Origin: Pseudorhodoplanes sinuspersici
Lineage (GTDB): Bacteria; Pseudomonadota; Alphaproteobacteria; Rhizobiales; Xanthobacteraceae
Length of the DNA stretch: 64,000 nucleotides
Direction: 5' to 3'
Assembly (NCBI RefSeq): GCF_002119765.1
Contig: NZ_CP021112.1
Coordinates: 2,164,501 to 2,228,500 of the forward strand
Below, one piece after another: positions 1-64,000 of the stretch. Position 1 is the stretch's first letter. Each line of letters starts with the position of its first letter. A program made the position numbers and the translations under genes. Under the pieces are notes generated by a model. The model worked only from the letters and a program-made list of their open reading frames with translations, was not told the origin of the DNA and ran no database searches.

Positions 1-1028
1 CAGCGCTTTTTTTGTTGTGTGGCGCACTTTCTCTTGTTTACGCGCAAGGCGCGCCGGCACCGGCTGGCAGCCTTGTGCCGACCAAAATCGATATCCGCGC
101 CACACCGATCGAAGCCTTCGATCCGCGTGAGCCGGCGAAGAAACAGTTCGGCTCGCTGATCTTTCGCGGTGGTCTTGTGCTGTCGTCGCCGCACAAGCAA
201 TTCGGGGGTCTCTCTTCCCTTCGTGTAGCTGCCGATGGCAGTCGTTTTCTGGCCGTCACCGATCGTGGCTTCTGGGTTCGTGGCCGCATCACCTATCGGG
301 GCGAGGCACCGACCGGCATTGCCGATGGGGAGATCGCGCCGATGCTCTACAGCGACGGACGGCCGATCACGGCGCGCGGCTGGTACGATGCCGAAGCTTT
401 GGCCGAAGATGGAGGCTTTGCCTATGTCGCGCTGGAGCGCGTGCATCGCATCCTGAAATTCGATTACGCCAAGCGTGGTCTGCTGTCCCGGGGAACGCTG
501 GTTCCGGCATTGCCGGAGATCGCCAAGCTGCCAAGCAACCTTGGCCTCGAATGTCTTCAGGCCATGCCAAAGGGATCGTCGCTGGCCGGTGCGCTGGTTG
601 CCATTTCCGAACGCGGTCTCGATGACGCCCACAACATTCGCGGCTTCCTGATCGGCGGACCGAAGCCTGGAGTGTTTTCGGTCAAGCGGAGCGACGATTT
701 TGATGTCGCCGATTGCGCGGTGGCGCCGAATTCGCAGTTGTTGGTCCTCGAGCGATCCTTTTCATGGCGCCGTGGTGTGGCGATGCGCATTCGCAGCATC
801 CCGCTGGCCGATGTTGTTTCGGGCGCTGTGCTGGAAGGGACGAAGCTGATCTCCGCCGACATGGGCTTCGAGATCGACAATATGGAGGGCCTGAGCGTGT
901 CCCGCACCGCCAAGGGCGAAACCGTGCTGACGCTAGTGTCGGACGATAATTTCTCGATGATCCAGCGGACGATCCTGCTGCAATTCACGCTGCTGGATCG
1001 CGATGGCGCGTCCGCCTCCAGGAATTGA
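1..1028 (+). CDS. Esterase-like/phytase-like exported protein, 5' end cut by window
   Basis: The frame is already open at the window edge. The first in-window start is a TTG at 12, so the true start is probably upstream. The visible N-terminus is a hydrophobic stretch ending in a signal-peptidase-like YAQG/APA site, which points to export to the periplasm. The rest (LRVAADGSRFLAVTDRGFW, then YDAEALAEDGG, then a late DNMEGLSV) matches the 'esterase-like activity of phytase' beta-propeller family, in which acidic residues of successive blades bind calcium. Substrate cannot be read from sequence. It is convergent with rpmB, with a hairpin between them. Family assignment is from motif memory. Confidence 0.75.
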   Translation, partial: ALFLLCGALSLVYAQGAPAPAGSLVPTKIDIRATPIEAFDPREPAKKQFGSLIFRGGLVLSSPHKQFGGLSSLRVAADGSRFLAVTDRGFWVRGRITYRGEAPTGIADGEIAPMLYSDGRPITARGWYDAEALAEDGGFAYVALERVHRILKFDYAKRGLLSRGTLVPALPEIAKLPSNLGLECLQAMPKGSSLAGALVAISERGLDDAHNIRGFLIGGPKPGVFSVKRSDDFDVADCAVAPNSQLLVLERSFSWRRGVAMRIRSIPLADVVSGAVLEGTKLISADMGFEIDNMEGLSVSRTAKGETVLTLVSDDNFSMIQRTILLQFTLLDRDGASASRN

Positions 1029-1033
1029 ACGTG

Positions 1034-1063
1034 CAAAAACAATCGCCCGCTTTCGCGGGCGAT
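1034..1063 (-). terminator. Rho-independent terminator of rpmB
   Basis: A perfect 9-bp stem (1042-1050 with 1055-1063, arms atcgcccgc/gcgggcgat) carries a 4-nt loop. Read on the minus strand it is followed by attgtttttgc, so it is oriented to end rpmB transcription. No T-run follows on the plus strand. Confidence 0.75.
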
Positions 1064-1090
1064 GGGGCCAAATCAGAACGAAGAGGGCTG

Positions 1091-1381
1091 TCAGCTCGCT
1101 GTGGCGAGCTTCTTCTCAAGCTGGCGCTTCAACTCGAGGGCCTTCGGTGACAGTTCGACATCCTTGGCCTTGGCCAGGAATGCGTCGAGACCGCCGCGAT
1201 GGTCGACTGTCTTCAGCGCATTGGCCGAAATACGGAAGCGCACCGAGCGATTGAGCGTATCGGAGGTCAGCGTCACGTTGACAAGATTCGGCAGGAACCG
1301 CCGCTTGGTTTTGCGGTTCGAATGGCTCACCTTGTGACCGGTCTGTGCCGCTTTGCCGGTCAGGTCGCACTTCCGCGACAT
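1091..1381 (-). CDS. rpmB: 50S ribosomal protein L28
   Basis: The 96-residue product starts [10 protein letters not shown] and runs through [11 protein letters not shown] and [13 protein letters not shown], typical of alphaproteobacterial L28, a small component of the large ribosomal subunit. The frame is open further upstream to 1519, but the extra N-terminus is Arg/Pro-rich and not part of the family, so ATG 1381 is chosen. It is a monocistronic minus-strand gene with its own terminator at 1034-1063. A divergent promoter region separates it from the DUF3108 gene. Confidence 0.96.
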
Positions 1382-1589
1382 GGTCAAAATCCTAATAGTT
1401 CGAGGCCGCGCCGAGGGCACAATGGCCTTCATGGGATGTCTGCTAGGCCGCGGACGTATAAAGAGGCCGGGCCGGGGCGTCAAGGCAAGGAAGCGGGCGG
1501 AACCATACAATCGGCGCATTGGTGGCGAATCGTTTACCGTATGGGGCGGCCCTGCCGGACCGCCCAGAACCGGGCGATGAGGGTGCCGG

Positions 1590-2429
1590 GTGCCAATTCG
1601 ACTGAAGAATTTCTACCGGACGGTGGTGGCGGGGGTCATTCTCGGTATGGCTGCCGCTGGTCAGGCGGAGGCTCAGGCCAAGCTCGACGCCCGTTATGCG
1701 GTGACGCTGGCCGGGATCAAGCTCGGCGAGGGATCCTGGGTGATCGACGTCGGCGAAGACCAGTTCTCTGTCGCCGCCAGCGGCGCGACATCCGGTCTTG
1801 CCCGCATTTTCAGCTCCGGGCGGGGCAGCGGGGAGTCCCGCGGCACGATCAAGAACGATCAATTCGTGCCGGCCCGCTACGCCATCTCGATCAAAAGCGG
1901 CAAAAAAACTGAAGACGTACGGTTGAAGCTCAATGACGGCACGGTCAAGGACGTGTCGATTGTGCCAGCGGCCCCGGAACCGCCGGATCGTGTTCCGGTG
2001 ACCGACGCGCACAAGCGCAATGTTTTCGACCCCATGACGGGTTCGTTGCTGCGAATATCCGGGAACGGGAATCTGATGAAACCGGAAGTCTGCCGCCAGC
2101 ACACGCCCATTTTCGATGGCCGGATGCGCTACGATCTGACGCTGGCCTACAAGCGGATGGAGCAGGTGAAGGTGCCCGGCTATGCGGGGCCTGCACTGGT
2201 ATGTGCGATCTATTTCGCGCCGCTTGCTGGCCACGTGCCGAGCCGCGCGGCGATCAAGTACCTGATCGATCAGCGTGACATGGAAACGTGGCTGGTGCCG
2301 ATCGGCGGCACCCGGGTCATGGTGCCGATCCGGGTTCAGGTGCCGACGCCGCTCGGGCTCGGCGTGATGGAGGCGACCAGCTTCAATGTCATGCCGCGTC
2401 CAACCCGCGCCAGCATCAAGATGCAATAG
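1590..2429 (+). CDS. DUF3108 domain exported protein
   Basis: The 279-residue protein starts with GTG and has a Sec signal peptide ([19 protein letters not shown], cleavage near residue 29). The mature part is beta-rich and begins [19 protein letters not shown], the usual opening of DUF3108 proteins: a periplasmic beta-sandwich fold related to lipid-binding or outer-membrane assembly proteins. It contains the [15 protein letters not shown] segment common in rhizobial members. Length fits the family. Function is unknown. It lies between rpmB (divergent) and the helicase gene, as is common in Hyphomicrobiales (recollection). Confidence 0.82.
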
Positions 2430-2809
2430 CCGTCTTGTTTTATCCCCGCTGTTCTCCACATTCGTGGACGGAGAGCGAGCCTTGACTCTTTGAGGTTGCT
2501 CTGGACTCCGCCGCAGTCCTGCGTGAGCTGACTTTGGGACCACCGCAAACGAGACAAAACACTCGATCTAGGGGAGTTCCTTGGATTTATGCTACATGTC
2601 GCGGTGAACGAACGCGAACACTGCCTAAGTCGGCGATTCGGCCGCGATTCGTTCCAGACTCGTTCCAACCCGTCATGGCGGGAGCAAAAAGCGGCTCCAG
2701 GTGTTGCGTTGTGGTACAGACCGCGCCATTGGTGGTGATGTGATCGCAACCGGAAGCATCTCCTGACAATTAACTGACCCGCCCTCACGCTTCGGTTTTC
2801 GGATCACTG
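2430..2809. other. Intergenic stretch without recognised gene
   Basis: These 380 bases separate the DUF3108 gene from the helicase gene. I see no convincing ORF, tRNA or known ncRNA consensus and no strong hairpin with a T-run. It probably holds the helicase promoter and leader. The ribosome-binding site before ATG 2810 is weak (ggatcactg). Confidence 0.5.
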
Positions 2810-5800
2810 ATGCCCATTTCCTTTTCGCCTGGCCCTCGAAGCGACGCCCGCATGCGTGGTGCCGGCGTCACCGCCGTGCTCGGACCGACCAATACCGGAA
2901 AGACCCATCTGGCGATCGAGCGGATGCTGGCGCATTCGTCCGGCATTATCGGGCTGCCGCTGCGGCTTCTGGCGCGAGAGGTTTACAATAAGGTCGCGGC
3001 GCGGATCGGCCCGGATTCCGTCGCGCTGATCACCGGTGAAGAGAAGATCAAGCCGGCCAATCCGCGCTACTGGGTATCGACCGTCGAGGCGATGCCGCAG
3101 GATATCGATCCGGCCTTCATTGCTATCGACGAAATCCAGATCGCCGCTGATTTCGAGCGCGGGCATGTGTTCACCGACCGCATTCTCAATCGTCGCGGGC
3201 GCGAAGAAACGTTGATTCTCGGCGCCGCCACCGTGCGGCCCATGGTTGAGCGGCTACTACCCGGTGCGAATATCATTTCGCGGCCGAGATTGTCGCAGCT
3301 TACCTTTGCCGGTGACCGAAAGATGACCCGGCTGCCCAGCCGGTCCGCCATCGTCGCATTCTCCGCTGATGAGGTTTACGCAATCGCGGAATTGATTCGA
3401 CGCCAGCGTGGCGGCGCAGCGGTGGTGCTGGGTGCGCTTTCGCCACGAACACGCAATGCGCAAGTGGCACTCTATCAATCCGGCGATGTGGATTATCTCA
3501 TTGCGACTGATGCCATCGGGATGGGTCTCAACCTCGATGTTGATCACGTTGCCTTTGCGTCCGACCGCAAATTCGACGGCTATCAATTCCGCAACCTCAA
3601 TCCCGCCGAACTGGCGCAGATTGCGGGCCGTGCGGGCCGCGCGACGCGAGATGGCACATTCGGGACGACCGGCCGCTGTGCGCCCTTCGACGACGAACTC
3701 GTGCGGCAACTCGAGAGCCATTCTTTCGAACCGCTGAAGTTGCTGCAGTGGCGCAATTCAGCTCTCGACTTTGCCTCGATAGGCGCATTACAGGCTTCGT
3801 TGTCGGAGGTGCCCACCGAAACGGGTCTGACGCGCGCACCGCTCGCCGAGGATATCCTTATTCTTGAACATGCTGCGCGCGATGAGGACATCCGAGCGCT
3901 GGCGAAAACACGGATGGCCGTCGAGCGGCTATGGGAGGCCTGCCAGGTTCCAGATTACCGGAAGATCGCACCAGCCAATCATGCCGAACTTGTCACGACC
4001 CTCTATGGATTTTTGATGAGAGAGGGTAAAATCCCGGATGACTGGTTCGCTCGCCAGGTGGCACAGGCGGATCATACCGAAGGCGATATCGACTCTCTCT
4101 CCACACGGATTGCGCATGTACGAACCTGGACGTTTGTTGCCAACAGGCCGGATTGGCTCGCCGATCCCGATCATTGGCAAGGCGTTACGCGCGCCGTTGA
4201 GGACAAATTGTCGGATGCGTTACACGAACGCCTTACGGCCCGCTTTGTCGATCGCCGCACAAGCGTGTTAATGCGGCGACTGCGCGAGAACACAACATTG
4301 GATAGTGAAATTTCAAAGACTGGCGACGTTACGGTCGAGGGCCATCTGGTCGGACGTCTCGAAGGCTTTCGCTTTGCTGCAGACCCATCGGCCGGCGGCT
4401 CCGAGGCCAAGGCCTTGCATGCCGCTGCGCAGAAGGCGCTGGCTGGAGAAATCGACACACGGGCCAATCGGCTGTCCCAGGCGCCGGACGAGCAATTCGT
4501 TCTGACGTCGGACGGCACGATCCGCTGGACTGGCGACGCTGTTGCCAAGCTGGTTGCCGGCGAAGAGGTCATGCGGCCGCGGATTCGCATTCTTGCTGAT
4601 GAGCAATTGACCGGCACGCCGCGCGAACAGGTACAGGCGCGGCTCGATCTTTGGACCAAGGCGCATATCGACAAGCTGCTCGGACCGTTGACGGCACTTG
4701 CTGCGGCCGAAGATGTCATCGGTATCGCTCGCGGCATCGCTTATCGTCTGATCGAGGATCTGGGCGTGCTGGAGCGGCAAAAGGTCGCCGAGGACGTGAA
4801 GGGGCTCGATCAGCCATCCCGCGCGAGCCTGCGGAAATACAGCGTCCGCTTCGGCGCCTATCACATCTACATCCCGCAATTGCTGAAGCCGGCGCCGCGG
4901 ACGCTGGCGACGCTGCTCTACGCCATCAAGCACGACAACGGCGACATGCGTGGGCTCGATGATGTCCAGCAGCTCGCGTCGAGCGGCCGCACATCGATTC
5001 CGGCCAACAAGGACATCCAGAAGAACTTGTATCGCGTTGCCGGTTATCGCGTGGCCGGCGAGCGCGCGGTCCGCGTCGATATCCTGGAGCGATTGGCCGA
5101 CCTCATTCGTCCGGCACTGGCGTGGCGCGACAATTCGCCAGGCATCAAACCGCCCGGCGCGCTTGATGGTACCGGCTTTACGGTGACAGTCGGTATGACG
5201 TCGCTGGTCGGTTCTTCCGGCGAAGATTTCGCGTCGATCCTGCGTTCACTCGGCTATCGCATGGAGCGGCGACCGAAACCGGCCGAGCCGGTTGCATCTT
5301 CGCCGTCGGAGCCCGCCCAGACCGCAGACGCAGTTCAGCCATCCGACAATGCAGACGGCAGTGCCGAAAGCGTTTTGAATGGCGAAACTGCCGACGCTGT
5401 CGAAACACCGGCCGCGGAAGCGGCCATCGTCGATGCAGCGCCTGTTGCCGAGACCGTGGCGAGCGAACCGGTAGTCACCGCTGAGGCGGTCACTGCCGAA
5501 GAACCCGCGCAAGTCGTAGCCGCAGAGCCGGTCGTTCCTGCCGAACCTGTCGTTACCGCTCAGCCTGCCGTTGCCTCAGAGGCTGATGTTGTTTCGTCTG
5601 AACCCGCGCCGGAGACGGCTGACACTGCTGAGATCGTTCTCAACGCGGAAGCGACCGCTGAAACGGCAGCAGCACCAGCCGAGCCCGAACTGATTGAGGT
5701 GTGGCGTCCGGGTCGCTTCGAGCAACGTGAGCGGCGTCCGCAGGGGCGCCACCATCGCCGCGACAATCGCGGGGCGCCGCGGCAAGCTGAAGGGCAAGCG

Positions 5801-6130
5801 GTTGCTGCTCCCGCTGACGGATTGCCGGTACAAGCGGCTGATGCAGCGGCAGAGACGCCGCGTCAGGACAATCGGTCGGAGCAGCGCCAGAGGGGGCCGC
5901 GTCCGCCGCGCAAGGACCGTCATCAGCGTCACGGGCGGCCTGAAGGCGGCCCGCGACATGAAGGTCAACGCCACGAAGGCCAGCGTCATGGCAAGCCGGG
6001 CGGTGGTCATCGTCAGGACGCACGTCCGCGTCCCGATCGGCGCGAGAAAGAGCCGGATCCCAATTCGCCTTTTGCAAAGCTTGCGGCCCTGAAGGCTCAG
6101 CTTGAGGCGGATTCCAAGGAGCGCCGCTAA
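2810..6130 (+). CDS. SUV3-type superfamily 2 RNA helicase with long low-complexity tail
   Basis: This 1106-residue protein has the SF2 helicase core of the SUV3/mitochondrial degradosome type: Walker A GPTNTGKT (Lys31), DEIQ box II (107-110), a helicase C domain with YLIATDAIGMGLN, and motif VI QIAGRAGRA. Family knowledge assigns ATP-dependent RNA unwinding in RNA turnover. The core and SUV3 C-terminal region run to about residue 820. The remaining ~280 residues are an Ala/Glu/Val-rich degenerate repeat (PAEPVV-, TAEAV-like units) followed by an Arg/His/Gly-rich basic tail (RHEGQRHEGQRHG), probably disordered and RNA-binding. The downstream S4 gene begins 3 bases after the stop, so the two are likely cotranscribed. 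A start at Met15 (2852) is also possible. Confidence 0.9.
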   Translation: MPISFSPGPRSDARMRGAGVTAVLGPTNTGKTHLAIERMLAHSSGIIGLPLRLLAREVYNKVAARIGPDSVALITGEEKIKPANPRYWVSTVEAMPQDIDPAFIAIDEIQIAADFERGHVFTDRILNRRGREETLILGAATVRPMVERLLPGANIISRPRLSQLTFAGDRKMTRLPSRSAIVAFSADEVYAIAELIRRQRGGAAVVLGALSPRTRNAQVALYQSGDVDYLIATDAIGMGLNLDVDHVAFASDRKFDGYQFRNLNPAELAQIAGRAGRATRDGTFGTTGRCAPFDDELVRQLESHSFEPLKLLQWRNSALDFASIGALQASLSEVPTETGLTRAPLAEDILILEHAARDEDIRALAKTRMAVERLWEACQVPDYRKIAPANHAELVTTLYGFLMREGKIPDDWFARQVAQADHTEGDIDSLSTRIAHVRTWTFVANRPDWLADPDHWQGVTRAVEDKLSDALHERLTARFVDRRTSVLMRRLRENTTLDSEISKTGDVTVEGHLVGRLEGFRFAADPSAGGSEAKALHAAAQKALAGEIDTRANRLSQAPDEQFVLTSDGTIRWTGDAVAKLVAGEEVMRPRIRILADEQLTGTPREQVQARLDLWTKAHIDKLLGPLTALAAAEDVIGIARGIAYRLIEDLGVLERQKVAEDVKGLDQPSRASLRKYSVRFGAYHIYIPQLLKPAPRTLATLLYAIKHDNGDMRGLDDVQQLASSGRTSIPANKDIQKNLYRVAGYRVAGERAVRVDILERLADLIRPALAWRDNSPGIKPPGALDGTGFTVTVGMTSLVGSSGEDFASILRSLGYRMERRPKPAEPVASSPSEPAQTADAVQPSDNADGSAESVLNGETADAVETPAAEAAIVDAAPVAETVASEPVVTAEAVTAEEPAQVVAAEPVVPAEPVVTAQPAVASEADVVSSEPAPETADTAEIVLNAEATAETAAAPAEPELIEVWRPGRFEQRERRPQGRHHRRDNRGAPRQAEGQAVAAPADGLPVQAADAAAETPRQDNRSEQRQRGPRPPRKDRHQRHGRPEGGPRHEGQRHEGQRHGKPGGGHRQDARPRPDRREKEPDPNSPFAKLAALKAQLEADSKERR

Positions 6131-6133
6131 CGA

Positions 6134-6505
6134 TTGGATCGGCAGCGTATCGACAAGTGGCTGTGGCATGCGCGTGTGGTCCGCACGCGCACCGCGGCAG
6201 CAGGACTGGTCGGTGGTGGTCTCATCCGGATCAATGGCGCCCGCATCGATGCTGCGAGCCGTGCCGTGCGGATCGGCGACGTGGTCACCATTGCATTCGA
6301 CACAATCAAAATCCTGAAAGTGACGGGCTTTTCGGAGCGTCGTGGTTCCGCAACCGATGCCACCCTCCTATATGAGGATCTGCAGGTGGTTGCGCCGGTT
6401 CAACAGGGAAATCCGACGGTTGAACCTGAGGCCGCGACCCGGCGCCCGAACAAACGCGAGCGGCGCGATATTGTCAGGCTCAAGCGACCTGATAATGATC
6501 ATTGA
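6134..6505 (+). CDS. S4-domain RNA-binding protein (Hsp15-like)
   Basis: The 123-residue protein opens with DRQRIDKWLWHARVVRTRT, the signature of the S4 fold in the Hsp15/HslR family, which binds stalled 50S subunits or structured RNA. The S4 domain fills residues 1-70 and the C-terminal third is basic (RRPNKRERRDIVRLKR). The start is TTG, three bases after the helicase stop, so translation is probably coupled to the helicase gene. An RNA helicase followed by an S4 protein suggests shared work on structured RNA or ribosomes. The start is chosen because the conserved DKWLWHAR lies within 14 residues of it. Confidence 0.88.
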   Translation: MDRQRIDKWLWHARVVRTRTAAAGLVGGGLIRINGARIDAASRAVRIGDVVTIAFDTIKILKVTGFSERRGSATDATLLYEDLQVVAPVQQGNPTVEPEAATRRPNKRERRDIVRLKRPDNDH

Positions 6506-6515
6506 CGGTTCGCAA
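6502..6515. promoter_or_regulatory. FixK/FNR-type box upstream of fdxA (TTGA-N6-GCAA)
   Basis: The 14-mer TTGACGGTTCGCAA fits the relaxed FixK2 consensus TTG(A/C)-N6-(T/G)CAA. It overlaps the end of the S4 gene. Its centre is about 74 bases before the fdxA ATG, a spacing compatible with an activator site. It shares TTGACGGTT with the box at 50094. One such match could be chance. Confidence 0.35.
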
Positions 6516-6582
6516 ATGCAGTGCCTTGCGTGGCGGTAACCCTTAAGCTAGGGACAAAATGCTGCGCCTGTCTGGAGTTAGA

Positions 6583-6918
6583 ATGACTTACGTCGTCAAC
6601 GATAGTTGCATCCGCTGCAAGTTCATGGACTGCGTGGAAGTGTGCCCCGTCGATTGCTTCTACGAGGGCGAGAACATGCTCGTCATCCATCCTGACGAGT
6701 GTATCGATTGCGGCGTCTGTGAGCCGGAATGCCCCGTCGAGGCGATCAAGCCGGATACCGATCCGGGCTTGGAGAAGTGGCTTTCGCTCAATGCCGAATA
6801 TGCCAAGGTCTGGCCGAATATTACCGCCAAGAAGGAGCCGCCGGCCGACCACAAGGAATGGGAAGGCGTGGAGGGCAAGGAGCAATATTTTTCTCCGGAA
6901 CCCGGTACCGGCAATTGA
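6583..6918 (+). CDS. fdxA: Seven-iron ferredoxin FdxA
   Basis: This 111-residue ferredoxin has Cys9, Cys17 and Cys50 positioned for a [3Fe-4S] cluster and Cys21, Cys40, Cys43 and Cys46 for a [4Fe-4S] cluster, plus the extra Cys12 and Cys25 typical of Azotobacter FdI-type proteins. It acts as a soluble low-potential electron carrier. The open frame reaches ATG 6559, but ATG 6583 follows ctggagtta and matches the family start MTYVVND, so it is preferred. A FixK-like box lies about 74 bases upstream, which would fit low-oxygen control. A short untranslated gap and the CarD leader follow. Confidence 0.95.
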
Positions 6919-7145
6919 AAGCTTCCCAGGCTATCCTTCTTAATCTTTTCGCCTGATTTTTGCCGTCGAAATCGCCGCTGGCGGGCTTCGCAGCGCGTTA
7001 ACACATTGATTTTTACGGAAAATGTGTTATACAAGCGTCATAGGAACGACATAACCGAACCCCTTTCGGGGAGCACGCAATTTTCGGGTCCGTTCCGGAG
7101 GAAGCCGTCATAGAAGGAGCGTGATTTTTATCACGCGCGCGACCC

Positions 7146-7934
7146 GTGGCAGATAAATCGCGTTCAAAGAGCAAGAAAGCGTCCAGCGACAGCAAGCGCC
7201 GGGCGAAAAAAGCCTCCGCCGCAACCCGGCGGACCTCAACGGCTTCGCGGCACGCTGGCCGTGGGGCTCCCGTGGCTAAGGCAACCAGCCGGCCGAAACC
7301 GGCCGGTGAAGGAGCGACCTCCGGAATGACTGTTAATAAGAAGGCCACCACTCAACGTCAGGGCTTCAAGACCACTGAATTCGTCGTCTATCCGGCCCAT
7401 GGCGTGGGCCAGATCATGGCGATCGAAGAGCAGGAAGTGGCTGGCGCCAAGCTTGAACTGTTTGTCATCAATTTCGTGAAGGACAAGATGACCCTGCGCG
7501 TCCCGACGGCGAAGATCGCCTCGGTTGGCATGCGCAAATTGTCCGAGCCGGCCATGGTGAAGCGCGCTCTGGAGACCCTGAAGGGCCGCGCCCGCATCAA
7601 GCGTACCATGTGGTCGCGCCGTGCGCAGGAATACGAGGCAAAGATCAATTCCGGCGACATCGTCGCCATCGCCGAAGTGGTGCGCGACCTGTACCGCTCC
7701 GAGCAGCAGCCGGAGCAGTCCTACTCAGAACGCCAGCTTTATGAGGCGGCGCTGGACCGTCTGTCGCGCGAAATCTCGGCCGTGCAGCACATTACCGAGA
7801 CCGAAGCGGTGAAGGAAATCGAAGGCGCGCTCGCGAAAGGCCCGCGCCGCGGACCGAAGCCGGCTGAAGGCGCTGCGGCTGACGCCGATGCGGACGCCGA
7901 TGACAGCGAATCCGTGGAGGATGAAGCGGCCTGA
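7146..7934 (+). CDS. carD: CarD-family RNA polymerase-binding regulator with basic N-terminal extension
   Basis: Residues ~75-230 form the CarD/CdnL fold: TTEFVVYPAHGVGQI (RNA polymerase beta-binding Tudor-like part), then the alpha-helical DNA-contacting part with RTMWSRRAQEYE and LYEAALDRLSREI. The product stabilises the sigma70 open complex, and in alphaproteobacteria it supports rRNA transcription. From GTG 7146 there is a 60-residue Lys/Ser/Ala-rich extension. An alternative start is ATG 7326 (MTVNKK), with ggag 12 bases upstream. The C-terminus is acidic (DADADADDSESVEDE). The 5' leader (7020-7145) has a short hairpin (cccctttcgggg). A strong terminator follows. Confidence 0.9.
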   Translation: MADKSRSKSKKASSDSKRRAKKASAATRRTSTASRHAGRGAPVAKATSRPKPAGEGATSGMTVNKKATTQRQGFKTTEFVVYPAHGVGQIMAIEEQEVAGAKLELFVINFVKDKMTLRVPTAKIASVGMRKLSEPAMVKRALETLKGRARIKRTMWSRRAQEYEAKINSGDIVAIAEVVRDLYRSEQQPEQSYSERQLYEAALDRLSREISAVQHITETEAVKEIEGALAKGPRRGPKPAEGAAADADADADDSESVEDEAA

Positions 7935-7961
7935 TCCGCTCTGCTCTGCTTGTTATTCTGC

Positions 7962-7993
7962 AAAAAAGCCCGGTGTTCGCACCGGGCTTTTTC
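7962..7993 (+). terminator. Rho-independent terminator after carD (bidirectional in form)
   Basis: A 9-bp stem (7967-7975 agcccggtg with 7980-7988 caccgggct) closes a TTCG-type tetraloop. It is preceded by an A-run and followed by ttttt, a textbook intrinsic terminator. Confidence 0.9.
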
Positions 7994-8029
7994 ATTGGTC
8001 TGCGTTGTTCTGATCGATTCCAATCCATC

Positions 8030-8078
8030 GAGCATGATGTTGTCCGAAAACCGCTTCGCACTTTTCGGCATCATGCTC
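8030..8078. repeat. Palindromic interspersed repeat (gagcatgatg...catcatgctc)
   Basis: The outer arms 8030-8039 and 8069-8078 are a perfect 10-bp inverted repeat. An inner 7-bp pair ccgaaaa (8044-8050)/ttttcgg (8062-8068) continues the stem with a 4-nt bulge. Elements of this form are scattered in intergenic DNA of Bradyrhizobium-type genomes (recollection). It sits directly after the carD terminator in the 317-base gap before the FGE gene. The rest of that gap shows nothing else I can support. Confidence 0.7.
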
Positions 8079-8251
8079 TAACCGGCTTCCCTTATGCGCA
8101 AGCGACCTTGCGGTGCAGCAACAAGTCGTGATTTTAGAAAACTATTCTAAGCCGAAGAAGAAACTTCCAAAGATTGTGATTGCTACACCTCGTAGAAACC
8201 GCGTTGCTCGGACGCGAGCACTGCTAGAGTGCGATATTCCACGGGTGCTCC

Positions 8252-9205
8252 ATGACGGTAACCGAGCTTCGGACGTCCAGTTGCGTCTCGGGAATGTGCT
8301 GCATTGAAGGCGGCACCTTTCGCATGGGGTCGGACCGGCATTATCCCGAAGAGGCGCCGGTCCATCGCGTCACCGTCAGCAGTTTCTGGATCGATGTCAC
8401 GCCGGTGACCAACCGGCAATTCAAGGATTTCGTCAAAGCGACCGGCCATGTGACCGTCGCCGAGACGATGCCCGACCCGAAGGATTATCCGGGCGCGCTG
8501 CCGCACATGCTCTATGCCGGCTCGCTGGTGTTTTCGCCGCCGTCGCATCCCGTGAATCTGCGCGACTGGAGTCAGTGGTGGCAATTTCTGAAGGGCGCCA
8601 ACTGGCGGCACCCTTACGGGCCGAAAAGCAACATCAACGGTCTCGACAATCATCCGGTGGTGCATGTGGCTTATGCCGACGCATTCGCCTATGCGCACTG
8701 GGCCGGCAAGGATCTGCCGACGGAGGCCGAATGGGAATTCGCAGCGCGCGGCGGTCTCGATGGCGCCGAATATGCGTGGGGTGAAGAATTCACACCGAAT
8801 GGCGAGCATCGTGCCAATACCTGGCAGGGCAATTTCCCGCACGAAAACCTGAACGTCGATGGGTTCGCGCGCACGTCGCCGGTGAAAGCCTTTTCCCCGA
8901 ATGGTTATGGCCTTCACGACATGATCGGCAATGTCTGGGAATGGACATCCGATTGGTATGCGCCAAAACACGAAGCCGATGCGCCGAAAGCCTGCTGCAT
9001 TCCGGAAAACCCGCGCGGCGCGCGCGAGGACGGCAGCTACGATCCCTGCCAGCCGAACATTAAAATCCCACGCAAAGTTTTAAAGGGTGGCTCGCATTTA
9101 TGCGCGCCAAATTACTGCCGACGCTATCGGCCCGCTGCGCGGCATGCTGAGCCGGTCGATACATCGACAAGTCACGTCGGATTCAGGTGCGTCACACGAA
9201 TCTAG
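8252..9205 (+). CDS. Formylglycine-generating enzyme (sulfatase-modifying factor)
   Basis: The 317-residue protein covers the FGE-sulfatase fold: MCCIEGGTFRMGSDRHYPEE at the N-terminus, LPTEAEWEFAARGG and GNVWEWTSDWY in the middle, and GGSHLCAPNYCRRYRPAAR at the C-terminus. Both catalytic cysteines of aerobic, copper-dependent FGE are present (Cys284, Cys289), so it should oxidise a target Cys to formylglycine rather than being a degenerate family member. It lies 33 bases before a sulfatase gene carrying a C-T-A-G-R motif, its evident client. No signal peptide is seen, so action is cytoplasmic, before export. Confidence 0.93.
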   Translation: MTVTELRTSSCVSGMCCIEGGTFRMGSDRHYPEEAPVHRVTVSSFWIDVTPVTNRQFKDFVKATGHVTVAETMPDPKDYPGALPHMLYAGSLVFSPPSHPVNLRDWSQWWQFLKGANWRHPYGPKSNINGLDNHPVVHVAYADAFAYAHWAGKDLPTEAEWEFAARGGLDGAEYAWGEEFTPNGEHRANTWQGNFPHENLNVDGFARTSPVKAFSPNGYGLHDMIGNVWEWTSDWYAPKHEADAPKACCIPENPRGAREDGSYDPCQPNIKIPRKVLKGGSHLCAPNYCRRYRPAARHAEPVDTSTSHVGFRCVTRI

Positions 9206-9238
9206 CCTGCCACGACAATCAACAGGGAGGAATGCGCA

Positions 9239-11032
9239 ATGCCTAGCTGCCTGTCTATTGGAAAGTTGGCAAGAGTCTCACAAAGGGCACAACACACCAA
9301 AACAAATTGGTGCCTGCGAGCAAGCGCAGCGCTGATCGGGGCTGCTGCGCTGATGTCGGTTGCTTTGCCGGTGTGGACGGATGCGCAAGCGCAGGCACCT
9401 CAGCCACAACAGAGACCCAATATCCTGTTCATCATGGGCGACGATATCGGCTGGATGCAGCCGGGCATCTATCACCGTGGCCTGATGGTGGGAGAGACAC
9501 CGAATATCGATCGCATCGGCAACGAAGGCGCGGTGTTCATGCATTATTACGCCGAGCAGAGCTGCACGGCGGGGCGCAATGCCTTCTTCACCGGCATGAA
9601 TCCGCTGCGCACCGGCATGATCCCGCCGCAACTGCCCGGCAGCCCGTCCTATCTGCGGCCCGGCACGCCGGCCATTGCCAAATTCCTGCTCGACCTCGGT
9701 TACAACACCGGCGAGTTCGGCAAAAACCATCTCGGCGATCACACCGACTCGCTGCCGACCGCGCACGGCTTCCAGGAATACTGGGGCTACCTGTATCACC
9801 TCGACGCGATGCAGGGTGTGAGCTTCCAGGACATCAACAAGACCCCAACCCAGCAGACGGTGGCGCCGCCGTGCCGGAACACGCCGATCCCCGGCATCCC
9901 GGAAGTGCCGGGCGCAGTCGATCCGAAAACCACGATCTGCCTGACGCCTCCGCGCAATGTCTTGCATTGCAAGTCAGACGGGTCATCCAAGACCCAGATG
10001 TGTGTCGACCAGGGTCCGCTCACGCTCGAGCGATCGAAGGGCGTGGACGAGGAAATCTCGGCCAAGGTCATCGACTTCCTCGACCGCAACGACCCGAAGA
10101 AGACCAACAAGCCGTTCTTCGTCTGGTACAATCCGGCGCGCATGCACGTCACGACCGTGCTGAATGACAAATACATGGCCATGGTGGGCGAGCCGGGTGG
10201 CAAGGACTGGGGCGTCAATGAAGCCGGCATGAAGCAGATGGACGACAACATCGGCTATGTGCTGAAAAAGCTCGAAGACATGGGGCAGCTCGACAACACC
10301 ATCGTCGTGTTTACGACCGACAACGGCGCCGAGACCTTCACCTTCCCGGACGGTGGCATCACGCCGTTCAAGGGCTCAAAGATGAACACCTGGGAAGGCG
10401 GCATGCGCGCTCCGGCAGTCATGCGCTGGCCGGGCGTCATCAAGCCGGGCACGGTCAAGAACGACATCTTCGCGTCGCTCGACTGGCTGCCCACGCTGGT
10501 CGAGATCGCGGGCGGAGACAAGGGCGATGCGCTGAACAAGCGGATCATGGCCGGCAGCTATCCCGGCATCGTCAAGACCAAGCTCGATGGCGTGAACCAG
10601 ATCGAGTATCTTAGCGGTCGTTCGGAAAAGTCGGCGCGCGACACGTTCTTCTACTATTCCAGCAAGCATCCGTCGGCGGTGCGCTACAAGAACTGGAAGA
10701 TGTATTTCGCCATCGCGCCGGAAACTGCGACGGGCTTCCTCTTGCCGGGAGTCCAGACTCAGTTCGCAGCCGGCGTCGTAAACCTCAAGCGCGATCCCTT
10801 CGAGACGTCGTGGGGCACGGAGAAAAAGGCGGGTTTCTGGTTCAGCGGCGCGCTCGCCGGGCCGGTGACGGCTTTCATCTACGACTGGAATCTGCTGCCC
10901 ATCGGCCAGGCGCTGTGGCTCAAGGAGCTGGAATCCTACAAGGAGTTTCCCCCCCTTCAGGATCCCGCGAGCTACAACCTCGATCAGGTGATGGAGGAGC
11001 TCAAAAAGATGCCGACACACCCCAGCCAGTAG
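9239..11032 (+). CDS. Exported Cys-type sulfatase (arylsulfatase family)
   Basis: The 597-residue protein has a signal peptide (core about 28-44, cleavage near DAQA-QA at 52). It has the sulfatase metal-binding opening NILFIMGDD (Asp68, Asp69), the modification motif Cys109-Thr-Ala-Gly-Arg113, then GEFGKNHLGD, VVFTTDNGAE and KGSKMNTWEGGMR. Cys109 would become formylglycine through the adjacent FGE gene. The motif has Ala where Pro is usual (C-x-P-x-R); C-x-A-x-R is a recognised variant. It hydrolyses a sulfate (or possibly phosphonate) ester in the periplasm. The start ATG 9239 follows agggagga; the ATG at 9232 runs into a stop. Confidence 0.93.
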   Translation: MPSCLSIGKLARVSQRAQHTKTNWCLRASAALIGAAALMSVALPVWTDAQAQAPQPQQRPNILFIMGDDIGWMQPGIYHRGLMVGETPNIDRIGNEGAVFMHYYAEQSCTAGRNAFFTGMNPLRTGMIPPQLPGSPSYLRPGTPAIAKFLLDLGYNTGEFGKNHLGDHTDSLPTAHGFQEYWGYLYHLDAMQGVSFQDINKTPTQQTVAPPCRNTPIPGIPEVPGAVDPKTTICLTPPRNVLHCKSDGSSKTQMCVDQGPLTLERSKGVDEEISAKVIDFLDRNDPKKTNKPFFVWYNPARMHVTTVLNDKYMAMVGEPGGKDWGVNEAGMKQMDDNIGYVLKKLEDMGQLDNTIVVFTTDNGAETFTFPDGGITPFKGSKMNTWEGGMRAPAVMRWPGVIKPGTVKNDIFASLDWLPTLVEIAGGDKGDALNKRIMAGSYPGIVKTKLDGVNQIEYLSGRSEKSARDTFFYYSSKHPSAVRYKNWKMYFAIAPETATGFLLPGVQTQFAAGVVNLKRDPFETSWGTEKKAGFWFSGALAGPVTAFIYDWNLLPIGQALWLKELESYKEFPPLQDPASYNLDQVMEELKKMPTHPSQ

Positions 11033-11132
11033 TTTGGATGTTTGCCGGTGATGCGGCGGCCCATGAAGCAGGCCAGGACTGCCGGCCGCAGCGACCAGTC
11101 GCAAACGTCAGACCGCGATTCGAGAAAACGGG

Positions 11133-11148
11133 CGCCCCGAGCGGGGCG
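11133..11148 (+). terminator. GC-rich hairpin downstream of the sulfatase gene
   Basis: The arms cgccccg (11133-11139) and cggggcg (11142-11148) form a compact hairpin 100 bases after the sulfatase stop. There is no T-run, so it may be a processing or Rho-assisted end rather than an intrinsic terminator. Confidence 0.3.
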
Positions 11149-11216
11149 TCCGCTTGCGTGTGTGGGCCAAACGAGACGACAACGCGAGGTGCCTCGGAGG
11201 GTGAGAGGAGCGAGCG

Positions 11217-12221
11217 ATGCGAATGTTCTTGATGCTGAGGCTGTTTCTCGTATCCCTGTTCATTGTTTTTGGCACTGTCTCGGCGAAAGCCCAGACCGAT
11301 CCGTTGCCGTCGTGGAACGACGGCGTTCCAAAAAAGGCAATCATTGAACTCGTCGGTCGCGTCACGAAGGAGGGCGGGCCGGATTTTGTGCCCGTACCGG
11401 AGCGGATCGCCACCTTCGACAATGACGGCACGCTTTGGTGCGAGCAGCCGTTCTATGTCCAGATGGCCTTCGCGTTCGATCGCGTGAAGGTGATGGCGCC
11501 TCAGCATCCGGAATGGAAAACCAAGCAGCCGTTCAAAGCGCTGCTGCAGGGCGATGTGAAAACGGCGGCGACGGCCGGCGAGAAGGGACTTCTTGCCGTG
11601 ATTGCCGCGACACATTCCGGAATGACGGTCAGCCAGTTCGAACAAGAGGTACGCGACTGGATCAAGGTCGCACGACATCCACGCTTCAAGCGACCCTATA
11701 ACGAACTCATCTACCAGCCGATGGTGGAAGTGCTGAATTATTTGCGCGCCAACGGCTTCAAGACCTTTATCGTCTCCGGTGGAGGTGTCGATTTCATGCG
11801 GCCATGGGCACCGGCCTCTTATGGCATTCCGCCAGAGCAGATCGTCGGTTCGTCGGGTGTGATCGAATTTCGTCTCGGCAAGAATGGCAAGCCGGAATTG
11901 TTCAAGACGCCAAAGGTTCAGTTCATTGACGACGGGCCCGGCAAGCCCGTCGGCATCTCCATGTCTATCGGGCGCCAGCCGATCATCGCCTTCGGCAATT
12001 CCGATGGCGATTTGCAGATGCTGCAATACACGACGGCCGGCTCAGGCGTGCGTCTTGGCCTCTATGTCCATCACGACGATGCCGAGCGGGAATATGCCTA
12101 TGACCGCAAATCGCAGATCGGAAGACTCGACAAGGGACTGGACGCGGCCGCCAAGAATGGCTGGCCGCTGATCAGCATGAAGAGCGACTGGAAAGTGATT
12201 TTTCCGTTCGAGGTCAAATAG
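11217..12221 (+). CDS. Exported HAD-superfamily phosphatase
   Basis: The 334-residue protein has a signal peptide (LFLVSLFIVFGTVSAKA, cleavage near residue 25). HAD motif I is FDNDGTLW (Asp68 nucleophile, Asp70 acid/base), motif II is FIVSGGG, and motif III is AFGNSDGD. These predict a periplasmic phosphomonoesterase, related to the phosphoserine-phosphatase-like branch. It sits 184 bases after the sulfatase, in the same direction. FGE, sulfatase and HAD trios recur in bacteria, which suggests joint scavenging of sulfate and phosphate esters. The substrate is not readable. It is convergent with the M48 protease gene (20-base gap). Confidence 0.88.
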   Translation: MRMFLMLRLFLVSLFIVFGTVSAKAQTDPLPSWNDGVPKKAIIELVGRVTKEGGPDFVPVPERIATFDNDGTLWCEQPFYVQMAFAFDRVKVMAPQHPEWKTKQPFKALLQGDVKTAATAGEKGLLAVIAATHSGMTVSQFEQEVRDWIKVARHPRFKRPYNELIYQPMVEVLNYLRANGFKTFIVSGGGVDFMRPWAPASYGIPPEQIVGSSGVIEFRLGKNGKPELFKTPKVQFIDDGPGKPVGISMSIGRQPIIAFGNSDGDLQMLQYTTAGSGVRLGLYVHHDDAEREYAYDRKSQIGRLDKGLDAAAKNGWPLISMKSDWKVIFPFEVK

Positions 12222-12241
12222 CGCGAGCCACCGGCGGCCGT

Positions 12242-13702
12242 TTATTCGACGACCAGCTTCACCAGATCGCCCGGCTTCAGCTTGTCATTCACATCCAGCC
12301 CGTTCAGGACGCGGAAGCGTTCGAGCTGGCGGTCAGCATAGCCCATCTGGCTCGCCAGTTTCTCGACCGTGTCGCGCGGACCGACGGTGACGATCTTCAG
12401 GCGCAGCGGCCTGGCCGAGCGGGATTCGGCCACGCTCATGCGGCGGAAGCTGTTGACGGCTTCGCGGAAATGTTTGTCGATCTCCGGCGTCTTGTTCTTC
12501 GCCGCGAAGATGAAGCGATAGACCTCGCTGCCGAAGCGGATCGCATAAAGACGGAAGCCCCAGGGGTCGCCGTTGGCGGTGCCGGTCACGCCCTTGAAGC
12601 CATTGATCCTGACCTCTTCAATCGAGGCGGCATCGATATTCTCGATCCAGCCCGATTGCAGGTAGTCAGTCAGCTTCTGATCGGCGGGAATGCGCACGAC
12701 GTCGAGCCGCAGAGCGAGGTCGCCGCCATCCTTGATGCCGAACACCGCCTGCGGCGTGTTCTCGAGCACGAAGCCGTCCGGGGCGGTGAACGTGAAACCA
12801 AGCTTCGGATGCACGAAACGGCGGCCGCGCACGAAGCCTTCGCTCGGGTCCTCGCCATAGGTCAGGCCGTCGAGCAGCGACAGATAGGACTGCCGGTCCT
12901 GCGAGCCCGGTCCCGGCGCGGAATATTGCCGTGCATTGAGCGTCGCATTGGCGACGCGTTCCGGCGTTGCCGGATGCGACGACAGGAATTCCATATTGCG
13001 CGAATCCGGCTTTGAACTGCCGGCGCGCAACTCGGCGCTGCGGCCCATCGATGTCAGAAAGCGTGTCGCGCCAAAGGGATCATAACCGGCGCGCGAGGAA
13101 ATGCCGACACCGATGCCATCGGCTTCGAATTCCTGACCGCGCGAGAAGGTGGCCAAGGCGATCTTGGATTTGGCCAGTGCCAGCGCGCCCATCTGCTGAT
13201 CGCCCAGCACGTCGCTGGCGACGCGATTGACCATTGCGGCCTGGCGGATCTGGTCCTCGCGGATGGCGGCGTGGCGGGCAATGACATGCGCCATTTCGTG
13301 CGACAGCACCGAGGCGAGTTCCGAGGTGTCGTTGGCGAGCGCCAGCAAACCGCGCGTCACGTAAAGCTGTCCGGTCGGCAGCGCGAAAGCATTGATGGCC
13401 GGGGAATTGAGGATGGTGACCTTGTAATGCAGGTCAGGGCGTTCCGACGCGGCCACCAGCTTTTCGACGGTGCGGTTCAGCGATTCTTCGAGCTTCGGGT
13501 TGTTATAGGCGCCGCCATAGGCCGCGAGGATACGCCGATGCTCGCGCTGCGCGGGCGTCAGGGTTTCGGGCTTTTCGACGGGCGGATCGGGCAGGGTGAT
13601 CTGTCGTCCCACCTGCTGACCGCCCGAACAGGATGCCAGCACCAGGGCCAGCGCCGCTGCTGTCAAAACCGCTTTCGGACTTTTCTGGTAGGCACGCGAC
13701 AA
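12242..13702 (-). CDS. M48 metalloprotease lipoprotein with C-terminal LysM-like domain
   Basis: From TTG 13702 (preceded by gaggggga) the product is 486 residues. It has a lipoprotein signal with lipobox LASC (Cys25), an M48 zinc site HEMAH at 135-139 with downstream EFEAD supplying the third ligand, and a C-terminal LysM-like segment (PRDTVEKLASQMGY...LKPGDLVKLV). This is the BepA/YfgC-like class of periplasmic proteases that handle outer-membrane proteins. The frame stays open up to 14053, but that part overlaps the nuclease gene antiphase and lacks a signal peptide. It follows the nuclease gene by 29 bases and is probably cotranscribed with it. Confidence 0.88.
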   Translation of the reverse strand: MSRAYQKSPKAVLTAAALALVLASCSGGQQVGRQITLPDPPVEKPETLTPAQREHRRILAAYGGAYNNPKLEESLNRTVEKLVAASERPDLHYKVTILNSPAINAFALPTGQLYVTRGLLALANDTSELASVLSHEMAHVIARHAAIREDQIRQAAMVNRVASDVLGDQQMGALALAKSKIALATFSRGQEFEADGIGVGISSRAGYDPFGATRFLTSMGRSAELRAGSSKPDSRNMEFLSSHPATPERVANATLNARQYSAPGPGSQDRQSYLSLLDGLTYGEDPSEGFVRGRRFVHPKLGFTFTAPDGFVLENTPQAVFGIKDGGDLALRLDVVRIPADQKLTDYLQSGWIENIDAASIEEVRINGFKGVTGTANGDPWGFRLYAIRFGSEVYRFIFAAKNKTPEIDKHFREAVNSFRRMSVAESRSARPLRLKIVTVGPRDTVEKLASQMGYADRQLERFRVLNGLDVNDKLKPGDLVKLVVE

Positions 13703-13731
13703 AATCTTACATCCCCCTCGGATCGCAACGG

Positions 13732-14538
13732 CTATTTCGCGCTCACTTCGAATTGCTCGGGCCGCGTGGCTTCGATCCACGGGCCAGACCGCTCCTCGAC
13801 AAAACCGCGCACCCGGACGTCCCGGCCGGAGAGCGATTTCGGCGCCAGACCTCCTTGAGTAAAGGTCGGCTCGTTTCGTTTCGCAATTGTGACGGTGAAG
13901 TCTTCGGACCACCGCCGTCCGAAATTCACATAGATGAGACGGCCGCTCTCGCGGACTGACAACACCCGTCCCGACACAATCGCAAACTGGCCCCGATCTC
14001 TCAAGACCATGTTTGGGGCATCCGCACTGTGCTGGCGCTCCCCCGAGTTCCATAGACCCAGCCGCGCCGCGCGGGCCGCCCGTTCCCGGCCAAGGAGGGC
14101 GTCGACGCAGGCTTTATCCCCAGGCCGGCCGCCCATGACGGCCATTCCCCGCTCTAGCAAGGCATACTGAACAGGGGTTTCCGAGCCACTAACGGATGGG
14201 AAAGCATGAATACGCCCATACCGGTCCGGAGTGGCGGTGCCTTTCAGCGAAATGGGCTGGTCCAGCATCAATTCGGATAGGGTAGCTTTGGCGGTATCCG
14301 GTGAAACCGTCCACTCGATACCGGCCAGTTTCACCAGCCGGCCGTCATCAAGGCCGACTGTACGGCTGTCCGGTATCGCGACGACACGGGCCTTGCCGAG
14401 GGCCGCGGAACCGCATGCCGAACCGGCCTCCGATGCGGCGGTGCCATTTGCAGTGAGCAAGACAATGGCAAAGCCCGCGCACAGGATTGCGCCCAAGTTC
14501 GCGCACAAGCTTGCGCTCTTGGTCAGCCACCGCCCCAT
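13732..14538 (-). CDS. Exported thermonuclease (SNase)-like protein
   Basis: The protein of about 268 residues has an N-terminal hydrophobic segment (LGAILCAGFAIVLLTANGTAAS) and an SNase-like core: VVAIPDSRTVGLDDGRLVKLAGIEW, DRYGRIHAF, LLERGMAVM and ERAARAARLGLW. A second OB-like part (VSGRVLSVRESGRLIYVNFG) follows. Classical SNase catalytic arginines are only partly recognisable, so nuclease activity is uncertain; rhizobial members are often annotated as 'thermonuclease family'. ATG 14538 is preferred; ATG 14619 would add 27 residues before the hydrophobic region. It is probably the first gene of the unit with the M48 protease. Confidence 0.72.
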   Translation of the reverse strand: MGRWLTKSASLCANLGAILCAGFAIVLLTANGTAASEAGSACGSAALGKARVVAIPDSRTVGLDDGRLVKLAGIEWTVSPDTAKATLSELMLDQPISLKGTATPDRYGRIHAFPSVSGSETPVQYALLERGMAVMGGRPGDKACVDALLGRERAARAARLGLWNSGERQHSADAPNMVLRDRGQFAIVSGRVLSVRESGRLIYVNFGRRWSEDFTVTIAKRNEPTFTQGGLAPKSLSGRDVRVRGFVEERSGPWIEATRPEQFEVSAK

Positions 14539-14827
14539 ATCCAGGATGCTCCCCGACGTCCTCGCTGCAGGCCAGCATGCAATGATGCGATTTCGGCAGC
14601 AACGTGAATGTTCGCGCATCAGTCATTCGAAACGTGCCGCATGTGACTTGCAGGCATCTGCGCCGAACTGACACATTGCCTTTGCCGATATTGATCACGT
14701 CGCGTCATCGACGATAGAGGGCTCCTGTGTTTCAGACGGCGGGGCTGCAAATGGGGCTGGAGTTAACGATGAAAATTGCGACCAAGCGGTTTTGAAGTGA
14801 GATGAGCACCATTTCCAGAGCCATCGG

Positions 14828-15367
14828 ATGAGAACGAGAACCTTTTGTCCCGGGTGTGGCGGTTACCGCGATATCGAGGATGGACACCGCGTGTGCACGT
14901 TCTGTGAATATCTCGACGAGCAAAGGGACAGCGCAAAGCAGATGCTGCCGCGTGAACGTGCGGCACGCGACTTCAGTGTCGATGGCGTTGTCTTCACCGT
15001 CGCTTTCGACGTGGAGCCGGCGCACATCGTTGTCACCATCGATGGCGCTCATCCCGGCTTTCAACTGCTTGCCGACGCTCTCACAGTCCTATGGAAGCTC
15101 AGGCCGGCCGAGTTGCTGGAAAGTCTTTGCGATCATCGCGTCGTGGGCGGAGCGTTCTACACGATCACCTATGACGATCCGGATCACGGCGAGAACGGTC
15201 CATCAGACGTGACGATCATCGACGGCGAGACCGAGCTCAATGTGCCATCGGCCTTCTTTTCAGCCGTTGTCGTCGAGTTGGCCAGAATTCATTTGCAGGC
15301 GGTCGGCAAAATTCGCTTTCCATGGTTTGACGCGCTCTCGGCCGCCGCGAAGGCGAAGATTGAGTGA
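14828..15367 (+). CDS. Small zinc-ribbon protein of unknown function
   Basis: This 179-residue protein is unrecognised. The N-terminus carries two CxxC knuckles (FCPGCGGYR at about 7-10 and CTFCEYLDEQ at about 23-26), fitting a zinc ribbon. The rest is a mixed alpha/beta acidic domain with no membrane segment or signal peptide. It is divergent from the nuclease gene. The start ATG 14828 has only a weak upstream AG-rich site. Codon use looks like its core neighbours, so I regard it as a real gene, but I cannot suggest a role. Confidence 0.6.
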   Translation: MRTRTFCPGCGGYRDIEDGHRVCTFCEYLDEQRDSAKQMLPRERAARDFSVDGVVFTVAFDVEPAHIVVTIDGAHPGFQLLADALTVLWKLRPAELLESLCDHRVVGGAFYTITYDDPDHGENGPSDVTIIDGETELNVPSAFFSAVVVELARIHLQAVGKIRFPWFDALSAAAKAKIE

Positions 15368-15626
15368 ACTTTTTTCTTCGTATGAATTCACGCGGACCTG
15401 CAAAGTGCGCAAGGCGGCCTGCGGCTGATTTCGCTTGTAAAGCGGGCCAAAAAATCGCTATCTCGGGACCCGCTGCCCCGCCACCTCGGCGGGCATCTTG
15501 GAGAAACTGCTTTTTTACGCGTGGTTCTTGCGCGCATTGTCCGCCCGATATTTCAAGGCAACACGACGATCCTGATGCACGCACTGTTGTGCCAGCCGAC
15601 AAGAAACCACAAGGGAAACGCCAATC

Positions 15627-16616
15627 ATGCTTATGCGTCACCAACGTCTCTGCAGCCCGCTTCTCGTCACGGCCATGCTGCTGACTCTGCCGTTCGGCAG
15701 CGCTCTTGCGCAGGACAGCTACCCGTCACGGCCGATCCGGCTGCTCGTTCCGTATGCCGCGGGCGGCGGAACGGACGCGATTGCGCGTCTGGTGGCGCAA
15801 GGGGCCGGCGAGAAGATCGGCCAGAGTATCATTGTTGAAAATAACGGCTCCGCCGGCGGCAATGTCATCACCGCGCAGGCTTCGACGTCAGCACCGGACG
15901 GCTATACGGTGCTGATGGCCAATCAGGGCCCGATGGTCGTCAATCCGCATCTGTTCAAGAATGTGAAAGTCGATCCATTGACGGCTTTCGACCCCGTTAC
16001 GCTGATCACGGCCGCGCCGCTTGTGGTGGTGACACCAAAGGACTCGCCCTACAAGACGATCAAGGACCTCGTTGGCTTTGGCCAGAAGAATCCGGGCAAG
16101 CTGACCTACGGCTCCGCCGGCAATGGTTCGGCGAGCCATCTCGCGACAGTCTTGCTGGCGCAGACGGCAAAATTCGATGCGGTCCATATCCCCTATCGTG
16201 GCGCCGGTCCGGCGCTGAACGACCTGCTTGCGGGACGCACCGATTTCATGGTGACGACAGTGCCGTCGGTGCAGGGGCTGATCGAAGGCGGATCGGTGAA
16301 CGTTCTCGCAGTGACGTCGAAAGACCGGACCAAGAAATTCCCGAATGTGCCGTCCGTCGCCGAAAGTGGATGGCCGACTTATGAGGCGGCCGCCTGGTAC
16401 GGCTTTGTCGTGCCGAAGGGCACGCCAAAGGCAGTCACCGAAAAGTTGCGCGACGCGACGGTGGCGGCGATCAAGGCCGGCATCGTGAAGGAAAGATTGG
16501 AGAATGAAGGCGCTGAGCCGATCGGCAATACGCCTGAGGAGTTCGCCGCGATGATGAAGACGGAATCGGCCCGCTGGGCCGACGTGATCAAGAAGGCGGG
16601 CATATCGATCGATTGA
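15627..16616 (+). CDS. Bug-family solute receptor of a tripartite tricarboxylate-type transporter
   Basis: The 329-residue protein has a signal peptide (LVTAMLLTLPFGSALAQ). The mature protein opens DSYPSRPIRLLVPYAAGGGTDAIARL, with the Bug/TctC hallmarks GQSIIVENNGSAGGN and HIPYRGAGPALNDLLAGR. Such periplasmic proteins bind carboxylates, aromatic acids or amides. No TctA/TctB membrane genes lie in the window, as is common for orphan Bug proteins. It is followed by a hairpin and a second Bug gene in the same direction. Confidence 0.9.
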   Translation: MLMRHQRLCSPLLVTAMLLTLPFGSALAQDSYPSRPIRLLVPYAAGGGTDAIARLVAQGAGEKIGQSIIVENNGSAGGNVITAQASTSAPDGYTVLMANQGPMVVNPHLFKNVKVDPLTAFDPVTLITAAPLVVVTPKDSPYKTIKDLVGFGQKNPGKLTYGSAGNGSASHLATVLLAQTAKFDAVHIPYRGAGPALNDLLAGRTDFMVTTVPSVQGLIEGGSVNVLAVTSKDRTKKFPNVPSVAESGWPTYEAAAWYGFVVPKGTPKAVTEKLRDATVAAIKAGIVKERLENEGAEPIGNTPEEFAAMMKTESARWADVIKKAGISID

Positions 16617-16627
16617 TTGCGGCAGAG

Positions 16628-16669
16628 ATCAAGGTTGATCCCATCGCGTTTCGGCAGATCAACCTTGAT
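16628..16669. promoter_or_regulatory. 13-bp inverted repeat between two Bug genes
   Basis: The arms 16628-16640 (atcaaggttgatc) and 16657-16669 (gatcaaccttgat) are perfectly complementary with a 16-base loop, followed by A-rich DNA rather than a T-run. It may be an mRNA-stabilising or partial-termination hairpin between the receptor genes, or an operator. Confidence 0.5.
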
Positions 16670-16708
16670 TCTGAATTCAAAAAAATAAAATTTTGGGAGG
16701 ACGACGAC

Positions 16709-17725
16709 GTGCGAGACCTGACATTTCAACAAAAGCGATCGGCGAAAGCCTCATCGCGCAAGAGTCGCGCGATTGCTGTTGCGGCGATCGGCGCATTGCT
16801 GGTTCTCTCCTCGCCCAACACATCATGGGCGCAAGGCTATCCGAACAAGCCGATCACCATTCTGGTCGGGTTCGCGCCGGGCGGCTTGATCGATGTGATC
16901 TCGCGCCTTGTTGGCCAGAGATTGCAGGAGAAACTCGGTCAGACGGTCGTGGTTGAAAACCGCGCCGGTGCCGCCGGCAATATCGCGCATCGCCGGGTCG
17001 CGACGAGCGACGCCGATGGCTACACCATTCTCGGCGGCACAACCTCGCTTGCGATCAATGAAACCGTCTTCACCAAGCGTGGTTATGTCGCGGACGATTT
17101 TATCGCCGTCTCGATTGCGGCGTTGTCGCCGGAGATGATTTCCGCGCCTGCGGGTGGCGCGAAAACGCTGAAGGAATTCATCGACAGTTCGCGTTCGACG
17201 TCGGCGCAATTCGGCACCGCTGGTGCGGGCAGTGCGTCCTACATCACGACGCAATACTTCTTCCAGAATATCGCGAAGATCCCGACGACGCATATTCCGT
17301 TCCAGGGCGGCGCTCCAGCCGTCGCGGCGGCGCTCGGCAACCAGATTCCGCTGGTGGCAACGCCGCCGGCGGCCGGTGCTGCTGCGCCAGTGAAAGCAGG
17401 CAAGTTGCGCGGCCTTGCCGTTGCGGCCGACAAGCGGATGGCCTTGCTTCCGGACGTGCCGACCTATTCGGAAAGCGGGTATCCCGGGTTCACTGCGTTC
17501 GCCTGGACCGGCTTCTTCGTTCCGGCCAAGACGCCGAAGGAAATTGCGGTCAAACTGAACGAGGCGATCACCGAAATCCTGAAGGAGCCGGCGATCGGCG
17601 CGAAGCTTCAGGAGCTTGGCTTCGAGCCGATCTATCTCGATCAACCGGCATCGGAGGCGATGTTCCGTGCGGAGATCAAGAAGTGGCGCACCATGATTGA
17701 GGCGATCGGATTGAAAGTGGAGTGA
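16709..17725 (+). CDS. Bug-family solute receptor
   Basis: The GTG at 16709 follows a good gggagg site and gives 338 residues: a charged N-region, a hydrophobic signal core (IAVAAIGALLVLSS) and cleavage near SWAQG. The Bug hallmarks YPNKPITILVGFAPGGLIDVISRL, GQTVVVENRAGAAGN and HIPFQGGAPAVAAALG are present. The frame is open from 16613, but that part overlaps the previous stop and the hairpin. This is a second, clearly different paralogue next to 15627-16616. The ligand is unknown, presumably an organic acid related to the catabolic genes downstream. Confidence 0.9.
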   Translation: MRDLTFQQKRSAKASSRKSRAIAVAAIGALLVLSSPNTSWAQGYPNKPITILVGFAPGGLIDVISRLVGQRLQEKLGQTVVVENRAGAAGNIAHRRVATSDADGYTILGGTTSLAINETVFTKRGYVADDFIAVSIAALSPEMISAPAGGAKTLKEFIDSSRSTSAQFGTAGAGSASYITTQYFFQNIAKIPTTHIPFQGGAPAVAAALGNQIPLVATPPAAGAAAPVKAGKLRGLAVAADKRMALLPDVPTYSESGYPGFTAFAWTGFFVPAKTPKEIAVKLNEAITEILKEPAIGAKLQELGFEPIYLDQPASEAMFRAEIKKWRTMIEAIGLKVE

Positions 17726-17771
17726 AGCGCGATCGCTCTAGCGATTCGTTGTATTGAAACCAACACTCTCC

Positions 17772-17900
17772 GCTCATTCCTCGCCGCCGGGTCCGCGCAA
17801 AGCGCGGCCCGATGACAGGCTCCAGCGGGAATCCAGAATGCATCCGAGCGAACTGGGTTCGTGGCTCTGGGTCCCCGCCTTCGTGGGGACGAGCGGACGA
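17772..17900. repeat. REP-like intergenic element with two hairpins
   Basis: One GC-rich hairpin (gtccgcgc aaa gcgcggcc, about 17791-17809) is followed by cccgatgacaggctcc and a second hairpin (gtcccc/ggggac, 17871-17890). The wording cccgatgac...ctgggtccccgcc resembles an abundant extragenic repeat of Bradyrhizobium-type genomes (recollection). It fills most of the gap between a Bug gene and the convergent PrpF gene. Confidence 0.55.
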
Positions 17901-17912
17901 GGGGAGCAATTC

Positions 17913-19019
17913 TCAGGCCGCCGAACGTTCGCTTTGCCGCAAAAGAGCTGAATCGACCTCAGCAAACGCAAAACCTTCAAACAAGCGGCGCGCGGTGCGC
18001 ACGACCGAAACCTTCGGTGCTGCGCCATCGCCTTTGTCAGCGACCACGTCGAGCTTGCCGGACGGATGTGCGAAGGACAGCGTTGCCGGCAACGTCACGG
18101 CGCCGCACATCTCGGCGGCCAATGTGCCGGGCGTGGCGCAGGCGCTGGCCAGCGCCACCGAGCCGGTGATCGCCAAAGCCGGATGGCAATCATGCGGCAT
18201 GAAGTAACGCACCGTGAGCGTTGCGCCATCCTTGCCCGGCGCAATCATGATCGGCTTCGGGATCACCTTGTCGGCGACATTGGCAATGCCCATCGCTGTG
18301 CCGGCGGTGATGCGGATCTTTTCCAGCCGCGCGAAGAAATTCTTGTCGGCATTGAGTTCGGTATACGTCTCGTAGCCGGTCTTGCCCATGTCGCTCGCAC
18401 GCACGATGATCACCGGCATCGCTGCATCGACGCAGGAGACATCGATGCCTTCGAACCTGTCGAGTGGCTTGCCGGTCGGCAGCAGCGCGCCGGTTTTCGA
18501 GCCTGCTGAATCGAGGAAGGTCATCAGGATTGGCGCGGCGGTGCCGGGCACGCCGGAGATCGACGCATCGCCGATATAGGTGACGCGGCCATTCGGCGTT
18601 TGCACCTCGACCTCGATCACCTTGCCGGTATTGACGTTGAAGATGCGCAAGGCGGTGACGCCGTTCTTGGCCGGAACAAGCCCCGCCTCAATGGCGAAGG
18701 GGCCGACGCCCGAAAGCATGTTGCCGCAATTGGGCGAGGTATCGACCGCGCGCTCGCGCACGCTGACCTGCGCGAACAGGTAATCGACATCCGCATCCGG
18801 GCGCTTCGAGCGGCTGACAATCGCGACTTTGCTGGTGACAGGGTTGCCGCCGCCGATGCCATCGATTTCAAGCGGATGACCCGCGCCCATGACCGAGATC
18901 AGGATGGCGTCGCGCGCGGCCGGATCGGACGGCAAGTCATCCGCCAGAAAGTACGGGCCGCGGGAGGTACCGCCGCGCATCATCACGCAGGGAACTTTGA
19001 CGGATTGCCGTGTGGACAT
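17913..19019 (-). CDS. PrpF-family isomerase/tautomerase (4-oxalomesaconate tautomerase-like)
   Basis: The 368-residue protein has the PrpF/DAP-epimerase-like fold: VPCVMMRGGTSRGPYF near the N-terminus, then VDTSPNCGNMLSGVGPFAIE (conserved Cys in the NCGN motif) and GTAAPILMTFLDSAG. Relatives isomerise unsaturated tricarboxylates, for example GalD in gallate breakdown and PrpF acting on aconitates. It is the last gene of the long minus-strand catabolic run, which fits a late step on a ring-cleavage product. Exact substrate unknown. Confidence 0.88.
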   Translation of the reverse strand: MSTRQSVKVPCVMMRGGTSRGPYFLADDLPSDPAARDAILISVMGAGHPLEIDGIGGGNPVTSKVAIVSRSKRPDADVDYLFAQVSVRERAVDTSPNCGNMLSGVGPFAIEAGLVPAKNGVTALRIFNVNTGKVIEVEVQTPNGRVTYIGDASISGVPGTAAPILMTFLDSAGSKTGALLPTGKPLDRFEGIDVSCVDAAMPVIIVRASDMGKTGYETYTELNADKNFFARLEKIRITAGTAMGIANVADKVIPKPIMIAPGKDGATLTVRYFMPHDCHPALAITGSVALASACATPGTLAAEMCGAVTLPATLSFAHPSGKLDVVADKGDGAAPKVSVVRTARRLFEGFAFAEVDSALLRQSERSAA

Positions 19020-19139
19020 GGCTGGTGCCTGATCGTCTGAATGCTACCGGGATGCGTATAAGCCCGGGCGCCCCCTTTGTTAAGGGCAGGCGTCTTATGC
19101 GTTTCTGCAATCGTTTCAGACGTGTGCCCGCAGCCTGAT

Positions 19140-19814
19140 TTACGCTTTTTGAGCGTCCCAGGACTGTTGCGCGTCCCAGGCCTTGCAAATCGTGTCGGTG
19201 GAGACGACCGGCGTGGTCCAGCCGCGCAGATAAGCAAGGCTGCGTTCATGCGCCTCGCGCGTATAGGCGCCGGTCGCATCCTCCGCGACGACGGTGTAAT
19301 AGCCGAGCGCGGCCGCGTGACGGCATGTGAATTCGACGCCGATATCGGTGGCGACGCCGGCAATCACCAGCGTATCGATGCCCATCGTCTTCAGCCGCAG
19401 ATCGAGCGGCGTATCGACGAACAGCGACGGCTGGCTTTTTTCCAGCACGATGTGATGCGGCAGCGGCGCCATGCCGTCGATGAAATTGGTGTCGTCCATG
19501 CCGCGCTGCAACTGCGGCGTCAGCTTGCTCGGATGATCGACCTTCTGCTTCTTCATCAGGAAAAGAAGGAATGGCCCGGTGGTGAGTTCGAGCGGCGGCA
19601 GGATGTGCCGGCTCCAGATCACCGGGATGGCGAGCCGTTCGGCGGAATCGATCAGCCGCAGCGCATTCTTGCGGATGGTGTCGACTTCCGGCGCGCGGCC
19701 GGCGAGGCCGTTCTGCATGTCCCACATCACCAGCGCGACACGCTCGGGATTGAGGAAATCCTCCAGCCGCAGCGGAATGGGCAAGCGTTCGCGGCGGGTG
19801 CGTGTGGATGACAT
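19140..19814 (-). CDS. Isochorismatase-fold hydrolase lacking the usual catalytic Cys
   Basis: The 224-residue protein has the cysteine-hydrolase fold: VALVMWDMQNG (Asp32), LEKSQPSLF (Lys126) and IAGVATDIGVEFTCRHAA. The position normally held by the nucleophilic Cys in TDICV is Gly159. A Cys occurs five residues later (Cys164), outside the usual site. True isochorismatases also lack the Cys and use Asp chemistry, so it may be a hydrolase of a different ester or ether, or an inactive homologue. It lies between a Bug receptor gene and the PrpF gene. Relatives with Cys act on amides such as carbamates or maleamate. Confidence 0.85.
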   Translation of the reverse strand: MSSTRTRRERLPIPLRLEDFLNPERVALVMWDMQNGLAGRAPEVDTIRKNALRLIDSAERLAIPVIWSRHILPPLELTTGPFLLFLMKKQKVDHPSKLTPQLQRGMDDTNFIDGMAPLPHHIVLEKSQPSLFVDTPLDLRLKTMGIDTLVIAGVATDIGVEFTCRHAAALGYYTVVAEDATGAYTREAHERSLAYLRGWTTPVVSTDTICKAWDAQQSWDAQKA

Positions 19815-19927
19815 GGCGGGCTCCGGTGATCAGCGTTATCGCGATTGCATCGCATGGGAGGCGTGCGCAATCAAATACAGTCACTCATCGGGTCTGTTAA
19901 CCCAATCGGAGCGTGCGGACGGCAGGG

Positions 19928-20890
19928 TTATTGGATCTCGATGCCGGCCTTGGTCACCACATCGCGCCAATTCCTGGTCTCGTTCTCGATGCGGCGTGCC
20001 AGCTCTTCCGCGCCGGCGGCGGCGACTTCGACACCGGCAGCCTTCATCTTCTCGCGGGTATCGGGCGACTTCAGCGCTTCGACAATCGCCTTTTCGAGCT
20101 CTGCCCGGATCGGCGCCGGCACAGCCTTCGATGTCAGCACCGCGAACCAGGCCGGCGCATCGAAGCCGGGATAGCCCGACTCGGCGATGGTCGGCACGTC
20201 CGGCAAGAGCGATGAGCGCTCAGCCGTCGTGACGGCGATGGCGCGCAGATTGCCGGACTGGATCTGCGGCAGCGCCGACGGCAGGTTGTCGAACATCAAC
20301 TGGACGCGACCGCCGAGCAGATCCTGCACCGCCGGCGCCGATCCGCGATAGGGCACATGCCGCATATCGATGCCTGCGCGGAGGCGGAATTGCTCAGCGA
20401 TCAGATGGCCATTGGAGCCGGTGCCCTGCGAGGCATAGATCAGTTCGCCGGGCTTTGACTTCGCCAGCGCGACCAGCGATTTGATGTCTTTCGCTTCAAC
20501 CGATGGATTCACAACAAGCACATTGGCGACGAGGCCGGTGCGTGTGATCGGCGCAAGATCGCGCTCCACGTTGTAACTGAGATTCTTGTAGAAGATCGGG
20601 TTGAGGGTCAGCGCGCTGGACGCGACGGCCAGCAAGGTGTGTCCATCCGGATCAGCGCGCACGACCTGATTGACGCCGATGCCGCCATTGGCGCCCGGCC
20701 GGTTCTCGATGACGACGCTCTGCCCCCAGCGCTCGGACAGTTTCTGAGCGAGAATGCGGGCAATGATGTCGCTCGTCCCGCCGGCCTGATACGGCGAGAC
20801 GATGGTGACCGGACGCTGCGGGAAGCTTTGCGCCTGCGCCGCGGTCGCGAAACATAATGCGGCGAAGCTCAGGGCAATTGTCCGGATCAT
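19928..20890 (-). CDS. Bug-family solute receptor
   Basis: ATG 20890 follows aaaggactgatc and starts a 320-residue protein with a clean signal peptide (TIALSFAALCFATAAQAQ). Bug hallmarks: FPQRPVTIVSPYQAGGTSDIIARIL, GQSVVIENRPGANGG and HVPYRGSAPAVQDLLGGR. A GTG at 20917 overlaps the stop of the upstream cupin gene and would add 9 residues. This third Bug gene lies inside the catabolic operon, so its ligand is probably the pathway substrate or an intermediate. Confidence 0.9.
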   Translation of the reverse strand: MIRTIALSFAALCFATAAQAQSFPQRPVTIVSPYQAGGTSDIIARILAQKLSERWGQSVVIENRPGANGGIGVNQVVRADPDGHTLLAVASSALTLNPIFYKNLSYNVERDLAPITRTGLVANVLVVNPSVEAKDIKSLVALAKSKPGELIYASQGTGSNGHLIAEQFRLRAGIDMRHVPYRGSAPAVQDLLGGRVQLMFDNLPSALPQIQSGNLRAIAVTTAERSSLLPDVPTIAESGYPGFDAPAWFAVLTSKAVPAPIRAELEKAIVEALKSPDTREKMKAAGVEVAAAGAEELARRIENETRNWRDVVTKAGIEIQ

Positions 20891-20913
20891 GATCAGTCCT
20901 TTCTGAATGAAAT

Positions 20914-21246
20914 TCACTGGCCGCCGGCTGGAGCCGTTTTGATTTCGATCAGCACATTGCGATATTGCCAGTCACTGATGTTGAGGAGTTCGTGCGGGGC
21001 GCCGGCTTCGCGCCACAGCACGCCGCCGACGGTCTCGGCCGTTTCCTTCTCACGGCCATCCTCGAAATACATGATGTTCTTGCCTTCGGTCATCGGCACG
21101 ATGACGTAGGGCAGATGATGCTGGTGCCAGCTCTGGCGTTCGCCGGGATCGAGCTTCACGCTCCAGATGCGGACATACTCGTTCTCGAACAGGATCTTGT
21201 CGCCGATCGGCCCAAGCTCCGGTCCTCGTGGCGATGGGCCTGTCAT
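20914..21246 (-). CDS. Small cupin-domain protein
   Basis: The 110-residue single-domain cupin has the metal-binding segment PGERQSWHQHHLPYVIVP (two to three His plus a later Glu) and a second motif GGVLWREAGAPHELLN. Such proteins act as small dioxygenases, isomerases or sugar/aromatic binders. The start overlaps the amidohydrolase stop by four bases (ATGA), so translation is coupled. The position in a ring-degradation operon suggests an enzyme of that pathway, but no specific reaction can be assigned. Confidence 0.82.
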   Translation of the reverse strand: MTGPSPRGPELGPIGDKILFENEYVRIWSVKLDPGERQSWHQHHLPYVIVPMTEGKNIMYFEDGREKETAETVGGVLWREAGAPHELLNISDWQYRNVLIEIKTAPAGGQ

Positions 21247-22226
21247 TGCGATGTCTCCTTGGTCAAACGTTCGGGATTGTCACAGAAGATGCGTTTGCGC
21301 CGCTGCGGATCGACTGCTGCCATCTGCTGATGCGGTTCGACGAGGCCCATGGGAAACGGCCAGTCGGAGCCGAACACGACATTGGTTTCGCCAAAGACCT
21401 GTTCGGCCAGTGTCAGCGCATCCGGATCATGAGTGATGCAATCGACGCAGACATTGCGGAACATGCTGCGCGGTGAAGCGGCCTTGGTATCGATATCCGG
21501 CCGCGCGGTGTTGAAGCCGCGTTCGAAGCGGCCCGCCAGCATGGGCAGCACGCCGCCGCCATGCGCGAAGCAAAATTTGATATTTGCGAAACGCTCGAAC
21601 ACGCCGCCGAATTGAAGATGGCCAATGGCCACGGCTGTTTCGTAGGGATTGCCGAGCAGGTTGGAGAGATAGAATGCGGTCAAGCGACCATCGGCGCATT
21701 CGCCGGGATGGAAGAAGACGAAAGCACCCGCCTCGTTCAGCGCCTGCCAGAGCGGCTCGTAAGCCTTGTCCGACAGGACCTGCTCGCCATGACCGCCGGA
21801 CGGCGCGCCGAAGCGGCGATGACCGCGTGCGATCCAGTCCTTCGCAATTTCCGTTGCGATCTCCGGTGCCTGCAACGGCAGATGCGGCAGCGGCGCAAGG
21901 CGGTCGGGATATTGTGCGGCGATGCGCTGCAGGCCGGCATTGGCGTAATTCGCCCAGGCGCGGGCGGCGTCGCCCTGCAGATGCGCGCGATAGAGCGGCG
22001 GCGGGATCGAGATCCAGGCGGCGGCGATGGTGTTTCGGTCCATCCACGCCACAAGTGCGGGCGGATCGAACAGAGGCTTCATGCCGACGGCATGGCCATC
22101 GACGACGAGCGTTTTCGCGTTGGCGTTCCAGGTCACATCGCTGATGGCGTCCAGTTCATCCGGAAAGATCGGCGCAAGATGCGCGTGAATATCGAGCGCG
22201 ATGCGTTCGGGTGTTTCGGCCATCAC
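21243..22226 (-). CDS. Amidohydrolase family 2 (ACMSD-like) enzyme
   Basis: The 327-residue protein has metal ligands of the ACMSD/LigJ/2,3-DHB-decarboxylase branch: IDIHAHL near residue 14, FVFFHPGE in the middle, AHGGG, and GSDWPFPMG with the conserved Asp late. Members decarboxylate or hydrate aromatic or ring-cleavage acids using one zinc. It overlaps the flavin monooxygenase gene by four bases. With the RidA-type deaminase nearby, a 2-aminomuconate-like route is possible; with the PrpF gene, a 4-oxalomesaconate route is also possible. Sequence alone does not decide. Confidence 0.87.
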   Translation of the reverse strand: MMAETPERIALDIHAHLAPIFPDELDAISDVTWNANAKTLVVDGHAVGMKPLFDPPALVAWMDRNTIAAAWISIPPPLYRAHLQGDAARAWANYANAGLQRIAAQYPDRLAPLPHLPLQAPEIATEIAKDWIARGHRRFGAPSGGHGEQVLSDKAYEPLWQALNEAGAFVFFHPGECADGRLTAFYLSNLLGNPYETAVAIGHLQFGGVFERFANIKFCFAHGGGVLPMLAGRFERGFNTARPDIDTKAASPRSMFRNVCVDCITHDPDALTLAEQVFGETNVVFGSDWPFPMGLVEPHQQMAAVDPQRRKRIFCDNPERLTKETSQ

Positions 22227-23836
22227 GCATCCGCCTTTTGCTTTTCGGCGGCTGGTTCTCCACCGGTGATCTTTGCGTAGATCTCATCGATCACCCCGTC
22301 CTTCATCGGCACGATGGCGGCGATGTAATCGTCCGGACGCACCAGGATGATAGTGTCCGGCTCGCAGCCGGCGCGCAGGCGGAATTTATCGCCGACATCG
22401 AACAGCGAGCGGTCACGCAAACCGGAATCGAGCGGCGCATCGCGGCGCGAGACGACGAAATGCTTCAGGCCCGGCCGGTCTGCCGGAATGGTTGGGCGGC
22501 GGCGAACGTCGGTGAAATAAAGCGCGACGAATGAATCGTCGGTGAGATCGTGGAGCCGCACGGGTTTGCCATTGCCGGCATGCAGTATGGCATCGGGAAT
22601 ACGCTCGCCGACGCGGAGCGGGCCTTGTTCGGTCCGCACCATCGACCAGTCGCCGGACTGATCGACATCGAGCCGGACGCCGAGCATCGTTCGCGTCAGC
22701 GCATTGGCCCATTGCCCGCCGGACATCGCACGAATGGCGTCGTTCTGGCCGAGCATGTATTTGCGCGCGGCCTCGGCCATTTCGCCGGAGCCATGCGCGG
22801 CGACCGGACGCTGCTCGCGTGCATAGCCATCGAGCAGCGATGGATCGGCCCAGCCGCGCGCCACCCAGGCCAGACGCCACGGCAGGTTCACAGCATCGAG
22901 CACGCCGGTGTTGAGGCCCAACGCCCACATCGGCGTGATCAGATGTGCGGCGTCGCCCATCAGGAAGACACGGCCCTGTCGCCACTCCGTCGCAATGCGA
23001 TGATGAATGCGATAGACGACGGTGTTGATGATTTCGAGATCGCTGACCGGACCGATGAAGCGCAAGATCTTCTCGCGGAATTCTTCGCGCGTCGGTTCCG
23101 GACGATCAGCCGGCAGCGGAAACAGGAAGCGCCAGCAATGCGGCTGGCGCACGAGGATCATCCATTCGGTCGGATCGGCGAAATAGGCGAGATAGGGATA
23201 ATCGCGCGGGTTCTGCACATCGAGATCGACTTTCACATCGACCAGGATCGTCAGCACATTCAGCGACTCGCCCTCGACCGGAATGCCGAGCTGGCCGCGG
23301 ATGGTGCTGCGGCCGCCATCGCAGGCGAGAAGATACGAGCCTTCGACCTCGCGCACGCCATCCGGGGTTTCAAAGGTCGCAACGACGCCGTCGTCGGTCT
23401 GACGAAACGTGGTCAGCTTGTGCTTGAGATGAGTGTGGCCCGGCGTTTTCGCCTCGAGCCCGCAATGCAGGATCGGCTCAAGATGATGCTGCGGCATGTT
23501 GATGACGAAAGGATAGCGCGTTTCGTCGGAGAGAAGATCGATGCTGACCGAAGGCCGCGCGGTGTTGGTTGCGCGCTCGACATCGCCGATCTCGTCGATC
23601 CGCAGCGCTTTCGCCAGAACGTCGTCGGCAACGCCATAGCGGCGAAACGCCTCGATCGTGCGGGTAAGAATCGTGCCGGCCTTGGTGTCGCTTGAGAACG
23701 AGGCGTCTTCTTCGAAAAGCTGGAACGGAATGCCGTAGAAGCCGAGACCGAGCGCTGTCATGAGTCCGACCGGGCCGCCGCCGACAATCAGGACAGGCTT
23801 CATGATGACCGAAGGTTTTACGGCTTCATTCGTCAT
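22223..23836 (-). CDS. FAD-dependent aromatic hydroxylase (PheA/TfdB/MhpA class)
   Basis: The 537-residue group A flavoprotein monooxygenase has the Rossmann motif VLIVGGGPVGLMTALGLG at the N-terminus, a DG-type motif (LLACDGGRSTIRGQLGI) and the second FAD motif GDAAHLITPMWALGLNTG. A C-terminal thioredoxin-like domain of the phenol-hydroxylase type runs from about residue 400. It would hydroxylate an aromatic or heteroaromatic ring with NAD(P)H and O2, preparing it for cleavage. It is central in the operon: SDR and RidA genes upstream, amidohydrolase overlapping downstream. Confidence 0.9.
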   Translation of the reverse strand: MTNEAVKPSVIMKPVLIVGGGPVGLMTALGLGFYGIPFQLFEEDASFSSDTKAGTILTRTIEAFRRYGVADDVLAKALRIDEIGDVERATNTARPSVSIDLLSDETRYPFVINMPQHHLEPILHCGLEAKTPGHTHLKHKLTTFRQTDDGVVATFETPDGVREVEGSYLLACDGGRSTIRGQLGIPVEGESLNVLTILVDVKVDLDVQNPRDYPYLAYFADPTEWMILVRQPHCWRFLFPLPADRPEPTREEFREKILRFIGPVSDLEIINTVVYRIHHRIATEWRQGRVFLMGDAAHLITPMWALGLNTGVLDAVNLPWRLAWVARGWADPSLLDGYAREQRPVAAHGSGEMAEAARKYMLGQNDAIRAMSGGQWANALTRTMLGVRLDVDQSGDWSMVRTEQGPLRVGERIPDAILHAGNGKPVRLHDLTDDSFVALYFTDVRRRPTIPADRPGLKHFVVSRRDAPLDSGLRDRSLFDVGDKFRLRAGCEPDTIILVRPDDYIAAIVPMKDGVIDEIYAKITGGEPAAEKQKADA

Positions 23837-23851
23837 GTTTGTTCGTCATGT

Positions 23852-24592
23852 TCATTCGTCTTGGGCTGAATAGGCCAGGTCACGGGACAACAGCGACGCC
23901 GTCATGGTGCCGGCATCTGATAAGAGGAACAGCAGCGGACCGACCACATCCTCGGGTGTGCCGACCCCGGTCGATGCGCGCCAGCGTTCGTGATCGGCGC
24001 CTTCATTGGCGGCGCGATATTGCGGTGTGTCGATCACGCCAGGCGCGATGAGGTTGAACTTCACGCGATGTTGCGCGACTTCCTTGGCCGCGCTCTTCAC
24101 AAAAGCGATCAGTGCGCCCTTGGTTGCCGCATAGGCCGAAGCCTGCGGCCAGCCCTGATGCGCAAGACCCGACGAGAAGGCGATGATGCTGCCGCAGCGG
24201 CGTGCGATCATCCCTTTGATGGCGGCCTGATAGCACCAGACCACGCCGTCGAGATTGATCGCCATCACGCGGCGCCATTCCTCCGGCGACGTTTCATGGA
24301 CGAGATGACGGGGCTGGATCGCGGCGGCACAGACAAGGCCATCGATGCGGCCATGAGTCTCTTCGATCCTGCCGAATGTTTTCATCACCGCGTCGCGGTC
24401 GCCGACGTCCAGCGTTTCGCACGAGATCGATGGATGCTGCGCCTTGACGGCCTCCATCGCCACGCGATCGACATCGCAGATGACGACCTTGGCGCCGATG
24501 CCAGCTGCCGCGACGGCCAGCGCCCGGCCAATGCCATTGGCGCCGCCGGTGACGACGATCACATCTCCATCCGCCTCGAAGCGCGCTTTCAT
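23852..24592 (-). CDS. Short-chain dehydrogenase/reductase
   Basis: The 246-residue classical SDR has the cofactor motif VVTGGANGIGRALA, the adenine-binding LDVGD, the structural CAAAIQP (replacing NNAG), catalytic Ser in AFSSGLAHQG and YAATK. Asp in ICDVD after beta2 points to NAD(H). It is likely to oxidise or reduce a hydroxylated intermediate of the pathway. It is 15 bases from the monooxygenase gene and 7 from the RidA gene, so clearly in the same operon. Confidence 0.9.
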   Translation of the reverse strand: MKARFEADGDVIVVTGGANGIGRALAVAAAGIGAKVVICDVDRVAMEAVKAQHPSISCETLDVGDRDAVMKTFGRIEETHGRIDGLVCAAAIQPRHLVHETSPEEWRRVMAINLDGVVWCYQAAIKGMIARRCGSIIAFSSGLAHQGWPQASAYAATKGALIAFVKSAAKEVAQHRVKFNLIAPGVIDTPQYRAANEGADHERWRASTGVGTPEDVVGPLLFLLSDAGTMTASLLSRDLAYSAQDE

Positions 24593-24599
24593 GATGCCA

Positions 24600-24998
24600 T
24601 CAGCCGTTCGGCAGGACGGCGATGGCGTTCATTTCAATCAGGTAATCCGGCGAGGTGAACTTGCTAACTTCGACCATGGTCGAGGCAGGCGCGATGCCGG
24701 TGAAATATTCGCGGCGTACCTTATGGATGGCGTCGAAATGCTCCATGTTGCGGACATAGACGTCGACGCGGACGATGTCGTCCAGCGTGCCGCCAGCTTC
24801 TTCCACTGCGGCCTTCACATTCTCGCACACCTGCCGCGTCTGCACCTCGACATTGCCGAGGCCGGCAATCGTGCCATCCGCCATACGCGCGGTCATGCCG
24901 GAGATGAAGACCAGCTTGCCGGCCGCAGCGATGGCGGTGGCCTGCGAAAAATGGCCATTCGGTTTGCGGAGCTTGCTGGAAGTGATCTGCTGTTTCAT
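24600..24998 (-). CDS. RidA-family (YjgF/UK114) enamine/imine deaminase
   Basis: The 132-residue RidA-like protein has FSQATAIAAAGKLVFISGMTA, QTRQVCENVKAAVEEAGG and DIVRVDVYVRNME, ending with the trimer-core NAIAVLPNG. The canonical substrate-anchoring Arg in VKVTVFL..-R form is not cleanly placed. Family members hydrolyse reactive enamines; one subgroup is 2-aminomuconate deaminase, which would fit a nitrogen-containing aromatic pathway beside the ACMSD-like gene. Start ATG 24998 follows aaggagaaaaac. Confidence 0.88.
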   Translation of the reverse strand: MKQQITSSKLRKPNGHFSQATAIAAAGKLVFISGMTARMADGTIAGLGNVEVQTRQVCENVKAAVEEAGGTLDDIVRVDVYVRNMEHFDAIHKVRREYFTGIAPASTMVEVSKFTSPDYLIEMNAIAVLPNG

Positions 24999-25021
24999 TG
25001 TTTTTCTCCTTTTGAAATTCT

Positions 25022-26098
25022 TTATTTCAGTGCCGCTTCGATATCGATCCCGGCGCTTTTGCCGGTTGCGATCAGGCTGTCGAAGGTCTGGCGGCTAAGC
25101 GTGCAGGTGCCGGCATTCCTTTTGCGGGTCGCATAGGCGAGTTCGCCGGGCGCATAGACGCGATCGATGCCCGGCGTGCGTTTGGAATGGCTGACGCGCT
25201 GCGCTTGTTCGTTGACGCGCTCTGCGAAGCTCTCGCCGGTCGGGAACGCGCCGGTATCGATGGCGATGAAAAGCTGGCTGCAGCGATACGGCTCCGATGC
25301 ATCACCGTAGAGCGGACGCACGTTCGGGCCGATGGCGCCGCCGGACAAGCCGCCGCACAGAAGGTCGATGATAAAGGCGAGGCCGAAGCCTTTCGGTCCC
25401 GCGGCCGGCGCCAGCATGCCCTTGATCGCTTCGTTCGGATCGGTGGTCGGCTTGCCGTCAGCGGCCATCGCCCAATCGGCCGGAATGCTTTGCCCGGCGG
25501 CAGCGGCGAGGCGAATCTTGCCCATCGCCGTAGCGCTCAGGGCCATATCGACTTCGACGGGGTATTCGCCGTTGCTCGGCAATGCGAACGCAATCGGATT
25601 GTTGCCGGTGATGGCTTCGGCGCCGCCCGGCGCGGGCATGAGCGGACGCGTATTCGACATCACGATGCCGATGCAGCCGTGCTCGGCGATCAATCGCGCA
25701 TAGCGCCCAGCCGTGCCGAAATGAAAGGCATTGCGCACGGCGACGGTCGCCATGCCGAACTCACGCGCGCGCGCGGCCACGAGCTTCACCGCCTGATGAG
25801 CCGTGAGCTGGCCAAGAGCGTTGTCCGCATCGATCACGATTGCGGTCTTGTTGTCGCTGACAACATTGCCCTCGCTGCGCTTCGACACCGAGCCTTTTTG
25901 AATACGCTCGACATACATCGGCATCAGCATGACGCCATGCGAACCGATGCCTTCCAGATCGGCCAGAACGAGGTCATGGGCAACGATGCGCGCATTGGCC
26001 GGCGCGATGCCAAGTGCCGCGAAGATGTCGGCCACAGCCGATGCAAGCCGTTCGGCATCAACACGCACCGGCGCGGCGCTGGTTGTCGCTGACGCCAT
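25022..26098 (-). CDS. Ldh/MDH2-type NAD(P)-dependent 2-hydroxyacid dehydrogenase
   Basis: The 358-residue protein belongs to the malate/L-lactate/sulfolactate dehydrogenase superfamily that lacks a Rossmann fold. Seen are GIGSHGVMLMPMYVERI, NAFHFGTAGRYARLIAEHG, SNTRPLMPAPGGAEAITGNNPIAFALP (split here for length) and PKGFGLAFIIDLLCG. Substrates include 2-hydroxyacids and delta1-piperideine-2-carboxylate. The start overlaps the cupin stop by one base (TGATG). A keto/hydroxy acid made late in ring degradation is a plausible substrate. Confidence 0.9.
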   Translation of the reverse strand: MASATTSAAPVRVDAERLASAVADIFAALGIAPANARIVAHDLVLADLEGIGSHGVMLMPMYVERIQKGSVSKRSEGNVVSDNKTAIVIDADNALGQLTAHQAVKLVAARAREFGMATVAVRNAFHFGTAGRYARLIAEHGCIGIVMSNTRPLMPAPGGAEAITGNNPIAFALPSNGEYPVEVDMALSATAMGKIRLAAAAGQSIPADWAMAADGKPTTDPNEAIKGMLAPAAGPKGFGLAFIIDLLCGGLSGGAIGPNVRPLYGDASEPYRCSQLFIAIDTGAFPTGESFAERVNEQAQRVSHSKRTPGIDRVYAPGELAYATRKRNAGTCTLSRQTFDSLIATGKSAGIDIEAALK

Positions 26099-26520
26099 CA
26101 GCGCGCGTCCTCATCGCTCGCGTACCAGTCCGGCCGGATCGGATAATGCGGACCGTCATAGATCTCGACGACCACGGTGTCCTCATGCGCGATGGCCGGG
26201 CCGTGCACGTTGCCCTTCGGGTTCCAGTAGAAACAACCGGGCGTCAGCACCACACCGGTCTTGGTGTATTCATATTTGCCTTCGAGGCAGATCATGAACT
26301 GGTTGGAGGCGTGACTATGCGGCGCGGGAATCCCGGCGCCTTTCTCGAAGCGAATCATTGCGATCGAGGCGCCGGTCTCTTCGTTCCGCCACAGCATCTT
26401 TTCGGACACGCCCTTCAGCGATTTCTGGCGCCACGGCAGATCCTTGCTCTGCAGCAGCACTTCATCGAGGCTCGGCATGCCGTCTTCGACTTTCGGGATT
26501 CCGGAGTAAGCGGTGCTCAT
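26098..26520 (-). CDS. Cupin-domain protein (ChrR-like)
   Basis: Using ATG 26520, preceded by aagaggacaac, the product is 140 residues: MSTAYSGIPKVEDGMPSLDE, then a cupin barrel with AGIPAPHSHASNQFMICLEG and GCFYWNPKGNVHGP supplying His/Glu metal ligands. The frame is open to 26733, but the added part overlaps the GntR gene and is low in family similarity. It could be a small dioxygenase, a hydrolase or a metabolite sensor. Second cupin in this operon; it is not closely similar to the one at 20914. Confidence 0.82.
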   Translation of the reverse strand: MSTAYSGIPKVEDGMPSLDEVLLQSKDLPWRQKSLKGVSEKMLWRNEETGASIAMIRFEKGAGIPAPHSHASNQFMICLEGKYEYTKTGVVLTPGCFYWNPKGNVHGPAIAHEDTVVVEIYDGPHYPIRPDWYASDEDAR

Positions 26521-26549
26521 GGTCGTTGTCCTCTTCTTGTTCGTTTCAG

Positions 26550-27287
26550 CTAGCGGGGGCGAGGCATCGGGCCGCGGCCGCGGTTGATATCCTGCGCGCG
26601 CATCAGACGTGTGCGCAGGCTTTCGATATGCGTGCGAACCGCCTTGGCCGCGGCTTCGCCATCGCCCTTGGCAATGGCGTCGGCGATGGCGGAATGTTCG
26701 CCTCCGGTGGCCTTGCCGTCGAAGGTCTGCCACAGATGCAGATACCAGTAGCGGATCGAGCGCTCATGCAGCGTGCGTGCGAACTCGCTCAGCACCGGAT
26801 TCTCGGCGAGCTCTGCGAACTTGCTGTGAAAGGCGCGGTCGGCATCGATGAAATTCTCGAGTTGTGACGGATTGCTTGCGCCGACTCCGGCGCGAGCCAG
26901 CGCTTTCAGTTCCTCGGCCTGTTTGGGCGTGGCGCGGCCCGCAGCATTGCGGGCGAGATCCGCTTCGATCGTCGCGCGCGAATCCAGGATCTTCAGGATC
27001 TCGGCAATGCTGCCGGGCTGGACGATCACGCCCTTGCGCGGCATGACCTCGACAAGACCTTCGTGCTGCAAGCGCTGCAGCGCCTGATGCACCGGCGTGC
27101 GGCCGACGCCGAGCAGAGCACACAGCGCGCCTTCGTTCAGATATTGGCCCGGCAGGAAATAGAGCTTCAGGATTTTTTCCTTGATCTCGTCGAACGCCTT
27201 GTCGGCCAGCGACGCGGCTTTGGCCGGCGCCTTGCGCGCGGCTTTCTTTGCAACAGGAGTCTTCGCGACCTTTTTCTTTTTCGCCAT
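26550..27287 (-). CDS. GntR-family (FCD) transcriptional regulator
   Basis: The 245-residue protein has a Lys/Ala-rich basic N-terminal extension (about 28 residues), a GntR winged helix (GQYLNEGALCALLGVGRTPVHQALQRLQHEGLV, given here as its key parts GRTPVHQAL and EGLVEVMPRKG), then an FCD ligand-binding domain with helical DADRAFHSKFAELAENP and conserved His residues for metal. FCD regulators sense organic acids. It is embedded in the catabolic run between the ABC permease and cupin genes, and so is the likely pathway regulator. The palindrome at 29033 is a candidate operator. Confidence 0.9.
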   Translation of the reverse strand: MAKKKKVAKTPVAKKAARKAPAKAASLADKAFDEIKEKILKLYFLPGQYLNEGALCALLGVGRTPVHQALQRLQHEGLVEVMPRKGVIVQPGSIAEILKILDSRATIEADLARNAAGRATPKQAEELKALARAGVGASNPSQLENFIDADRAFHSKFAELAENPVLSEFARTLHERSIRYWYLHLWQTFDGKATGGEHSAIADAIAKGDGEAAAKAVRTHIESLRTRLMRAQDINRGRGPMPRPR

Positions 27288-27304
27288 TGTTTCGATGTCT
27301 CAGC

Positions 27305-28075
27305 TCAATGTCTCGGTGCGGGCGGCAGCCACGGAGCGGCCAGCCTTTCAGCCCATTCGACGAGCAGATAGACAAACATACCAAGGAACGAAAGCGCGAA
27401 CAGAGCGGCGAAAGCCAGCGGCGTATCGAGCTGCGATGTCGCGCTGAGGAGAAGATAGCCCAGTCCTTCGCTCGAGCCGACGAATTCCCCGATCACCGCG
27501 CCGATGACGGCGAGCGTGATCGCCACTTTCGCACCAGTGATGATGAAGGGCAGAGCCGCCGGAAGCTGGACTTTCAGGAAGACTTGCATCGGCGTCGCTT
27601 TCAGGCTGCGCGCCAGTTCCAGCAATTCGCGCGGGGTCGAGCGGAGGCCGGCGACCGTATCGACGATGATCGGAAAGAATGCGACGAGCCAGACGATCGC
27701 AAGTTTCGATTCCATGCCGGTGCCGAGCCAAACGAGGATGATCGGCGCCAGCGCGACTTTCGGCACCGACTGAAGGCCGATCAGCAGCGGATAGAACATC
27801 AGGTTGAGCGGGCGCGAATTGGCGACCGCAACGGCCATCGGAATGCCGATGACAATAGCGAGGATGAAGCCATACAGCGTTTCCTTCAGCGTCACCCAGC
27901 CTTCCGACATGATGAGATCGAAGCGGGCGATGAAGGCCGTCAGCACCTTGTCGGGTGTCGGCAGCACCACAGTGGGGATGTTGAGATAGGCACATAACGC
28001 GGCCCACAGCGCGATGATCAGCGCGACGCCGGCCAGCGGGTAACCGATCTGAGTGAGGATACGGCCAGCCATCAC
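27305..28075 (-). CDS. ABC transporter permease (nitrate/sulfonate/taurine class)
   Basis: The 256-residue inner-membrane protein has about six hydrophobic segments and the EAA loop typical of the class (ELARSLKATPMQVFLKVQLP). It is like SsuC/TauC/ThiX. It pairs with the ATPase gene (four-base overlap at 28072-28075) and the divergent NMT1-type receptor at 29112. It probably imports the substrate degraded by the operon. Confidence 0.9.
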   Translation of the reverse strand: MMAGRILTQIGYPLAGVALIIALWAALCAYLNIPTVVLPTPDKVLTAFIARFDLIMSEGWVTLKETLYGFILAIVIGIPMAVAVANSRPLNLMFYPLLIGLQSVPKVALAPIILVWLGTGMESKLAIVWLVAFFPIIVDTVAGLRSTPRELLELARSLKATPMQVFLKVQLPAALPFIITGAKVAITLAVIGAVIGEFVGSSEGLGYLLLSATSQLDTPLAFAALFALSFLGMFVYLLVEWAERLAAPWLPPAPRH

Positions 28076-28968
28076 GCGGCACTCCCGGTTTCAGCCGGCG
28101 GCACCACGCCAAGTGCTTCGCTGGCGAGCCGCTCCGCCTTTGTGAAAGCGGGTGTGAAGCGGAGCTGCTGGTTGCGCGGATAAGGAAGGGAGATCGGGAT
28201 CTCGGTGGCCACGCGCGCGGGACGACGGCTGAACACGACCACCTTGTCCGACACATAGACCGCTTCCGAAATGGAATGCGTGACGAACAGCACCGTCGCG
28301 CCGGTTTCCTTGCGGATGCGCAGCAGGAGATCGTTCATCTCAAGACGTGTCAATTCATCCAACGCGCCGAAGGGCTCATCCATCAGCAGCAATTTCGGCT
28401 GATGAATGAGCGCACGGCACAGGGCGACGCGCTGCTGCATGCCGCCGGACAATTGATGCGGACGCGCGCCCAGAAACCCTGACAGGCCGACAAGCTCCAG
28501 CAATTGCGTGGCGCGGTCGCGCGCGACCTTGTCGTTGCGCTTGAGCACTTCCATCGTGAACAGCACGTTGTCGAGCACACTGCGCCACGGCATCAGGCTC
28601 GGGCTCTGGAAGACGAAGCCGTAATCGCCCAGAGGTTCGGTGATTTCCCGGCCGCCGATCATCACCGAGCCCGATGTCTTCTGAATGAGGCCGGCAACGA
28701 TGCGCAACAGCGTGGTCTTGCCGCAGCCGCTGGGCCCCAGCAAAGCGATGAGCTGGCCTTCATCGAAATCGAAATTGGCATCATCGAGTGCAACGACCGG
28801 TTCGGCCGATCGTGAATTCAGCTCGCTGGCTGAAAACACCTTCCTGACATTCCTGATCGTGCCGAAAGCCATGCGGAATGGGTCGATCTCTGGTTGAGGC
28901 CGACGTTCAGCACGCCGACGAAAGTTGCGGGCGGAAGGCTTGCGGTCCGGAATTTGCAAGCCTTCCAT
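28072..28968 (-). CDS. ABC transporter ATP-binding protein (SsuB/TauB class)
   Basis: The ATPase of up to 298 residues has Walker A LLGPSGCGKTT, signature QLSGGMQQRVALCRAL, Walker B KLLLMDEPFGALD and the switch His in FVTHSISEAVYVSD. The N-terminal 32 residues from ATG 28968 are Arg/Pro-rich; ATG 28872 (MAFGTIRNVRKVF) is an equally likely start. It is the first gene of the 13-gene minus-strand run and is divergent from its receptor gene. Confidence 0.9.
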   Translation of the reverse strand: MEGLQIPDRKPSARNFRRRAERRPQPEIDPFRMAFGTIRNVRKVFSASELNSRSAEPVVALDDANFDFDEGQLIALLGPSGCGKTTLLRIVAGLIQKTSGSVMIGGREITEPLGDYGFVFQSPSLMPWRSVLDNVLFTMEVLKRNDKVARDRATQLLELVGLSGFLGARPHQLSGGMQQRVALCRALIHQPKLLLMDEPFGALDELTRLEMNDLLLRIRKETGATVLFVTHSISEAVYVSDKVVVFSRRPARVATEIPISLPYPRNQQLRFTPAFTKAERLASEALGVVPPAETGSAA

Positions 28969-29032
28969 GGATGCAGCGCAAGCGTGCCGGCGCCCGATCC
29001 TCGGCCGGCCCGCATGCTGAATGTATCTTGTG

Positions 29033-29050
29033 AAATATCTGATGATATTT
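29033..29050. promoter_or_regulatory. Perfect 18-bp palindrome (AAATATC-N4-GATATTT) in divergent promoter
   Basis: The arms 29033-29039 and 29044-29050 are exact inverted repeats in an AT-rich patch of otherwise GC-rich DNA, between the ABC ATPase start (28968 or 28872) and the receptor start (29112). The geometry suits a dimeric regulator controlling both directions. The GntR protein encoded in the run is the obvious candidate; this is inference. Confidence 0.55.
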
Positions 29051-29111
29051 ATGCTGTCAATTTCCGGCAGCCGGTGCCATGCTGCAGGACCGGATTTTGG
29101 AGATTGTGATC

Positions 29112-30104
29112 ATGAAACGATTGATGGCGGCCGCGCTGGCCGTGGCTTTGCTAACGCCCGCGGCACAAGCGCAAGAGCGCGATGTGAAGTTCGTGCTGGA
29201 TTTCATCAGTCTCGGCCGGCACGCGCCCTGGTACGTCGCGCTCGGCAAGGGCTATTTCAAAGAAGAAGGTCTGAACGTCACGATCCTGCCGTCGAAGGGT
29301 ACGGCGGATGCGATCCGTAATGTGGTGACGGGCGCCGCGGAATTCGGTTTCATCGATATTCCGAGCCTTGTCGCGGCCGGCAGTGCAGGCTCTGCGATCA
29401 AGATTGTCGCGGCCAACTATCAGAAGCCGCCTTACTGCATTTTCAGTCTCAATCCGGGCGCCAACATCGATACGGCGAAGAAGCTGACGGGGCTCGAACT
29501 CGGATCAAGCTCGGCGTCGTTCCTGCCGCGCATCTGGGCGGCGGTGATGGAGATGAACGGTATCGATTCAAAGACGATGAAGGTCGTCAATATCGACGCG
29601 CCGGCGCGTGTGCCGATGCTGGCGGCGCGCAAGGTGCCGAGCATCGATCTGTTCATCATGAGCGAGCCGGCGATCAGGCGGGCGGTGCCGGATGCCAAGC
29701 CGGTCTGTCTGTTTGCCGGCGACCTCGGCCTTGAGATCTACGCCAATTCGATAGGCGTGCATGAGGACTTCCTGAAAAAGAACCCGGATGTCGTGAAGAA
29801 GTTCGTGCGCGCAGCCTTGCGCGGCTGGAAGGACACTTTCGCCAACCCGCAGGAGGCTGCGAAAATCCAGCTTCAATATGTGAAGGCGCTCGATCCGCAG
29901 ATCGTGGTCGAGGAGATCGACATCCTGCGCCGCGTGGCAATCACACCGGAAGTCGAGAAGAACGGCCTCGGCTCCATAACGCTGGAGCGCATGAAAACGA
30001 CGGTCGATTTCATCAACAAGAATATCGACGTGCCTGGCGAAAAGCTGACGGCGGAGCAGATCTACGCGCCGGGTTATCTGCCGGAAAAGCCGATTATGCC
30101 GTAA
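29112..30104 (+). CDS. ABC transporter substrate-binding protein, NMT1/THI5-like
   Basis: The 330-residue receptor starts at ATG 29112 with a signal peptide (LMAAALAVALLTPAAQAQ). The mature opening VKFVLDFISLGRHAPWYVALGKGYFKEEGLNV is typical of NMT1/SsuA receptors (quoted by its key part APWYVALGKGYFKEEGL). Such proteins bind pyrimidines, sulfonates, nitriles or aromatic acids. It is divergent from its ATPase/permease genes, sharing the 29033 palindrome region. No operon partner follows; a MarR gene is convergent 110 bases downstream. Confidence 0.9.
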   Translation: MKRLMAAALAVALLTPAAQAQERDVKFVLDFISLGRHAPWYVALGKGYFKEEGLNVTILPSKGTADAIRNVVTGAAEFGFIDIPSLVAAGSAGSAIKIVAANYQKPPYCIFSLNPGANIDTAKKLTGLELGSSSASFLPRIWAAVMEMNGIDSKTMKVVNIDAPARVPMLAARKVPSIDLFIMSEPAIRRAVPDAKPVCLFAGDLGLEIYANSIGVHEDFLKKNPDVVKKFVRAALRGWKDTFANPQEAAKIQLQYVKALDPQIVVEEIDILRRVAITPEVEKNGLGSITLERMKTTVDFINKNIDVPGEKLTAEQIYAPGYLPEKPIMP

Positions 30105-30214
30105 CGCTGGTTGGATGCGCGATCAATCGGCAAGGAGAGGTTCTCCTTGCCGACATGCGAATGTTAAAGCACGAAATTATTCAGCTCGCCGTTTACCGCA
30201 GCTTTTGAGCAGCG

Positions 30215-30811
30215 CTACTTGTTGTCGTCGGCGAGGAGGTAGGCCTGCAGCGCCAGGGCGCGGTCGGATGACTCGATCAACTGATCGACCATCCGGGTCA
30301 TGTATTTCAGATCGTCTCGGCTGAGGTGGCCGAACTCGGCATCGTTCACTTTGCGCTGCATCGGCGCGAGCTTTTCCAGCAGTGTATGACCCTTCGCGGA
30401 CACGGTGAGGGTCACGCGGCGACGGTCTTCCATATCCATGCGTTTGTGGATCAGGCCCATTTTCAGCAGACGCTGCGCCAGCGAAGTGACGAAGGCGCCG
30501 GACAGGTGGAGATGATCGGCCACCGTCTTGATATTGACGTCGCCATCGACCGACAGGTGGGCGATCGAAATCAGCGTGGAATATTCGATGCCGGCGAGGC
30601 CGATCGCCTTGCCATGACCGCAGCGGATTTGCTCATGCCGGGCCAGGAAGCCGAGCAGACCATGGACGAGATGACGGAATTCCCGGTCGCTGCCATTGGT
30701 GATCAGCTCTGGGCGCGTCACCGTCAGCGGAAATTTTGTGCGCTCACCCTTTTTCTTGACGGGGGCCTCATCGGCGGGGGGCGCCGACTTTCGCTTGGGT
30801 GATGCTGCCAT
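30215..30811 (-). CDS. MarR-family transcriptional regulator
   Basis: The 198-residue protein has a Lys/Pro-rich N-terminal tail, then a MarR winged helix: YSTLISIAHLSVDGDVNIKTVADHL, then HLSGAFVTSLAQRLLKMGLI as recognition helix and MEDRRRVTLTVSAKG as the wing with its DRR motif. MarR proteins usually respond to aromatic acids. It lies 108 bases downstream of livF in the same direction and so may be the last gene of the liv operon. It shares the 10-mer taatagtccc in its upstream DNA with the livK/HpaB divergent region. Confidence 0.88.
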   Translation of the reverse strand: MAASPKRKSAPPADEAPVKKKGERTKFPLTVTRPELITNGSDREFRHLVHGLLGFLARHEQIRCGHGKAIGLAGIEYSTLISIAHLSVDGDVNIKTVADHLHLSGAFVTSLAQRLLKMGLIHKRMDMEDRRRVTLTVSAKGHTLLEKLAPMQRKVNDAEFGHLSRDDLKYMTRMVDQLIESSDRALALQAYLLADDNK

Positions 30812-30918
30812 ATTCGTTCTTCTAATAGTCCCAGATGTCGGAGCGTCATCCGCCTAACACACGGCGAATGCCCTTGCTCCAAATAACTGTGTACGAAGTC
30901 TCAGGAAGCAATTGATTC

Positions 30919-31635
30919 CTATATATTGACGGCACGACCGCCAAGGAAGGCCTCGGAAATCTGTGGATCGTTAGCGAGCGACTCGGCCATACCGGAGGTC
31001 ACAACCTTACCCATTTCGAGGAGATAGGCGCGGTCGGCGATCTTCAACGTGTGCCGCGCCTTCTGTTCGACCAGCATCACCGTCAGCCCTTCCTTGCGTA
31101 GGGAGCCGATGAGGTCGAAGACGAAACTCGTCATCTTGGGCGCCAGTCCAAGGGATGGCTCATCCAGCAGCAGAAGTTTGGGTCGTGACAGCAGCGCCCG
31201 CGCGATAGCCAGCATCTGCTGTTCGCCACCCGACAGCAGGCTGGCGAGATTACCCCTGCGTTCGCGCAAGATCGGGAAGCGATCATACATCCGATTGATA
31301 TCGATCAATGCTTCGGCATGATCCGAACGGCAATAAATCCCCATCTGGAGATTTTCTTCCACCGTCATGCGTCCGAGAATGCCACGTCCTTCCGGCACCA
31401 ACGCGATACCGGCGCGAAGATTTTTCTCTGCCGCGTTGGGGCGCAGCTTTTGCCCCTCATAAGCAATGTCGCCAGTAAAGGGCAGGAGGCCGGCAATTGC
31501 GCGGACGGTTGTGCTCTTGCCGGCGCCATTGGCGCCGATCAAGGCTACGATCTCGCCGGCCTTCACAGTGAGGCTGATGCCGCGCACGCCCTGGATCGCG
31601 CCGTAGCGGACATTGAGGTTGCTGATTTCAAGCAT
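30919..31635 (-). CDS. livF: Branched-chain amino acid-type ABC ATPase LivF
   Basis: The 238-residue ATPase has Walker A ALIGANGAGKS, signature LLSGGEQQMLAIARALL, Walker B KLLLLDEPSLGLAP and the LivF-specific VLLVEQ-type switch (VMLVEQKARHTLKIADRAY). It starts within the stop of livG (one-base overlap). Liv-type systems in this group often carry aromatic acids instead of amino acids, which the HpaB-type neighbour would suit. A perfect TTGA-N6-TCAA match at 31295 lies inside this gene and is taken as chance. Confidence 0.92.
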   Translation of the reverse strand: MLEISNLNVRYGAIQGVRGISLTVKAGEIVALIGANGAGKSTTVRAIAGLLPFTGDIAYEGQKLRPNAAEKNLRAGIALVPEGRGILGRMTVEENLQMGIYCRSDHAEALIDINRMYDRFPILRERRGNLASLLSGGEQQMLAIARALLSRPKLLLLDEPSLGLAPKMTSFVFDLIGSLRKEGLTVMLVEQKARHTLKIADRAYLLEMGKVVTSGMAESLANDPQISEAFLGGRAVNI

Positions 31636-32399
31636 CAGTCTTCACCGCCGAGATAGGCATCCAGTACCGCAGGGTTTGTGCGGACTGAAGCGGGGTCGCC
31701 TTTGGCGATCATCTGGCCGAAATCGAGCACATAGAGATAATGGCAGAGGTTCATGACGAAGGTCATGTCGTGTTCGATCAAGAGGATGGTCAGGCCGTCC
31801 TTGCACAATTCGATCAGCAGAAGCCGCAGCTCATGGGCCTCGTCGTGGTTCATACCGGCGACCGGTTCGTCCAGCAGCAGCAGCTTCGGCCCGGCGGTAA
31901 GAGCACGGGCCATCTCCACCTTGCGCTGGATGCCATAGGGCAGGGACTGTGCGATGCGGTCGCGAACGTTTTCGAGCCCGAACGTCACGAGGGCTTTTTC
32001 GGCCTTCTCGCGTGCCGCGGGATCGGCCCAGCGTGTCGGCAGCAAGCGCCGCCAGGTGGCATCGGTGTGTGGCTGCGCGACCAGCAGATGCTCCCACACC
32101 GTCATGCCGGCGAAGAGGCGAATATTCTGGAAGGTACGGGCGATGCCCGTGCGGGCAATCTGATACGGCAACAGTGACGTGATCTGTTGCCCCTCGAAAT
32201 AGACGTCGCCCGCGCTCGCCTGATAGGCGCCGGTGATGACATTGAAAATCGTCGTCTTACCGGCGCCGTTCGGGCCGATGATGCCGACCACACGGCCCTT
32301 CGGAATATCGCAACTGACATCGTTCAGCGCGCGAATGCCGCCAAATGAACGCGTGACGTTGGTCAGTTGGAGCAACGGCTCTGGCATCGGCGTCATCAT
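31635..32399 (-). CDS. livG: Branched-chain amino acid-type ABC ATPase LivG
   Basis: From ATG 32399, which overlaps the livM stop by four bases (ATGA), the product is 254 residues: Walker A GIIGPNGAGKTT, LivG-type signature SLPYGIQRKVEMARAL, Walker B KLLLLDEPVAGMNHDEAHEL and switch LIEHDMTFVM. The frame is open to 32510, but the additional N-terminus lies inside livM and is not family-like. It forms the ATPase pair with LivF. Confidence 0.92.
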   Translation of the reverse strand: MMTPMPEPLLQLTNVTRSFGGIRALNDVSCDIPKGRVVGIIGPNGAGKTTIFNVITGAYQASAGDVYFEGQQITSLLPYQIARTGIARTFQNIRLFAGMTVWEHLLVAQPHTDATWRRLLPTRWADPAAREKAEKALVTFGLENVRDRIAQSLPYGIQRKVEMARALTAGPKLLLLDEPVAGMNHDEAHELRLLLIELCKDGLTILLIEHDMTFVMNLCHYLYVLDFGQMIAKGDPASVRTNPAVLDAYLGGED

Positions 32400-33232
32400 G
32401 ACGTCTGTTTCCGCAAGCTGAAGAGACGGAACAGATTGCGATCGAGAATGCCCTGCCGTCGTGTCAGCAGCACAAGGATCAGCAAGGCGCCGAATGCCGC
32501 CAGCCGCCAATCCGAGATGAAGCGCAGCATTTCCGGCAGCATCACCAGAAGGCCGGAGCCGATCACAGCGCCCGGTGCCACCGTCGAGCCGCCGAGAATG
32601 ACGGCGAGCACGAATTCGATCGAGCGATCGAAGCCGAAATTGGCCGGTTCGATATAGACGTGATGATGCGCGAACAGGCCACCCGAGATCGCGGCGACCG
32701 CAGCGCCGAACCCGAAGGCACCGATCTTTGTTGCCGTGGTGTTGAGGCCGACGAGACTGGCCGCGGTTTCGTCATCGTGCACGGCGCGCATTTCCAGCCA
32801 CAGCCGCGATTGTTCGAGCAGCATCACCAGCAACAAAATGCCGCCGGCCCAGGCCCAGATATAGGTCACCGAAATATGCTTCATGCCGCTGAAGCCGCCC
32901 GAGCCGCCCATGGTTTCAAAATTCAGGAAGAAGCTACGCACCATCTCGCCGAAGCCGAGCGTGGCCATGGCGAGGTAGATGCCTTTCAGCCGCAGGGCGG
33001 GAAAGCCGATGATGACGCCGATGACGCCTGCGAACACCGCCGCGATGAGCAGCGCCGATGTCAGCGGCAATCCCATCTCGACGGTCAGATAGGATGTCGC
33101 GTAAGCGCCAATGCCCATGAAGCCGGCATTGCCAAGCGACAATTGTCCGGTGGCCAGGATGATATAGACGCTCAACGCGCCGAGCAGCAGAATGCCGGTG
33201 TCGGCCAGAAGGCCTGCATAATAGGTCGACAT
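32396..33232 (-). CDS. livM: Branched-chain amino acid-type ABC permease LivM
   Basis: The 278-residue polytopic membrane protein has the LivM signature regions QLSLGNAGFMGIGAYATSYL and GSTVAPGAVIGSGLL and about eight hydrophobic segments. It partners LivH. The end overlaps the livG start and the start abuts the livH stop (one-base overlap), so the four transporter genes are tightly coupled. Confidence 0.92.
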   Translation of the reverse strand: MSTYYAGLLADTGILLLGALSVYIILATGQLSLGNAGFMGIGAYATSYLTVEMGLPLTSALLIAAVFAGVIGVIIGFPALRLKGIYLAMATLGFGEMVRSFFLNFETMGGSGGFSGMKHISVTYIWAWAGGILLLVMLLEQSRLWLEMRAVHDDETAASLVGLNTTATKIGAFGFGAAVAAISGGLFAHHHVYIEPANFGFDRSIEFVLAVILGGSTVAPGAVIGSGLLVMLPEMLRFISDWRLAAFGALLILVLLTRRQGILDRNLFRLFSLRKQTS

Positions 33233-34110
33233 CAGACGCGTGGTCCTTGATCAGTCCGTGCGCCGCCGAGAATGCCTTGAGGGCGCAGCAGGAGGATGAG
33301 GATCATCAGGCCGTAGACAACGAAGTCGCGGATCTGCGAGCCGCCGTAAGCGACGGTCATGACCTCAGCGATGCCGATCAGCGGGCCGGCGACCAGTGCG
33401 CCCCAGATGCGGGTCGTGCCGCCGATCACCATCACGGCGATCGCCTTGAGTCCGGTCTCGACGCCGACATAAGGCGTGATCGCCGCATAATGCAGGCCGA
33501 CCAGAACGCCGGCGGCGCCGGCGAGCAATCCTGAAAGGATGAAAGCGATCAACATCAACCGGTCTGCCGGGACGCCGAGAAGGCGCGCCACATCGCGGTT
33601 CTCGGCGATAGCGCGCAGGGCGCGGCCAATGGAGGTGCGTTGCACGACGAAAGCAAGTAGCGCGACCAGAACGATTGTTGCGCCAAGCACCAGGAGCTGC
33701 ATCGCTCCGATGGAGACCGGGCCAAATTCAAACCGGCGTCCCAGAAATTCGGCAGGGAGTTGCAGTGGGTCCGAGCCCCAGACATTGGTCGCCACATTCT
33801 GCAGGATGATCGAGAAGCCAAGCGTCGAGAGCATCGGCGTAATGACTGGCGTATTGCGCAGCGGCTCGTAAGCCACCTTCTCGATCACGACTGCGATCAG
33901 CGCAGCGCCGCACATGCCAGCCAGAATCGCGAGCGGCAGGGGTAGCTGCGCAACAATGACGGCGAAACCGATATAGCCACCGATCATGAATAACTCGGCA
34001 ATCGCGAGATTGAGAATACCGAGAATGCCCATGACCAGGGAAAACGAGAGAGCGATCAGGGTGTACACGGCCCCCAGAGTGAGCCCGTTTACAAGTTGCT
34101 GGAGTATCAC
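33232..34110 (-). CDS. livH: Branched-chain amino acid-type ABC permease LivH
   Basis: The 292-residue permease begins LQQLVNGLTLGAVYTLIALSF, the standard LivH opening, and contains NREVARLLGVPADR-like NRDVARLLGVPADRLMLIAF and GGTTRIWGALVAGPLIG. It has about eight membrane segments. It is separated from the receptor gene by 90 bases that hold a strong hairpin, so permease genes are probably expressed below the receptor. Confidence 0.92.
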   Translation of the reverse strand: MILQQLVNGLTLGAVYTLIALSFSLVMGILGILNLAIAELFMIGGYIGFAVIVAQLPLPLAILAGMCGAALIAVVIEKVAYEPLRNTPVITPMLSTLGFSIILQNVATNVWGSDPLQLPAEFLGRRFEFGPVSIGAMQLLVLGATIVLVALLAFVVQRTSIGRALRAIAENRDVARLLGVPADRLMLIAFILSGLLAGAAGVLVGLHYAAITPYVGVETGLKAIAVMVIGGTTRIWGALVAGPLIGIAEVMTVAYGGSQIRDFVVYGLMILILLLRPQGILGGARTDQGPRV

Positions 34111-34156
34111 GTCATCGCCTCGCGCCTTATCGCCACAAGTCTTGGCAAAGAAATAG

Positions 34157-34187
34157 AAGCTGGCCGGACCAAATGTCCGGCCAGCTT
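34157..34187 (-). terminator. Intercistronic hairpin between livK-type receptor and livH
   Basis: A 13-bp perfect stem (34157-34169 with 34175-34187, core aagctggccggac) has a 5-base loop and on the minus strand is followed by ctatttcttt. It is suited to partial termination or 3' protection of the receptor mRNA, giving more receptor than permease. Confidence 0.7.
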
Positions 34188-34200
34188 GAACATGAAATTA

Positions 34201-35448
34201 TCAGGAGCCGCAGCCGCCGCCAGAGGCTGAGCTACAACCGCGCACTTTGGTTTCCCAGGCGCCGTTCTTGCCCTCGACGATATAGAACGCCTTGATGGCA
34301 TCGCCGTCTTCATTGAAACTGATGGGACCGCCAAGACCCTGGAAACCCTGCAGCTTGGCCATGTAATCGCGGATCTTTGCGCGATCTTTTTCAAGATCTT
34401 CCGGCTTCGCGGTGATGCCGGCTTTCTTCGCGGCCTCGATATACATGCCAACGATCTCATAGATATTGGCGTCGTACATGCTGGGCTCGATTTCCGGAGG
34501 CAGGTTCGATTCCTTGCGCAGCAGCGGCTGCAGCGCGGCAACGAATTTCTGCGCGCCTTCCGCTTTCTGTGTCGCATAGAACGTCGCAGGAGCCACCAGC
34601 GGGATTTCGGGCGCAGCCTTGAGAATGGCCGACGATATCAACTGTGTTGCGCCGACCACAGGCTTCATCAAGCCTTGGCGTTTCATCTCACGAAGGACGG
34701 TGACGGCCTGGCTGTAATCCGCGCTGACCACGACACCGTCGGGATTGAGTGACTTCAGCTTGGTGACTTGCGCGCTGACGTCGAGATCGCCGGTGTTGAA
34801 GGACAGGAGATCGTTTTCGTTCAGGATCTGGATCCCGTTTTCCTTGACAATCGTCGGCATGATGCGGGTGCCAACGGTCGCAGCAGTCGCATCCTTGGCA
34901 TCGTAAATCACCGCGATGGTTTTGATGTCATAGGCCTTCTTGAAATAAGGCACGGTCGTCTTGGCGAGGATGCCCTCGTCGATCGTGTTGCGGAATGCCC
35001 AGGGACGGTTGGCCTTCGCCACGCCCGGCTTCGACGATGCTTGTGACGTCGATGCGATGCCCAACTGATTGGCAACAGGGAACACCACTTCACAAGCCGA
35101 GCTGGTCAGCGGACCAGCAACAGCCAGAACCTTGTCGTCACCGGCGAGTTTGCGCAGCGAATTGGTGGATTGGGCGGGCCGCGCGGCATCGTCGTAAATG
35201 ACGAGCTTCAGTTTTGCGCCGTTGATGCCGCCGGCGTCGTTCACCTGCTTTTCGAGCATCTTCAGCGTGACGGTGTTGGTGCGTCCCCACTCGGCAAAGT
35301 GTCCGCTGCTCGGAACGATCGCGCCCAGCAGGACTTCGCGGCCTTTCAGCTCCTGCGCCTGCGCGGCGTGCAAAGCGAACACCGAAATGCCCAGAAAAAG
35401 TGCGGCAGTGAAAACTGATCCGAACTTGCGCCTTGTTACATTACTCAT
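34201..35448 (-). CDS. Liv-type ABC substrate-binding protein
   Basis: From ATG 35448, after ggagatactgacg, the product is 415 residues. A twin-Arg-like RRKFG and hydrophobic core (FTAALFLGISVFALHAAQAQ) form the signal. The periplasmic binding fold type I follows (VLLGAIVPSSGHFAEWGRTN; LAGDDKVLAVAGPLTSSACE; VSADYSQAVTVLREMKRQG). The C-terminus is unusual: it ends Cys-Ser-Ser-Ala-Ser-Gly-Gly-Gly-Cys-Gly-Ser. It is the first gene of the liv operon and divergent from the HpaB-type monooxygenase, hinting at an aromatic ligand. Confidence 0.88.
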   Translation of the reverse strand: MSNVTRRKFGSVFTAALFLGISVFALHAAQAQELKGREVLLGAIVPSSGHFAEWGRTNTVTLKMLEKQVNDAGGINGAKLKLVIYDDAARPAQSTNSLRKLAGDDKVLAVAGPLTSSACEVVFPVANQLGIASTSQASSKPGVAKANRPWAFRNTIDEGILAKTTVPYFKKAYDIKTIAVIYDAKDATAATVGTRIMPTIVKENGIQILNENDLLSFNTGDLDVSAQVTKLKSLNPDGVVVSADYSQAVTVLREMKRQGLMKPVVGATQLISSAILKAAPEIPLVAPATFYATQKAEGAQKFVAALQPLLRKESNLPPEIEPSMYDANIYEIVGMYIEAAKKAGITAKPEDLEKDRAKIRDYMAKLQGFQGLGGPISFNEDGDAIKAFYIVEGKNGAWETKVRGCSSASGGGCGS

Positions 35449-35786
35449 CGTCAGTATCTCCCAATTGGTTCGCCGTGCCGCAGAGAAAAGCGGGCAACAA
35501 CGAGATCGATGCGCGAGGTGTACGGCTTCTGCCGCCGCCATCATGCTCATGGATTGACCGGTGTTGACGTGAAATCCGATTTGATCCTCCCCAGGACATG
35601 CATTCTTCAGGCCAGAAAGGATAACATCAATTAGCTATCTTGAAAAGCTTCTGGAGCTAGGTAATAGTCCCGTGCGCTCGGCCACCAAATCAAGTCCGGC
35701 GCCGCTGGTTTCAGCGCTGGTGGGAATATCGAGCGCGGGGCAAAATTCTTGCATCGCCCTGACCGAAATAGACAAGGAGCGGACGA
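35449..35786. promoter_or_regulatory. Divergent control region between liv operon and HpaB-type gene
   Basis: This 338-base gap holds both promoters. An imperfect inverted repeat attagcta (35630-35637)/taggtaat (35658-35665) lies nearer the liv side of its middle and is followed by tagtcccg. The 10-mer taatagtccc recurs upstream of the MarR gene (about 30822), which suggests a MarR site. The evidence is weak. Confidence 0.35.
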
Positions 35787-37283
35787 ATGACGATCTGCAA
35801 AACGGGCGCGCAACATATCAAGTCGCTGCAGGATGGCCGCACCGTTTATCTCGACGGCAAACTGGTTGCGGATGTGACTACCCATCCCGCCTTCCGCAAT
35901 TCCATACAATCGTCGGCGACGCTGTATGATTTTCAGGCCCACCCAGACAACCTCGAGCTGATGACCTTCGAGGTGGACGGCTCCGGCCGCCGCGCCAGCC
36001 GTGCCTGGGAGATGCCGAAGACCTACGAGCAGATGGTGCGGCGCCGTAAAGCGCTGCAGGCCTGGTCGGGCGTGTCCTATGGTTTCATGGGTCGCTCCCC
36101 GGATCACGTGGCGTCAGCCCTTGTCGGTCAATGCATGGGTATCGAGCTGTTCAAGCAGCACAGTCCGGACCGTGCCAAGGCGCTTACAGATTATTTCGAC
36201 TACGCCAGGAAGAGCGATCTCTTCATGACGTATGTGATCATCAATCCGCAGGCGGAGCGGGCGAAGGATTGGGGTGAGCAGGATGAGGATCTGGTCGCCC
36301 GCATCGTCGATGAAGATTCGTCGGGTATCACCATTCGCGGTGCCAAGATGCTGGGCACCTCATCGATCATGGCAAATGAGGTTCTGGTTGCCAATTTGCA
36401 GCCGCTGAAGCCGGGCGAAGAGGATCTCGCTTTCTCGTGCGCCCTGCCGATGAATACGAAGGGATTGAAGGTCCTGTCGCGCAAGTCTTACGAGGCGTCC
36501 GCGACCTCCGTCTATGATAATCCGCTGGCATCGCACTTCGATGAGAACGATGCATTGATGTATTTCGATGATGTGAAGGTGCCGTGGGATCGTCTCTTTG
36601 TGTACCGCGACACGGCGATGTGCGCGACGCAGTTCCACGGGACGCCGGGGCATTCCTACCAGAATTATCAGGCGCAGATTCGGCTGACGGTCAAGTTGAC
36701 CTTTCTGCTGGCATTGGCGAAGCGGATCGCAGATACGATCGGCACGACGAATATCCCCTCGGTGAAGGAACAGCTCGGGTTTCTTGCATCGCAAGTCGGC
36801 ATGGTGAATGCGATGCTGGCCGGCATGGAAGCGGAGGGGGCGCAGTACGGCGAGTGGTATGTGCCGAACAAGCACTACATGTATTCGGCGCAAGTCATCA
36901 CGCAGGATCTCTACCCGAAGATCATCAACATCATCCGCGAACTGGCGGGCGGCTCTCTCATCATGCTGCCGTCCTCGCTGCACGACTTCAGCGATCCGAA
37001 ACTCGAAGCGATCATCGGCAAGACACAGCGCTCGGCAATCATGTCGCCCGAGCAGCGCGTGAAGTTCCTGAAAGCGGCTTGGGATGCGGTGGGCTCAGAA
37101 TTCGCATCGCGGCATACGCAATATGAGATGTTCTATGCCGGTGCGCGGTTCACAACTGCAGGCCACAGCTTCCGGACCTATGATTGGCAAAAGGGAGCCG
37201 CCATGGTCGACCATTTGCTGGGATCCTATCAACTGTCCGATGAATTGCCGTCCGCCGCGTCACAGCAGCGTGTTGCGGGTTAG
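35787..37283 (+). CDS. HpaB-family FADH2-dependent aromatic monooxygenase, large component
   Basis: The 498-residue protein of the 4-hydroxyphenylacetate 3-hydroxylase family opens TGAQHIKSLQDGRTVYLDG. The N-terminal HpaB domain includes YGFMGRSPDH, a middle beta domain has GAKMLGTSSIMANE, and the C-terminal four-helix domain contains ELAGGSLIMLPSS. It would hydroxylate a phenolic acid using reduced flavin from a separate reductase, but no HpaC-like reductase gene is in the window. The start follows aaggagcgga. Its divergent liv-type importer probably supplies the substrate. Confidence 0.9.
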   Translation: MTICKTGAQHIKSLQDGRTVYLDGKLVADVTTHPAFRNSIQSSATLYDFQAHPDNLELMTFEVDGSGRRASRAWEMPKTYEQMVRRRKALQAWSGVSYGFMGRSPDHVASALVGQCMGIELFKQHSPDRAKALTDYFDYARKSDLFMTYVIINPQAERAKDWGEQDEDLVARIVDEDSSGITIRGAKMLGTSSIMANEVLVANLQPLKPGEEDLAFSCALPMNTKGLKVLSRKSYEASATSVYDNPLASHFDENDALMYFDDVKVPWDRLFVYRDTAMCATQFHGTPGHSYQNYQAQIRLTVKLTFLLALAKRIADTIGTTNIPSVKEQLGFLASQVGMVNAMLAGMEAEGAQYGEWYVPNKHYMYSAQVITQDLYPKIINIIRELAGGSLIMLPSSLHDFSDPKLEAIIGKTQRSAIMSPEQRVKFLKAAWDAVGSEFASRHTQYEMFYAGARFTTAGHSFRTYDWQKGAAMVDHLLGSYQLSDELPSAASQQRVAG

Positions 37284-37331
37284 GCCATGATTGGAAGGAT
37301 AACCGGCATTCGGGTGAGCTCGTGAGGTCGC

Positions 37332-37796
37332 TCAAAAAATGCGAATTGTTCCAGTGAGTGCACGCGCCATGCCGGCACCGAGCAGTCCACCAATAACTTT
37401 GAACTCGAAATCATGCAGGACGCCATGACGACCGCGCATGAATGATTGAGAATACTCCAAAAACACAGCTCCCAAAATGATGACCGTGCATACGATGAAG
37501 AAGCGCTTCGGCTGAGCAAGCGCTAGAAAAGACCCAAGAACGAGAAATCCGATAAAGCGATCGACATTTGCGCCGGCGAGTTGCGGGCGCCAGCTAACGG
37601 GGCCCAGTGTTATCAGCGCGATGAGCCCAATAAGTGTGCAGGCCGTGATGGCCAGTATCGTCTGGTGCGACAAAAGGTGTGGCTTTGCAGCCAATATTTC
37701 CTGATTCTTCAAAGGGTACATCTCGCGATCATAAATATCTTCACGCCATAAATCGTCGCCACGCCGTGAGTTTAAAGCGGCTGCCAATTCAGACAT
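37332..37796 (-). CDS. VanZ-like small membrane protein
   Basis: The 154-residue protein has about four hydrophobic segments and VanZ-like features: VDRFIGFLVLGSFLAL, LEYSQSFMRGRHGVLHDFEFKVIGGLLGAGMA (key parts EYSQ, RHGVLHDFEFKVIGG). VanZ-like proteins often occur in polysaccharide loci; their biochemical role is unclear. It marks the edge of the AT-richer exopolysaccharide region. A start at MYPLKNQ (37721) is also possible. Confidence 0.7.
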   Translation of the reverse strand: MSELAAALNSRRGDDLWREDIYDREMYPLKNQEILAAKPHLLSHQTILAITACTLIGLIALITLGPVSWRPQLAGANVDRFIGFLVLGSFLALAQPKRFFIVCTVIILGAVFLEYSQSFMRGRHGVLHDFEFKVIGGLLGAGMARALTGTIRIF

Positions 37797-38103
37797 TCAG
37801 ACCAACGCCCTGGTCGATTGGCTTTCCTGGACTTCAATAAAAGCCCCGAGGCAGGACACTGCCCGGGGCGAAAGTCATCACTGATGCGAGGAACTCTATC
37901 TCGCTGAATTGACCTCGCAATCAGCCAAAAGGCCTAGTTATCAGACCCGCACCGCAACAGGTTTGCCGGTTCATTCAAAAAAAAACGCCCGCATCGAGCC
38001 ATAGAAGTGCGTCCAAAGTGACAAAGGACGCGCAACCGATCATGGTCGCACGTCCTTGCTCGTGTCACCGGCCCATGCCGACAAATGCGGCATGGATCTG
38101 GGA
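37797..38103. other. Gap with terminator-like hairpins after the secreted-protein gene
   Basis: No ORF is seen. Two hairpins face the minus strand. At 38009-38031, gcgtcc/ggacgc lies 23 bases before a run of nine T (37977-37985 on the minus strand). At 37843-37869, an 11-bp bulged stem (gccccg/cggggc plus ggcag/ctgcc) is followed by ttttatt. Both could end the transcript of the 38104-40062 gene; a small RNA between them cannot be excluded. Confidence 0.55.
37835..37869 (-). terminator. Rho-independent terminator downstream of secreted Ig-like protein
   Basis: The stem 37843-37848/37864-37869 is extended by 37850-37854/37859-37863 with one bulged A and a gaca loop. The minus-strand 3' side reads ttttattg. 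Confidence 0.6.
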
Positions 38104-40062
38104 TCAGTCGTGATAGGCCGGTTGCGTCAGCGTCGGGGCCAGGCTGGGCGAGGTTTGAGTCGACGTGATTGTGCCGGTGCTCGGGCCGGAGCTGGCATAG
38201 TTTGCCGCCGCATACTGGGTGACCAGATCGAGCGTCTGATTTGTTCCGGTGGTGGTGGTGCTTGATGCCGCGCTGGTGGCTGATTGTTTGGCGACGAGGC
38301 TAACATTATCGTAAAGGGCTCCCAAGCCATCGACGCTCTGGGTGCTCGTTTCACGGAATGTGAGCCGATCCTGGCCGCCGGTGCCGGTCACCGAGAACTT
38401 ATAGGTTGACCAGTTATTGCCAGGCGGAATCGTCGCGACGACAGAATTGTTCCACAGAACTTCAATGTCGCTGGAAGAGCCTGCGAAACGGGTTCGCGCA
38501 TCGAAGGTCAGCTCGTAGCTCTGTCCCGCCACGGTCTTCACGGTCTGATAAAATCCATCCCTGGCACCGAGATAGTCGAGTTCACCAAAGTTGTTACCTT
38601 CGGTGGCCTTCACGCCGTTGAGGTTGTTCCAGAGTTCGATCGTGCCACCGGCAATCGCGGTCCATCCTGGAACGGAGTTGAAAGCGGCCCACGTACCGGA
38701 ACTGACGGTCGACTCCTCGAATGAACCGTTGACCAGAAGGTTTTGGCCTGGACTGGTTACGGGCGGTGTCGTCGTTGTCGACGAATTTATGGTCACGTTC
38801 GTTTGTGCGGAAGCTGCGCTGGTATTGCCGGCAACGTCGGAGGACGTGGCCGTGAAAACGTGGGTTCCATTCGTCAATTGAGCGGTCTGGTAGCTCCAGT
38901 TTCCGCTCGTATTGGCTGTGGCGACGCCGATCTGGGTCGTGCCGTCAAATACTTTAACGGTGCTGCCGGCTTCGGCGGTGCCGGTCAGGGTCACTTGGTT
39001 CGCAGTCGTGATCCCGTCGCCCACGACGCCAGTGTCCGGTGTAAACGACATGATTTTCGGTGCCACCGGTGCCACTGTGTCGATCGTCACATTCAGCACA
39101 GACGATGTCACGGTTTTACCGGTCGTATCTGTCGTACTCGCCGTCAAGGCATGCGCAGCATTCGACAATTGCGGGGTTGTGAAGCTCCAGTTTCCGCTGG
39201 AATTCGCCGTGGCCGTACCGATCTTGGTTGCGCCATCGTACACACTGACGGAGCTTCCGGCCTTCGCCGTGCCAGACAATGTCAGGGTCGAGTCGTTCGT
39301 TATTCCATCGCCCGCAACACCGCTGTCGGTCGTGTACGACAGGATCGTCGGCTTGGCTTCTGGTTCGGTCGTTGACGCTCCGACCAGAGGCGGAGGAAGA
39401 TCGGCCAGAAACTGTGCGGTCGTTGTTGAGTAAAAAGCCAGCGTGGTCCATTCAGTCGACAATTCGGACCAATTGCTCGTGCCAGCCGCCGGATTGTTGC
39501 TGAAGTCGGTCAGGAAAGGGGCGTTGGCATCGCGCCACCAGTCAGCACCAACATTGGCAACCAGATTCAGGTTCGGATCGGTGACCCTCATATCCATCTG
39601 GACATAGACGGCGTCGACCATGCCGGCCGTGTAAGTCCCACGTGCATTATACCAGAAATGATCGTTGTAACCGGTTGGAGGGGTAGAAAAGGATGTGCCG
39701 CCGCCGGGCAGCGCCGTCGATTTCATCGACAACGCACTTCCGGAGAAGTCGTTGACGAAATGAGCGCCCGACATTTGGACTTGCGCCTGATTCTCAACCA
39801 AGACCCATTCGCCGGTCTTGAGATGAACGTAGGTCTTCGCATTTGCGACTTCGACCCTCGCGCTTGGGTTCGTATAAGCAGGCTCTCCGGCCTTCTGATA
39901 AACCGACCCCCAACCGGTAACGGATGTGAAATTCGACGGAGGTGCGCTGAAAACCTTCAACACGCCATCATACCATCCCCAACTCGAAGGGACGCCAACC
40001 GGCAGCCCTTCGCTCTTGCCCACGGTATTTTGTGCGATCACATCTGTGAGTGAAATTGCCAT
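38104..40062 (-). CDS. Leaderless multidomain secreted protein: unnamed N-terminal module, two Ig-like repeats, jelly-roll domain
   Basis: This 652-residue protein has no N-terminal signal peptide (MAISLTDVIAQNT). Residues ~1-225 form a module shared with the 40612-41814 product (VTGWGSVYQKAG, NVGADWWRDANAPF, STEWTTLAFYS, PPPLV). Residues ~238-425 are two similar Ig-like repeats of the BapA/Big type (TDSGVAGDGIT, SGNWSFTTPQL; then PDTGVVGDGIT, SGNWSYQTAQL). Residues ~435-590 look like a carbohydrate-binding jelly roll (NLLVNGSFEES, VPGWT, YDNVSLV). Lack of a leader and the type I secretion genes at 61-64 kb suggest export through that system. Probably an adhesin or matrix protein acting with the polysaccharide. 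Confidence 0.8.
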   Translation of the reverse strand: MAISLTDVIAQNTVGKSEGLPVGVPSSWGWYDGVLKVFSAPPSNFTSVTGWGSVYQKAGEPAYTNPSARVEVANAKTYVHLKTGEWVLVENQAQVQMSGAHFVNDFSGSALSMKSTALPGGGTSFSTPPTGYNDHFWYNARGTYTAGMVDAVYVQMDMRVTDPNLNLVANVGADWWRDANAPFLTDFSNNPAAGTSNWSELSTEWTTLAFYSTTTAQFLADLPPPLVGASTTEPEAKPTILSYTTDSGVAGDGITNDSTLTLSGTAKAGSSVSVYDGATKIGTATANSSGNWSFTTPQLSNAAHALTASTTDTTGKTVTSSVLNVTIDTVAPVAPKIMSFTPDTGVVGDGITTANQVTLTGTAEAGSTVKVFDGTTQIGVATANTSGNWSYQTAQLTNGTHVFTATSSDVAGNTSAASAQTNVTINSSTTTTPPVTSPGQNLLVNGSFEESTVSSGTWAAFNSVPGWTAIAGGTIELWNNLNGVKATEGNNFGELDYLGARDGFYQTVKTVAGQSYELTFDARTRFAGSSSDIEVLWNNSVVATIPPGNNWSTYKFSVTGTGGQDRLTFRETSTQSVDGLGALYDNVSLVAKQSATSAASSTTTTGTNQTLDLVTQYAAANYASSGPSTGTITSTQTSPSLAPTLTQPAYHD

Positions 40063-40611
40063 TCCATTTTCCCCTAAAATGTCGCGCTCTGAGTTGTTGA
40101 ACTCAGCCCAAATGCGACGACCAACTGCGTCGGCCGCCTATCCCCTCCGGTTTATGGAACCATGAACGGTTAAAGAGCGAAGTCTTCGGCGTAGATTAGA
40201 TCGTCCCCCTGAGAATTACCGAGACTGACTCCTACATTCGCAAATTTTTTGGACACAACTGGGCACTGTCACAACTCATACGCGGTACACAACGTCAGAA
40301 CGCGAATCGAAACGCTGTTCGTCTGTCCATAATTGGGACAGTCGCAATACAATTTGTCGTCAATGTGGTTTTGATCCCCAGGTGCGCCGTCTTCCTTGGG
40401 GCTGGAGCTTCGACATGGAAGCCATCCCCGAACCCGTTGCTCACGCCGTCATTAATTGAAAGCCACGCAAAAAAGCAGGCGCGGCCAAGCCGTTAGAACG
40501 AGCTGCTTCAGGTCATAATCAGAAACACACGCATCCGGATAGGGGCCAGTAAACCCTATGGTATCGCAGGCCGCGACGGTTTGAAGCAGAGAAGGGGGGA
40601 CTGGAGTATCG
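40063..40611. other. Long upstream region of the secreted-protein gene
   Basis: These 549 bases are without a credible ORF. They contain a hairpin ctgagtt/gaactcag just upstream of the gene (about 40085-40099) and an inverted repeat CTGTCC-N6-GGGACAG at 40323-40341 that could be an operator. The length suggests an elaborate promoter or a long leader. I see no TTGA-N6-TCAA box here. Confidence 0.45.
40323..40341. promoter_or_regulatory. Inverted repeat CTGTCC...GGGACAG
   Basis: The arms at 40323-40328 and 40335-40341 are spaced by six AT-rich bases, about 270 bases upstream of the 38104-40062 gene start. It is the only copy I noticed, so it is a candidate operator only. Confidence 0.3.
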
Positions 40612-41814
40612 TCATGGTATTCGGCGCGATTTCGACGCGCAATGCGGCGAAAAACTCAAGAGTCGCCGAGTAAAAGCTGGACGCGCTTGTGTCGGTTCGA
40701 CAAGCGGCGGCGGAGGACTTGCCTGTAGCTCGGAAGTGCTCAAGGAATAGAAGCGAAGAGTGGACCATTCCGTCGTGAGCTCAACCCAGTTGCTCATTCC
40801 AGCCCCCGGATTGTTGGAGAAATTTCGTAAAAAATCAGCGCCTGTGTCGCGCCACCAATCGGCCCCAACATTGGCAACGAGACTGACGTTCGGATCGTTC
40901 GTCCTCATGTCCATCTGGACATATACGCCGTCGACGCTTCCTGCCGGGAAAGTGCCGCGCTCACTGAACCAGAAATGATTGTTATATCCGATTGCAGGGG
41001 CTCCAACGGCCACACTGCCGTCCGGCTGTGTGTTTGAACGCATCTCCATGTTCGGTTGGGGCGAAAAGTCCGCAACAAAGTGCGAGCCGATGATTTGAAG
41101 TCTGGGTTGGTCTTGTATCAAGACCCATTCACGCGTGGCCTTGAGGCGAACATAGGTTCTCGCATTTGCAATTTCGATCGTCGCGTCTGGATTCGAATAT
41201 GCAGGCGCCCCGGCTTTTGGATAGATCGCTCCCCATCCTGTGACCGCTGTGAAATCGGACGGTGGCGCGCTATAGCCGGCCGGCTTGTACGAGCCACGGC
41301 ACCACGCAAAGCGCTTGGGCACCCCGGCGGCATAGCCTTCGCTATAGCCAGGGGTATTTTGAGTGATCGAATCCAACATCGGTGAAGTGACCGTGATCTC
41401 CTTCTTCCGCCTAAAGACCGGAACCCTCGGGTTAATCGGCTTATCCGAAGACGCATCAAGGTCCCGGACCTGATGTGCCAGGATGGCGGTACCGCTGAAT
41501 CCAGCCAGATGATTTATCCAAAGTTCACAATGGCTATTGTCCGTTGCGGTAATGTTTCTTTCGCCATCCAAAGGCAACTTGAAATCGCCGTAATAGCAGC
41601 CAGCCTGCGCCTGTGCAGGAGGCGTAACGGAGATGGATTGAAGGCCGAGCGACATACCGGCCAACCAGAACAGGGCAGCAGATCCTCTCGAGACAAGATG
41701 TCGGCCGAGAGCCCCAGCGAGCGCGAGTGACAGCAAAACAATGATGGAGACGCAAAAGCTGTGCAGCATAGTGATCGCTCGTGCGAACCAAGGATTATGC
41801 GTTGCGTCGATCAA
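40612..41814 (-). CDS. Membrane-anchored or exported paralogue carrying the unnamed module
   Basis: The product has up to 400 residues. The TTG at 41814 overlaps the upstream methyltransferase stop (TTGA); ATG 41769 is an alternative start. The N-terminus has two hydrophobic stretches (VSIIVLLSLALAGALG; AALFWLAGMSLGLQS) and a cleavage-like PPAQAQAG. Residues ~145-375 are clearly homologous to residues 1-225 of the 38104-40062 product: FTAVTGWGAIYPKAG, HFWFSERGTFPAG, NVGADWWRDTGADF, TEWSTLRFYS, PPPPLV. No Ig repeats follow; the last ~25 residues are basic and dissimilar, as if truncated. Function unknown. Confidence 0.72.
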   Translation of the reverse strand: MIDATHNPWFARAITMLHSFCVSIIVLLSLALAGALGRHLVSRGSAALFWLAGMSLGLQSISVTPPAQAQAGCYYGDFKLPLDGERNITATDNSHCELWINHLAGFSGTAILAHQVRDLDASSDKPINPRVPVFRRKKEITVTSPMLDSITQNTPGYSEGYAAGVPKRFAWCRGSYKPAGYSAPPSDFTAVTGWGAIYPKAGAPAYSNPDATIEIANARTYVRLKATREWVLIQDQPRLQIIGSHFVADFSPQPNMEMRSNTQPDGSVAVGAPAIGYNNHFWFSERGTFPAGSVDGVYVQMDMRTNDPNVSLVANVGADWWRDTGADFLRNFSNNPGAGMSNWVELTTEWSTLRFYSLSTSELQASPPPPLVEPTQARPAFTRRLLSFSPHCASKSRRIP

Positions 41815-42773
41815 GCTCGCACGGCACTCAACATGTAGTGATAATTATGATACTTGCGCACGAACTCCGAACCGCTGAGCGACGTGTAGATGCGATGGCT
41901 TCGCTCGCTGACCGTTGGATATGCGGTGTGCGGATAGCATTTTATGTCTTCAAAGCCCAAGTCGCGAAGGATCGCCATCACGCGCCATACGTTCGTCGGG
42001 AACTCATAATCGGCCGGGCGATGGGTGGAGCGCTTAAGCGTGTGATAGGTGGATCGCAGCGATCGGTAGACAAATCGGGGCATGAAAATCGACTTTGCCA
42101 TCTGGAAGAGTCCCCATGCATTGGGGTCCTCCAGGAACAGCGTTCCTTTGGGCTTAAGCAGGTCCCGAAACGAGCCGAGCAGCTCGGGTAACCGCTCGCA
42201 TTCGTGGTGGATCACATCGATGGAGATCACGTAGTCGAAGGCGCCGGCCCTGAGCGGCATGCGGTTGACGTCGCCGTTGACGCAAGACTGTGCCCCGAAG
42301 TCCTTCCGCAGATTGGCCAGCATGTCGAAGACCAGATCCATATTGACGAATGTATGACCCTGTTCTTCAAACTCCGCGAAGCTTGGATCGAACCCGCAAC
42401 CGATATTGACGAACTTTTTGTTGGGCCCGCTCACGACAGAGCGCACCATTGCGAAAAACTCACGCTTGGAAAGAGCCCATTGGTTGAGATTGAACTGCTC
42501 CTCCGGAAGTTGCTCCCGCGATTTCATCATCTGCGCGAGATGCTGTTCTTCTTCGAAATGCTCCGTGTTGACGTCATCGGAAAGGAGGACGGGGATACCC
42601 TCTTTGACCTCGTAGGAAGCCGCGCAGCTCGTACATTGCAGCCCGTGCGGACTTTGCATCAATGTCGCGTGGCACTTGGGGCATGCCAGCAATTCCAGGA
42701 GGGCCGGATCTATCTGCGTCGCCATGAGGCCCGGCAGGTGAGACAGCTCCGCACGTTGCACAACGCTCTGCAT
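41811..42773 (-). CDS. SAM-dependent methyltransferase with Trm112-like zinc knuckle
   Basis: The 320-residue protein has an N-terminal Trm112-like zinc ribbon (LLELLACPKCHATL and LQCTSCAASYEVKEGIPVLL, four Cys) and then a class I methyltransferase fold (FVNIGCGFDPSFAEFEEQG; DYVISIDVIHHECERLPELLGSF, seen by its key part VISIDVIHH). ATG 42773 follows ggagaaactt. Such fusions are common in O-antigen and exopolysaccharide loci and probably methylate a sugar or chain end. It is the middle gene of the minus-strand unit 43497-40612. Confidence 0.85.
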   Translation of the reverse strand: MQSVVQRAELSHLPGLMATQIDPALLELLACPKCHATLMQSPHGLQCTSCAASYEVKEGIPVLLSDDVNTEHFEEEQHLAQMMKSREQLPEEQFNLNQWALSKREFFAMVRSVVSGPNKKFVNIGCGFDPSFAEFEEQGHTFVNMDLVFDMLANLRKDFGAQSCVNGDVNRMPLRAGAFDYVISIDVIHHECERLPELLGSFRDLLKPKGTLFLEDPNAWGLFQMAKSIFMPRFVYRSLRSTYHTLKRSTHRPADYEFPTNVWRVMAILRDLGFEDIKCYPHTAYPTVSERSHRIYTSLSGSEFVRKYHNYHYMLSAVRA

Positions 42774-42819
42774 AAGTTTCTCCGTCTATCTGCAATCAGC
42801 AACAGGTACGCCGCCAAGT

Positions 42820-43497
42820 CTACGAGATGGCAGGCCTCCAGAGCGCGATGCACGTCGCCTTGTAGTGCCTGAAAAGCCAGCGCCATCGGTCGAGGGCGGA
42901 AAGCCAAAAGCCGAATTTGGGAAAAGGAATGATGGTGCGGACGACGCGGCGCGGGAGAAGCAGCGGATCATTGACCAGTTCTTGCGCAACAGTTGGCCCT
43001 TCGACAATTCTGCCATCCAGCAATTTCAACTGGCGAAAGAGTGAGCTGAGTTGTTCGATATCCGGGCGTAACAGAGTATCGATTGGATCGGGATGGTACG
43101 GATAGCTGTTTGGAACTGTGACCAGGAGAACGCCCCCCGGGGGGACGAGTGTTGCCAAGCGTTCGGCCATGGGCAATGGCGAGGGAACGTGCTCAAGCAT
43201 ATTGGAGCAAAGGATCGTCTTTGCCTTCAGGCGCCGCAGCCGCTCCAGATCGTCATCGTTCATGATATCGGCCACGATATCGACGCCGGCTGCTGCCTTG
43301 ATGTCTGTGTGGACGACCGGCACGCCGCGTCGCGCCAAGGGACGAAATATCTGCTCATCGACAAAAGGTTGAATTCGTGTGCGAACGTCCGCCGTCGAAC
43401 TTCCGATATTGAGGACTGTGCCCAAGGCGTCATTGTCTCTCTGCGCAAAGTAGGCAGAAAGCCATTTGGCCTCACTGACGAGCACGTCATCCTCCAT
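42820..43497 (-). CDS. Class I SAM-dependent methyltransferase
   Basis: The 225-residue protein has motif I VLNIGSSTADVRTR, VVHTDIKAAAGVDIVADI as the acidic loop and TILCSNMLEHVPSP as motif post-II. It resembles sugar methyltransferases of polysaccharide loci. ATG 43497 lacks a good site, while a GTG at 43485 is preceded by ggagg at five bases, so the true product may be four residues shorter. It is the first gene of the unit; an FNR-type box is centred about 70 bases upstream of ATG 43497. Confidence 0.83.
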   Translation of the reverse strand: MEDDVLVSEAKWLSAYFAQRDNDALGTVLNIGSSTADVRTRIQPFVDEQIFRPLARRGVPVVHTDIKAAAGVDIVADIMNDDDLERLRRLKAKTILCSNMLEHVPSPLPMAERLATLVPPGGVLLVTVPNSYPYHPDPIDTLLRPDIEQLSSLFRQLKLLDGRIVEGPTVAQELVNDPLLLPRRVVRTIIPFPKFGFWLSALDRWRWLFRHYKATCIALWRPAIS

Positions 43498-43559
43498 CCC
43501 TGGAAAGCTGTGGCGAGCATTTCCTGTGAAAGAGGATAACGGTTGCGGCGACGGCGGAG

Positions 43560-43573
43560 TTGACGATCCTCAA
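43560..43573. promoter_or_regulatory. FNR/FixK-type box 1 (TTGA-CGATCC-TCAA)
   Basis: Perfect TTGA-N6-TCAA. The centre is 69.5 bases upstream of the ATG of the minus-strand methyltransferase at 42820-43497, so a class II promoter would start near 43525 with a short leader. It is one of five perfect boxes in the polysaccharide locus. Confidence 0.6.
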
Positions 43574-43732
43574 CACCGCGCGAGGCGGGCTGGCCCCCCG
43601 TTAAGACGGGATTTGACCGAGCTGGCTTGTGTCAGGTCCAGAGCGAACCGGGCCTGGGCACCTCAATCGAGGGGGGGCGGGGTCAAATGAACGGCGGTTC
43701 CTCATCCACCGATCGACCGTAGTTGACGAATA

Positions 43733-43746
43733 TCAACTAGCCATGG
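43733..43746. promoter_or_regulatory. FNR/FixK-type box 2 (TTGA-CGAATA-TCAA)
   Basis: Perfect TTGA-N6-TCAA, extended to GTTGA...TCAAC. It lies in the same divergent gap as box 1, 168 bases before ATG 43908 of the plus-strand methyltransferase, so each direction of the gap has a box. Confidence 0.55.
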
Positions 43747-43907
43747 CGCGGCGGCGGCATCCTTGCGATCTGCGCGCGCAAAGCATTCCCCCGCTGCTGT
43801 TGGGCCAGTTAGTGGCCGTTTCAGGCATGAGGCGCTGAGCGCGCGGAAAAACGGAGCGATGCTCCGGGAGAACGTGTGCCCCTTATCCTGCGGGAGCTGT
43901 GGACGTC

Positions 43908-44861
43908 ATGAATGGAAAGTTGGAAGAGCCCACGACGTTTCAGGAGTGGCGCAAACGTCATTACGAAATTGAGAAGCAATATGCTCGTCAGATCCTGGAA
44001 ACGCCGAAGGGCTCGGATGAGCGGCGTCAGGTTTTCCAACAAGCTTATAGCGACGTTATTGGTAACATCATCGAGATCTATGATCCGGGCTGCGGTGAGA
44101 CAAAATATACCGACACCGTCGTCAATATCGTGAAATCGTTGCTATCGTTGTCGGGCAAGCATGCTGCCAAACATATGACGAAGATCTTCGATTTGGGCTG
44201 CGGCAGCGGTCATTTATTGGTGGCGCTCGCGAAGGACGGATACAATGTTTACGGCATTGATGTATCCGAAGCCTCCATCGTGGAAGCCAAGAAAGATCTT
44301 GGTCCATTCGCCAAATCGGACCAGGTTCAAAATGGCGATGTTCTCGATTACAATCCTCCAACCAAGTTCGATATCATTGTCATGGACAATGTGATTGAAC
44401 ATCTGGTTCCGGATGAAACCGCCGACATACTCGCGAAGTGTTACGAGATGCTCGACGAAGAAGGTTATCTCGTCGTTCTCACGCCGCATTCTTTCTCCGG
44501 ACCACACGACATCAGCAAATACTTTCTACCCTTCGGGTCGAAGGCTGAGGGGTTTCATTTGAAGGAATTCTCGTTCACCGACATGAACCAGTTCCTCAGA
44601 CAGGCGGGTTTTGAGGAGGTCTGGGGCTTTCCTTTCCATCCCAGACTGCTTGGTAAATATAACGTGACGCCCAAGCCGTCCGAATGGGCCGCGCGCAAAA
44701 GCATGGCGCTGGAAAAAGTAGCCCAACGTGGACCTCTTCCGAGGCTTCTCAGGCTGGGGCGCGTATCCGCACGCATGGTTACGGCGCTCGCGTTTCCCGC
44801 TGTTGCGGTGGGCGTGAAGAAAGCCGCCGGTCAGTCCACCAATGGCGCGTACTCGATGTGA
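43908..44861 (+). CDS. Class I SAM-dependent methyltransferase
   Basis: The protein of about 317 residues starts at ATG 43908, 11 bases after gggag; a GTG at 43899 is too close to that site. Motif I is IFDLGCGSGHLLVALAKDG, the acidic loop YGIDVSEASI, then IVMDNVIEHLVPDE and GYLVVLTPHSFSGPHD. The C-terminal ~60 residues contain a hydrophobic amphipathic stretch (ARMVTALAFPAVAVGV) that may associate with the membrane. Probably modifies the polysaccharide repeat or its lipid carrier-linked form. Confidence 0.85.
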   Translation: MNGKLEEPTTFQEWRKRHYEIEKQYARQILETPKGSDERRQVFQQAYSDVIGNIIEIYDPGCGETKYTDTVVNIVKSLLSLSGKHAAKHMTKIFDLGCGSGHLLVALAKDGYNVYGIDVSEASIVEAKKDLGPFAKSDQVQNGDVLDYNPPTKFDIIVMDNVIEHLVPDETADILAKCYEMLDEEGYLVVLTPHSFSGPHDISKYFLPFGSKAEGFHLKEFSFTDMNQFLRQAGFEEVWGFPFHPRLLGKYNVTPKPSEWAARKSMALEKVAQRGPLPRLLRLGRVSARMVTALAFPAVAVGVKKAAGQSTNGAYSM

Positions 44862-44924
44862 ACGGTGACCGCAGACACTCTCAAAAGGATCAGCCCAAGC
44901 CATTGGAGCATAAAGAGGCGATCA

Positions 44925-45578
44925 ATGTCTGGTTTGTTCAAAATTGTGTCACCCTTCATGAAGCGATTTCGGATATCGCGTGCCAGGCGGATTAAACGCG
45001 TATTCCCGGATATCAATAACCGCTCGATCGCTGACGTCGGAGGCTCGCTTCATTTTTGGCGCTTTGTGAAATCAGAAATGCGACCAAAGCAAGTAACGAT
45101 CTATAATATTGCCCTGGACGGTGAGTTTGACGCTGCGAATATTGGGCAAGAGGCAGGCAACATTCAGACCACAGTCTATGACGGAAAGCGAATTCCGGTC
45201 GACGACAAGCAAATCGATATATTGCTTTGCAATTCAGTCATAGAACATGTTCCGCCGCGTGAACGATCTGGCTTGGCACGCGAGATCAGCCGTGTTGCAA
45301 GGAATTATATCATACAGACACCGGCGAAAGAGTTCCCCGTCGAGCTCCACTTTCTCATGCCGTTTCTGCACTGGCTGCCGAGACCCGTCGGGCGTGCCCT
45401 CGCGAAATTTACGCCATTTGGGTTGACTCAACGCGATGCTGCATTAGTGCAGCAATATTTCGATGGGACCAATCTGCTGACTGCAAGGGAATTTCGAAGC
45501 TTGTTTCCCGAAGGGCAGCTTGTCATCGAACGTTTCCTGTTCATCCCCAAGTCCTACATGATCATCAACAAAACCTGA
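44925..45578 (+). CDS. Small SAM-dependent methyltransferase-like protein
   Basis: From ATG 44925 (site aaagaggcg) the product is 217 residues, with IADVGGSLHFWRFVK in place of motif I, NIALDGEFDAANIGQEAG and ILLCNSVIEHVPPRERSG. The Gly-rich loop is short, but the Asp and the N-S-x-I-E-H motif keep the class I pattern. It follows 44861 by 63 bases and precedes the GT2 gene, suggesting one transcript 43908-46796. The open frame from 44865 overlaps nothing but lacks a start signal. Confidence 0.75.
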   Translation: MSGLFKIVSPFMKRFRISRARRIKRVFPDINNRSIADVGGSLHFWRFVKSEMRPKQVTIYNIALDGEFDAANIGQEAGNIQTTVYDGKRIPVDDKQIDILLCNSVIEHVPPRERSGLAREISRVARNYIIQTPAKEFPVELHFLMPFLHWLPRPVGRALAKFTPFGLTQRDAALVQQYFDGTNLLTAREFRSLFPEGQLVIERFLFIPKSYMIINKT

Positions 45579-45743
45579 AGTATATGACCCACTCCCTGCT
45601 CAGCGAGCGGAACCGTGACCGAGGCTCGGACTGGAATCCAAAGGAATTGCTACGAAGCATAGCCTCGGTTTCTGACGGGCAATGCCGCAGGCACGTTATT
45701 GCTAAGGTGCGATCGATGCGATCGCGTGAGACAGGAGTGAACG

Positions 45744-46796
45744 ATGTCGCCCTCCAACGTTTCGGCTGAAGCTGCAGACCGCCCCTTAGTCACGATCGCC
45801 ATTCCGACATTTGATCGGGCTGCGCTATTGAGAGGGTGCATTCAGTCGGCCTTGGCGCAAACCTATGAGAATATCGAGGTTCTCGTATCTGATAATGCGT
45901 CACCGGACGACACCCAACAGGTGTTGCGGGAGTTCAACGATAAAAGGTTGCGGGTGCTGACACAGGAGACAAATATCGGTCTCCTCCCAAACTGGAATGC
46001 GTGTTTGGCGGCGGCTAAGGGCGAGTATGTCGTTTTCGTTTCCGATGACGACAGAATAGCGCCGTGGCTGATCAGTAGATGCCTCGAGATCGTCGAACAA
46101 CAGCCGACGATTCCGATTGTTGTTACGTTGTGCAATTTTCGCATGCCGGAACTGAGGCAAACGAGACCGCCTCATAAAAGTCGGCTCATTCGAACGGGTA
46201 TTACGGATGGGACCGACATATTGTTGGAATTTCTGAAAGACGAGGTCACGGTCGCGATGTGCGGCATCTTGCTGCGGACCGAAGTGTTACGGTCAGGAGG
46301 AGGCTTTCCTCTCGATTTTCCTCACACGGCCGATGTCGCTGCGTGGGCACCGGTTCTATGCGGAAACAAGGCAGGTTTTATCAACGAGGCATGCGCGACC
46401 TACAACTTTCATCGAGAATCGGAGACGGCCAGGTTGGGGGTCACGCAAATTCTGCTTGATGCTTGGAAGATGGTAAATCGCATTTCGCATGCCGCTGACA
46501 AGAGGATAGAGGACGAGCAGCTGCGTGAGACTGTTAAGCTGGAAGCAAGGCGCGGCTTCGCCCGGCGTAGCCTCGCTTACCTCGCGCACTATCGTAGCAA
46601 TGGCGCCAGTCTGAATGACGTTGCCACATTCGTGTGGCGCTTCCGGGACAATATGATTGTGGTCGACAAATTGTCGCTCGTCAGATTCATCGCGATCGTT
46701 CTTTGTCCAAGGCCCCTGGCCGACGGAATTCGATACATCAGGAAAACCCTGGCGGGAGGGTGGCGAGATCGTCAAACCGCTGTCAAGCTCGGGTAG
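45744..46796 (+). CDS. Family 2 glycosyltransferase
   Basis: The 350-residue GT-A fold enzyme has VTIAIPTFDRAALLRGCIQS, VLVSDNASPDDTQQV, and the metal-binding DxD region YVVFVSDDDRIAP. It would transfer a sugar from an NDP donor to the growing lipid-linked repeat unit. This is the only clear GT2-type transferase in the window; others of the repeat unit must lie outside or be unrecognised. ATG 45744 follows acaggagtgaacg. It is convergent with the polymerase gene. Confidence 0.9.
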   Translation: MSPSNVSAEAADRPLVTIAIPTFDRAALLRGCIQSALAQTYENIEVLVSDNASPDDTQQVLREFNDKRLRVLTQETNIGLLPNWNACLAAAKGEYVVFVSDDDRIAPWLISRCLEIVEQQPTIPIVVTLCNFRMPELRQTRPPHKSRLIRTGITDGTDILLEFLKDEVTVAMCGILLRTEVLRSGGGFPLDFPHTADVAAWAPVLCGNKAGFINEACATYNFHRESETARLGVTQILLDAWKMVNRISHAADKRIEDEQLRETVKLEARRGFARRSLAYLAHYRSNGASLNDVATFVWRFRDNMIVVDKLSLVRFIAIVLCPRPLADGIRYIRKTLAGGWRDRQTAVKLG

Positions 46797-47159
46797 CGAC
46801 CTTCGTCGTTAGTTTTAGCGTATTATTCTATGCAGATTTTCACGCATGACAGCCAGGCGATCCGGATCGTGCCTTTTGCGGTCGACGATCAGTTCTCGCC
46901 GAGAAAGCCGAGGTCTAAACAGTGGATCACGGTCTCGTCTGTAATCGGGCATTGAGTTTTCGTCCCAAATGCCGCGAAGGATGCTTCGGTCGCTAGGGCC
47001 TGTATAGAGCGCGTCGTGAGCGGAAGTTCACTCCCGCTGCAAAGTAGCTGGAGAGGAGATCAATTTCGCAGGCAGGTGGCCGTGCTTACTTGCACCATCG
47101 CCTGCTCGGTGCTTGGCAGCAGTCGGTATGGCGCATGTGTCCCGCCGAAATGGCCGTTT
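46797..47159. other. Convergent gap, no supported gene
   Basis: These 363 bases lie between the GT2 and polymerase stops. One minus-strand frame (46815 to about 47023) is open for ~67 codons but lacks a start and is Arg/Asp-rich. It may be a gene remnant or chance. No clear terminator was seen. Confidence 0.4.
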
Positions 47160-48398
47160 TCACGCAACACGGCGTCTTTTAGGGAGCTCTCTGTCGGGCA
47201 TGGCGGCGAAGCGGCCCGCATAAGTAAAATAGAGCGTCATTGATGGAAAGTGGTCGATCAGGTTCTCCGAGAAGAAGTAAATCAACAAAACCATGAAAAG
47301 AACTTTGGTGTGGCCGGTCTTCAGACTGAAGAGGACGTGCAGCAGAAAGCACGAGAAAATAAGGAGGTTCAGAGGGCCATATTCTGCGAGAATACGCAGG
47401 TAGTCGTTATGCGGCACGAACTGCAAGACGGTCAGATGCTGTGATTGTCCGATCCCGTACCCAAAAAGCTTTGTTATGAAGCTGCCGCTCGAATAAATAT
47501 CCCAGATATTCGCCCAATGAATGATGCGGAAGAAGCCCGACAGATCCGTTGTTCCGGTAAGTTCGACAAGTCGCCTGAATGACATCCTGGAAACGTTGTC
47601 AGGTCCCAAGTCGACGAGCAGACTCATGCTATTGAAAGTTGCCAAAGCCCGGTCAAAAGCACCTACCCAGAGGGCGACGACGGCAACGACGGCAAAGACG
47701 ATCAAGCCAATGATTGATTCTTTTCTTAGCGGGATTACGATCCATAGGCATATGGCGGCTACGGTCGCTACAGCTACTCCGATTTTGTTCATCAAGGCGA
47801 CATTCACGAATTGAAGGAGTATTGCGCGCATGCCGAGCTGTGTCGCCATGGTGAAGATGAGAGCCGAAAAATATAGTGTGGCCGCATTCGCGTTGGCGAA
47901 ATAGGAGAATGTATTTCCTATGTTCAACTGGACGAACTCGGGAACCCGGCTGCTGCCGATCGTGAGGAAGAAGAGGATCGGTAGCCCTGCAAGAAAGTAC
48001 ACATATCGAATTTCAGCCGGCCGGACCTGTGTTGCGCGGGCATATCCGGCGGCGTAAAATACATAGATGGAAAGATATTTTATTCCGTCCGTGATCGAAG
48101 AGTTTCCAAAATTGAAGAGGATGCTCAAGAAGGTGAATATGCAGGCCGCGACAATATAAACGATGTTCGTGGTGCTGTTATTCTGCGACCGAACGACGGT
48201 AAAGCCCGCGTACCCAATCAGCATGATGCAGGCAGCATTGCTGATGGTATTGAATAGCGGCGAATTTAGTAAATGATACAGGACGGTAAAGATATTGATG
48301 ATGATGATCGAAACGAGGATCGTCGTGAAGTAGTGTGGGGTGGCCAATTCGTTGGCGCGACGTTCTGTTCCGATGTCATTTTCAGTCAAGTACGCCAT
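47160..48398 (-). CDS. O-antigen/exopolysaccharide polymerase (Wzy/ligase-like)
   Basis: The 412-residue protein has about ten to eleven hydrophobic segments and a large periplasmic loop containing GYGIGQSQHLTVLQFVPHNDYLRILAEYG (key part PHNDYLRILAEYGPLN), the HN-x-Y-L pattern of the Wzy/WaaL superfamily. It should polymerise lipid-linked repeat units in the periplasm. Base composition is clearly lower in GC than the catabolic region. It lies 79 bases downstream of the chain-length gene in the same direction and is probably cotranscribed with it. Confidence 0.85.
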   Translation of the reverse strand: MAYLTENDIGTERRANELATPHYFTTILVSIIIINIFTVLYHLLNSPLFNTISNAACIMLIGYAGFTVVRSQNNSTTNIVYIVAACIFTFLSILFNFGNSSITDGIKYLSIYVFYAAGYARATQVRPAEIRYVYFLAGLPILFFLTIGSSRVPEFVQLNIGNTFSYFANANAATLYFSALIFTMATQLGMRAILLQFVNVALMNKIGVAVATVAAICLWIVIPLRKESIIGLIVFAVVAVVALWVGAFDRALATFNSMSLLVDLGPDNVSRMSFRRLVELTGTTDLSGFFRIIHWANIWDIYSSGSFITKLFGYGIGQSQHLTVLQFVPHNDYLRILAEYGPLNLLIFSCFLLHVLFSLKTGHTKVLFMVLLIYFFSENLIDHFPSMTLYFTYAGRFAAMPDRELPKRRRVA

Positions 48399-48477
48399 CT
48401 AGGATCCTGCAAGCGTTCGCAATCGGCTCAGCCAACGGCGTTGTCGGCCCAGGTTCTAAAGGTCAACGTGGCCGACA

Positions 48478-49983
48478 TTACTCCGCCGCCTGCAGTTCTC
48501 TCTTGTACCGGCGTAACGATTGTCTGCTGAACTCCACCATCGTGTTGTCGACATCCTCCTGTTCTTCTTCGTGGCTAAGATCGTGTAGCCGCTTCAGCTC
48601 TAGCATCACGATAATTGCCGAACCCAACGCAAAGCCACCAAACAGGGCAAGGAATACAAGATGCGATACATGGGGAAACGTTTGGCCTAGCGGGGCGGCC
48701 GCGAGTTGAACAACTCGCAAGCTTGAGAACTGTGATTTTTTTGCGATGTCGGAACTGATCTGTTCTTCGCCCATCCGCGTTCCGTAATGATCAGCCGCCG
48801 CTGAAGCTCGAGTGAGCAGGCGTTTCAAACGATCGTATTCAGCTTCCTTCGATGACAGAGAAGCGAGCTCCGAATTGACTTGCTCGATCTCGACGCCGAT
48901 CAAAGTCTCCATCTTTGCGAACCCGCTCAATTCTGTGTTGATTTTCAAGAGGGTCGCCATCGCGTCTTGGTATACGCGCACGAGAAGAAGGGGAGGAGCC
49001 TCCTCAAACTTCGAAGGTGTGCTTGGGTTGGGCCGGAACTCGGAGCCACCGAGGGTGCTCACGATGTTGGACACAGTTTTTGATTGAGTGACAGGCTTTA
49101 AGGCTGCCAACTGGTCCAACATTGCCTGTTTTTGACCCTTTCGCTCTTCGATCAAGCCGCGTGTCGTCGCCAGCTGTGTTGCGAGATCGTTGGCTCGCTT
49201 GAGAAGCAGGTTGCGTTGATCGGCGACAGAGTAGATCGAGGCTGCGACCGAAAAGTTTTGAAGGTCGGCAGCTGCTTTCTCAGCTTCCAGTTCCAGTCGC
49301 TTGCTCTGTTGCTGGAAAAATACCTCGGCCCCCGGAATCTGCACCAGATCAGCCTGCACGGCGACCAATGAATTTGCCAGTTGGTTCAGGAACTCGGCTG
49401 CGATTTTCGGATTCGGATAGCGGAAGGAAATACGAAGAAGGTCGGACCGGCCTTCCTGTTTCGCGGAGATGAGACCGCGCAGCGCCGAGACGATTTCCCG
49501 GTTCTCGTTCTTAGTCTCACTCTCTTTGGCCTCGCCTCCTTTGGCTTCACTCCCTTTTTGATCTTGGGACGGATCTTCGAAATAGGCTGGTAGTGCGTTA
49601 GACAAATAGGACTTGGCCGCCACGCGCAGCTTGAACAATAAGGGGGCTTCTTCGTCCGGGAACAGTCGCTCGTAGCCGATATTGGTGGCGGCCATCTGGA
49701 TGACGTGATCGGTGGCACCAATTCGCGCAAGAGAATCGATGCGGGCTGCGAGATCGACCCCCTCTCCCAGGTTGCCGTTGTCTGGATTGGCTGCTCGATC
49801 CTTGATGCCTTGGCCGACACGCAATAGCGTATATGCCTCATAGCGCTCGCCGATCATGCCGTAGACCAGGAAGGCGCCGAACGACGTAAAAAGAATCGCG
49901 GTGTAGATGATGAGCTGCCGGCGCCACAGGATCGGCAGGATGTTGGCGATCAGATGATCGTAGCCATGCTTGCGATTTTGCAC
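48478..49983 (-). CDS. Wzz/GumC-type chain-length determinant
   Basis: The 501-residue polysaccharide co-polymerase has an N-terminal membrane helix (IYTAILFTSFGAFLVYGMIG, about 30-50), a long periplasmic coiled-coil part (FFQQQSKRLELEAEKAAADLQ) and a C-terminal helix (HLVFLALFGGFALGSAIIVML) preceded by a Pro/Gly-type QLAAAPLGQTFP. It lacks a Walker A kinase domain, so chain-length control without a fused BY-kinase. It is divergent from rfbF with an FNR-type box between. Confidence 0.87.
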   Translation of the reverse strand: MQNRKHGYDHLIANILPILWRRQLIIYTAILFTSFGAFLVYGMIGERYEAYTLLRVGQGIKDRAANPDNGNLGEGVDLAARIDSLARIGATDHVIQMAATNIGYERLFPDEEAPLLFKLRVAAKSYLSNALPAYFEDPSQDQKGSEAKGGEAKESETKNENREIVSALRGLISAKQEGRSDLLRISFRYPNPKIAAEFLNQLANSLVAVQADLVQIPGAEVFFQQQSKRLELEAEKAAADLQNFSVAASIYSVADQRNLLLKRANDLATQLATTRGLIEERKGQKQAMLDQLAALKPVTQSKTVSNIVSTLGGSEFRPNPSTPSKFEEAPPLLLVRVYQDAMATLLKINTELSGFAKMETLIGVEIEQVNSELASLSSKEAEYDRLKRLLTRASAAADHYGTRMGEEQISSDIAKKSQFSSLRVVQLAAAPLGQTFPHVSHLVFLALFGGFALGSAIIVMLELKRLHDLSHEEEQEDVDNTMVEFSRQSLRRYKRELQAAE

Positions 49984-50093
49984 TGCCAGTTCTCCGGTTC
50001 CACACGCGGCCTCGTCGGGCGCCGAATACGCGAATCAATCAGAGACGGCGCGCACGCCCAGTGTGATTCATGCGTGCCTTGCACATCGATGAG

Positions 50094-50107
50094 TTGACGG
50101 TTGTCAA
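50094..50107. promoter_or_regulatory. FNR/FixK-type box 3 (TTGA-CGGTTG-TCAA)
   Basis: Perfect TTGA-N6-TCAA in the 222-base gap between wzz-like (start 49983) and rfbF (start 50206). Its centre is 117 and 105 bases from the two start codons, so it could serve either or both units. Confidence 0.6.
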
Positions 50108-50205
50108 ATTCTGCGCTGGCGCTCTGCCTAGATTTCGCAACGGCGTGGGAGAGCTGACGGCGTTAAAGCCCGTTCCGCAATAGCAATGACAGGCAGGAGA
50201 AGGAA

Positions 50206-51054
50206 ATGAAGGTAGTCATTCTTGCCGGCGGTTACGGAACACGACTGAGTGAGCACACGAGCGTGGTGCCCAAACCGCTGGTTGAGATCGGTGGCCGGCC
50301 CATCCTTTGGCACATCATGAAACTCTACTCCTATCATGGGCTGAATGAGTTCGTGATCTGCTGTGGTTACAAGGGGTCTATCATAAAGGATTACTTTCTC
50401 AATTACCTGCCTCATCAAGGCGATTTCACCATCGATCTGCAACGCAATCGGATTGAGACACATCGCAATGAAAGCGAGCCATGGTCGGTAACACTGGTCG
50501 ACACCGGCGAAAAAACGATGACCGGTGGCCGGCTCAAGAGGGTGAGAGACTATCTCGGGAATTCGACCTTCTGCCTCACTTACGGTGATGGCGTCAGTGA
50601 CGTGAACATCCGCGAATTGATTACTTTCCATCACCAGCAAGGCGCGCTTGCGACCGTTACGGCGGTTCAGCAGCCTGGGCGTTTCGGCGCGCTTAACCTG
50701 TCTTCGGACCGCCCTCGCGCCACCAATTTTCGCGAGAAGGATTCGCGTGACGGGCAAGTGATCAATGGCGGCTTCTTTGTCGTGGAGCCGGAGGCGATCG
50801 ATACCATCGACGGCGACGAGACAAGCTGGGAGCATGAGCCGTTGGCCCGTTTGATCGAGCAGGATCAGCTCGCAGTCTATCGCCATCGCGGGTACTGGCA
50901 GAACATGGATACGCTTCGCGACAAAGCGGTTCTGCAGGAACTATGGGATACGGGCGCTCCGCCCTGGTGTGTTTGGGATAAGGCGGAAGCTGCGTCTTCC
51001 AAAGAACCATCCAAGCCAGCACAACCCGAAAAGGCCGATCAGGCTCACTTTTAA
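50206..51054 (+). CDS. rfbF: Glucose-1-phosphate cytidylyltransferase
   Basis: The 282-residue nucleotidyltransferase has the RfbF signature: VVILAGGYGTRLSEHTSVVPKPLVEIGGRP at the N-terminus (key LAGGYGTRL and PKPL), CCGYKGSIIKDYFLNY, LTYGDGVSDVNI and NGGFFVVEPE. It makes CDP-glucose from CTP and glucose-1-phosphate, the entry to CDP-deoxysugars. The C-terminal 30 residues are Ala/Lys/Pro-rich. Start ATG 50206 follows aggagaaggaa. A CDP-glucose 4,6-dehydratase (RfbG), the usual next gene, is missing; an NAD-dependent epimerase/reductase follows at 12 bases. Confidence 0.94.
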   Translation: MKVVILAGGYGTRLSEHTSVVPKPLVEIGGRPILWHIMKLYSYHGLNEFVICCGYKGSIIKDYFLNYLPHQGDFTIDLQRNRIETHRNESEPWSVTLVDTGEKTMTGGRLKRVRDYLGNSTFCLTYGDGVSDVNIRELITFHHQQGALATVTAVQQPGRFGALNLSSDRPRATNFREKDSRDGQVINGGFFVVEPEAIDTIDGDETSWEHEPLARLIEQDQLAVYRHRGYWQNMDTLRDKAVLQELWDTGAPPWCVWDKAEAASSKEPSKPAQPEKADQAHF

Positions 51055-51066
51055 AAGGAAACTACG

Positions 51067-52125
51067 ATGCGGATTCTTTATACAGGCGCAGACGGCTATA
51101 TCGGTGCGGTGCTCGGCCCGAAGCTGCTTGATCGCGGTTATGACGCCATCGGGATCGACACCGGACTTTATCGACGCGGTTGGTTGTTCGATGACGGGCG
51201 GACCCGGCCAATGGTCATATCTAAGGACATTCGCCAGCTACCTGAATCGGGGCTGACTGGATTTGATGCCGTCGTGCATCTGGCTGAGCTTTCCAATGAT
51301 CCTTTGGGAGAGAACGATCCCGAAATTACGATGGAGATCAATCACCGCGGTTCGGTCGAGTTTGCGAGGAAATGCAAAGCGGCGGGTATCTCGCGTTTTG
51401 TCTATGCGTCGTCATGCAGCATCTATGGTGCCGCGGGCGCTGAAATGAAATCAGAAACGTCCCGTTTCGATCCAAGAACAGCTTACGCACGCTGCAAGGT
51501 GATGGTTGAAGCCGATGTCAAGCAGATGATGGATTCGCGGTTCACGCCGGTATTTCTGAGGAATGCCACAGCTTTTGGTGCATCGCCTCGTCAGCGTTTT
51601 GATCTCGTTTTGAATAACCTGGCCGGCTTTGCATTCACGACAGGGCAGGTTCGTGTTATGAGCGACGGAACGCCATGTCGCCCCCTCGTTCATGTTGATG
51701 ATATTTGCGAGGCGATTTGCTGTGCGCTCGAAGCGCCGCGAGAGGCGGTGCGCGGTGAAGCGTTCAATGTTGGTACTGAAGCGCAGAATTATACGGTTCG
51801 TGAAATTGCTGACATCGTCGGCGAGACGTTTGCCGGAAGCGAAGTCACATATGGCCCGAGCGGCGGAGATGATCGCAGCTATCGTGTGTCTTTCACGAAG
51901 ATCAAGGAGCGCATGCCAAGTTTTCGTTGTCAGTGGAGCGCACAGCGTGGTGCAGCTCAATTAAAGACTGTTTTCGAGCGGATCCAACTGGATGACGCGA
52001 CATTCAATTCTCCGCCATTCACGCGTTTGTCCGAACTGCGGCATTTGCGTAGCACCGAGCAACTCGATCCGCGGCTTTTATGGACACCAATCAATGAGGT
52101 GGTTCCTGTTGCAGCAAGCGTCTGA
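51067..52125 (+). CDS. NAD-dependent epimerase/dehydratase
   Basis: The 352-residue extended SDR has YTGADGYIGAVLGPKLLDRG as the cofactor loop, VVHLAELSNDP, ASSCSIYG and catalytic Tyr-Ala-Arg-Cys-Lys (YARCK). Adjacent to RfbF, it probably acts on a CDP-hexose as a 4,6-dehydratase substitute, epimerase or 4-ketoreductase. It is 12 bases after rfbF. The sugar set continues after a 5.7-kb interruption at 57853 (RfbC-like, C-methyltransferase, DUF4910). Confidence 0.88.
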   Translation: MRILYTGADGYIGAVLGPKLLDRGYDAIGIDTGLYRRGWLFDDGRTRPMVISKDIRQLPESGLTGFDAVVHLAELSNDPLGENDPEITMEINHRGSVEFARKCKAAGISRFVYASSCSIYGAAGAEMKSETSRFDPRTAYARCKVMVEADVKQMMDSRFTPVFLRNATAFGASPRQRFDLVLNNLAGFAFTTGQVRVMSDGTPCRPLVHVDDICEAICCALEAPREAVRGEAFNVGTEAQNYTVREIADIVGETFAGSEVTYGPSGGDDRSYRVSFTKIKERMPSFRCQWSAQRGAAQLKTVFERIQLDDATFNSPPFTRLSELRHLRSTEQLDPRLLWTPINEVVPVAASV

Positions 52126-52609
52126 CGCTCCCGAAAATCCAGTGCTCGCCAAATTTGATCGATCGCTGAACAGTCGTCTTCAAAGCAAAGGACAGGCTTG
52201 ACGGAGCGGAGCGAGCTTTGGCCACCAATCCGCAATCCGGACCTTGCCCATCAATGTCAATGTATTGAGCTTTCTCGAAAGCAGCCGAGGTATTGCTGCT
52301 ATTTTCGTGTTGCGTGCCGATGCTGCAACGCAACAATTATTGTCCACATAATTTCTTGTTTGTCTTGGCTCAGCCACGATCACGATTTCGCGCCACGTTC
52401 GTGTACGATCAATAATCTATATATATTTCAGTACCTTAAACGAAAGTTCTGGGCGAATCAGGAACTTTGACCCGATCAGAAACAAAGACTACGATTTTAC
52501 ATGTCAAGTCCCTCTCCCGTTTATTGCGATGCGATGAAGCCGCGGGCGACGGGAGGAAATAGCCGGAGGAACTGCGCTCTTTTTAGTTTAGTGATTCTGG
52601 GAGGGAGTC
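52126..52609. other. AT-rich gap before the LuxR-type gene
   Basis: These 484 bases have no credible ORF and are noticeably AT-rich in the second half (ataatctatatatatttcag at about 52411-52430). They probably hold the promoter of the response-regulator gene. Single half-sites (gtcaa) occur but no perfect FNR box. Confidence 0.4.
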
Positions 52610-53326
52610 GTGGCTCTGATCTTGGTAGTCGATGATCATAGCGTATACCGGGGGGGTCTCCGTAGTGTGATTGAGGCGAGAGTTCAGCAGGCTTGCGTTT
52701 TCGAGGCCAACGACCTCTCTGCGATGCGTGAATATGCCAAGGCAAAGCGCTATTTCGATCTGGTTCTTATCGATTCAAAAAGCCTGAGCCACCATTCGTT
52801 GGGATTGGTGCGGGAAGTACACGAACTCAGTCCTGCGACGCGCTTTGCCGTGATGTCCACGTCAAATACGCGGGCAGACGTGCTGACTTGTCTTTCCGCC
52901 GGCTTTCATGGCTTCGTGAACAAGCTTCAATCAGCGGAAGAAATATTGGCAGCGGTCGGTGATCTGCTGTCGGGGCGGATTTATGTCCCCCGCTGGCTGG
53001 CGGATGGCGACGATAGCCGAGCTGATGCGGACTCTCACGCGTGGAAAGCCACCTCCGTGGATCTCTTTCGGCTGACGCCACGACAGAATGAGGTTTTGAC
53101 TTTGCTGGCACAGGGCATGTCCAACAAAGAAATTGCTCATAAGCTTCACATATCAGAAGGCACGGCAAAGATTCATACTGCGGGACTCTTGCGGGCTATC
53201 GGCGCCCGCAACCGGACTGAAGCCGCATTCAAGGCCGCAAATTTGCTCGAGGCGAGCAGCCGTGCGGCCAGTCAGTCACAAGCTGTGACGCCGATTCCCA
53301 AAAGGCTGAATGGCACGAGCGCCTGA
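52610..53326 (+). CDS. NarL/LuxR-type response regulator
   Basis: The 238-residue protein starts with GTG after a strong gggaggga. The receiver domain keeps Asp8/Asp9, phospho-acceptor Asp55 (LVLIDS) and Lys105 (GFVNK). The LuxR-type HTH is at about 152-215 (LTPRQNEVLTLLAQGMSNKEIA, then ISEGTAKIHTAGLLRAIGA). No sensor kinase gene is nearby. In polysaccharide loci such regulators control exopolysaccharide promoters. It is convergent with the flippase gene (45-base gap). Confidence 0.9.
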   Translation: MALILVVDDHSVYRGGLRSVIEARVQQACVFEANDLSAMREYAKAKRYFDLVLIDSKSLSHHSLGLVREVHELSPATRFAVMSTSNTRADVLTCLSAGFHGFVNKLQSAEEILAAVGDLLSGRIYVPRWLADGDDSRADADSHAWKATSVDLFRLTPRQNEVLTLLAQGMSNKEIAHKLHISEGTAKIHTAGLLRAIGARNRTEAAFKAANLLEASSRAASQSQAVTPIPKRLNGTSA

Positions 53327-53371
53327 AGCCATAGCCGCAAGCGACAGGACGATACGGAGCGGGTCAATCCG

Positions 53372-54628
53372 TTACGGTTTTGTTACCTCTCGCGGTAAGG
53401 CGAAGATCAGTCTGAGTCGCCAGAGTGTTATTCCGAAGAAGGTCATCAGGATGGCTGCTCCTGCGCCATATAGCCCGAGCAGAGGCAGCAATGAGATCTG
53501 GGCGACGATCATGAGGATCACTGATGCGACATTGGTGATCGTCATGATGCGATCGCGATGAGCAGTAAAGAGAACCATCGCGCCGGCGTCGGCAATATTG
53601 CGCATTCCTAACGCTGCCATGATCAGCCAGAAAGCTGGAAGATGGTCGGCGATCGAGGGTTGTTTGAGAAGCGGCAAAAGGACGTAAAAAGCCCCTCCGG
53701 TGGCGAGCCCCAGAACCACGGTGACCCAAGTTGTGGTTCTCAGAAAGTTGCCGGACAGGTACCGGTGCTTCTCTGCCCCTGCATGATGCGCTTTAATAAG
53801 GAGAGGTCGCTGTAGCTGAAGGACTGTCATGCTGACGAGGTTGCTAGCCGCACTCGCCACCGACCAGTACAGAAAATAGATTCCGGCAAGCTCGAGCCCC
53901 AGAAACAGTGTGACCAGATAACGGTCGATATACAGGCTTGCAACGAAACTGAGATCGCTGATGTAGATCAGAAAAGAATTTTTGATCGTTTTCGTGATCC
54001 AGGACAGTTCAAAAGGAAAAGCAAAAGCAGCCTTCCATGGCCATGACAGATTGGTGAGGAAAAACAACGCGACCGCCGATGCGCTGCCGGCCAACCAAAA
54101 GCCGAAAAGGGCAGGAAGAGACCGGAAATGCTCGTCCCATATCGCGATGGGAATATAGACTAAGATCCACGCAGAACCGCGGAGGAAAGCATTGACGTTG
54201 GCCGCAAGGGGGCGCTCGAGATTCGAGAGAAGCTGGAATACGTCGTTTCCGAAATGCTCGAAAATCATAATGATTATGATGAGAATCCATAGCCCTGATA
54301 TGTCGAAGACAGCCGTCTGAATAGCTGCAACGATAAGCGCCAGCGCATACACAGACGCGGTAAAGGACCAATAGTGCCGCAAATGGTTCGTCAACTGGCC
54401 TATCGGTAGAACGACGGCGTCACGCATGATGACGTGTACCATGCCCAGGCCGACGATGACGGGTGCGATCGCGACGGCGCCTACGGCAAGTCCATATATG
54501 CCGAGTGACGATAGATCCAGGTAGCGGCCAACGAAGATGGCGAGGCCGAACTTGCAGGCCATAACGCTCGCGCGCATAGCCAAGATGACGACTGAAGTGG
54601 TTATGCCTTTGCTTAACAGCCGAGGCAT
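53372..54628 (-). CDS. Oligosaccharide-lipid flippase (Wzx, MOP superfamily)
   Basis: The 418-residue protein has about twelve hydrophobic segments, opening LLSKGITTSVVILAMRASVMACKFG. It contains IYFLYWSVASAASNLVSMTVLQLQRPLLIKAH in the middle (key SVASAASNLVSMTVLQLQRP). It fits the polysaccharide transport branch of the MOP superfamily and would flip lipid-linked repeat units for Wzy. It has its own long upstream region. Confidence 0.85.
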   Translation of the reverse strand: MPRLLSKGITTSVVILAMRASVMACKFGLAIFVGRYLDLSSLGIYGLAVGAVAIAPVIVGLGMVHVIMRDAVVLPIGQLTNHLRHYWSFTASVYALALIVAAIQTAVFDISGLWILIIIIMIFEHFGNDVFQLLSNLERPLAANVNAFLRGSAWILVYIPIAIWDEHFRSLPALFGFWLAGSASAVALFFLTNLSWPWKAAFAFPFELSWITKTIKNSFLIYISDLSFVASLYIDRYLVTLFLGLELAGIYFLYWSVASAASNLVSMTVLQLQRPLLIKAHHAGAEKHRYLSGNFLRTTTWVTVVLGLATGGAFYVLLPLLKQPSIADHLPAFWLIMAALGMRNIADAGAMVLFTAHRDRIMTITNVASVILMIVAQISLLPLLGLYGAGAAILMTFFGITLWRLRLIFALPREVTKP

Positions 54629-55050
54629 ATTGGTGTCCTGCTATGTCGAGGCGGTTTGGATCGAGGCTTTATGATATCTGTTCGCTACAGGCTAATGCTC
54701 ACGGTAGCACGATTTTTTCATTCTAAACGGCCAGTCCTGAGGAGCGCAAATGTTAACGACCACGGGAAAGCGATTCACACGATGTTCGATGATTGTTCGA
54801 AGAGACAGAATCCTTCAAACACGATTTCGCGACCGACTCACGATTTCGTGTGATCAATGTGTGTAAATAAGGAGCGCCTAGCTCCCGTCTTGTGCGGTCT
54901 TTGGCGATTTTCGCAGCATTGGGACCAAGGATATAGGCCGTCCGATTGATGGAATAGACCGTGTGTCTAGAGCATCAGCCAGATTTAATTAAAGGTCAGC
55001 GCATGCAAGCCTCAAGCCTCGAGATGTCGGTCAACTACTGAGGGTGGATT
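54629..55050. other. Divergent control region between flippase and Crp/Fnr gene
   Basis: These 422 bases have no supported ORF. The region near 54975-55000 is AT-rich (cagatttaattaaaggtc). No perfect TTGA-N6-TCAA box was found here, so clear autoregulation of the Crp/Fnr gene through such a box is not seen. Confidence 0.4.
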
Positions 55051-55719
55051 ATGCGTGCAGAAGCTCTTGCGCATGTTGGCTGTGTTAAGGTTCCGCCGCT
55101 CGCTTACGGCCTTCATCGAAACGACGTCGTCGTCGATAGTCGCCGCCTTTCAACAACGTCATTAGTTCCGCGAGGGCGTGCTCTCTTCTGGCAGGGTGAG
55201 CAACAGTCTCAAAAAATCGAAATTGTCGAGGGTGTCGTTCGGGCTGTTCGACTATTAGAGAATGGTAACCGGCAAATCCTGGCATTCTATTGGCCAGGCG
55301 ATGTTGTCATGCCAACTCAATCGTCTTGCCAGCAGTTCACCGCCGAGGCCGTGACAAACTGCCGTGTTGTCCTGACGCCGACGTCAGGCATTTGTCATCA
55401 GGACGAACCATGCGGCGCTCATCAGGTTTTATCGGAAATGCTATCGCTCGTTCTGACAATGGGCCAGAAGAATAGCATCGCCAGAATAGCTTGGTTTCTT
55501 TTGCGTATCCGGCGACACTTACCGGAAGATCCGAGATTCGCCCGCGCGTTTCAGCTGATGTTGCCGCGGGCAGACATTGCGGACCACGTCGGTACCTCGC
55601 TTGAAACTGTTTGCAGAACACTGGCCGAGTTCAAGGTCAGGGGACTTATCGATTTGCCGAACCGGAAAACCATCCGTTTCATCAACCTGTCAGGTCTTGC
55701 CGAAGTCGCCGGAGATTGA
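55051..55719 (+). CDS. Crp/Fnr-family regulator with FNR/FixK-type recognition helix
   Basis: The 222-residue protein has an N-terminal cNMP-type beta barrel (about 25-115; IEIVEGVVRAVRLLENGNRQ, FYWPGDVV), a dimer helix (about 122-150) and a winged helix with LPRADIADHVGTSLETVCRTLAEF. The recognition helix holds Glu185-Thr-Val-Cys188-Arg189, matching the E-x-x-S-R of FNR (which reads TTGA) with Cys for Ser. The N-terminal four-cysteine cluster of FNR is absent, so oxygen sensing by an Fe-S cluster is unlikely; scattered Cys93, 104, 115 and 121 remain. It lies 37 bases before the initiating transferase gene. Confidence 0.9.
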   Translation: MRAEALAHVGCVKVPPLAYGLHRNDVVVDSRRLSTTSLVPRGRALFWQGEQQSQKIEIVEGVVRAVRLLENGNRQILAFYWPGDVVMPTQSSCQQFTAEAVTNCRVVLTPTSGICHQDEPCGAHQVLSEMLSLVLTMGQKNSIARIAWFLLRIRRHLPEDPRFARAFQLMLPRADIADHVGTSLETVCRTLAEFKVRGLIDLPNRKTIRFINLSGLAEVAGD

Positions 55720-55756
55720 AGCGGCTTAATTATGCTTCAAGGTCTAGAGGTTTCGA

Positions 55757-57223
55757 ATGGCACTCGCACGCGAAGCGACCATGGCGAATAACCTCAATCG
55801 CCAGAAAAATCGCGAACAGATTGCAGTACCGATTTCGCTCAATACCATATCGCCGCTCGTCGCAATATTGGATTTCGGTTGGATCGTGCTTTTGGGGACC
55901 GCGGCCGGTCTCGCTTATCATGCCGCGGCTCTCGAAGGGAACGGGGAGATTTCGAACTATATCGGCTCGGGGATCGCAGTCGCAGCGCTTTACTCCGTAT
56001 TTGCCCACGCGGCGCAGCTTTACAGGGCGTCGAATTTGCTTCGAATTAGATGGCAGGTGGGCCGATCGATCTTGGTCTGGCTGACAACATTTGTCTTTCT
56101 GGCCAGCCTGGTCTTCATTTTGAAGATTGGCGCGACGTTTTCGCGAGGCGCTATGCTGGCGTTCTTCACCAGCGGTTTGTTCGCCAACGCGATCGTGCGC
56201 TTTATCGTTGCGCGCGTTTGTACATATGTCATTGCCTCAAACATCTTAAAGCCAAACCGGGTCATTCTGATCGGAGTAGAGAACGATTTCGGCTCCCACC
56301 GGGCAACGTCGGCGTTGGAATGCTGCGGCTATGCCGTGGTAGGAGAGTTTTCGCTGCCGATCGGCCCAAATCAAACGATCACGAAAAAAGCCCTGCGCTC
56401 GCTTCTGCGTGAGGTCGTTCGTTATGTGCGCGATGCGAGAGTCGACGAAGTCGTTGTCGCCATTCCGTGGGACAAGCAGGATGTGATCGACGAAATAGAG
56501 TGCGAGTTGCGTGTGCTACCGCTTCCCGTCAAGCTCGTGCCTGACGATATGACAGAACGCATGCTCCGGCGTCCGGTGTTCGAGCTTGGTCCGACCAAGG
56601 TCGTTGAGCTCCAGCGCGCTCCGTTAAGCGCAACCCAGCGCAACCTGAAACGTACGATGGATCAGATTTGCGCAGCGTTGGGTCTGCTTCTTCTGCTGCC
56701 GTTATTCGGGGTGATCGCCGTCGCCATACGCCTCGAAACGCCAGGGCCGGCGATGTTTTTTCAGACGCGCGTTGGCTTCAATGGGCGCCCGTTCAAAATC
56801 TGCAAATTCAGAACAATGTCCACGCAGGACGACGGGCCGATAGTTGTTCAGGCCACGAGGAACGATAAACGTATAACGCGCTTGGGGAATTTGCTAAGAA
56901 GGCTGAGCATCGACGAAGTTCCTCAGCTTCTCAACGTGCTCCGAGGCGAGATGTCGTTGGTAGGTCCGCGCCCTCATGCGCTCGCTCACGACAACGAATA
57001 TGACCGCCTTATCGCGACGTATGCGATCCGTCACAAGATAAAGCCAGGCATTACGGGCTGGGCTCAGGTGAACGGATTTCGGGGAGAGACGCCGGAATTG
57101 GGGATGATGAGGCAGCGTGTCGAAAATGACATTTGGTACATTGAGTACTGGTCGCTTGGGCTCGATATTCGAATCCTGCTGCTGACGATTGCGCGTGTCT
57201 TGAAATCGGATAATGCTTATTAG
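55757..57223 (+). CDS. Undecaprenyl-phosphate sugar phosphotransferase (WbaP/ExoY/WcaJ type)
   Basis: The 488-residue initiating enzyme has about four to five N-terminal membrane helices, a CoA-binding-like middle domain (RVILIGVENDFGSH), another helix (ICAALGLLLLLPLFGVIAVAI) and the bacterial sugar transferase domain with FKICKFRTM, LSIDEVPQLLNVLRGEMSLVGPRP and KPGITGWAQVNG. It loads the first hexose-1-phosphate onto undecaprenyl phosphate and so defines the start of the repeat unit. It is likely to be cotranscribed with the Crp/Fnr gene. Confidence 0.93.
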   Translation: MALAREATMANNLNRQKNREQIAVPISLNTISPLVAILDFGWIVLLGTAAGLAYHAAALEGNGEISNYIGSGIAVAALYSVFAHAAQLYRASNLLRIRWQVGRSILVWLTTFVFLASLVFILKIGATFSRGAMLAFFTSGLFANAIVRFIVARVCTYVIASNILKPNRVILIGVENDFGSHRATSALECCGYAVVGEFSLPIGPNQTITKKALRSLLREVVRYVRDARVDEVVVAIPWDKQDVIDEIECELRVLPLPVKLVPDDMTERMLRRPVFELGPTKVVELQRAPLSATQRNLKRTMDQICAALGLLLLLPLFGVIAVAIRLETPGPAMFFQTRVGFNGRPFKICKFRTMSTQDDGPIVVQATRNDKRITRLGNLLRRLSIDEVPQLLNVLRGEMSLVGPRPHALAHDNEYDRLIATYAIRHKIKPGITGWAQVNGFRGETPELGMMRQRVENDIWYIEYWSLGLDIRILLLTIARVLKSDNAY

Positions 57224-57354
57224 ACGTCCATTTTCAAACGATAGCCCTCAAGACCCGCATCGATCCCAATCGCCTCATGTCGATCGACCGATGCTCAGCT
57301 TGAAACACTTCACGAGCATCATTCGGGGTCGGATAATGCGCCTGGTGGCAGCAT

Positions 57355-57792
57355 ATGTTCGCACTGTTGGTCCTGGCTCATATGCTGTGGGTTGTGGTGA
57401 GGCTGCGGAGGGAATGGCGGCGCGGTCAGCCTGACGAAGGTTCGGTGCCCCAGCCGGGTGCGGAAATCTATACCGGTGCGCTGCGGAAGGTGTCTGAATA
57501 CACGCCGGTCGCCGCGCCGATGCCGGCCGGCTCGTTTCATGGTCACTTATTGAGAATTCTCAGATTCGTCGCCCGGCGATGCATTACATCTCTTTGCCTC
57601 TTCCACTCGAAAAGAGGCGGAACGTGGCACATATCGAAGAACTGCGACCTCAGTACCGCCGCCCGGCAGATGCAGGAGCGCACACAACAGCAGACCAGCG
57701 CTCCCTCGAATGGACAGATTTTGTCGTGCCAGTGGCGGTCATGTGCACCGTGGCATGGATTTTCTTTCTGTTCTGGCTGGCTGTGCGTCTGA
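57355..57792 (+). CDS. Possible small membrane protein, doubtful
   Basis: The frame encodes a short hydrophobic segment (FALLVLAHMLWVVV) followed by a basic stop-transfer-like RLRREWRRG and a Pro/Gly-rich part. From about residue 65 onwards composition becomes noise-like (Cys/Trp/Ser-rich) and it overlaps the better supported frame at 57624. Perhaps only the first part is real and a frameshift ends it. It lies between the transferase and RfbC-like genes. Confidence 0.25.
   Translation: MFALLVLAHMLWVVVRLRREWRRGQPDEGSVPQPGAEIYTGALRKVSEYTPVAAPMPAGSFHGHLLRILRFVARRCITSLCLFHSKRGGTWHISKNCDLSTAARQMQERTQQQTSAPSNGQILSCQWRSCAPWHGFSFCSGWLCV
57550..57563. promoter_or_regulatory. Near-match FNR-type box (TTGA-GAATTC-TCAG)
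   Basis: Seven of eight consensus bases match, and the core tgagaattctca is a perfect palindrome. The centre is 67 bases before GTG 57624 and may serve the small ORF plus RfbC-like gene. Confidence 0.3.
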
Positions 57793-57812
57793 TCGAGGTG
57801 GCTCTCGCCTGA
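57624..57812 (+). CDS. Small single-helix membrane protein
   Basis: The 62-residue frame starts with GTG five bases after agaggcgg. The N-terminal half is polar (AHIEELRPQYRRPADAG) and the C-terminus is one clean transmembrane helix (FVVPVAVMCTVAWIFFLFWLAV). Position 40 bases before the RfbC-like gene suggests cotranscription. No family is recognised. Helix quality and ribosome-binding site make it more believable than the overlapping frame. Confidence 0.5.
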   Translation: MAHIEELRPQYRRPADAGAHTTADQRSLEWTDFVVPVAVMCTVAWIFFLFWLAVRLIEVALA

Positions 57813-57852
57813 GCGACAATGAACCAGCTCGCGAGATGAATGAGCCCCGCAG

Positions 57853-58434
57853 ATGATCTTCTCTGAAACAAAACTGGCAGGAGCGTACGTCGTCGATATT
57901 GACCCGCAGAAGGACAATCGTGGTCATTTCGCTCGCGTCTTCTGCGAAGATGAATTCTCTGCGCGCGGATTGAAATTCTCGGTCGTACAGGCAAGCGTCA
58001 GTCTCAACGCAAAGCGTGGTACGGTCCGCGGCCTGCATTTTCAATATCCGCCCGCGGCCGAGATAAAATATGTACGATGCATGCGGGGGGCGCTCGCGGA
58101 CGTCATTGTCGATCTCCGGCCCGAATCGGCAACATATCTCGACCATCTGATGATCGAGTTGTCGGCAGAGAATGGTCGCGGGCTCTACATACCCGAACGT
58201 TTCGCCCATGGCTTTATCACGCTGCAGGACGGTACCGAGGTGTCCTACTTTATCGGCAATGCTTACACACCGGCGGTCCAGGGTGCGCTCAGATACGATG
58301 ACCCGCACCTCAAAATCGAATGGCCATTGCCGGTCAGCGTTATTTCGGGCCGCGATCGGAAAGCGAGTTCGGTTTTCGAGATCGGAGCGGAGCTGAAAGA
58401 CCGCATGAGTGTCCGAGAATCAATGGTCGCTTAA
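57853..58434 (+). CDS. rfbC: dTDP/CDP-4-keto-6-deoxysugar 3,5-epimerase-like (RfbC) protein
   Basis: The 193-residue cupin-fold epimerase has DNRGHFARVFCEDEFSARGL, VQASVSLNAKRGTVRGLHFQ (catalytic His in RGLHFQ), MRGALADVIVDLRPES and ERFAHGFITLQDGTEVSYF. It epimerises C3/C5 of a 4-keto-6-deoxyhexose. No dTDP-rhamnose genes (rmlA, B, D) are in the window, so with RfbF its substrate is more likely a CDP-sugar. The symbol is by family similarity. Confidence 0.88.
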   Translation: MIFSETKLAGAYVVDIDPQKDNRGHFARVFCEDEFSARGLKFSVVQASVSLNAKRGTVRGLHFQYPPAAEIKYVRCMRGALADVIVDLRPESATYLDHLMIELSAENGRGLYIPERFAHGFITLQDGTEVSYFIGNAYTPAVQGALRYDDPHLKIEWPLPVSVISGRDRKASSVFEIGAELKDRMSVRESMVA

Positions 58435-58560
58435 GTCGGTCCAAGGGGAGGGACGACAAGAGAAAATCGTCGTTGTTTCAGCCGAGGACGAATTGTCGGC
58501 CGCTTCATGTGCCCAATTATTCGAAGGATGCTTCTGTTTGGTTAAATCCCTCACGACGAT

Positions 58561-58574
58561 TTGACGACCGTCAA
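58561..58574. promoter_or_regulatory. FNR/FixK-type box 4 (TTGA-CGACCG-TCAA)
   Basis: Perfect box, extended to a 7-bp-arm palindrome ATTTGAC-N4-GTCAAAT (58559-58576), the most symmetric of the set. The centre is 84 bases before the C-methyltransferase ATG 58652. Confidence 0.6.
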
Positions 58575-58651
58575 ATGACACAGATGCACCGAGCATAAGG
58601 TCCGCCCCCGAGTATCTTAAACGGTATTCTTGCACGCGAGAGGAGCCGCCG

Positions 58652-59947
58652 ATGTTAAAGCATGAGACCGCTTCCGAGGTGTTTCGGGCTACGGCATTAT
58701 CGGCTCAAGGGAGCGGTCACAGCGGTTGCCGGTTTTGCGGCACCAAGCTGCAACAGGTCTTTATCGACCTCGGATTATCTCCCCTTGCAAATTCCTACTT
58801 GAAGCAAGACGATCTCGAAAGGGACGAGCATTATTTCCCTCTGCGTGTGTATGTGTGCAGCGAATGTTTTCTGGTGCAGCTTGAGGAGTGGGAAAGTCCG
58901 GAAAACATTTTTGGAGACTACGCGTACTTTTCTTCCTACAGCACCTCCTGGCTCAGTCATGCCAAGGCCTATGTCGCCGGCATGGTCACCCGATTCGGGA
59001 TCGGCCCTAACGACAAGGTTGTCGAAGTCGCGAGCAACGATGGTTACCTGTTGCAGTATTTTGTCGAGCGAGGAATCCCCGTCCTTGGCATCGAGCCGGC
59101 GCGGAATGTTGCCGAGGTTGCGCGAACAAAGGGAATCCCCACGCGGGTCGACTTCTTTGGAGAAGATACGGCGCGGACCCTTCGCGAGGAGGGCATGCGC
59201 GCTGATCTCATCATCGGAAATAACGTGCTGGCCCATGTCCCAGACTTGAACGATTTCGTCAGCGGCATAAAGACTTTGCTCAGCGACAAAGGCGTCGTTA
59301 CAATCGAATTTCCGCACCTAATGCGCCTGTGCGCCGAATGTCAGATCGACACCATCTATCATGAACATTTCTCCTACTTCTCGTTCATTACGGCAGAGAA
59401 AATCTTTGCAGCACACGGGTTGACGCTCTTCGATGTTGAGGAACTTCCCACACACGGGGGGTCACTGCGCATTTACGCTCAACACAGTACGACCGGCCCT
59501 CACCGGATTTCCGATCGTGTCGAGGATCTCCGTACACGCGAGATCGATGCGGGCTTTGCGGATCTTGGCCGGTATCTCGTTTTCGAGGAGCGAGCGCTCC
59601 AGACCAAGCGGAAGCTTCTGGCCTTTCTGAAGCAGGCGAAATGGGCGGGCAAACGCGTCGTGGGATATGGTGCCCCGGCCAAGGGTAATACTTTGCTCAA
59701 CTACTGCGGCATCAACCCCGAACTCCTTGAGTACACGGTCGACCGGAATCCTCACAAGCAGGGCCGTTTCCTCCCTGGAACACACATTCCGATCTACGAA
59801 CCCGAGCGGATCTACGCAACCAAGCCGGATTACATTCTGATCTTGCCGTGGAATCTGAAGGACGAGATCATCAATCAGCTTTCATTTGCCCGCTCATGGG
59901 GGGCGCAATTTGTGGTGCCGATCCCCGAGCCGCAGATTGTCGCATAA
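58652..59947 (+). CDS. NDP-sugar C-methyltransferase
   Basis: The 431-residue protein has the three-part layout of sugar C-methyltransferases (TylCIII/TcaB9 type): an N-terminal zinc site (CRFCGTKLQQVFIDLGLSPLANSY with later VYVCSECFLVQ; four Cys), a SAM domain (VVEVASNDGYLLQYF, LIIGNNVLAHVPDL, FPHLMRLCAECQIDTIYHEHFSYF) and a C-terminal domain with GYGAPAKGNTLLNYCGI. It adds a methyl group to a ketosugar carbon, giving a branched deoxysugar. With RfbF, the epimerases and DUF4910 it indicates a CDP-activated branched sugar. Confidence 0.92.
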   Translation: MLKHETASEVFRATALSAQGSGHSGCRFCGTKLQQVFIDLGLSPLANSYLKQDDLERDEHYFPLRVYVCSECFLVQLEEWESPENIFGDYAYFSSYSTSWLSHAKAYVAGMVTRFGIGPNDKVVEVASNDGYLLQYFVERGIPVLGIEPARNVAEVARTKGIPTRVDFFGEDTARTLREEGMRADLIIGNNVLAHVPDLNDFVSGIKTLLSDKGVVTIEFPHLMRLCAECQIDTIYHEHFSYFSFITAEKIFAAHGLTLFDVEELPTHGGSLRIYAQHSTTGPHRISDRVEDLRTREIDAGFADLGRYLVFEERALQTKRKLLAFLKQAKWAGKRVVGYGAPAKGNTLLNYCGINPELLEYTVDRNPHKQGRFLPGTHIPIYEPERIYATKPDYILILPWNLKDEIINQLSFARSWGAQFVVPIPEPQIVA

Positions 59948-59995
59948 AGCTATCGAGATCGTCCAAAAGCTTGCGCGAATTACGAGGACCACGGG

Positions 59996-61351
59996 ATGCA
60001 TGGAAATGCTGGAAGCTGGGGCGCCGAGGTCACCGAAATGCCGGCGGCGCATCGCGATCTGTCGGCCGACGATGGCGGCCGCACGATGCATCGGTTCATT
60101 ACGGAGCTCTATCCGATCTGCCGTAGTATTACCGGCGAAGGTGTGCGCAAAACCCTCGCGCTTATTCGCGAACACATCCCGATCACGGTCTGTGAAGTGC
60201 CGTCAGGTCTGCAGGTGTTCGATTGGACAGTTCCGCCGGAGTGGAATATTCGTGACGCCTACATCAAGAACAGTGCTGGCGAACGCGTGGTCGACTTCCG
60301 CGCGTCCAATCTGCATGTCGCGAGCTACAGTGTGTCCGTTCGGGCGCGTATGGGGCTCTCCGAACTCAAAGAGCATTTGTTTTCAGATCCGGAACAACCG
60401 GATCTGATTCCCTACAGGACCTCCTACTACGAGCCGGCTTGGGGCTTCTGTCTGGCACACAAGCAGTTGCTGGCGTTGCCGGATGATGAATATGAGGTCT
60501 GCATCGATTCTTCGCTCGAGCCCGGGCACCTGACCTATGGTCAGTTGCGGTTGATTGGTCGATCTTCGGACGAAGTGCTGATCTCCTGTCATGTGTGCCA
60601 TCCGTCACTCTGCAATGACAATCTTTCCGGAATTGCCGTGGCGACGGCACTGGCTCAGCGCCTTAGTGGCATGAACCTGCGCTATTCCTACCGATTTCTT
60701 TTTATTCCCGGAACGATCGGCTCAATCACCTGGCTTTCGCTCAACCAAACGCGCGTCAGCAGGATCAAGCATGGCTTCGTCATGACATGCGTCGGCGATG
60801 CCGGGCCGATCACTTACAAAGCGAGCCGTCGCGGCGATGCCGAGATCGACAAGGCGTGGACTTATGTGCTGCAGCAAAGCGGAGACGCGTTTGAAATACG
60901 GCCGTTCTCTCCGTTCGGGTACGACGAACGGCAATATTGTTCGCCGGGGTTCAATCTTCCGGTTGGATGTTTCATGCGTACGCCGCACGGGGAGTTCCAG
61001 GAATATCACACGTCGGCTGACAATCTCGATTTTGTCCAGCCACCCTCGCTTGGCGATTCGCTGGCGAAAGCTCTCGCAACGATCGACGTCATCGATAACA
61101 ACGCCTATTATTTCAATCTAAAACCGTTCTGTGAACCAAAGTTGGGAAACTATGGTCTGTATAAAACGACCGGGGGCGTTTCGGCCGATCTTAGTCAGAA
61201 AGCGCTACTATGGCTGCTCAACATGTCCGACGGGCAGAACTCCCTGCTTGATATTGCGAGTCGCGCCAATTTGCCGTGGCAAGCGGTCAAGGATGCGGCG
61301 CAAGCGCTCAGCGAGGCTGGTTTGCTGAAGCTTGCCGAACGCCCGCAATAG
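59996..61351 (+). CDS. DUF4910 aminopeptidase-like protein with winged-helix tail
   Basis: The 451-residue protein begins its family core at MHRFITELYPICRSITGEGVRKTL. A zinc-peptidase-like (M28-related) pattern follows: ISCHVCHPSLCNDNLSGIAVATAL, FLFIPGTIGSITWL and a late EYHTSADNLDF. A winged-helix-like C-terminus (ALLWLLNMSDGQNSLLDIASRANLP) closes it. Family members are common beside CDP-sugar C-methyltransferase genes, but the reaction is not known to me. Metal-binding His/Asp residues appear intact. Start ATG 59996 or a site nearer residue 30 are both possible. Confidence 0.85.
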   Translation: MHGNAGSWGAEVTEMPAAHRDLSADDGGRTMHRFITELYPICRSITGEGVRKTLALIREHIPITVCEVPSGLQVFDWTVPPEWNIRDAYIKNSAGERVVDFRASNLHVASYSVSVRARMGLSELKEHLFSDPEQPDLIPYRTSYYEPAWGFCLAHKQLLALPDDEYEVCIDSSLEPGHLTYGQLRLIGRSSDEVLISCHVCHPSLCNDNLSGIAVATALAQRLSGMNLRYSYRFLFIPGTIGSITWLSLNQTRVSRIKHGFVMTCVGDAGPITYKASRRGDAEIDKAWTYVLQQSGDAFEIRPFSPFGYDERQYCSPGFNLPVGCFMRTPHGEFQEYHTSADNLDFVQPPSLGDSLAKALATIDVIDNNAYYFNLKPFCEPKLGNYGLYKTTGGVSADLSQKALLWLLNMSDGQNSLLDIASRANLPWQAVKDAAQALSEAGLLKLAERPQ

Positions 61352-61420
61352 ACTCTTACGGCAGGCCGCCGAGATTAAGCACGCGTCCTCGACAGTTCTC
61401 TGCGGTTTCCTACAACGGTC

Positions 61421-63430
61421 TTACCTTTCGCGCAGGCTTTCATGCTTGTAACGCATCAAAGGCGACAACAGGTAGCTAATGATACTGCGCGAGCCCGTTT
61501 TGATCTCAACCGTGGTGGCCATGCCGGGTGACAGATTGACGCGCTTGTTCTCGATCTCCATCTGAGTGCGATCGAGCGAGACACGGGCCGCATAGACCAG
61601 TTCCTGACCTTTAGGTTCGCTGCTGCTAGCTTCGCCGCCCCGTTGCTTATCGTCCTGCGGTTTGTTCCGGGTAATGGCATCCTGCGAAATGTCGAGAATC
61701 TTGCCTTGCAGCAGCCCATAGCGGGTGAAGCTGAAGGTATCGATCTTGATCTCGGCGTCCTGCCCGACCTCCACAAAGCCGATATCCCGGTTCGAAATCA
61801 TGGCCTCGATTTCGAGGCCGCTATCGGCCGGAACAATCACCATGAGGGCTTGTGCAGGGGTTACGACGCCGCCGATTGTATGGACGGCGAGCTGCTGAAC
61901 GACACCATCAATCGGTGCGGTCAACCTCTGTAGACTCGTTCGTTGCTCAGCCTTGATCACATCCTGAGCGAGCCCAGCGGCCTTTTGTTCAGCTTTGGAC
62001 AGATCGTCGAACAGCATGCGCTCATACTCTGCCACGGCTTTTGCCCGACTTTCCGTGAGAACGGCAATGGCGGCATCGGTTTCGCTATAACGGCTTTGCT
62101 GGATTAGGATCTCTTGCCGTTGGCCGACCAGATCCTGCAATTCCGTGAGGTAGGTCAGCTTCGATCCAAGCTCCTTCTGAAAGAGCTGTTCGCGAATCTC
62201 GACTCTTTGCTGCAGGGGCGTGATCGTTGCCTTGAGCTTCTCAATCGAGGCACTGATGGTCGCGCGCTCGGCTTCCTTTTGCGCGATTTGCCGGTCGATA
62301 GCGGCGAGTTTGGCGTTCTGTTCAGTGATCAGGCTGGTCAGAAATCGGCGATGCATCTGAACAAGTGTCGACGGCGCTTCTTTCGGCGGTGTAAATGCGG
62401 AAAGCGGGTCTTCCTTTCCCGCTAGCGCAGCTTTGAGGCGTGCCGTATCAAGCTGGGCTCCTTGGAGATCGCTCCTCAAGCGTTCGAATTCTGCTGTGCT
62501 CATTGTCGCGTCGAGTTCGATCAGAACATCGCCGCTTTTGACGCTTTGTCCGTCGCGCACGAGAATGGAGCGCACGACACTGGTATCAAATGGCTGGATG
62601 GTCTTGTTGCGGCCGCCGGAAATGATCTTTCCCGGTGCCACAGCGACGATATCGACGGTACCAACCGCGGCCCAGATCAGGGCGGCACTGAAGACGCCGA
62701 TGAGTGCGAATGCAGTCGCGCGGCCAACAGGCGAGGGTGGCGTTTCCACGATCTCCAGCGCCGCCGGCAGAAAAGCAAGTTCGTGCGACCGGCGGCGATC
62801 GGGATCCTGCCGCGGTATACTGACAGCGCGGCCGAGTTTGCGGGCGCGATCCGCGAAGTCAATAATCGCGGTGCCGGCAGTATTCGCCGCGGATTGGGCA
62901 GCCTCTTTGGCTAGGTCCGGCTTGGCAATCCGGCGGGTTTTTTCAACGAGGCCGAGGGCTATTCGAGTTGCGTAAAGCTTTCCGTCTTTTGCCGACCGCA
63001 ACAGCGTCCTGGAGAGAACCCCAGGACTTTGTACCAGGATGACACGGCCGTCCCAAATGGCCTGGAAATCGGTTTGGGACATCAGAGTGGGCCGGTCTGC
63101 GTCTGGGGCGAGAACAATGACCTGGGTCTTGCTGGCCTTGCCCAAAAGCAGAAAGCCTCCTCCGCGCAGGCACGCAATTCCCGGCAGGGGCAGGGAGGAC
63201 AGACGCCGCCAGGCGGTTTTCAATATGCGCGCTTTGAGATCGATCATTCTTGCGCGGCGAACGATCTCGAGAATACTGGCATTTCCGTCGCCAGTGCGGC
63301 GTACGAAATGCTCAGGATCGGCATCGATTCCCCGAAGGCGAAGCAACATCTCCAGAACCACAAGGCCCGGATCGGCTAGGTCGTCTGCTCTCTCTTCGCG
63401 GCTTGCCATCGTTGGCTCACGCTTCTGCAC
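61421..63430 (-). CDS. HlyD-type secretion adaptor with N-terminal C39-like domain
   Basis: The 669-residue membrane fusion protein is longer than usual HlyD (about 430-480). Residues ~20-145 resemble the degenerate C39 peptidase-like domain normally at the N-terminus of HlyB-type ABC transporters (LVVLEMLLRLRGIDADPEHF, LPLPGIACLRGGGFLLLG, FQAIWDGRVILV); no catalytic Cys is at the usual position. A linker, a membrane helix (FALIGVFSAALIWAAVGTV, about 240-258), biotinyl-like half, long coiled coil and HlyD C-domain (LTAPIDGVVQQLAVHTIGGVV; RVNLSPGMATTVEIKTG) follow. The start is GTG 63430 or ATG 63409. It lies 67 bases after the transporter gene. Confidence 0.88.
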   Translation of the reverse strand: MQKREPTMASREERADDLADPGLVVLEMLLRLRGIDADPEHFVRRTGDGNASILEIVRRARMIDLKARILKTAWRRLSSLPLPGIACLRGGGFLLLGKASKTQVIVLAPDADRPTLMSQTDFQAIWDGRVILVQSPGVLSRTLLRSAKDGKLYATRIALGLVEKTRRIAKPDLAKEAAQSAANTAGTAIIDFADRARKLGRAVSIPRQDPDRRRSHELAFLPAALEIVETPPSPVGRATAFALIGVFSAALIWAAVGTVDIVAVAPGKIISGGRNKTIQPFDTSVVRSILVRDGQSVKSGDVLIELDATMSTAEFERLRSDLQGAQLDTARLKAALAGKEDPLSAFTPPKEAPSTLVQMHRRFLTSLITEQNAKLAAIDRQIAQKEAERATISASIEKLKATITPLQQRVEIREQLFQKELGSKLTYLTELQDLVGQRQEILIQQSRYSETDAAIAVLTESRAKAVAEYERMLFDDLSKAEQKAAGLAQDVIKAEQRTSLQRLTAPIDGVVQQLAVHTIGGVVTPAQALMVIVPADSGLEIEAMISNRDIGFVEVGQDAEIKIDTFSFTRYGLLQGKILDISQDAITRNKPQDDKQRGGEASSSEPKGQELVYAARVSLDRTQMEIENKRVNLSPGMATTVEIKTGSRSIISYLLSPLMRYKHESLRER

Positions 63431-63455
63431 GGATATCTTTTCTCAAGGTCAGTTA

Positions 63456-63469
63456 TTGAACAACGTCAA
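63456..63469. promoter_or_regulatory. FNR/FixK-type box 5 (TTGA-ACAACG-TCAA)
   Basis: Perfect TTGA-N6-TCAA in the 67-base gap between the ABC transporter and HlyD genes. The centre is 32 bases before GTG 63430 and 53 before ATG 63409. If it drives a promoter of its own, the later start is favoured. Confidence 0.5.
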
Positions 63470-63497
63470 CTGCAAAGGAATGCAGTTCTGGATTTCG

Positions 63498-64000
63498 TCA
63501 GTGCGCTTCATGCAAGCCTGCCTGCACGCGATAGAGCGAGGCATAGCGCCCGCCCATTCTGATCAGATCTTCGTGCGGCCCATCCTCGATCAGGCGCCCA
63601 CGCTCGATGGTAATGATGCGGTCTGCTTTACGGAGTGTCGAAAGCCGATGCGCGATAATCAGGACCGTCCGGCCGCGCGAAATCTCGCCCATATTCTGTT
63701 GCACGATGCGTTCGCTCTCGTAATCGAGAGCGCTTGTCGCTTCATCGAAGATGAGAATGCGCGGCTCCGTAATCAGCGCCCGCGCGATGGCAATTCGCTG
63801 GCGTTGTCCGCCAGAAAGAGTGCTGCCGCGTTCTCCGACAATAGTGTCGTAACCTTCGGGAAGAGTAAGGATGAAATCGTGTGCGCCAGCCAGAGTCGCG
63901 GCAGCGATCACCTTATCGGCGGTCATGGAGGGATCGGCCAACGCGATATTGTCGCGCACTGAACGATTAAACAGAACGCTGTCCTGGAGCACGACGCCAA
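63498..64000 (-). CDS. Type I secretion ABC transporter, C-terminal part (cut by window)
   Basis: Only the nucleotide-binding domain end is present: the Q-loop region [20 protein letters not shown], signature [16 protein letters not shown], Walker [18 protein letters not shown] and switch His in [14 protein letters not shown]. The pattern is that of HlyB/PrtD-type exporters. The coding frame continues beyond the window edge, so Met at 63992 is internal. It is the upstream partner of the HlyD gene. Whether it has its own C39-like domain cannot be seen. Confidence 0.9.

Follow-up and report, generated by a model that had tools for sequence, protein, structure and literature searches.

A FixK-Like CRP/FNR Protein as the Probable Dedicated Regulator of Its Own Exopolysaccharide Locus in Pseudorhodoplanes sinuspersici

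Results

Genes and TTGA-N6-TCAA Boxes of the Locus

The window, that is, the whole stretch of DNA analyzed here, comprises 64,000 nt from Pseudorhodoplanes sinuspersici (NZ_CP021112.1, positions 2,164,501–2,228,500), a bacterium related to Bradyrhizobium. A pattern scan for perfect matches to TTGA-N6-TCAA detected six boxes, at positions 31295, 43560, 43723, 50094, 58561 and 63456. The first lies inside a LivF-like ATPase gene, where an earlier note on this DNA had placed one further box. The remaining five, which the same note had reported in the polysaccharide locus, are indeed present and intergenic, as judged by crude gene calls (Table 1). Four of its coordinates were right, while the box given at 43733 starts at 43723. 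The motif TTGACG is found, as described, in four of the five boxes on the + strand, and the fifth carries it on the − strand; the near match at 57550 was also recovered and its counterparts are kept in relatives.

Table 1. Boxes and genes of the exopolysaccharide locus (window coordinates; +22 denotes the distance after the box)
Feature	Position	Strand	Remarks
Methyltransferase, predicted target of the 43560 box	42820..43497	-	PF13489
Box TTGAGGATCGTCAA	43560..43573	-	Upstream of methyltransferase 42820-43497 (-); TATCCT at canonical spacing; composite match
Box, weaker candidate	43723..43736	+	Before methyltransferase 43899 (+); CATCCT at +22, no TA
Methyltransferase, possible target of the 43723 box	43899..44861	+	PF08242 and others
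Wzz-like chain length determinant	48478..49983	-	Divergent from rfbF; weak Wzz match, below cut-off; TIGR03007 62.7 bits, below cut-off
Box before rfbF	50094..50107	+	TAGATT at +22; composite match
rfbF, glucose-1-phosphate cytidylyltransferase, predicted target	50206..51054	+	TIGR02623 410.6 bits, cut-off 300.25
NAD-dependent epimerase/dehydratase	51067..52125	+	PF01370; directly behind rfbF, same strand
NarL/LuxR-type response regulator	52610..53326	+	PF00072, PF00196
Crp/Fnr-type, FixK-like regulator (P0001), putative box-binding protein	55051..55719	+	
Undecaprenyl-phosphate glucose phosphotransferase	55757..57223	+	Behind the regulator; TIGR03023 434.5 bits, cut-off 410.75
One-mismatch box TTGAGAATTCTCAG	57550..57563	+	Before rfbC; TA at +22
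rfbC, dTDP-4-dehydrorhamnose 3,5-epimerase, likely target of 57550	57853..58434	+	PF00908
Box before C-methyltransferase 58652	58561..58574	+	TAAGGT at +22
C-methyltransferase, predicted target	58652..59947	+	PF08421, PF08484
Box near hlyD	63456..63469	-	26 nt before hlyD start; TA at +21, not canonical +22
Box just outside the window	66172		Before glycosyltransferase at 66382

The earlier note had placed each box at the head of a transcription unit, with methyltransferases both ways and a gap between wzz and rfbF. The −10 spacing is canonical on the 43560 side, but neither in the + direction from 43723 nor towards wzz in the gap of 50094, in which a box was present in 9/9 loci examined and canonically spaced for wzz in 1/9. 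Given that spacing, the 50094 box, located in a gap common to both genes, would most likely serve rfbF rather than wzz.

Several genes of the locus have no box of their own. Perfect boxes were found in 0/19 loci before the epimerase/dehydratase, in 0/10 before the undecaprenyl-phosphate glucose phosphotransferase and in 19/19 loci were absent upstream of the regulator gene itself, whose promoter region shows conserved blocks in the alignment, none of them a box. The response regulator, with a homolog in 16/16 loci compared, has no box in the window and a perfect one in 1/19 loci (G050).

Frequency of the Boxes in the Window and in the Genome

In 100 dinucleotide shuffles of the window, TTGA-N6-TCAA occurred 1.21 times on average and at most four times, and 0/100 shuffles reached six. 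The whole genome (5,971,615 bases, one contig) contains 90 such sites, compared to 17 for a reversed-pattern control. Under a uniform scan statistic over the whole genome, the probability of finding at least five of the 90 within 19.9 kb anywhere was 0.019. For at least six within 22.6 kb it was 0.002, and for at least seven, a count that includes the intragenic site at 65541, it was 0.00012. Further, 6 of the 20 genomic TTGACGN4TCAA sites fall in these 22.6 kb, which was matched in 0 of 200,000 simulations.

Half of the genomic boxes (45/90) are intergenic, so that boxes occur in unrelated intergenic DNA too. The genome scan that the earlier note had named as a refuting check gave P = 0.019 for the five boxes alone, which makes them only moderately surprising when judged within this genome. 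The weight of the case lies in the 66172 box outside the window, the TTGACG subset, the conservation of the boxes and their spacing to the −10 element.

Conservation of the Boxes and Co-Occurrence with the Regulator

Conservation was analyzed in 19 non-redundant loci carrying an ortholog of the regulator encoded at 55051 (hereafter 55051), from Bradyrhizobium, Rhodopseudomonas, Tardiphaga and further relatives; a distant relative (L018, 28%) was excluded from all counts. The dyad occurred 108 times in these loci, compared to 8.7 expected from their own tetramer counts. Of the tetramer dyads with a spacer of 6, TTGA/TCAA ranked first; with spacers of 5 and 7 it gave 15 and 5 occurrences. A box precedes rfbF in 19/19 loci, the C-methyltransferase gene in 18/19 and the glycosyltransferase gene (66382 ortholog) in all six loci extending that far. 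For rfbC, a box ending in either TCAG (TTGAN6TCAG) or TCAA, in both cases with TA at +22, was present within 700 nt upstream in 16/18 loci. The box position was therefore kept in orthologous loci, and the regulon withstood both refuting checks of the earlier note. The 43899 methyltransferase gene was found in a single other locus of the set, G025, with a box upstream there too. G025 provides the second clear cluster, beside that of P. sinuspersici: eight TTGACG boxes surround its regulator gene, from 1353401 to 1389778. In L005, the regulator is present, yet no box was seen before the methyltransferase, a 53% homolog.

Among 119 family genomes, methyltransferase homologs of at least 67% were found in exactly the six with a regulator ortholog, with a box in 6/6. 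By contrast, where the locus lacks the regulator, a box was seen at 0/20 C-methyltransferase homologs, although these controls are diverged (50–60%) and located in other gene contexts rather than being the same locus minus the regulator. Fewer boxes are also expected in the control DNA by composition (4 seen vs. 2.5 expected). Genome-wide TTGACG counts did not separate the six genomes with the ortholog from 18 without it. Regulator and boxes may also occur together simply by common descent.

TTGACG was considered as a mark unique to 55051 and rejected, as many TTGACGN4TCAA sites were detected in genomes without this regulator.

A Fixed Distance between Box and −10 Element

In the box-to-gene pairs, TA is located at +22 after the box in 43/87 cases; other offsets gave 0–6, except for 11 directly behind the box. 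This spacing was observed for rfbF in 17/19 loci (at 21 or 23 in the remaining two), for the C-methyltransferase in 17 of the 18 loci having the box, and for the glycosyltransferase in 5/5 examined. Among the six boxes located between genes in the locus, 43723 and 63456 lack it. The fixed distance corresponds to class II promoter architecture, as used by CRP/FNR activators. TTGACG could also be taken for the −35 element of an ordinary sigma-70 promoter; this reading was rejected, since 29 nt separate TTGACG from the −10, where about 17 would be expected.

A composite pattern (box, 21 nt, TAnnnT) matched the genome 10 times, four of them in the locus, compared to two matches for the reversed control. 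By eye, the other six are mixed: several fall within open frames, and a clear polysaccharide gene was not seen among them.

Boxes also precede two unlinked genes, one for an MBOAT acyltransferase (L110), the other for a protein resembling NDP-sugar dehydratases (L151). Both genes were considered as targets and set aside, and the strict composite pattern matched at neither. No box was found at either MBOAT homolog in G075, nor at one of two in G050; the other G050 homolog has a box about 1.1 kb before the match.

The 55051 Protein

The protein belongs to the CRP/FNR superfamily, with PF00027, PF13545 and PF00325 above cut-offs and a fold in agreement. Its closest solved structure, both by sequence and by model, is FixK2 (4i2o), and its recognition helix (E-T-V-x-R) reads ETVCR. 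It fails the NCBIfam FixK model NF050806, with 71.5 bits against a cut-off of 300. The redox-active C183 of FixK2 is not present, P172 being aligned with chain residue 183 of 4i2o, and no N-terminal cysteine is conserved across the 19 orthologs. C115, C121 (C115-x5-C121) and C188 are kept in 19/19 orthologs. In the predicted model, C115 and C121 lie in loop 111–121 (block pLDDT 63) and C188 in helix 184–196.

Two candidate equivalences were discarded. C188 is not the counterpart of C183, since the alignment places it opposite S199, and C104 was dropped as the mark of a relocated iron-sulphur cluster, as a cysteine is aligned with it in the paralogs L042–L044.

Discussion

Proposed Mechanism and Alternatives

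The boxes are conserved, stand at a fixed distance from the −10 and occur together with the regulator. Taken together, this suggests that 55051, a FixK-like protein of the CRP/FNR superfamily, serves specifically the exopolysaccharide locus in which it is encoded, most probably as a class II activator at TTGA-N6-TCAA boxes. A 55051 dimer would bind these boxes directly, mostly as the sub-type TTGAC(G/A)-N2-(C/T)GTCAA, and recruit RNA polymerase, with the −10 starting 22 nt after the box and the box centre near −40.5/−41.5 relative to the predicted start. Its putative targets are rfbF and the epimerase, the C-methyltransferase operon, and rfbC via the imperfect 57550 box. Two more are the pair of methyltransferase genes on the − strand at 43.5 kb and, just beyond the window, the operon of the 66.4-kb glycosyltransferase. 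With these box-dependent targets shared, nucleotide-sugar, glycosyl- and methyl-transfer genes would therefore switch together.

Alternatively, general oxygen regulators, such as FixK2- or FNR-type paralogs, might read the boxes, making the locus an arm of a low-oxygen regulon and leaving 55051 another role. FixK2 boxes in B. diazoefficiens follow TTGA/C-N6-T/GCAA (PMC9104804). Two paralogs in this genome, L039 (FixK-like) and L040 (FNR-like), have ETVSR helices, nearly the same as in 55051, so that they could read the same boxes, and the intergenic boxes elsewhere in the genome suggest other readers. However, the locus boxes differ in inner sequence from the other intergenic boxes: half-site position 5 is C in 9/12 vs. 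14/78, and position 6 a purine in 11/12 vs. 37/78. Likewise, the +22 spacing, fixed in the locus, occurs in only 3/78 directions at those other boxes. Finally, the boxes follow the 55051 ortholog; of the 113 family genomes lacking it, 89 nonetheless gave matches of the FNR/FixK type at E 1e-10. We therefore regard this alternative as unlikely.

A role of 55051 as a repressor, whose bound boxes would hide the promoters until a signal releases it, seems distinctly unlikely. CRP/FNR proteins can act as repressors, and a box at the +22 spacing reaches into the −35 region, but this spacing fits class II activation, which is what we infer for 55051.

The earlier note had seen an unrecognised regulon tying polysaccharide assembly to protein secretion. 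Its first half stands, as an FNR/FixK-type regulon conserved over the polysaccharide locus with 55051 as the likely reader; the tie to type I secretion does not, and one regulon joining both now appears very improbable. In its favour are the perfect box before hlyD in the window and the presence of hlyD in the same locus in 15/16 loci compared. Against it, an upstream box was found in just 1/18 loci carrying hlyD with enough upstream DNA, and for abc in 1/6 loci, in a gap common with a glycosyltransferase, and the TA of 63456 is off-register. The 63456 box by itself is likely due to chance, and 43723 possibly so.

For the cluster as a whole, chance, aided by the lower G+C of the locus (0.520–0.581 from 40 kb onward vs. 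0.589–0.632 in the window's initial 30 kb) and in line with the modest five-box scan probability, is refuted by the excess of dyads over the 19 loci, without its like at spacers 5 or 7, and by their conserved position before the same genes together with the −10 spacing.

Beyond its proposed role at the locus, 55051 might tentatively be placed in a separate redox- or metal-responsive FNR/FixK branch, with a sensing motif of its own made up of C115-x5-C121, in the loop ahead of the dimer helix, and C188, in the helix that reads DNA, that travels with exopolysaccharide loci and into which imported sugar-modifying gene sets plug via the box and −10 register.

Comparison with Known Systems

If the proposal is true, the 55051 regulon would place surface polysaccharide, and through it perhaps biofilm and root colonization, under a FixK-like switch; its simple promoter grammar (box, 21 nt, TAnnnT) could keep variable polysaccharide gene sets under one switch. 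A limited literature search found no description of this regulon, nor any account, from bradyrhizobia or Rhodopseudomonas, of a protein of the CRP/FNR type that serves exopolysaccharide specifically. In its available portion, a review names, among CRP/FNR-type exopolysaccharide regulators, only the action of cAMP-CRP on rosR in Rhizobium (PMC8227245).

With FixK2 of Bradyrhizobium diazoefficiens, 55051 shares the box type of its predicted targets. FixK2 differs in having S199 where 55051 has C188, and C183, the redox-active cysteine replaced in the C183S variant (PMC9104804), where 55051 has P172. FixK2 serves microoxic respiration and denitrification (PMC9104804), whereas the predicted targets of 55051 form one polysaccharide locus, with a box sub-type and spacing unlike those of the genome's other boxes. 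In common with FNR, 55051 has the fold and an E-x-x-x-R recognition helix. FNR uses a TTGA-type box and class II promoters, and has an N-terminal iron-sulphur cysteine set, which is not conserved in the 55051 orthologs.

Clp of Xanthomonas is a CRP-family protein acting on exopolysaccharide control. Clp and cAMP-CRP thus resemble 55051 as CRP-family proteins touching this process. Both, however, are general regulators, while 55051 is encoded within the locus, which holds 4/10 of the predicted composite sites of the genome. RfaH, with its ops/JUMPstart elements, offers another parallel: a short repeated element before polysaccharide operons, together with one dedicated factor, as proposed for the 55051 locus. 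RfaH acts on elongation, whereas the distance between box and −10 at the 55051 locus points to initiation.

Box Density in the Window and Across the Genome

An exact search returned six perfect TTGA-N6-TCAA boxes in the window, against a shuffled expectation of 1.21, and none of 100 shuffles reached six. The earlier note had placed five of them in the polysaccharide locus: four positions were exact, while the one given as 43733 lies ten nucleotides away, at 43723. The extra box it reported inside livF was also recovered.

In the whole genome (one contig of 5,971,615 bases), 90 perfect sites were found vs. 17 for the reversed pattern. All 90 were placed and their surroundings retrieved; by a crude codon-based gene caller 45 were intergenic, so that FNR-type boxes seem to be widely used in the P. 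sinuspersici genome. Genome interval 2208060–2230685 holds seven boxes, counting two just beyond the window. Under uniform placement, at least five boxes in 19.9 kb anywhere had a P of 0.019, six in 22.6 kb a P of 0.002 and seven in 22.6 kb a P of 0.00012; six of the 20 genomic TTGACGN4TCAA sites fall within 22.6 kb, as seen in 0 of 200,000 simulated runs. Taken by itself, the single-genome evidence is suggestive rather than overwhelming.

Features of the polysaccharide locus and perfect boxes in the window and at its edge, all checked for a TA at +22 where an entry is given
Feature	Position (strand)	Description	TA at +22
Polysaccharide region	40.6–70.1 kb	Methyltransferases and glycosyltransferases (glycosyltransferase label for 66382–70095 from our reading of translations, not a family search)	
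Wzy_C-like protein	within region	Score slightly below cut-off	
Wzz-like protein	within region		
Glucose-1-phosphate cytidylyltransferase	within region	TIGR02623	
Undecaprenyl-phosphate glucose phosphotransferase	within region	TIGR03023	
Other genes	within region	Epimerase, NarL/LuxR response regulator, flippase-like protein, Crp/Fnr protein (55051), rfbC, C-methyltransferase, DUF4910 protein, HlyD/ABC pair	
Box	31295	Inside LivF-like ATPase gene	
Box	43560 (−)		present
Box	43723		absent
Box	50094 (+)		present
Box	58561 (+)		present
Box	63456		absent
Box	65541	Just outside window, inside ABC gene	
Box	66172 (+)	Just outside window, intergenic	present

Conservation of the Boxes in Orthologous Loci

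The 55051 ortholog is rare, being present in 6 of 119 family genomes and, at E 1e-30, in 2 of 347 order genomes, the window's own included. Relatives are encoded in 17 named loci, 16 of them orthologs (67–77%) in Bradyrhizobium, Rhodopseudomonas and Tardiphaga; the L018 relative (28%) was excluded from the counts. Five family genomes with orthologs were added, three of which duplicated named loci (L002, L006 and L017), and the conservation set comprised 19 non-redundant loci, including the window's own.

Perfect boxes at most 400 nt upstream were kept at orthologous loci before rfbF (19/19) and the C-methyltransferase gene (18/19), as well as before wzz, which shares its gap with rfbF (9/9 examinable loci), and glycosyltransferase 66382 (6/6 loci reaching that far; in genome G050, at the predicted start). 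Lower values were obtained for the ligase-like gene 40612 (8/16), glycosyltransferase 45744 (4/10), abc (1/6) and hlyD (1/18), and no such box preceded the epimerase, regulator or DUF4910 genes (0/19 each). The near match noted at 57550 looks genuine: a TTGAN6TCAG or TCAA box with TA at +22 occurs within 700 nt upstream of rfbC in 16 of 18 rfbC-bearing loci. Over 496,517 bases, the TTGA-N6 dyad ranked first among all tetramer dyads (108 seen vs. 8.7 expected; 15 with spacer 5 and 5 with spacer 7), and 79 of the 108 sites were intergenic. In genome G025, eight TTGACG boxes (1353401 to 1389778) surround the regulator.

Polysaccharide gene content differs among relatives (upstream part of L008–L016; window 41.8–45.6 kb) and the variable parts also bear boxes, as if gene sets moved together with a matching promoter.

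Promoter Layout

When the sequences were aligned on the box, a TA recurred at constant spacing. Of 87 non-identical box-to-gene pairs, 43 had it at +22 (TAnnnT in 31 of the 43); at other offsets up to 47, TA occurred in 0–6 pairs, except for 11 immediately after the box. It was found at +22 for rfbF in 17/19 loci (the remaining loci had it at 21 in one case and 23 in the other), for the C-methyltransferase in 17/18 box-bearing loci (one at 23), for glycosyltransferase 66382 in 5/5 examined and for wzz in 1/9. Among the genome's other intergenic boxes, only 3 of 78 directions had it and no offset was prominent. A composite of the box (last base free) and TAnnnT at +22 matched ten genomic sites, four within the polysaccharide locus, vs. 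two for the reversed control.

Which Protein Reads the Boxes

C-methyltransferase homologs of at least 67% occur in exactly the six of 119 family genomes with a 55051 ortholog. As controls, we took the best 20 of 52 further listed matches; 19 came from ortholog-less genomes, and the last was an additional copy in G050. A box within 300 nt upstream of the C-methyltransferase was present in 0/20, and the control stretches (9–20 kb) held no box in 16 cases and one in four (4 in total vs. 2.5 expected). As these controls are diverged homologs, part of the co-occurrence also comes from a common ancestry of the regulator and its boxes.

The inner bases of the locus boxes differ from those of the genome's other intergenic boxes: half-site position 5 is C in 9/12 vs. 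14/78 (p 0.00015) and position 6 a purine in 11/12 vs. 37/78 (p 0.0045). This favours a reader other than the general FixK/FNR proteins, which are a less likely alternative.

Elsewhere, a cluster of FNR-type boxes (L122 3096, 3139 and 7415) lies beside a FixK-like paralog (G000 3451516–3451722) and probably belongs to the ordinary FixK regulon. Candidate unlinked TTGACG boxes lie in the intergenic DNA before two further genes: one for an MBOAT acyltransferase (L110, ~7396), where the 14-mer is identical to that at 50094, and one resembling NDP-sugar 4,6-dehydratase genes (L151, ~8077).

Secretion Link and Proposed Mechanism

The suggested link between polysaccharide assembly and secretion is unsupported, as it depends on the single unconserved hlyD box. 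The HlyD-family adaptor (61421–63430) itself bears an N-terminal peptidase-C39-like domain (residues 18–135), an unusual arrangement on a membrane-fusion protein, and adjoins a HlyB-like ABC transporter gene (63498–65741); homologs are retained in relatives' loci.

In the window, neither the regulator nor the response-regulator gene has a perfect box, and box-mediated autoregulation is thus unlikely. Blocks unlike the TTGA box are conserved across 15 loci before the regulator gene (~54900–55050), perhaps a candidate site for the NarL-type response regulator at 52610.

Among the matches listed for open-licence papers, seen by title and start of abstract, no description of this regulon was found, which is no proof of absence. 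Our best reading, held with good confidence from sequence comparison, is that the locus encodes its own FixK-like activator, the 55051 protein, which would drive several of its operons from promoters of the class II CRP/FNR type.
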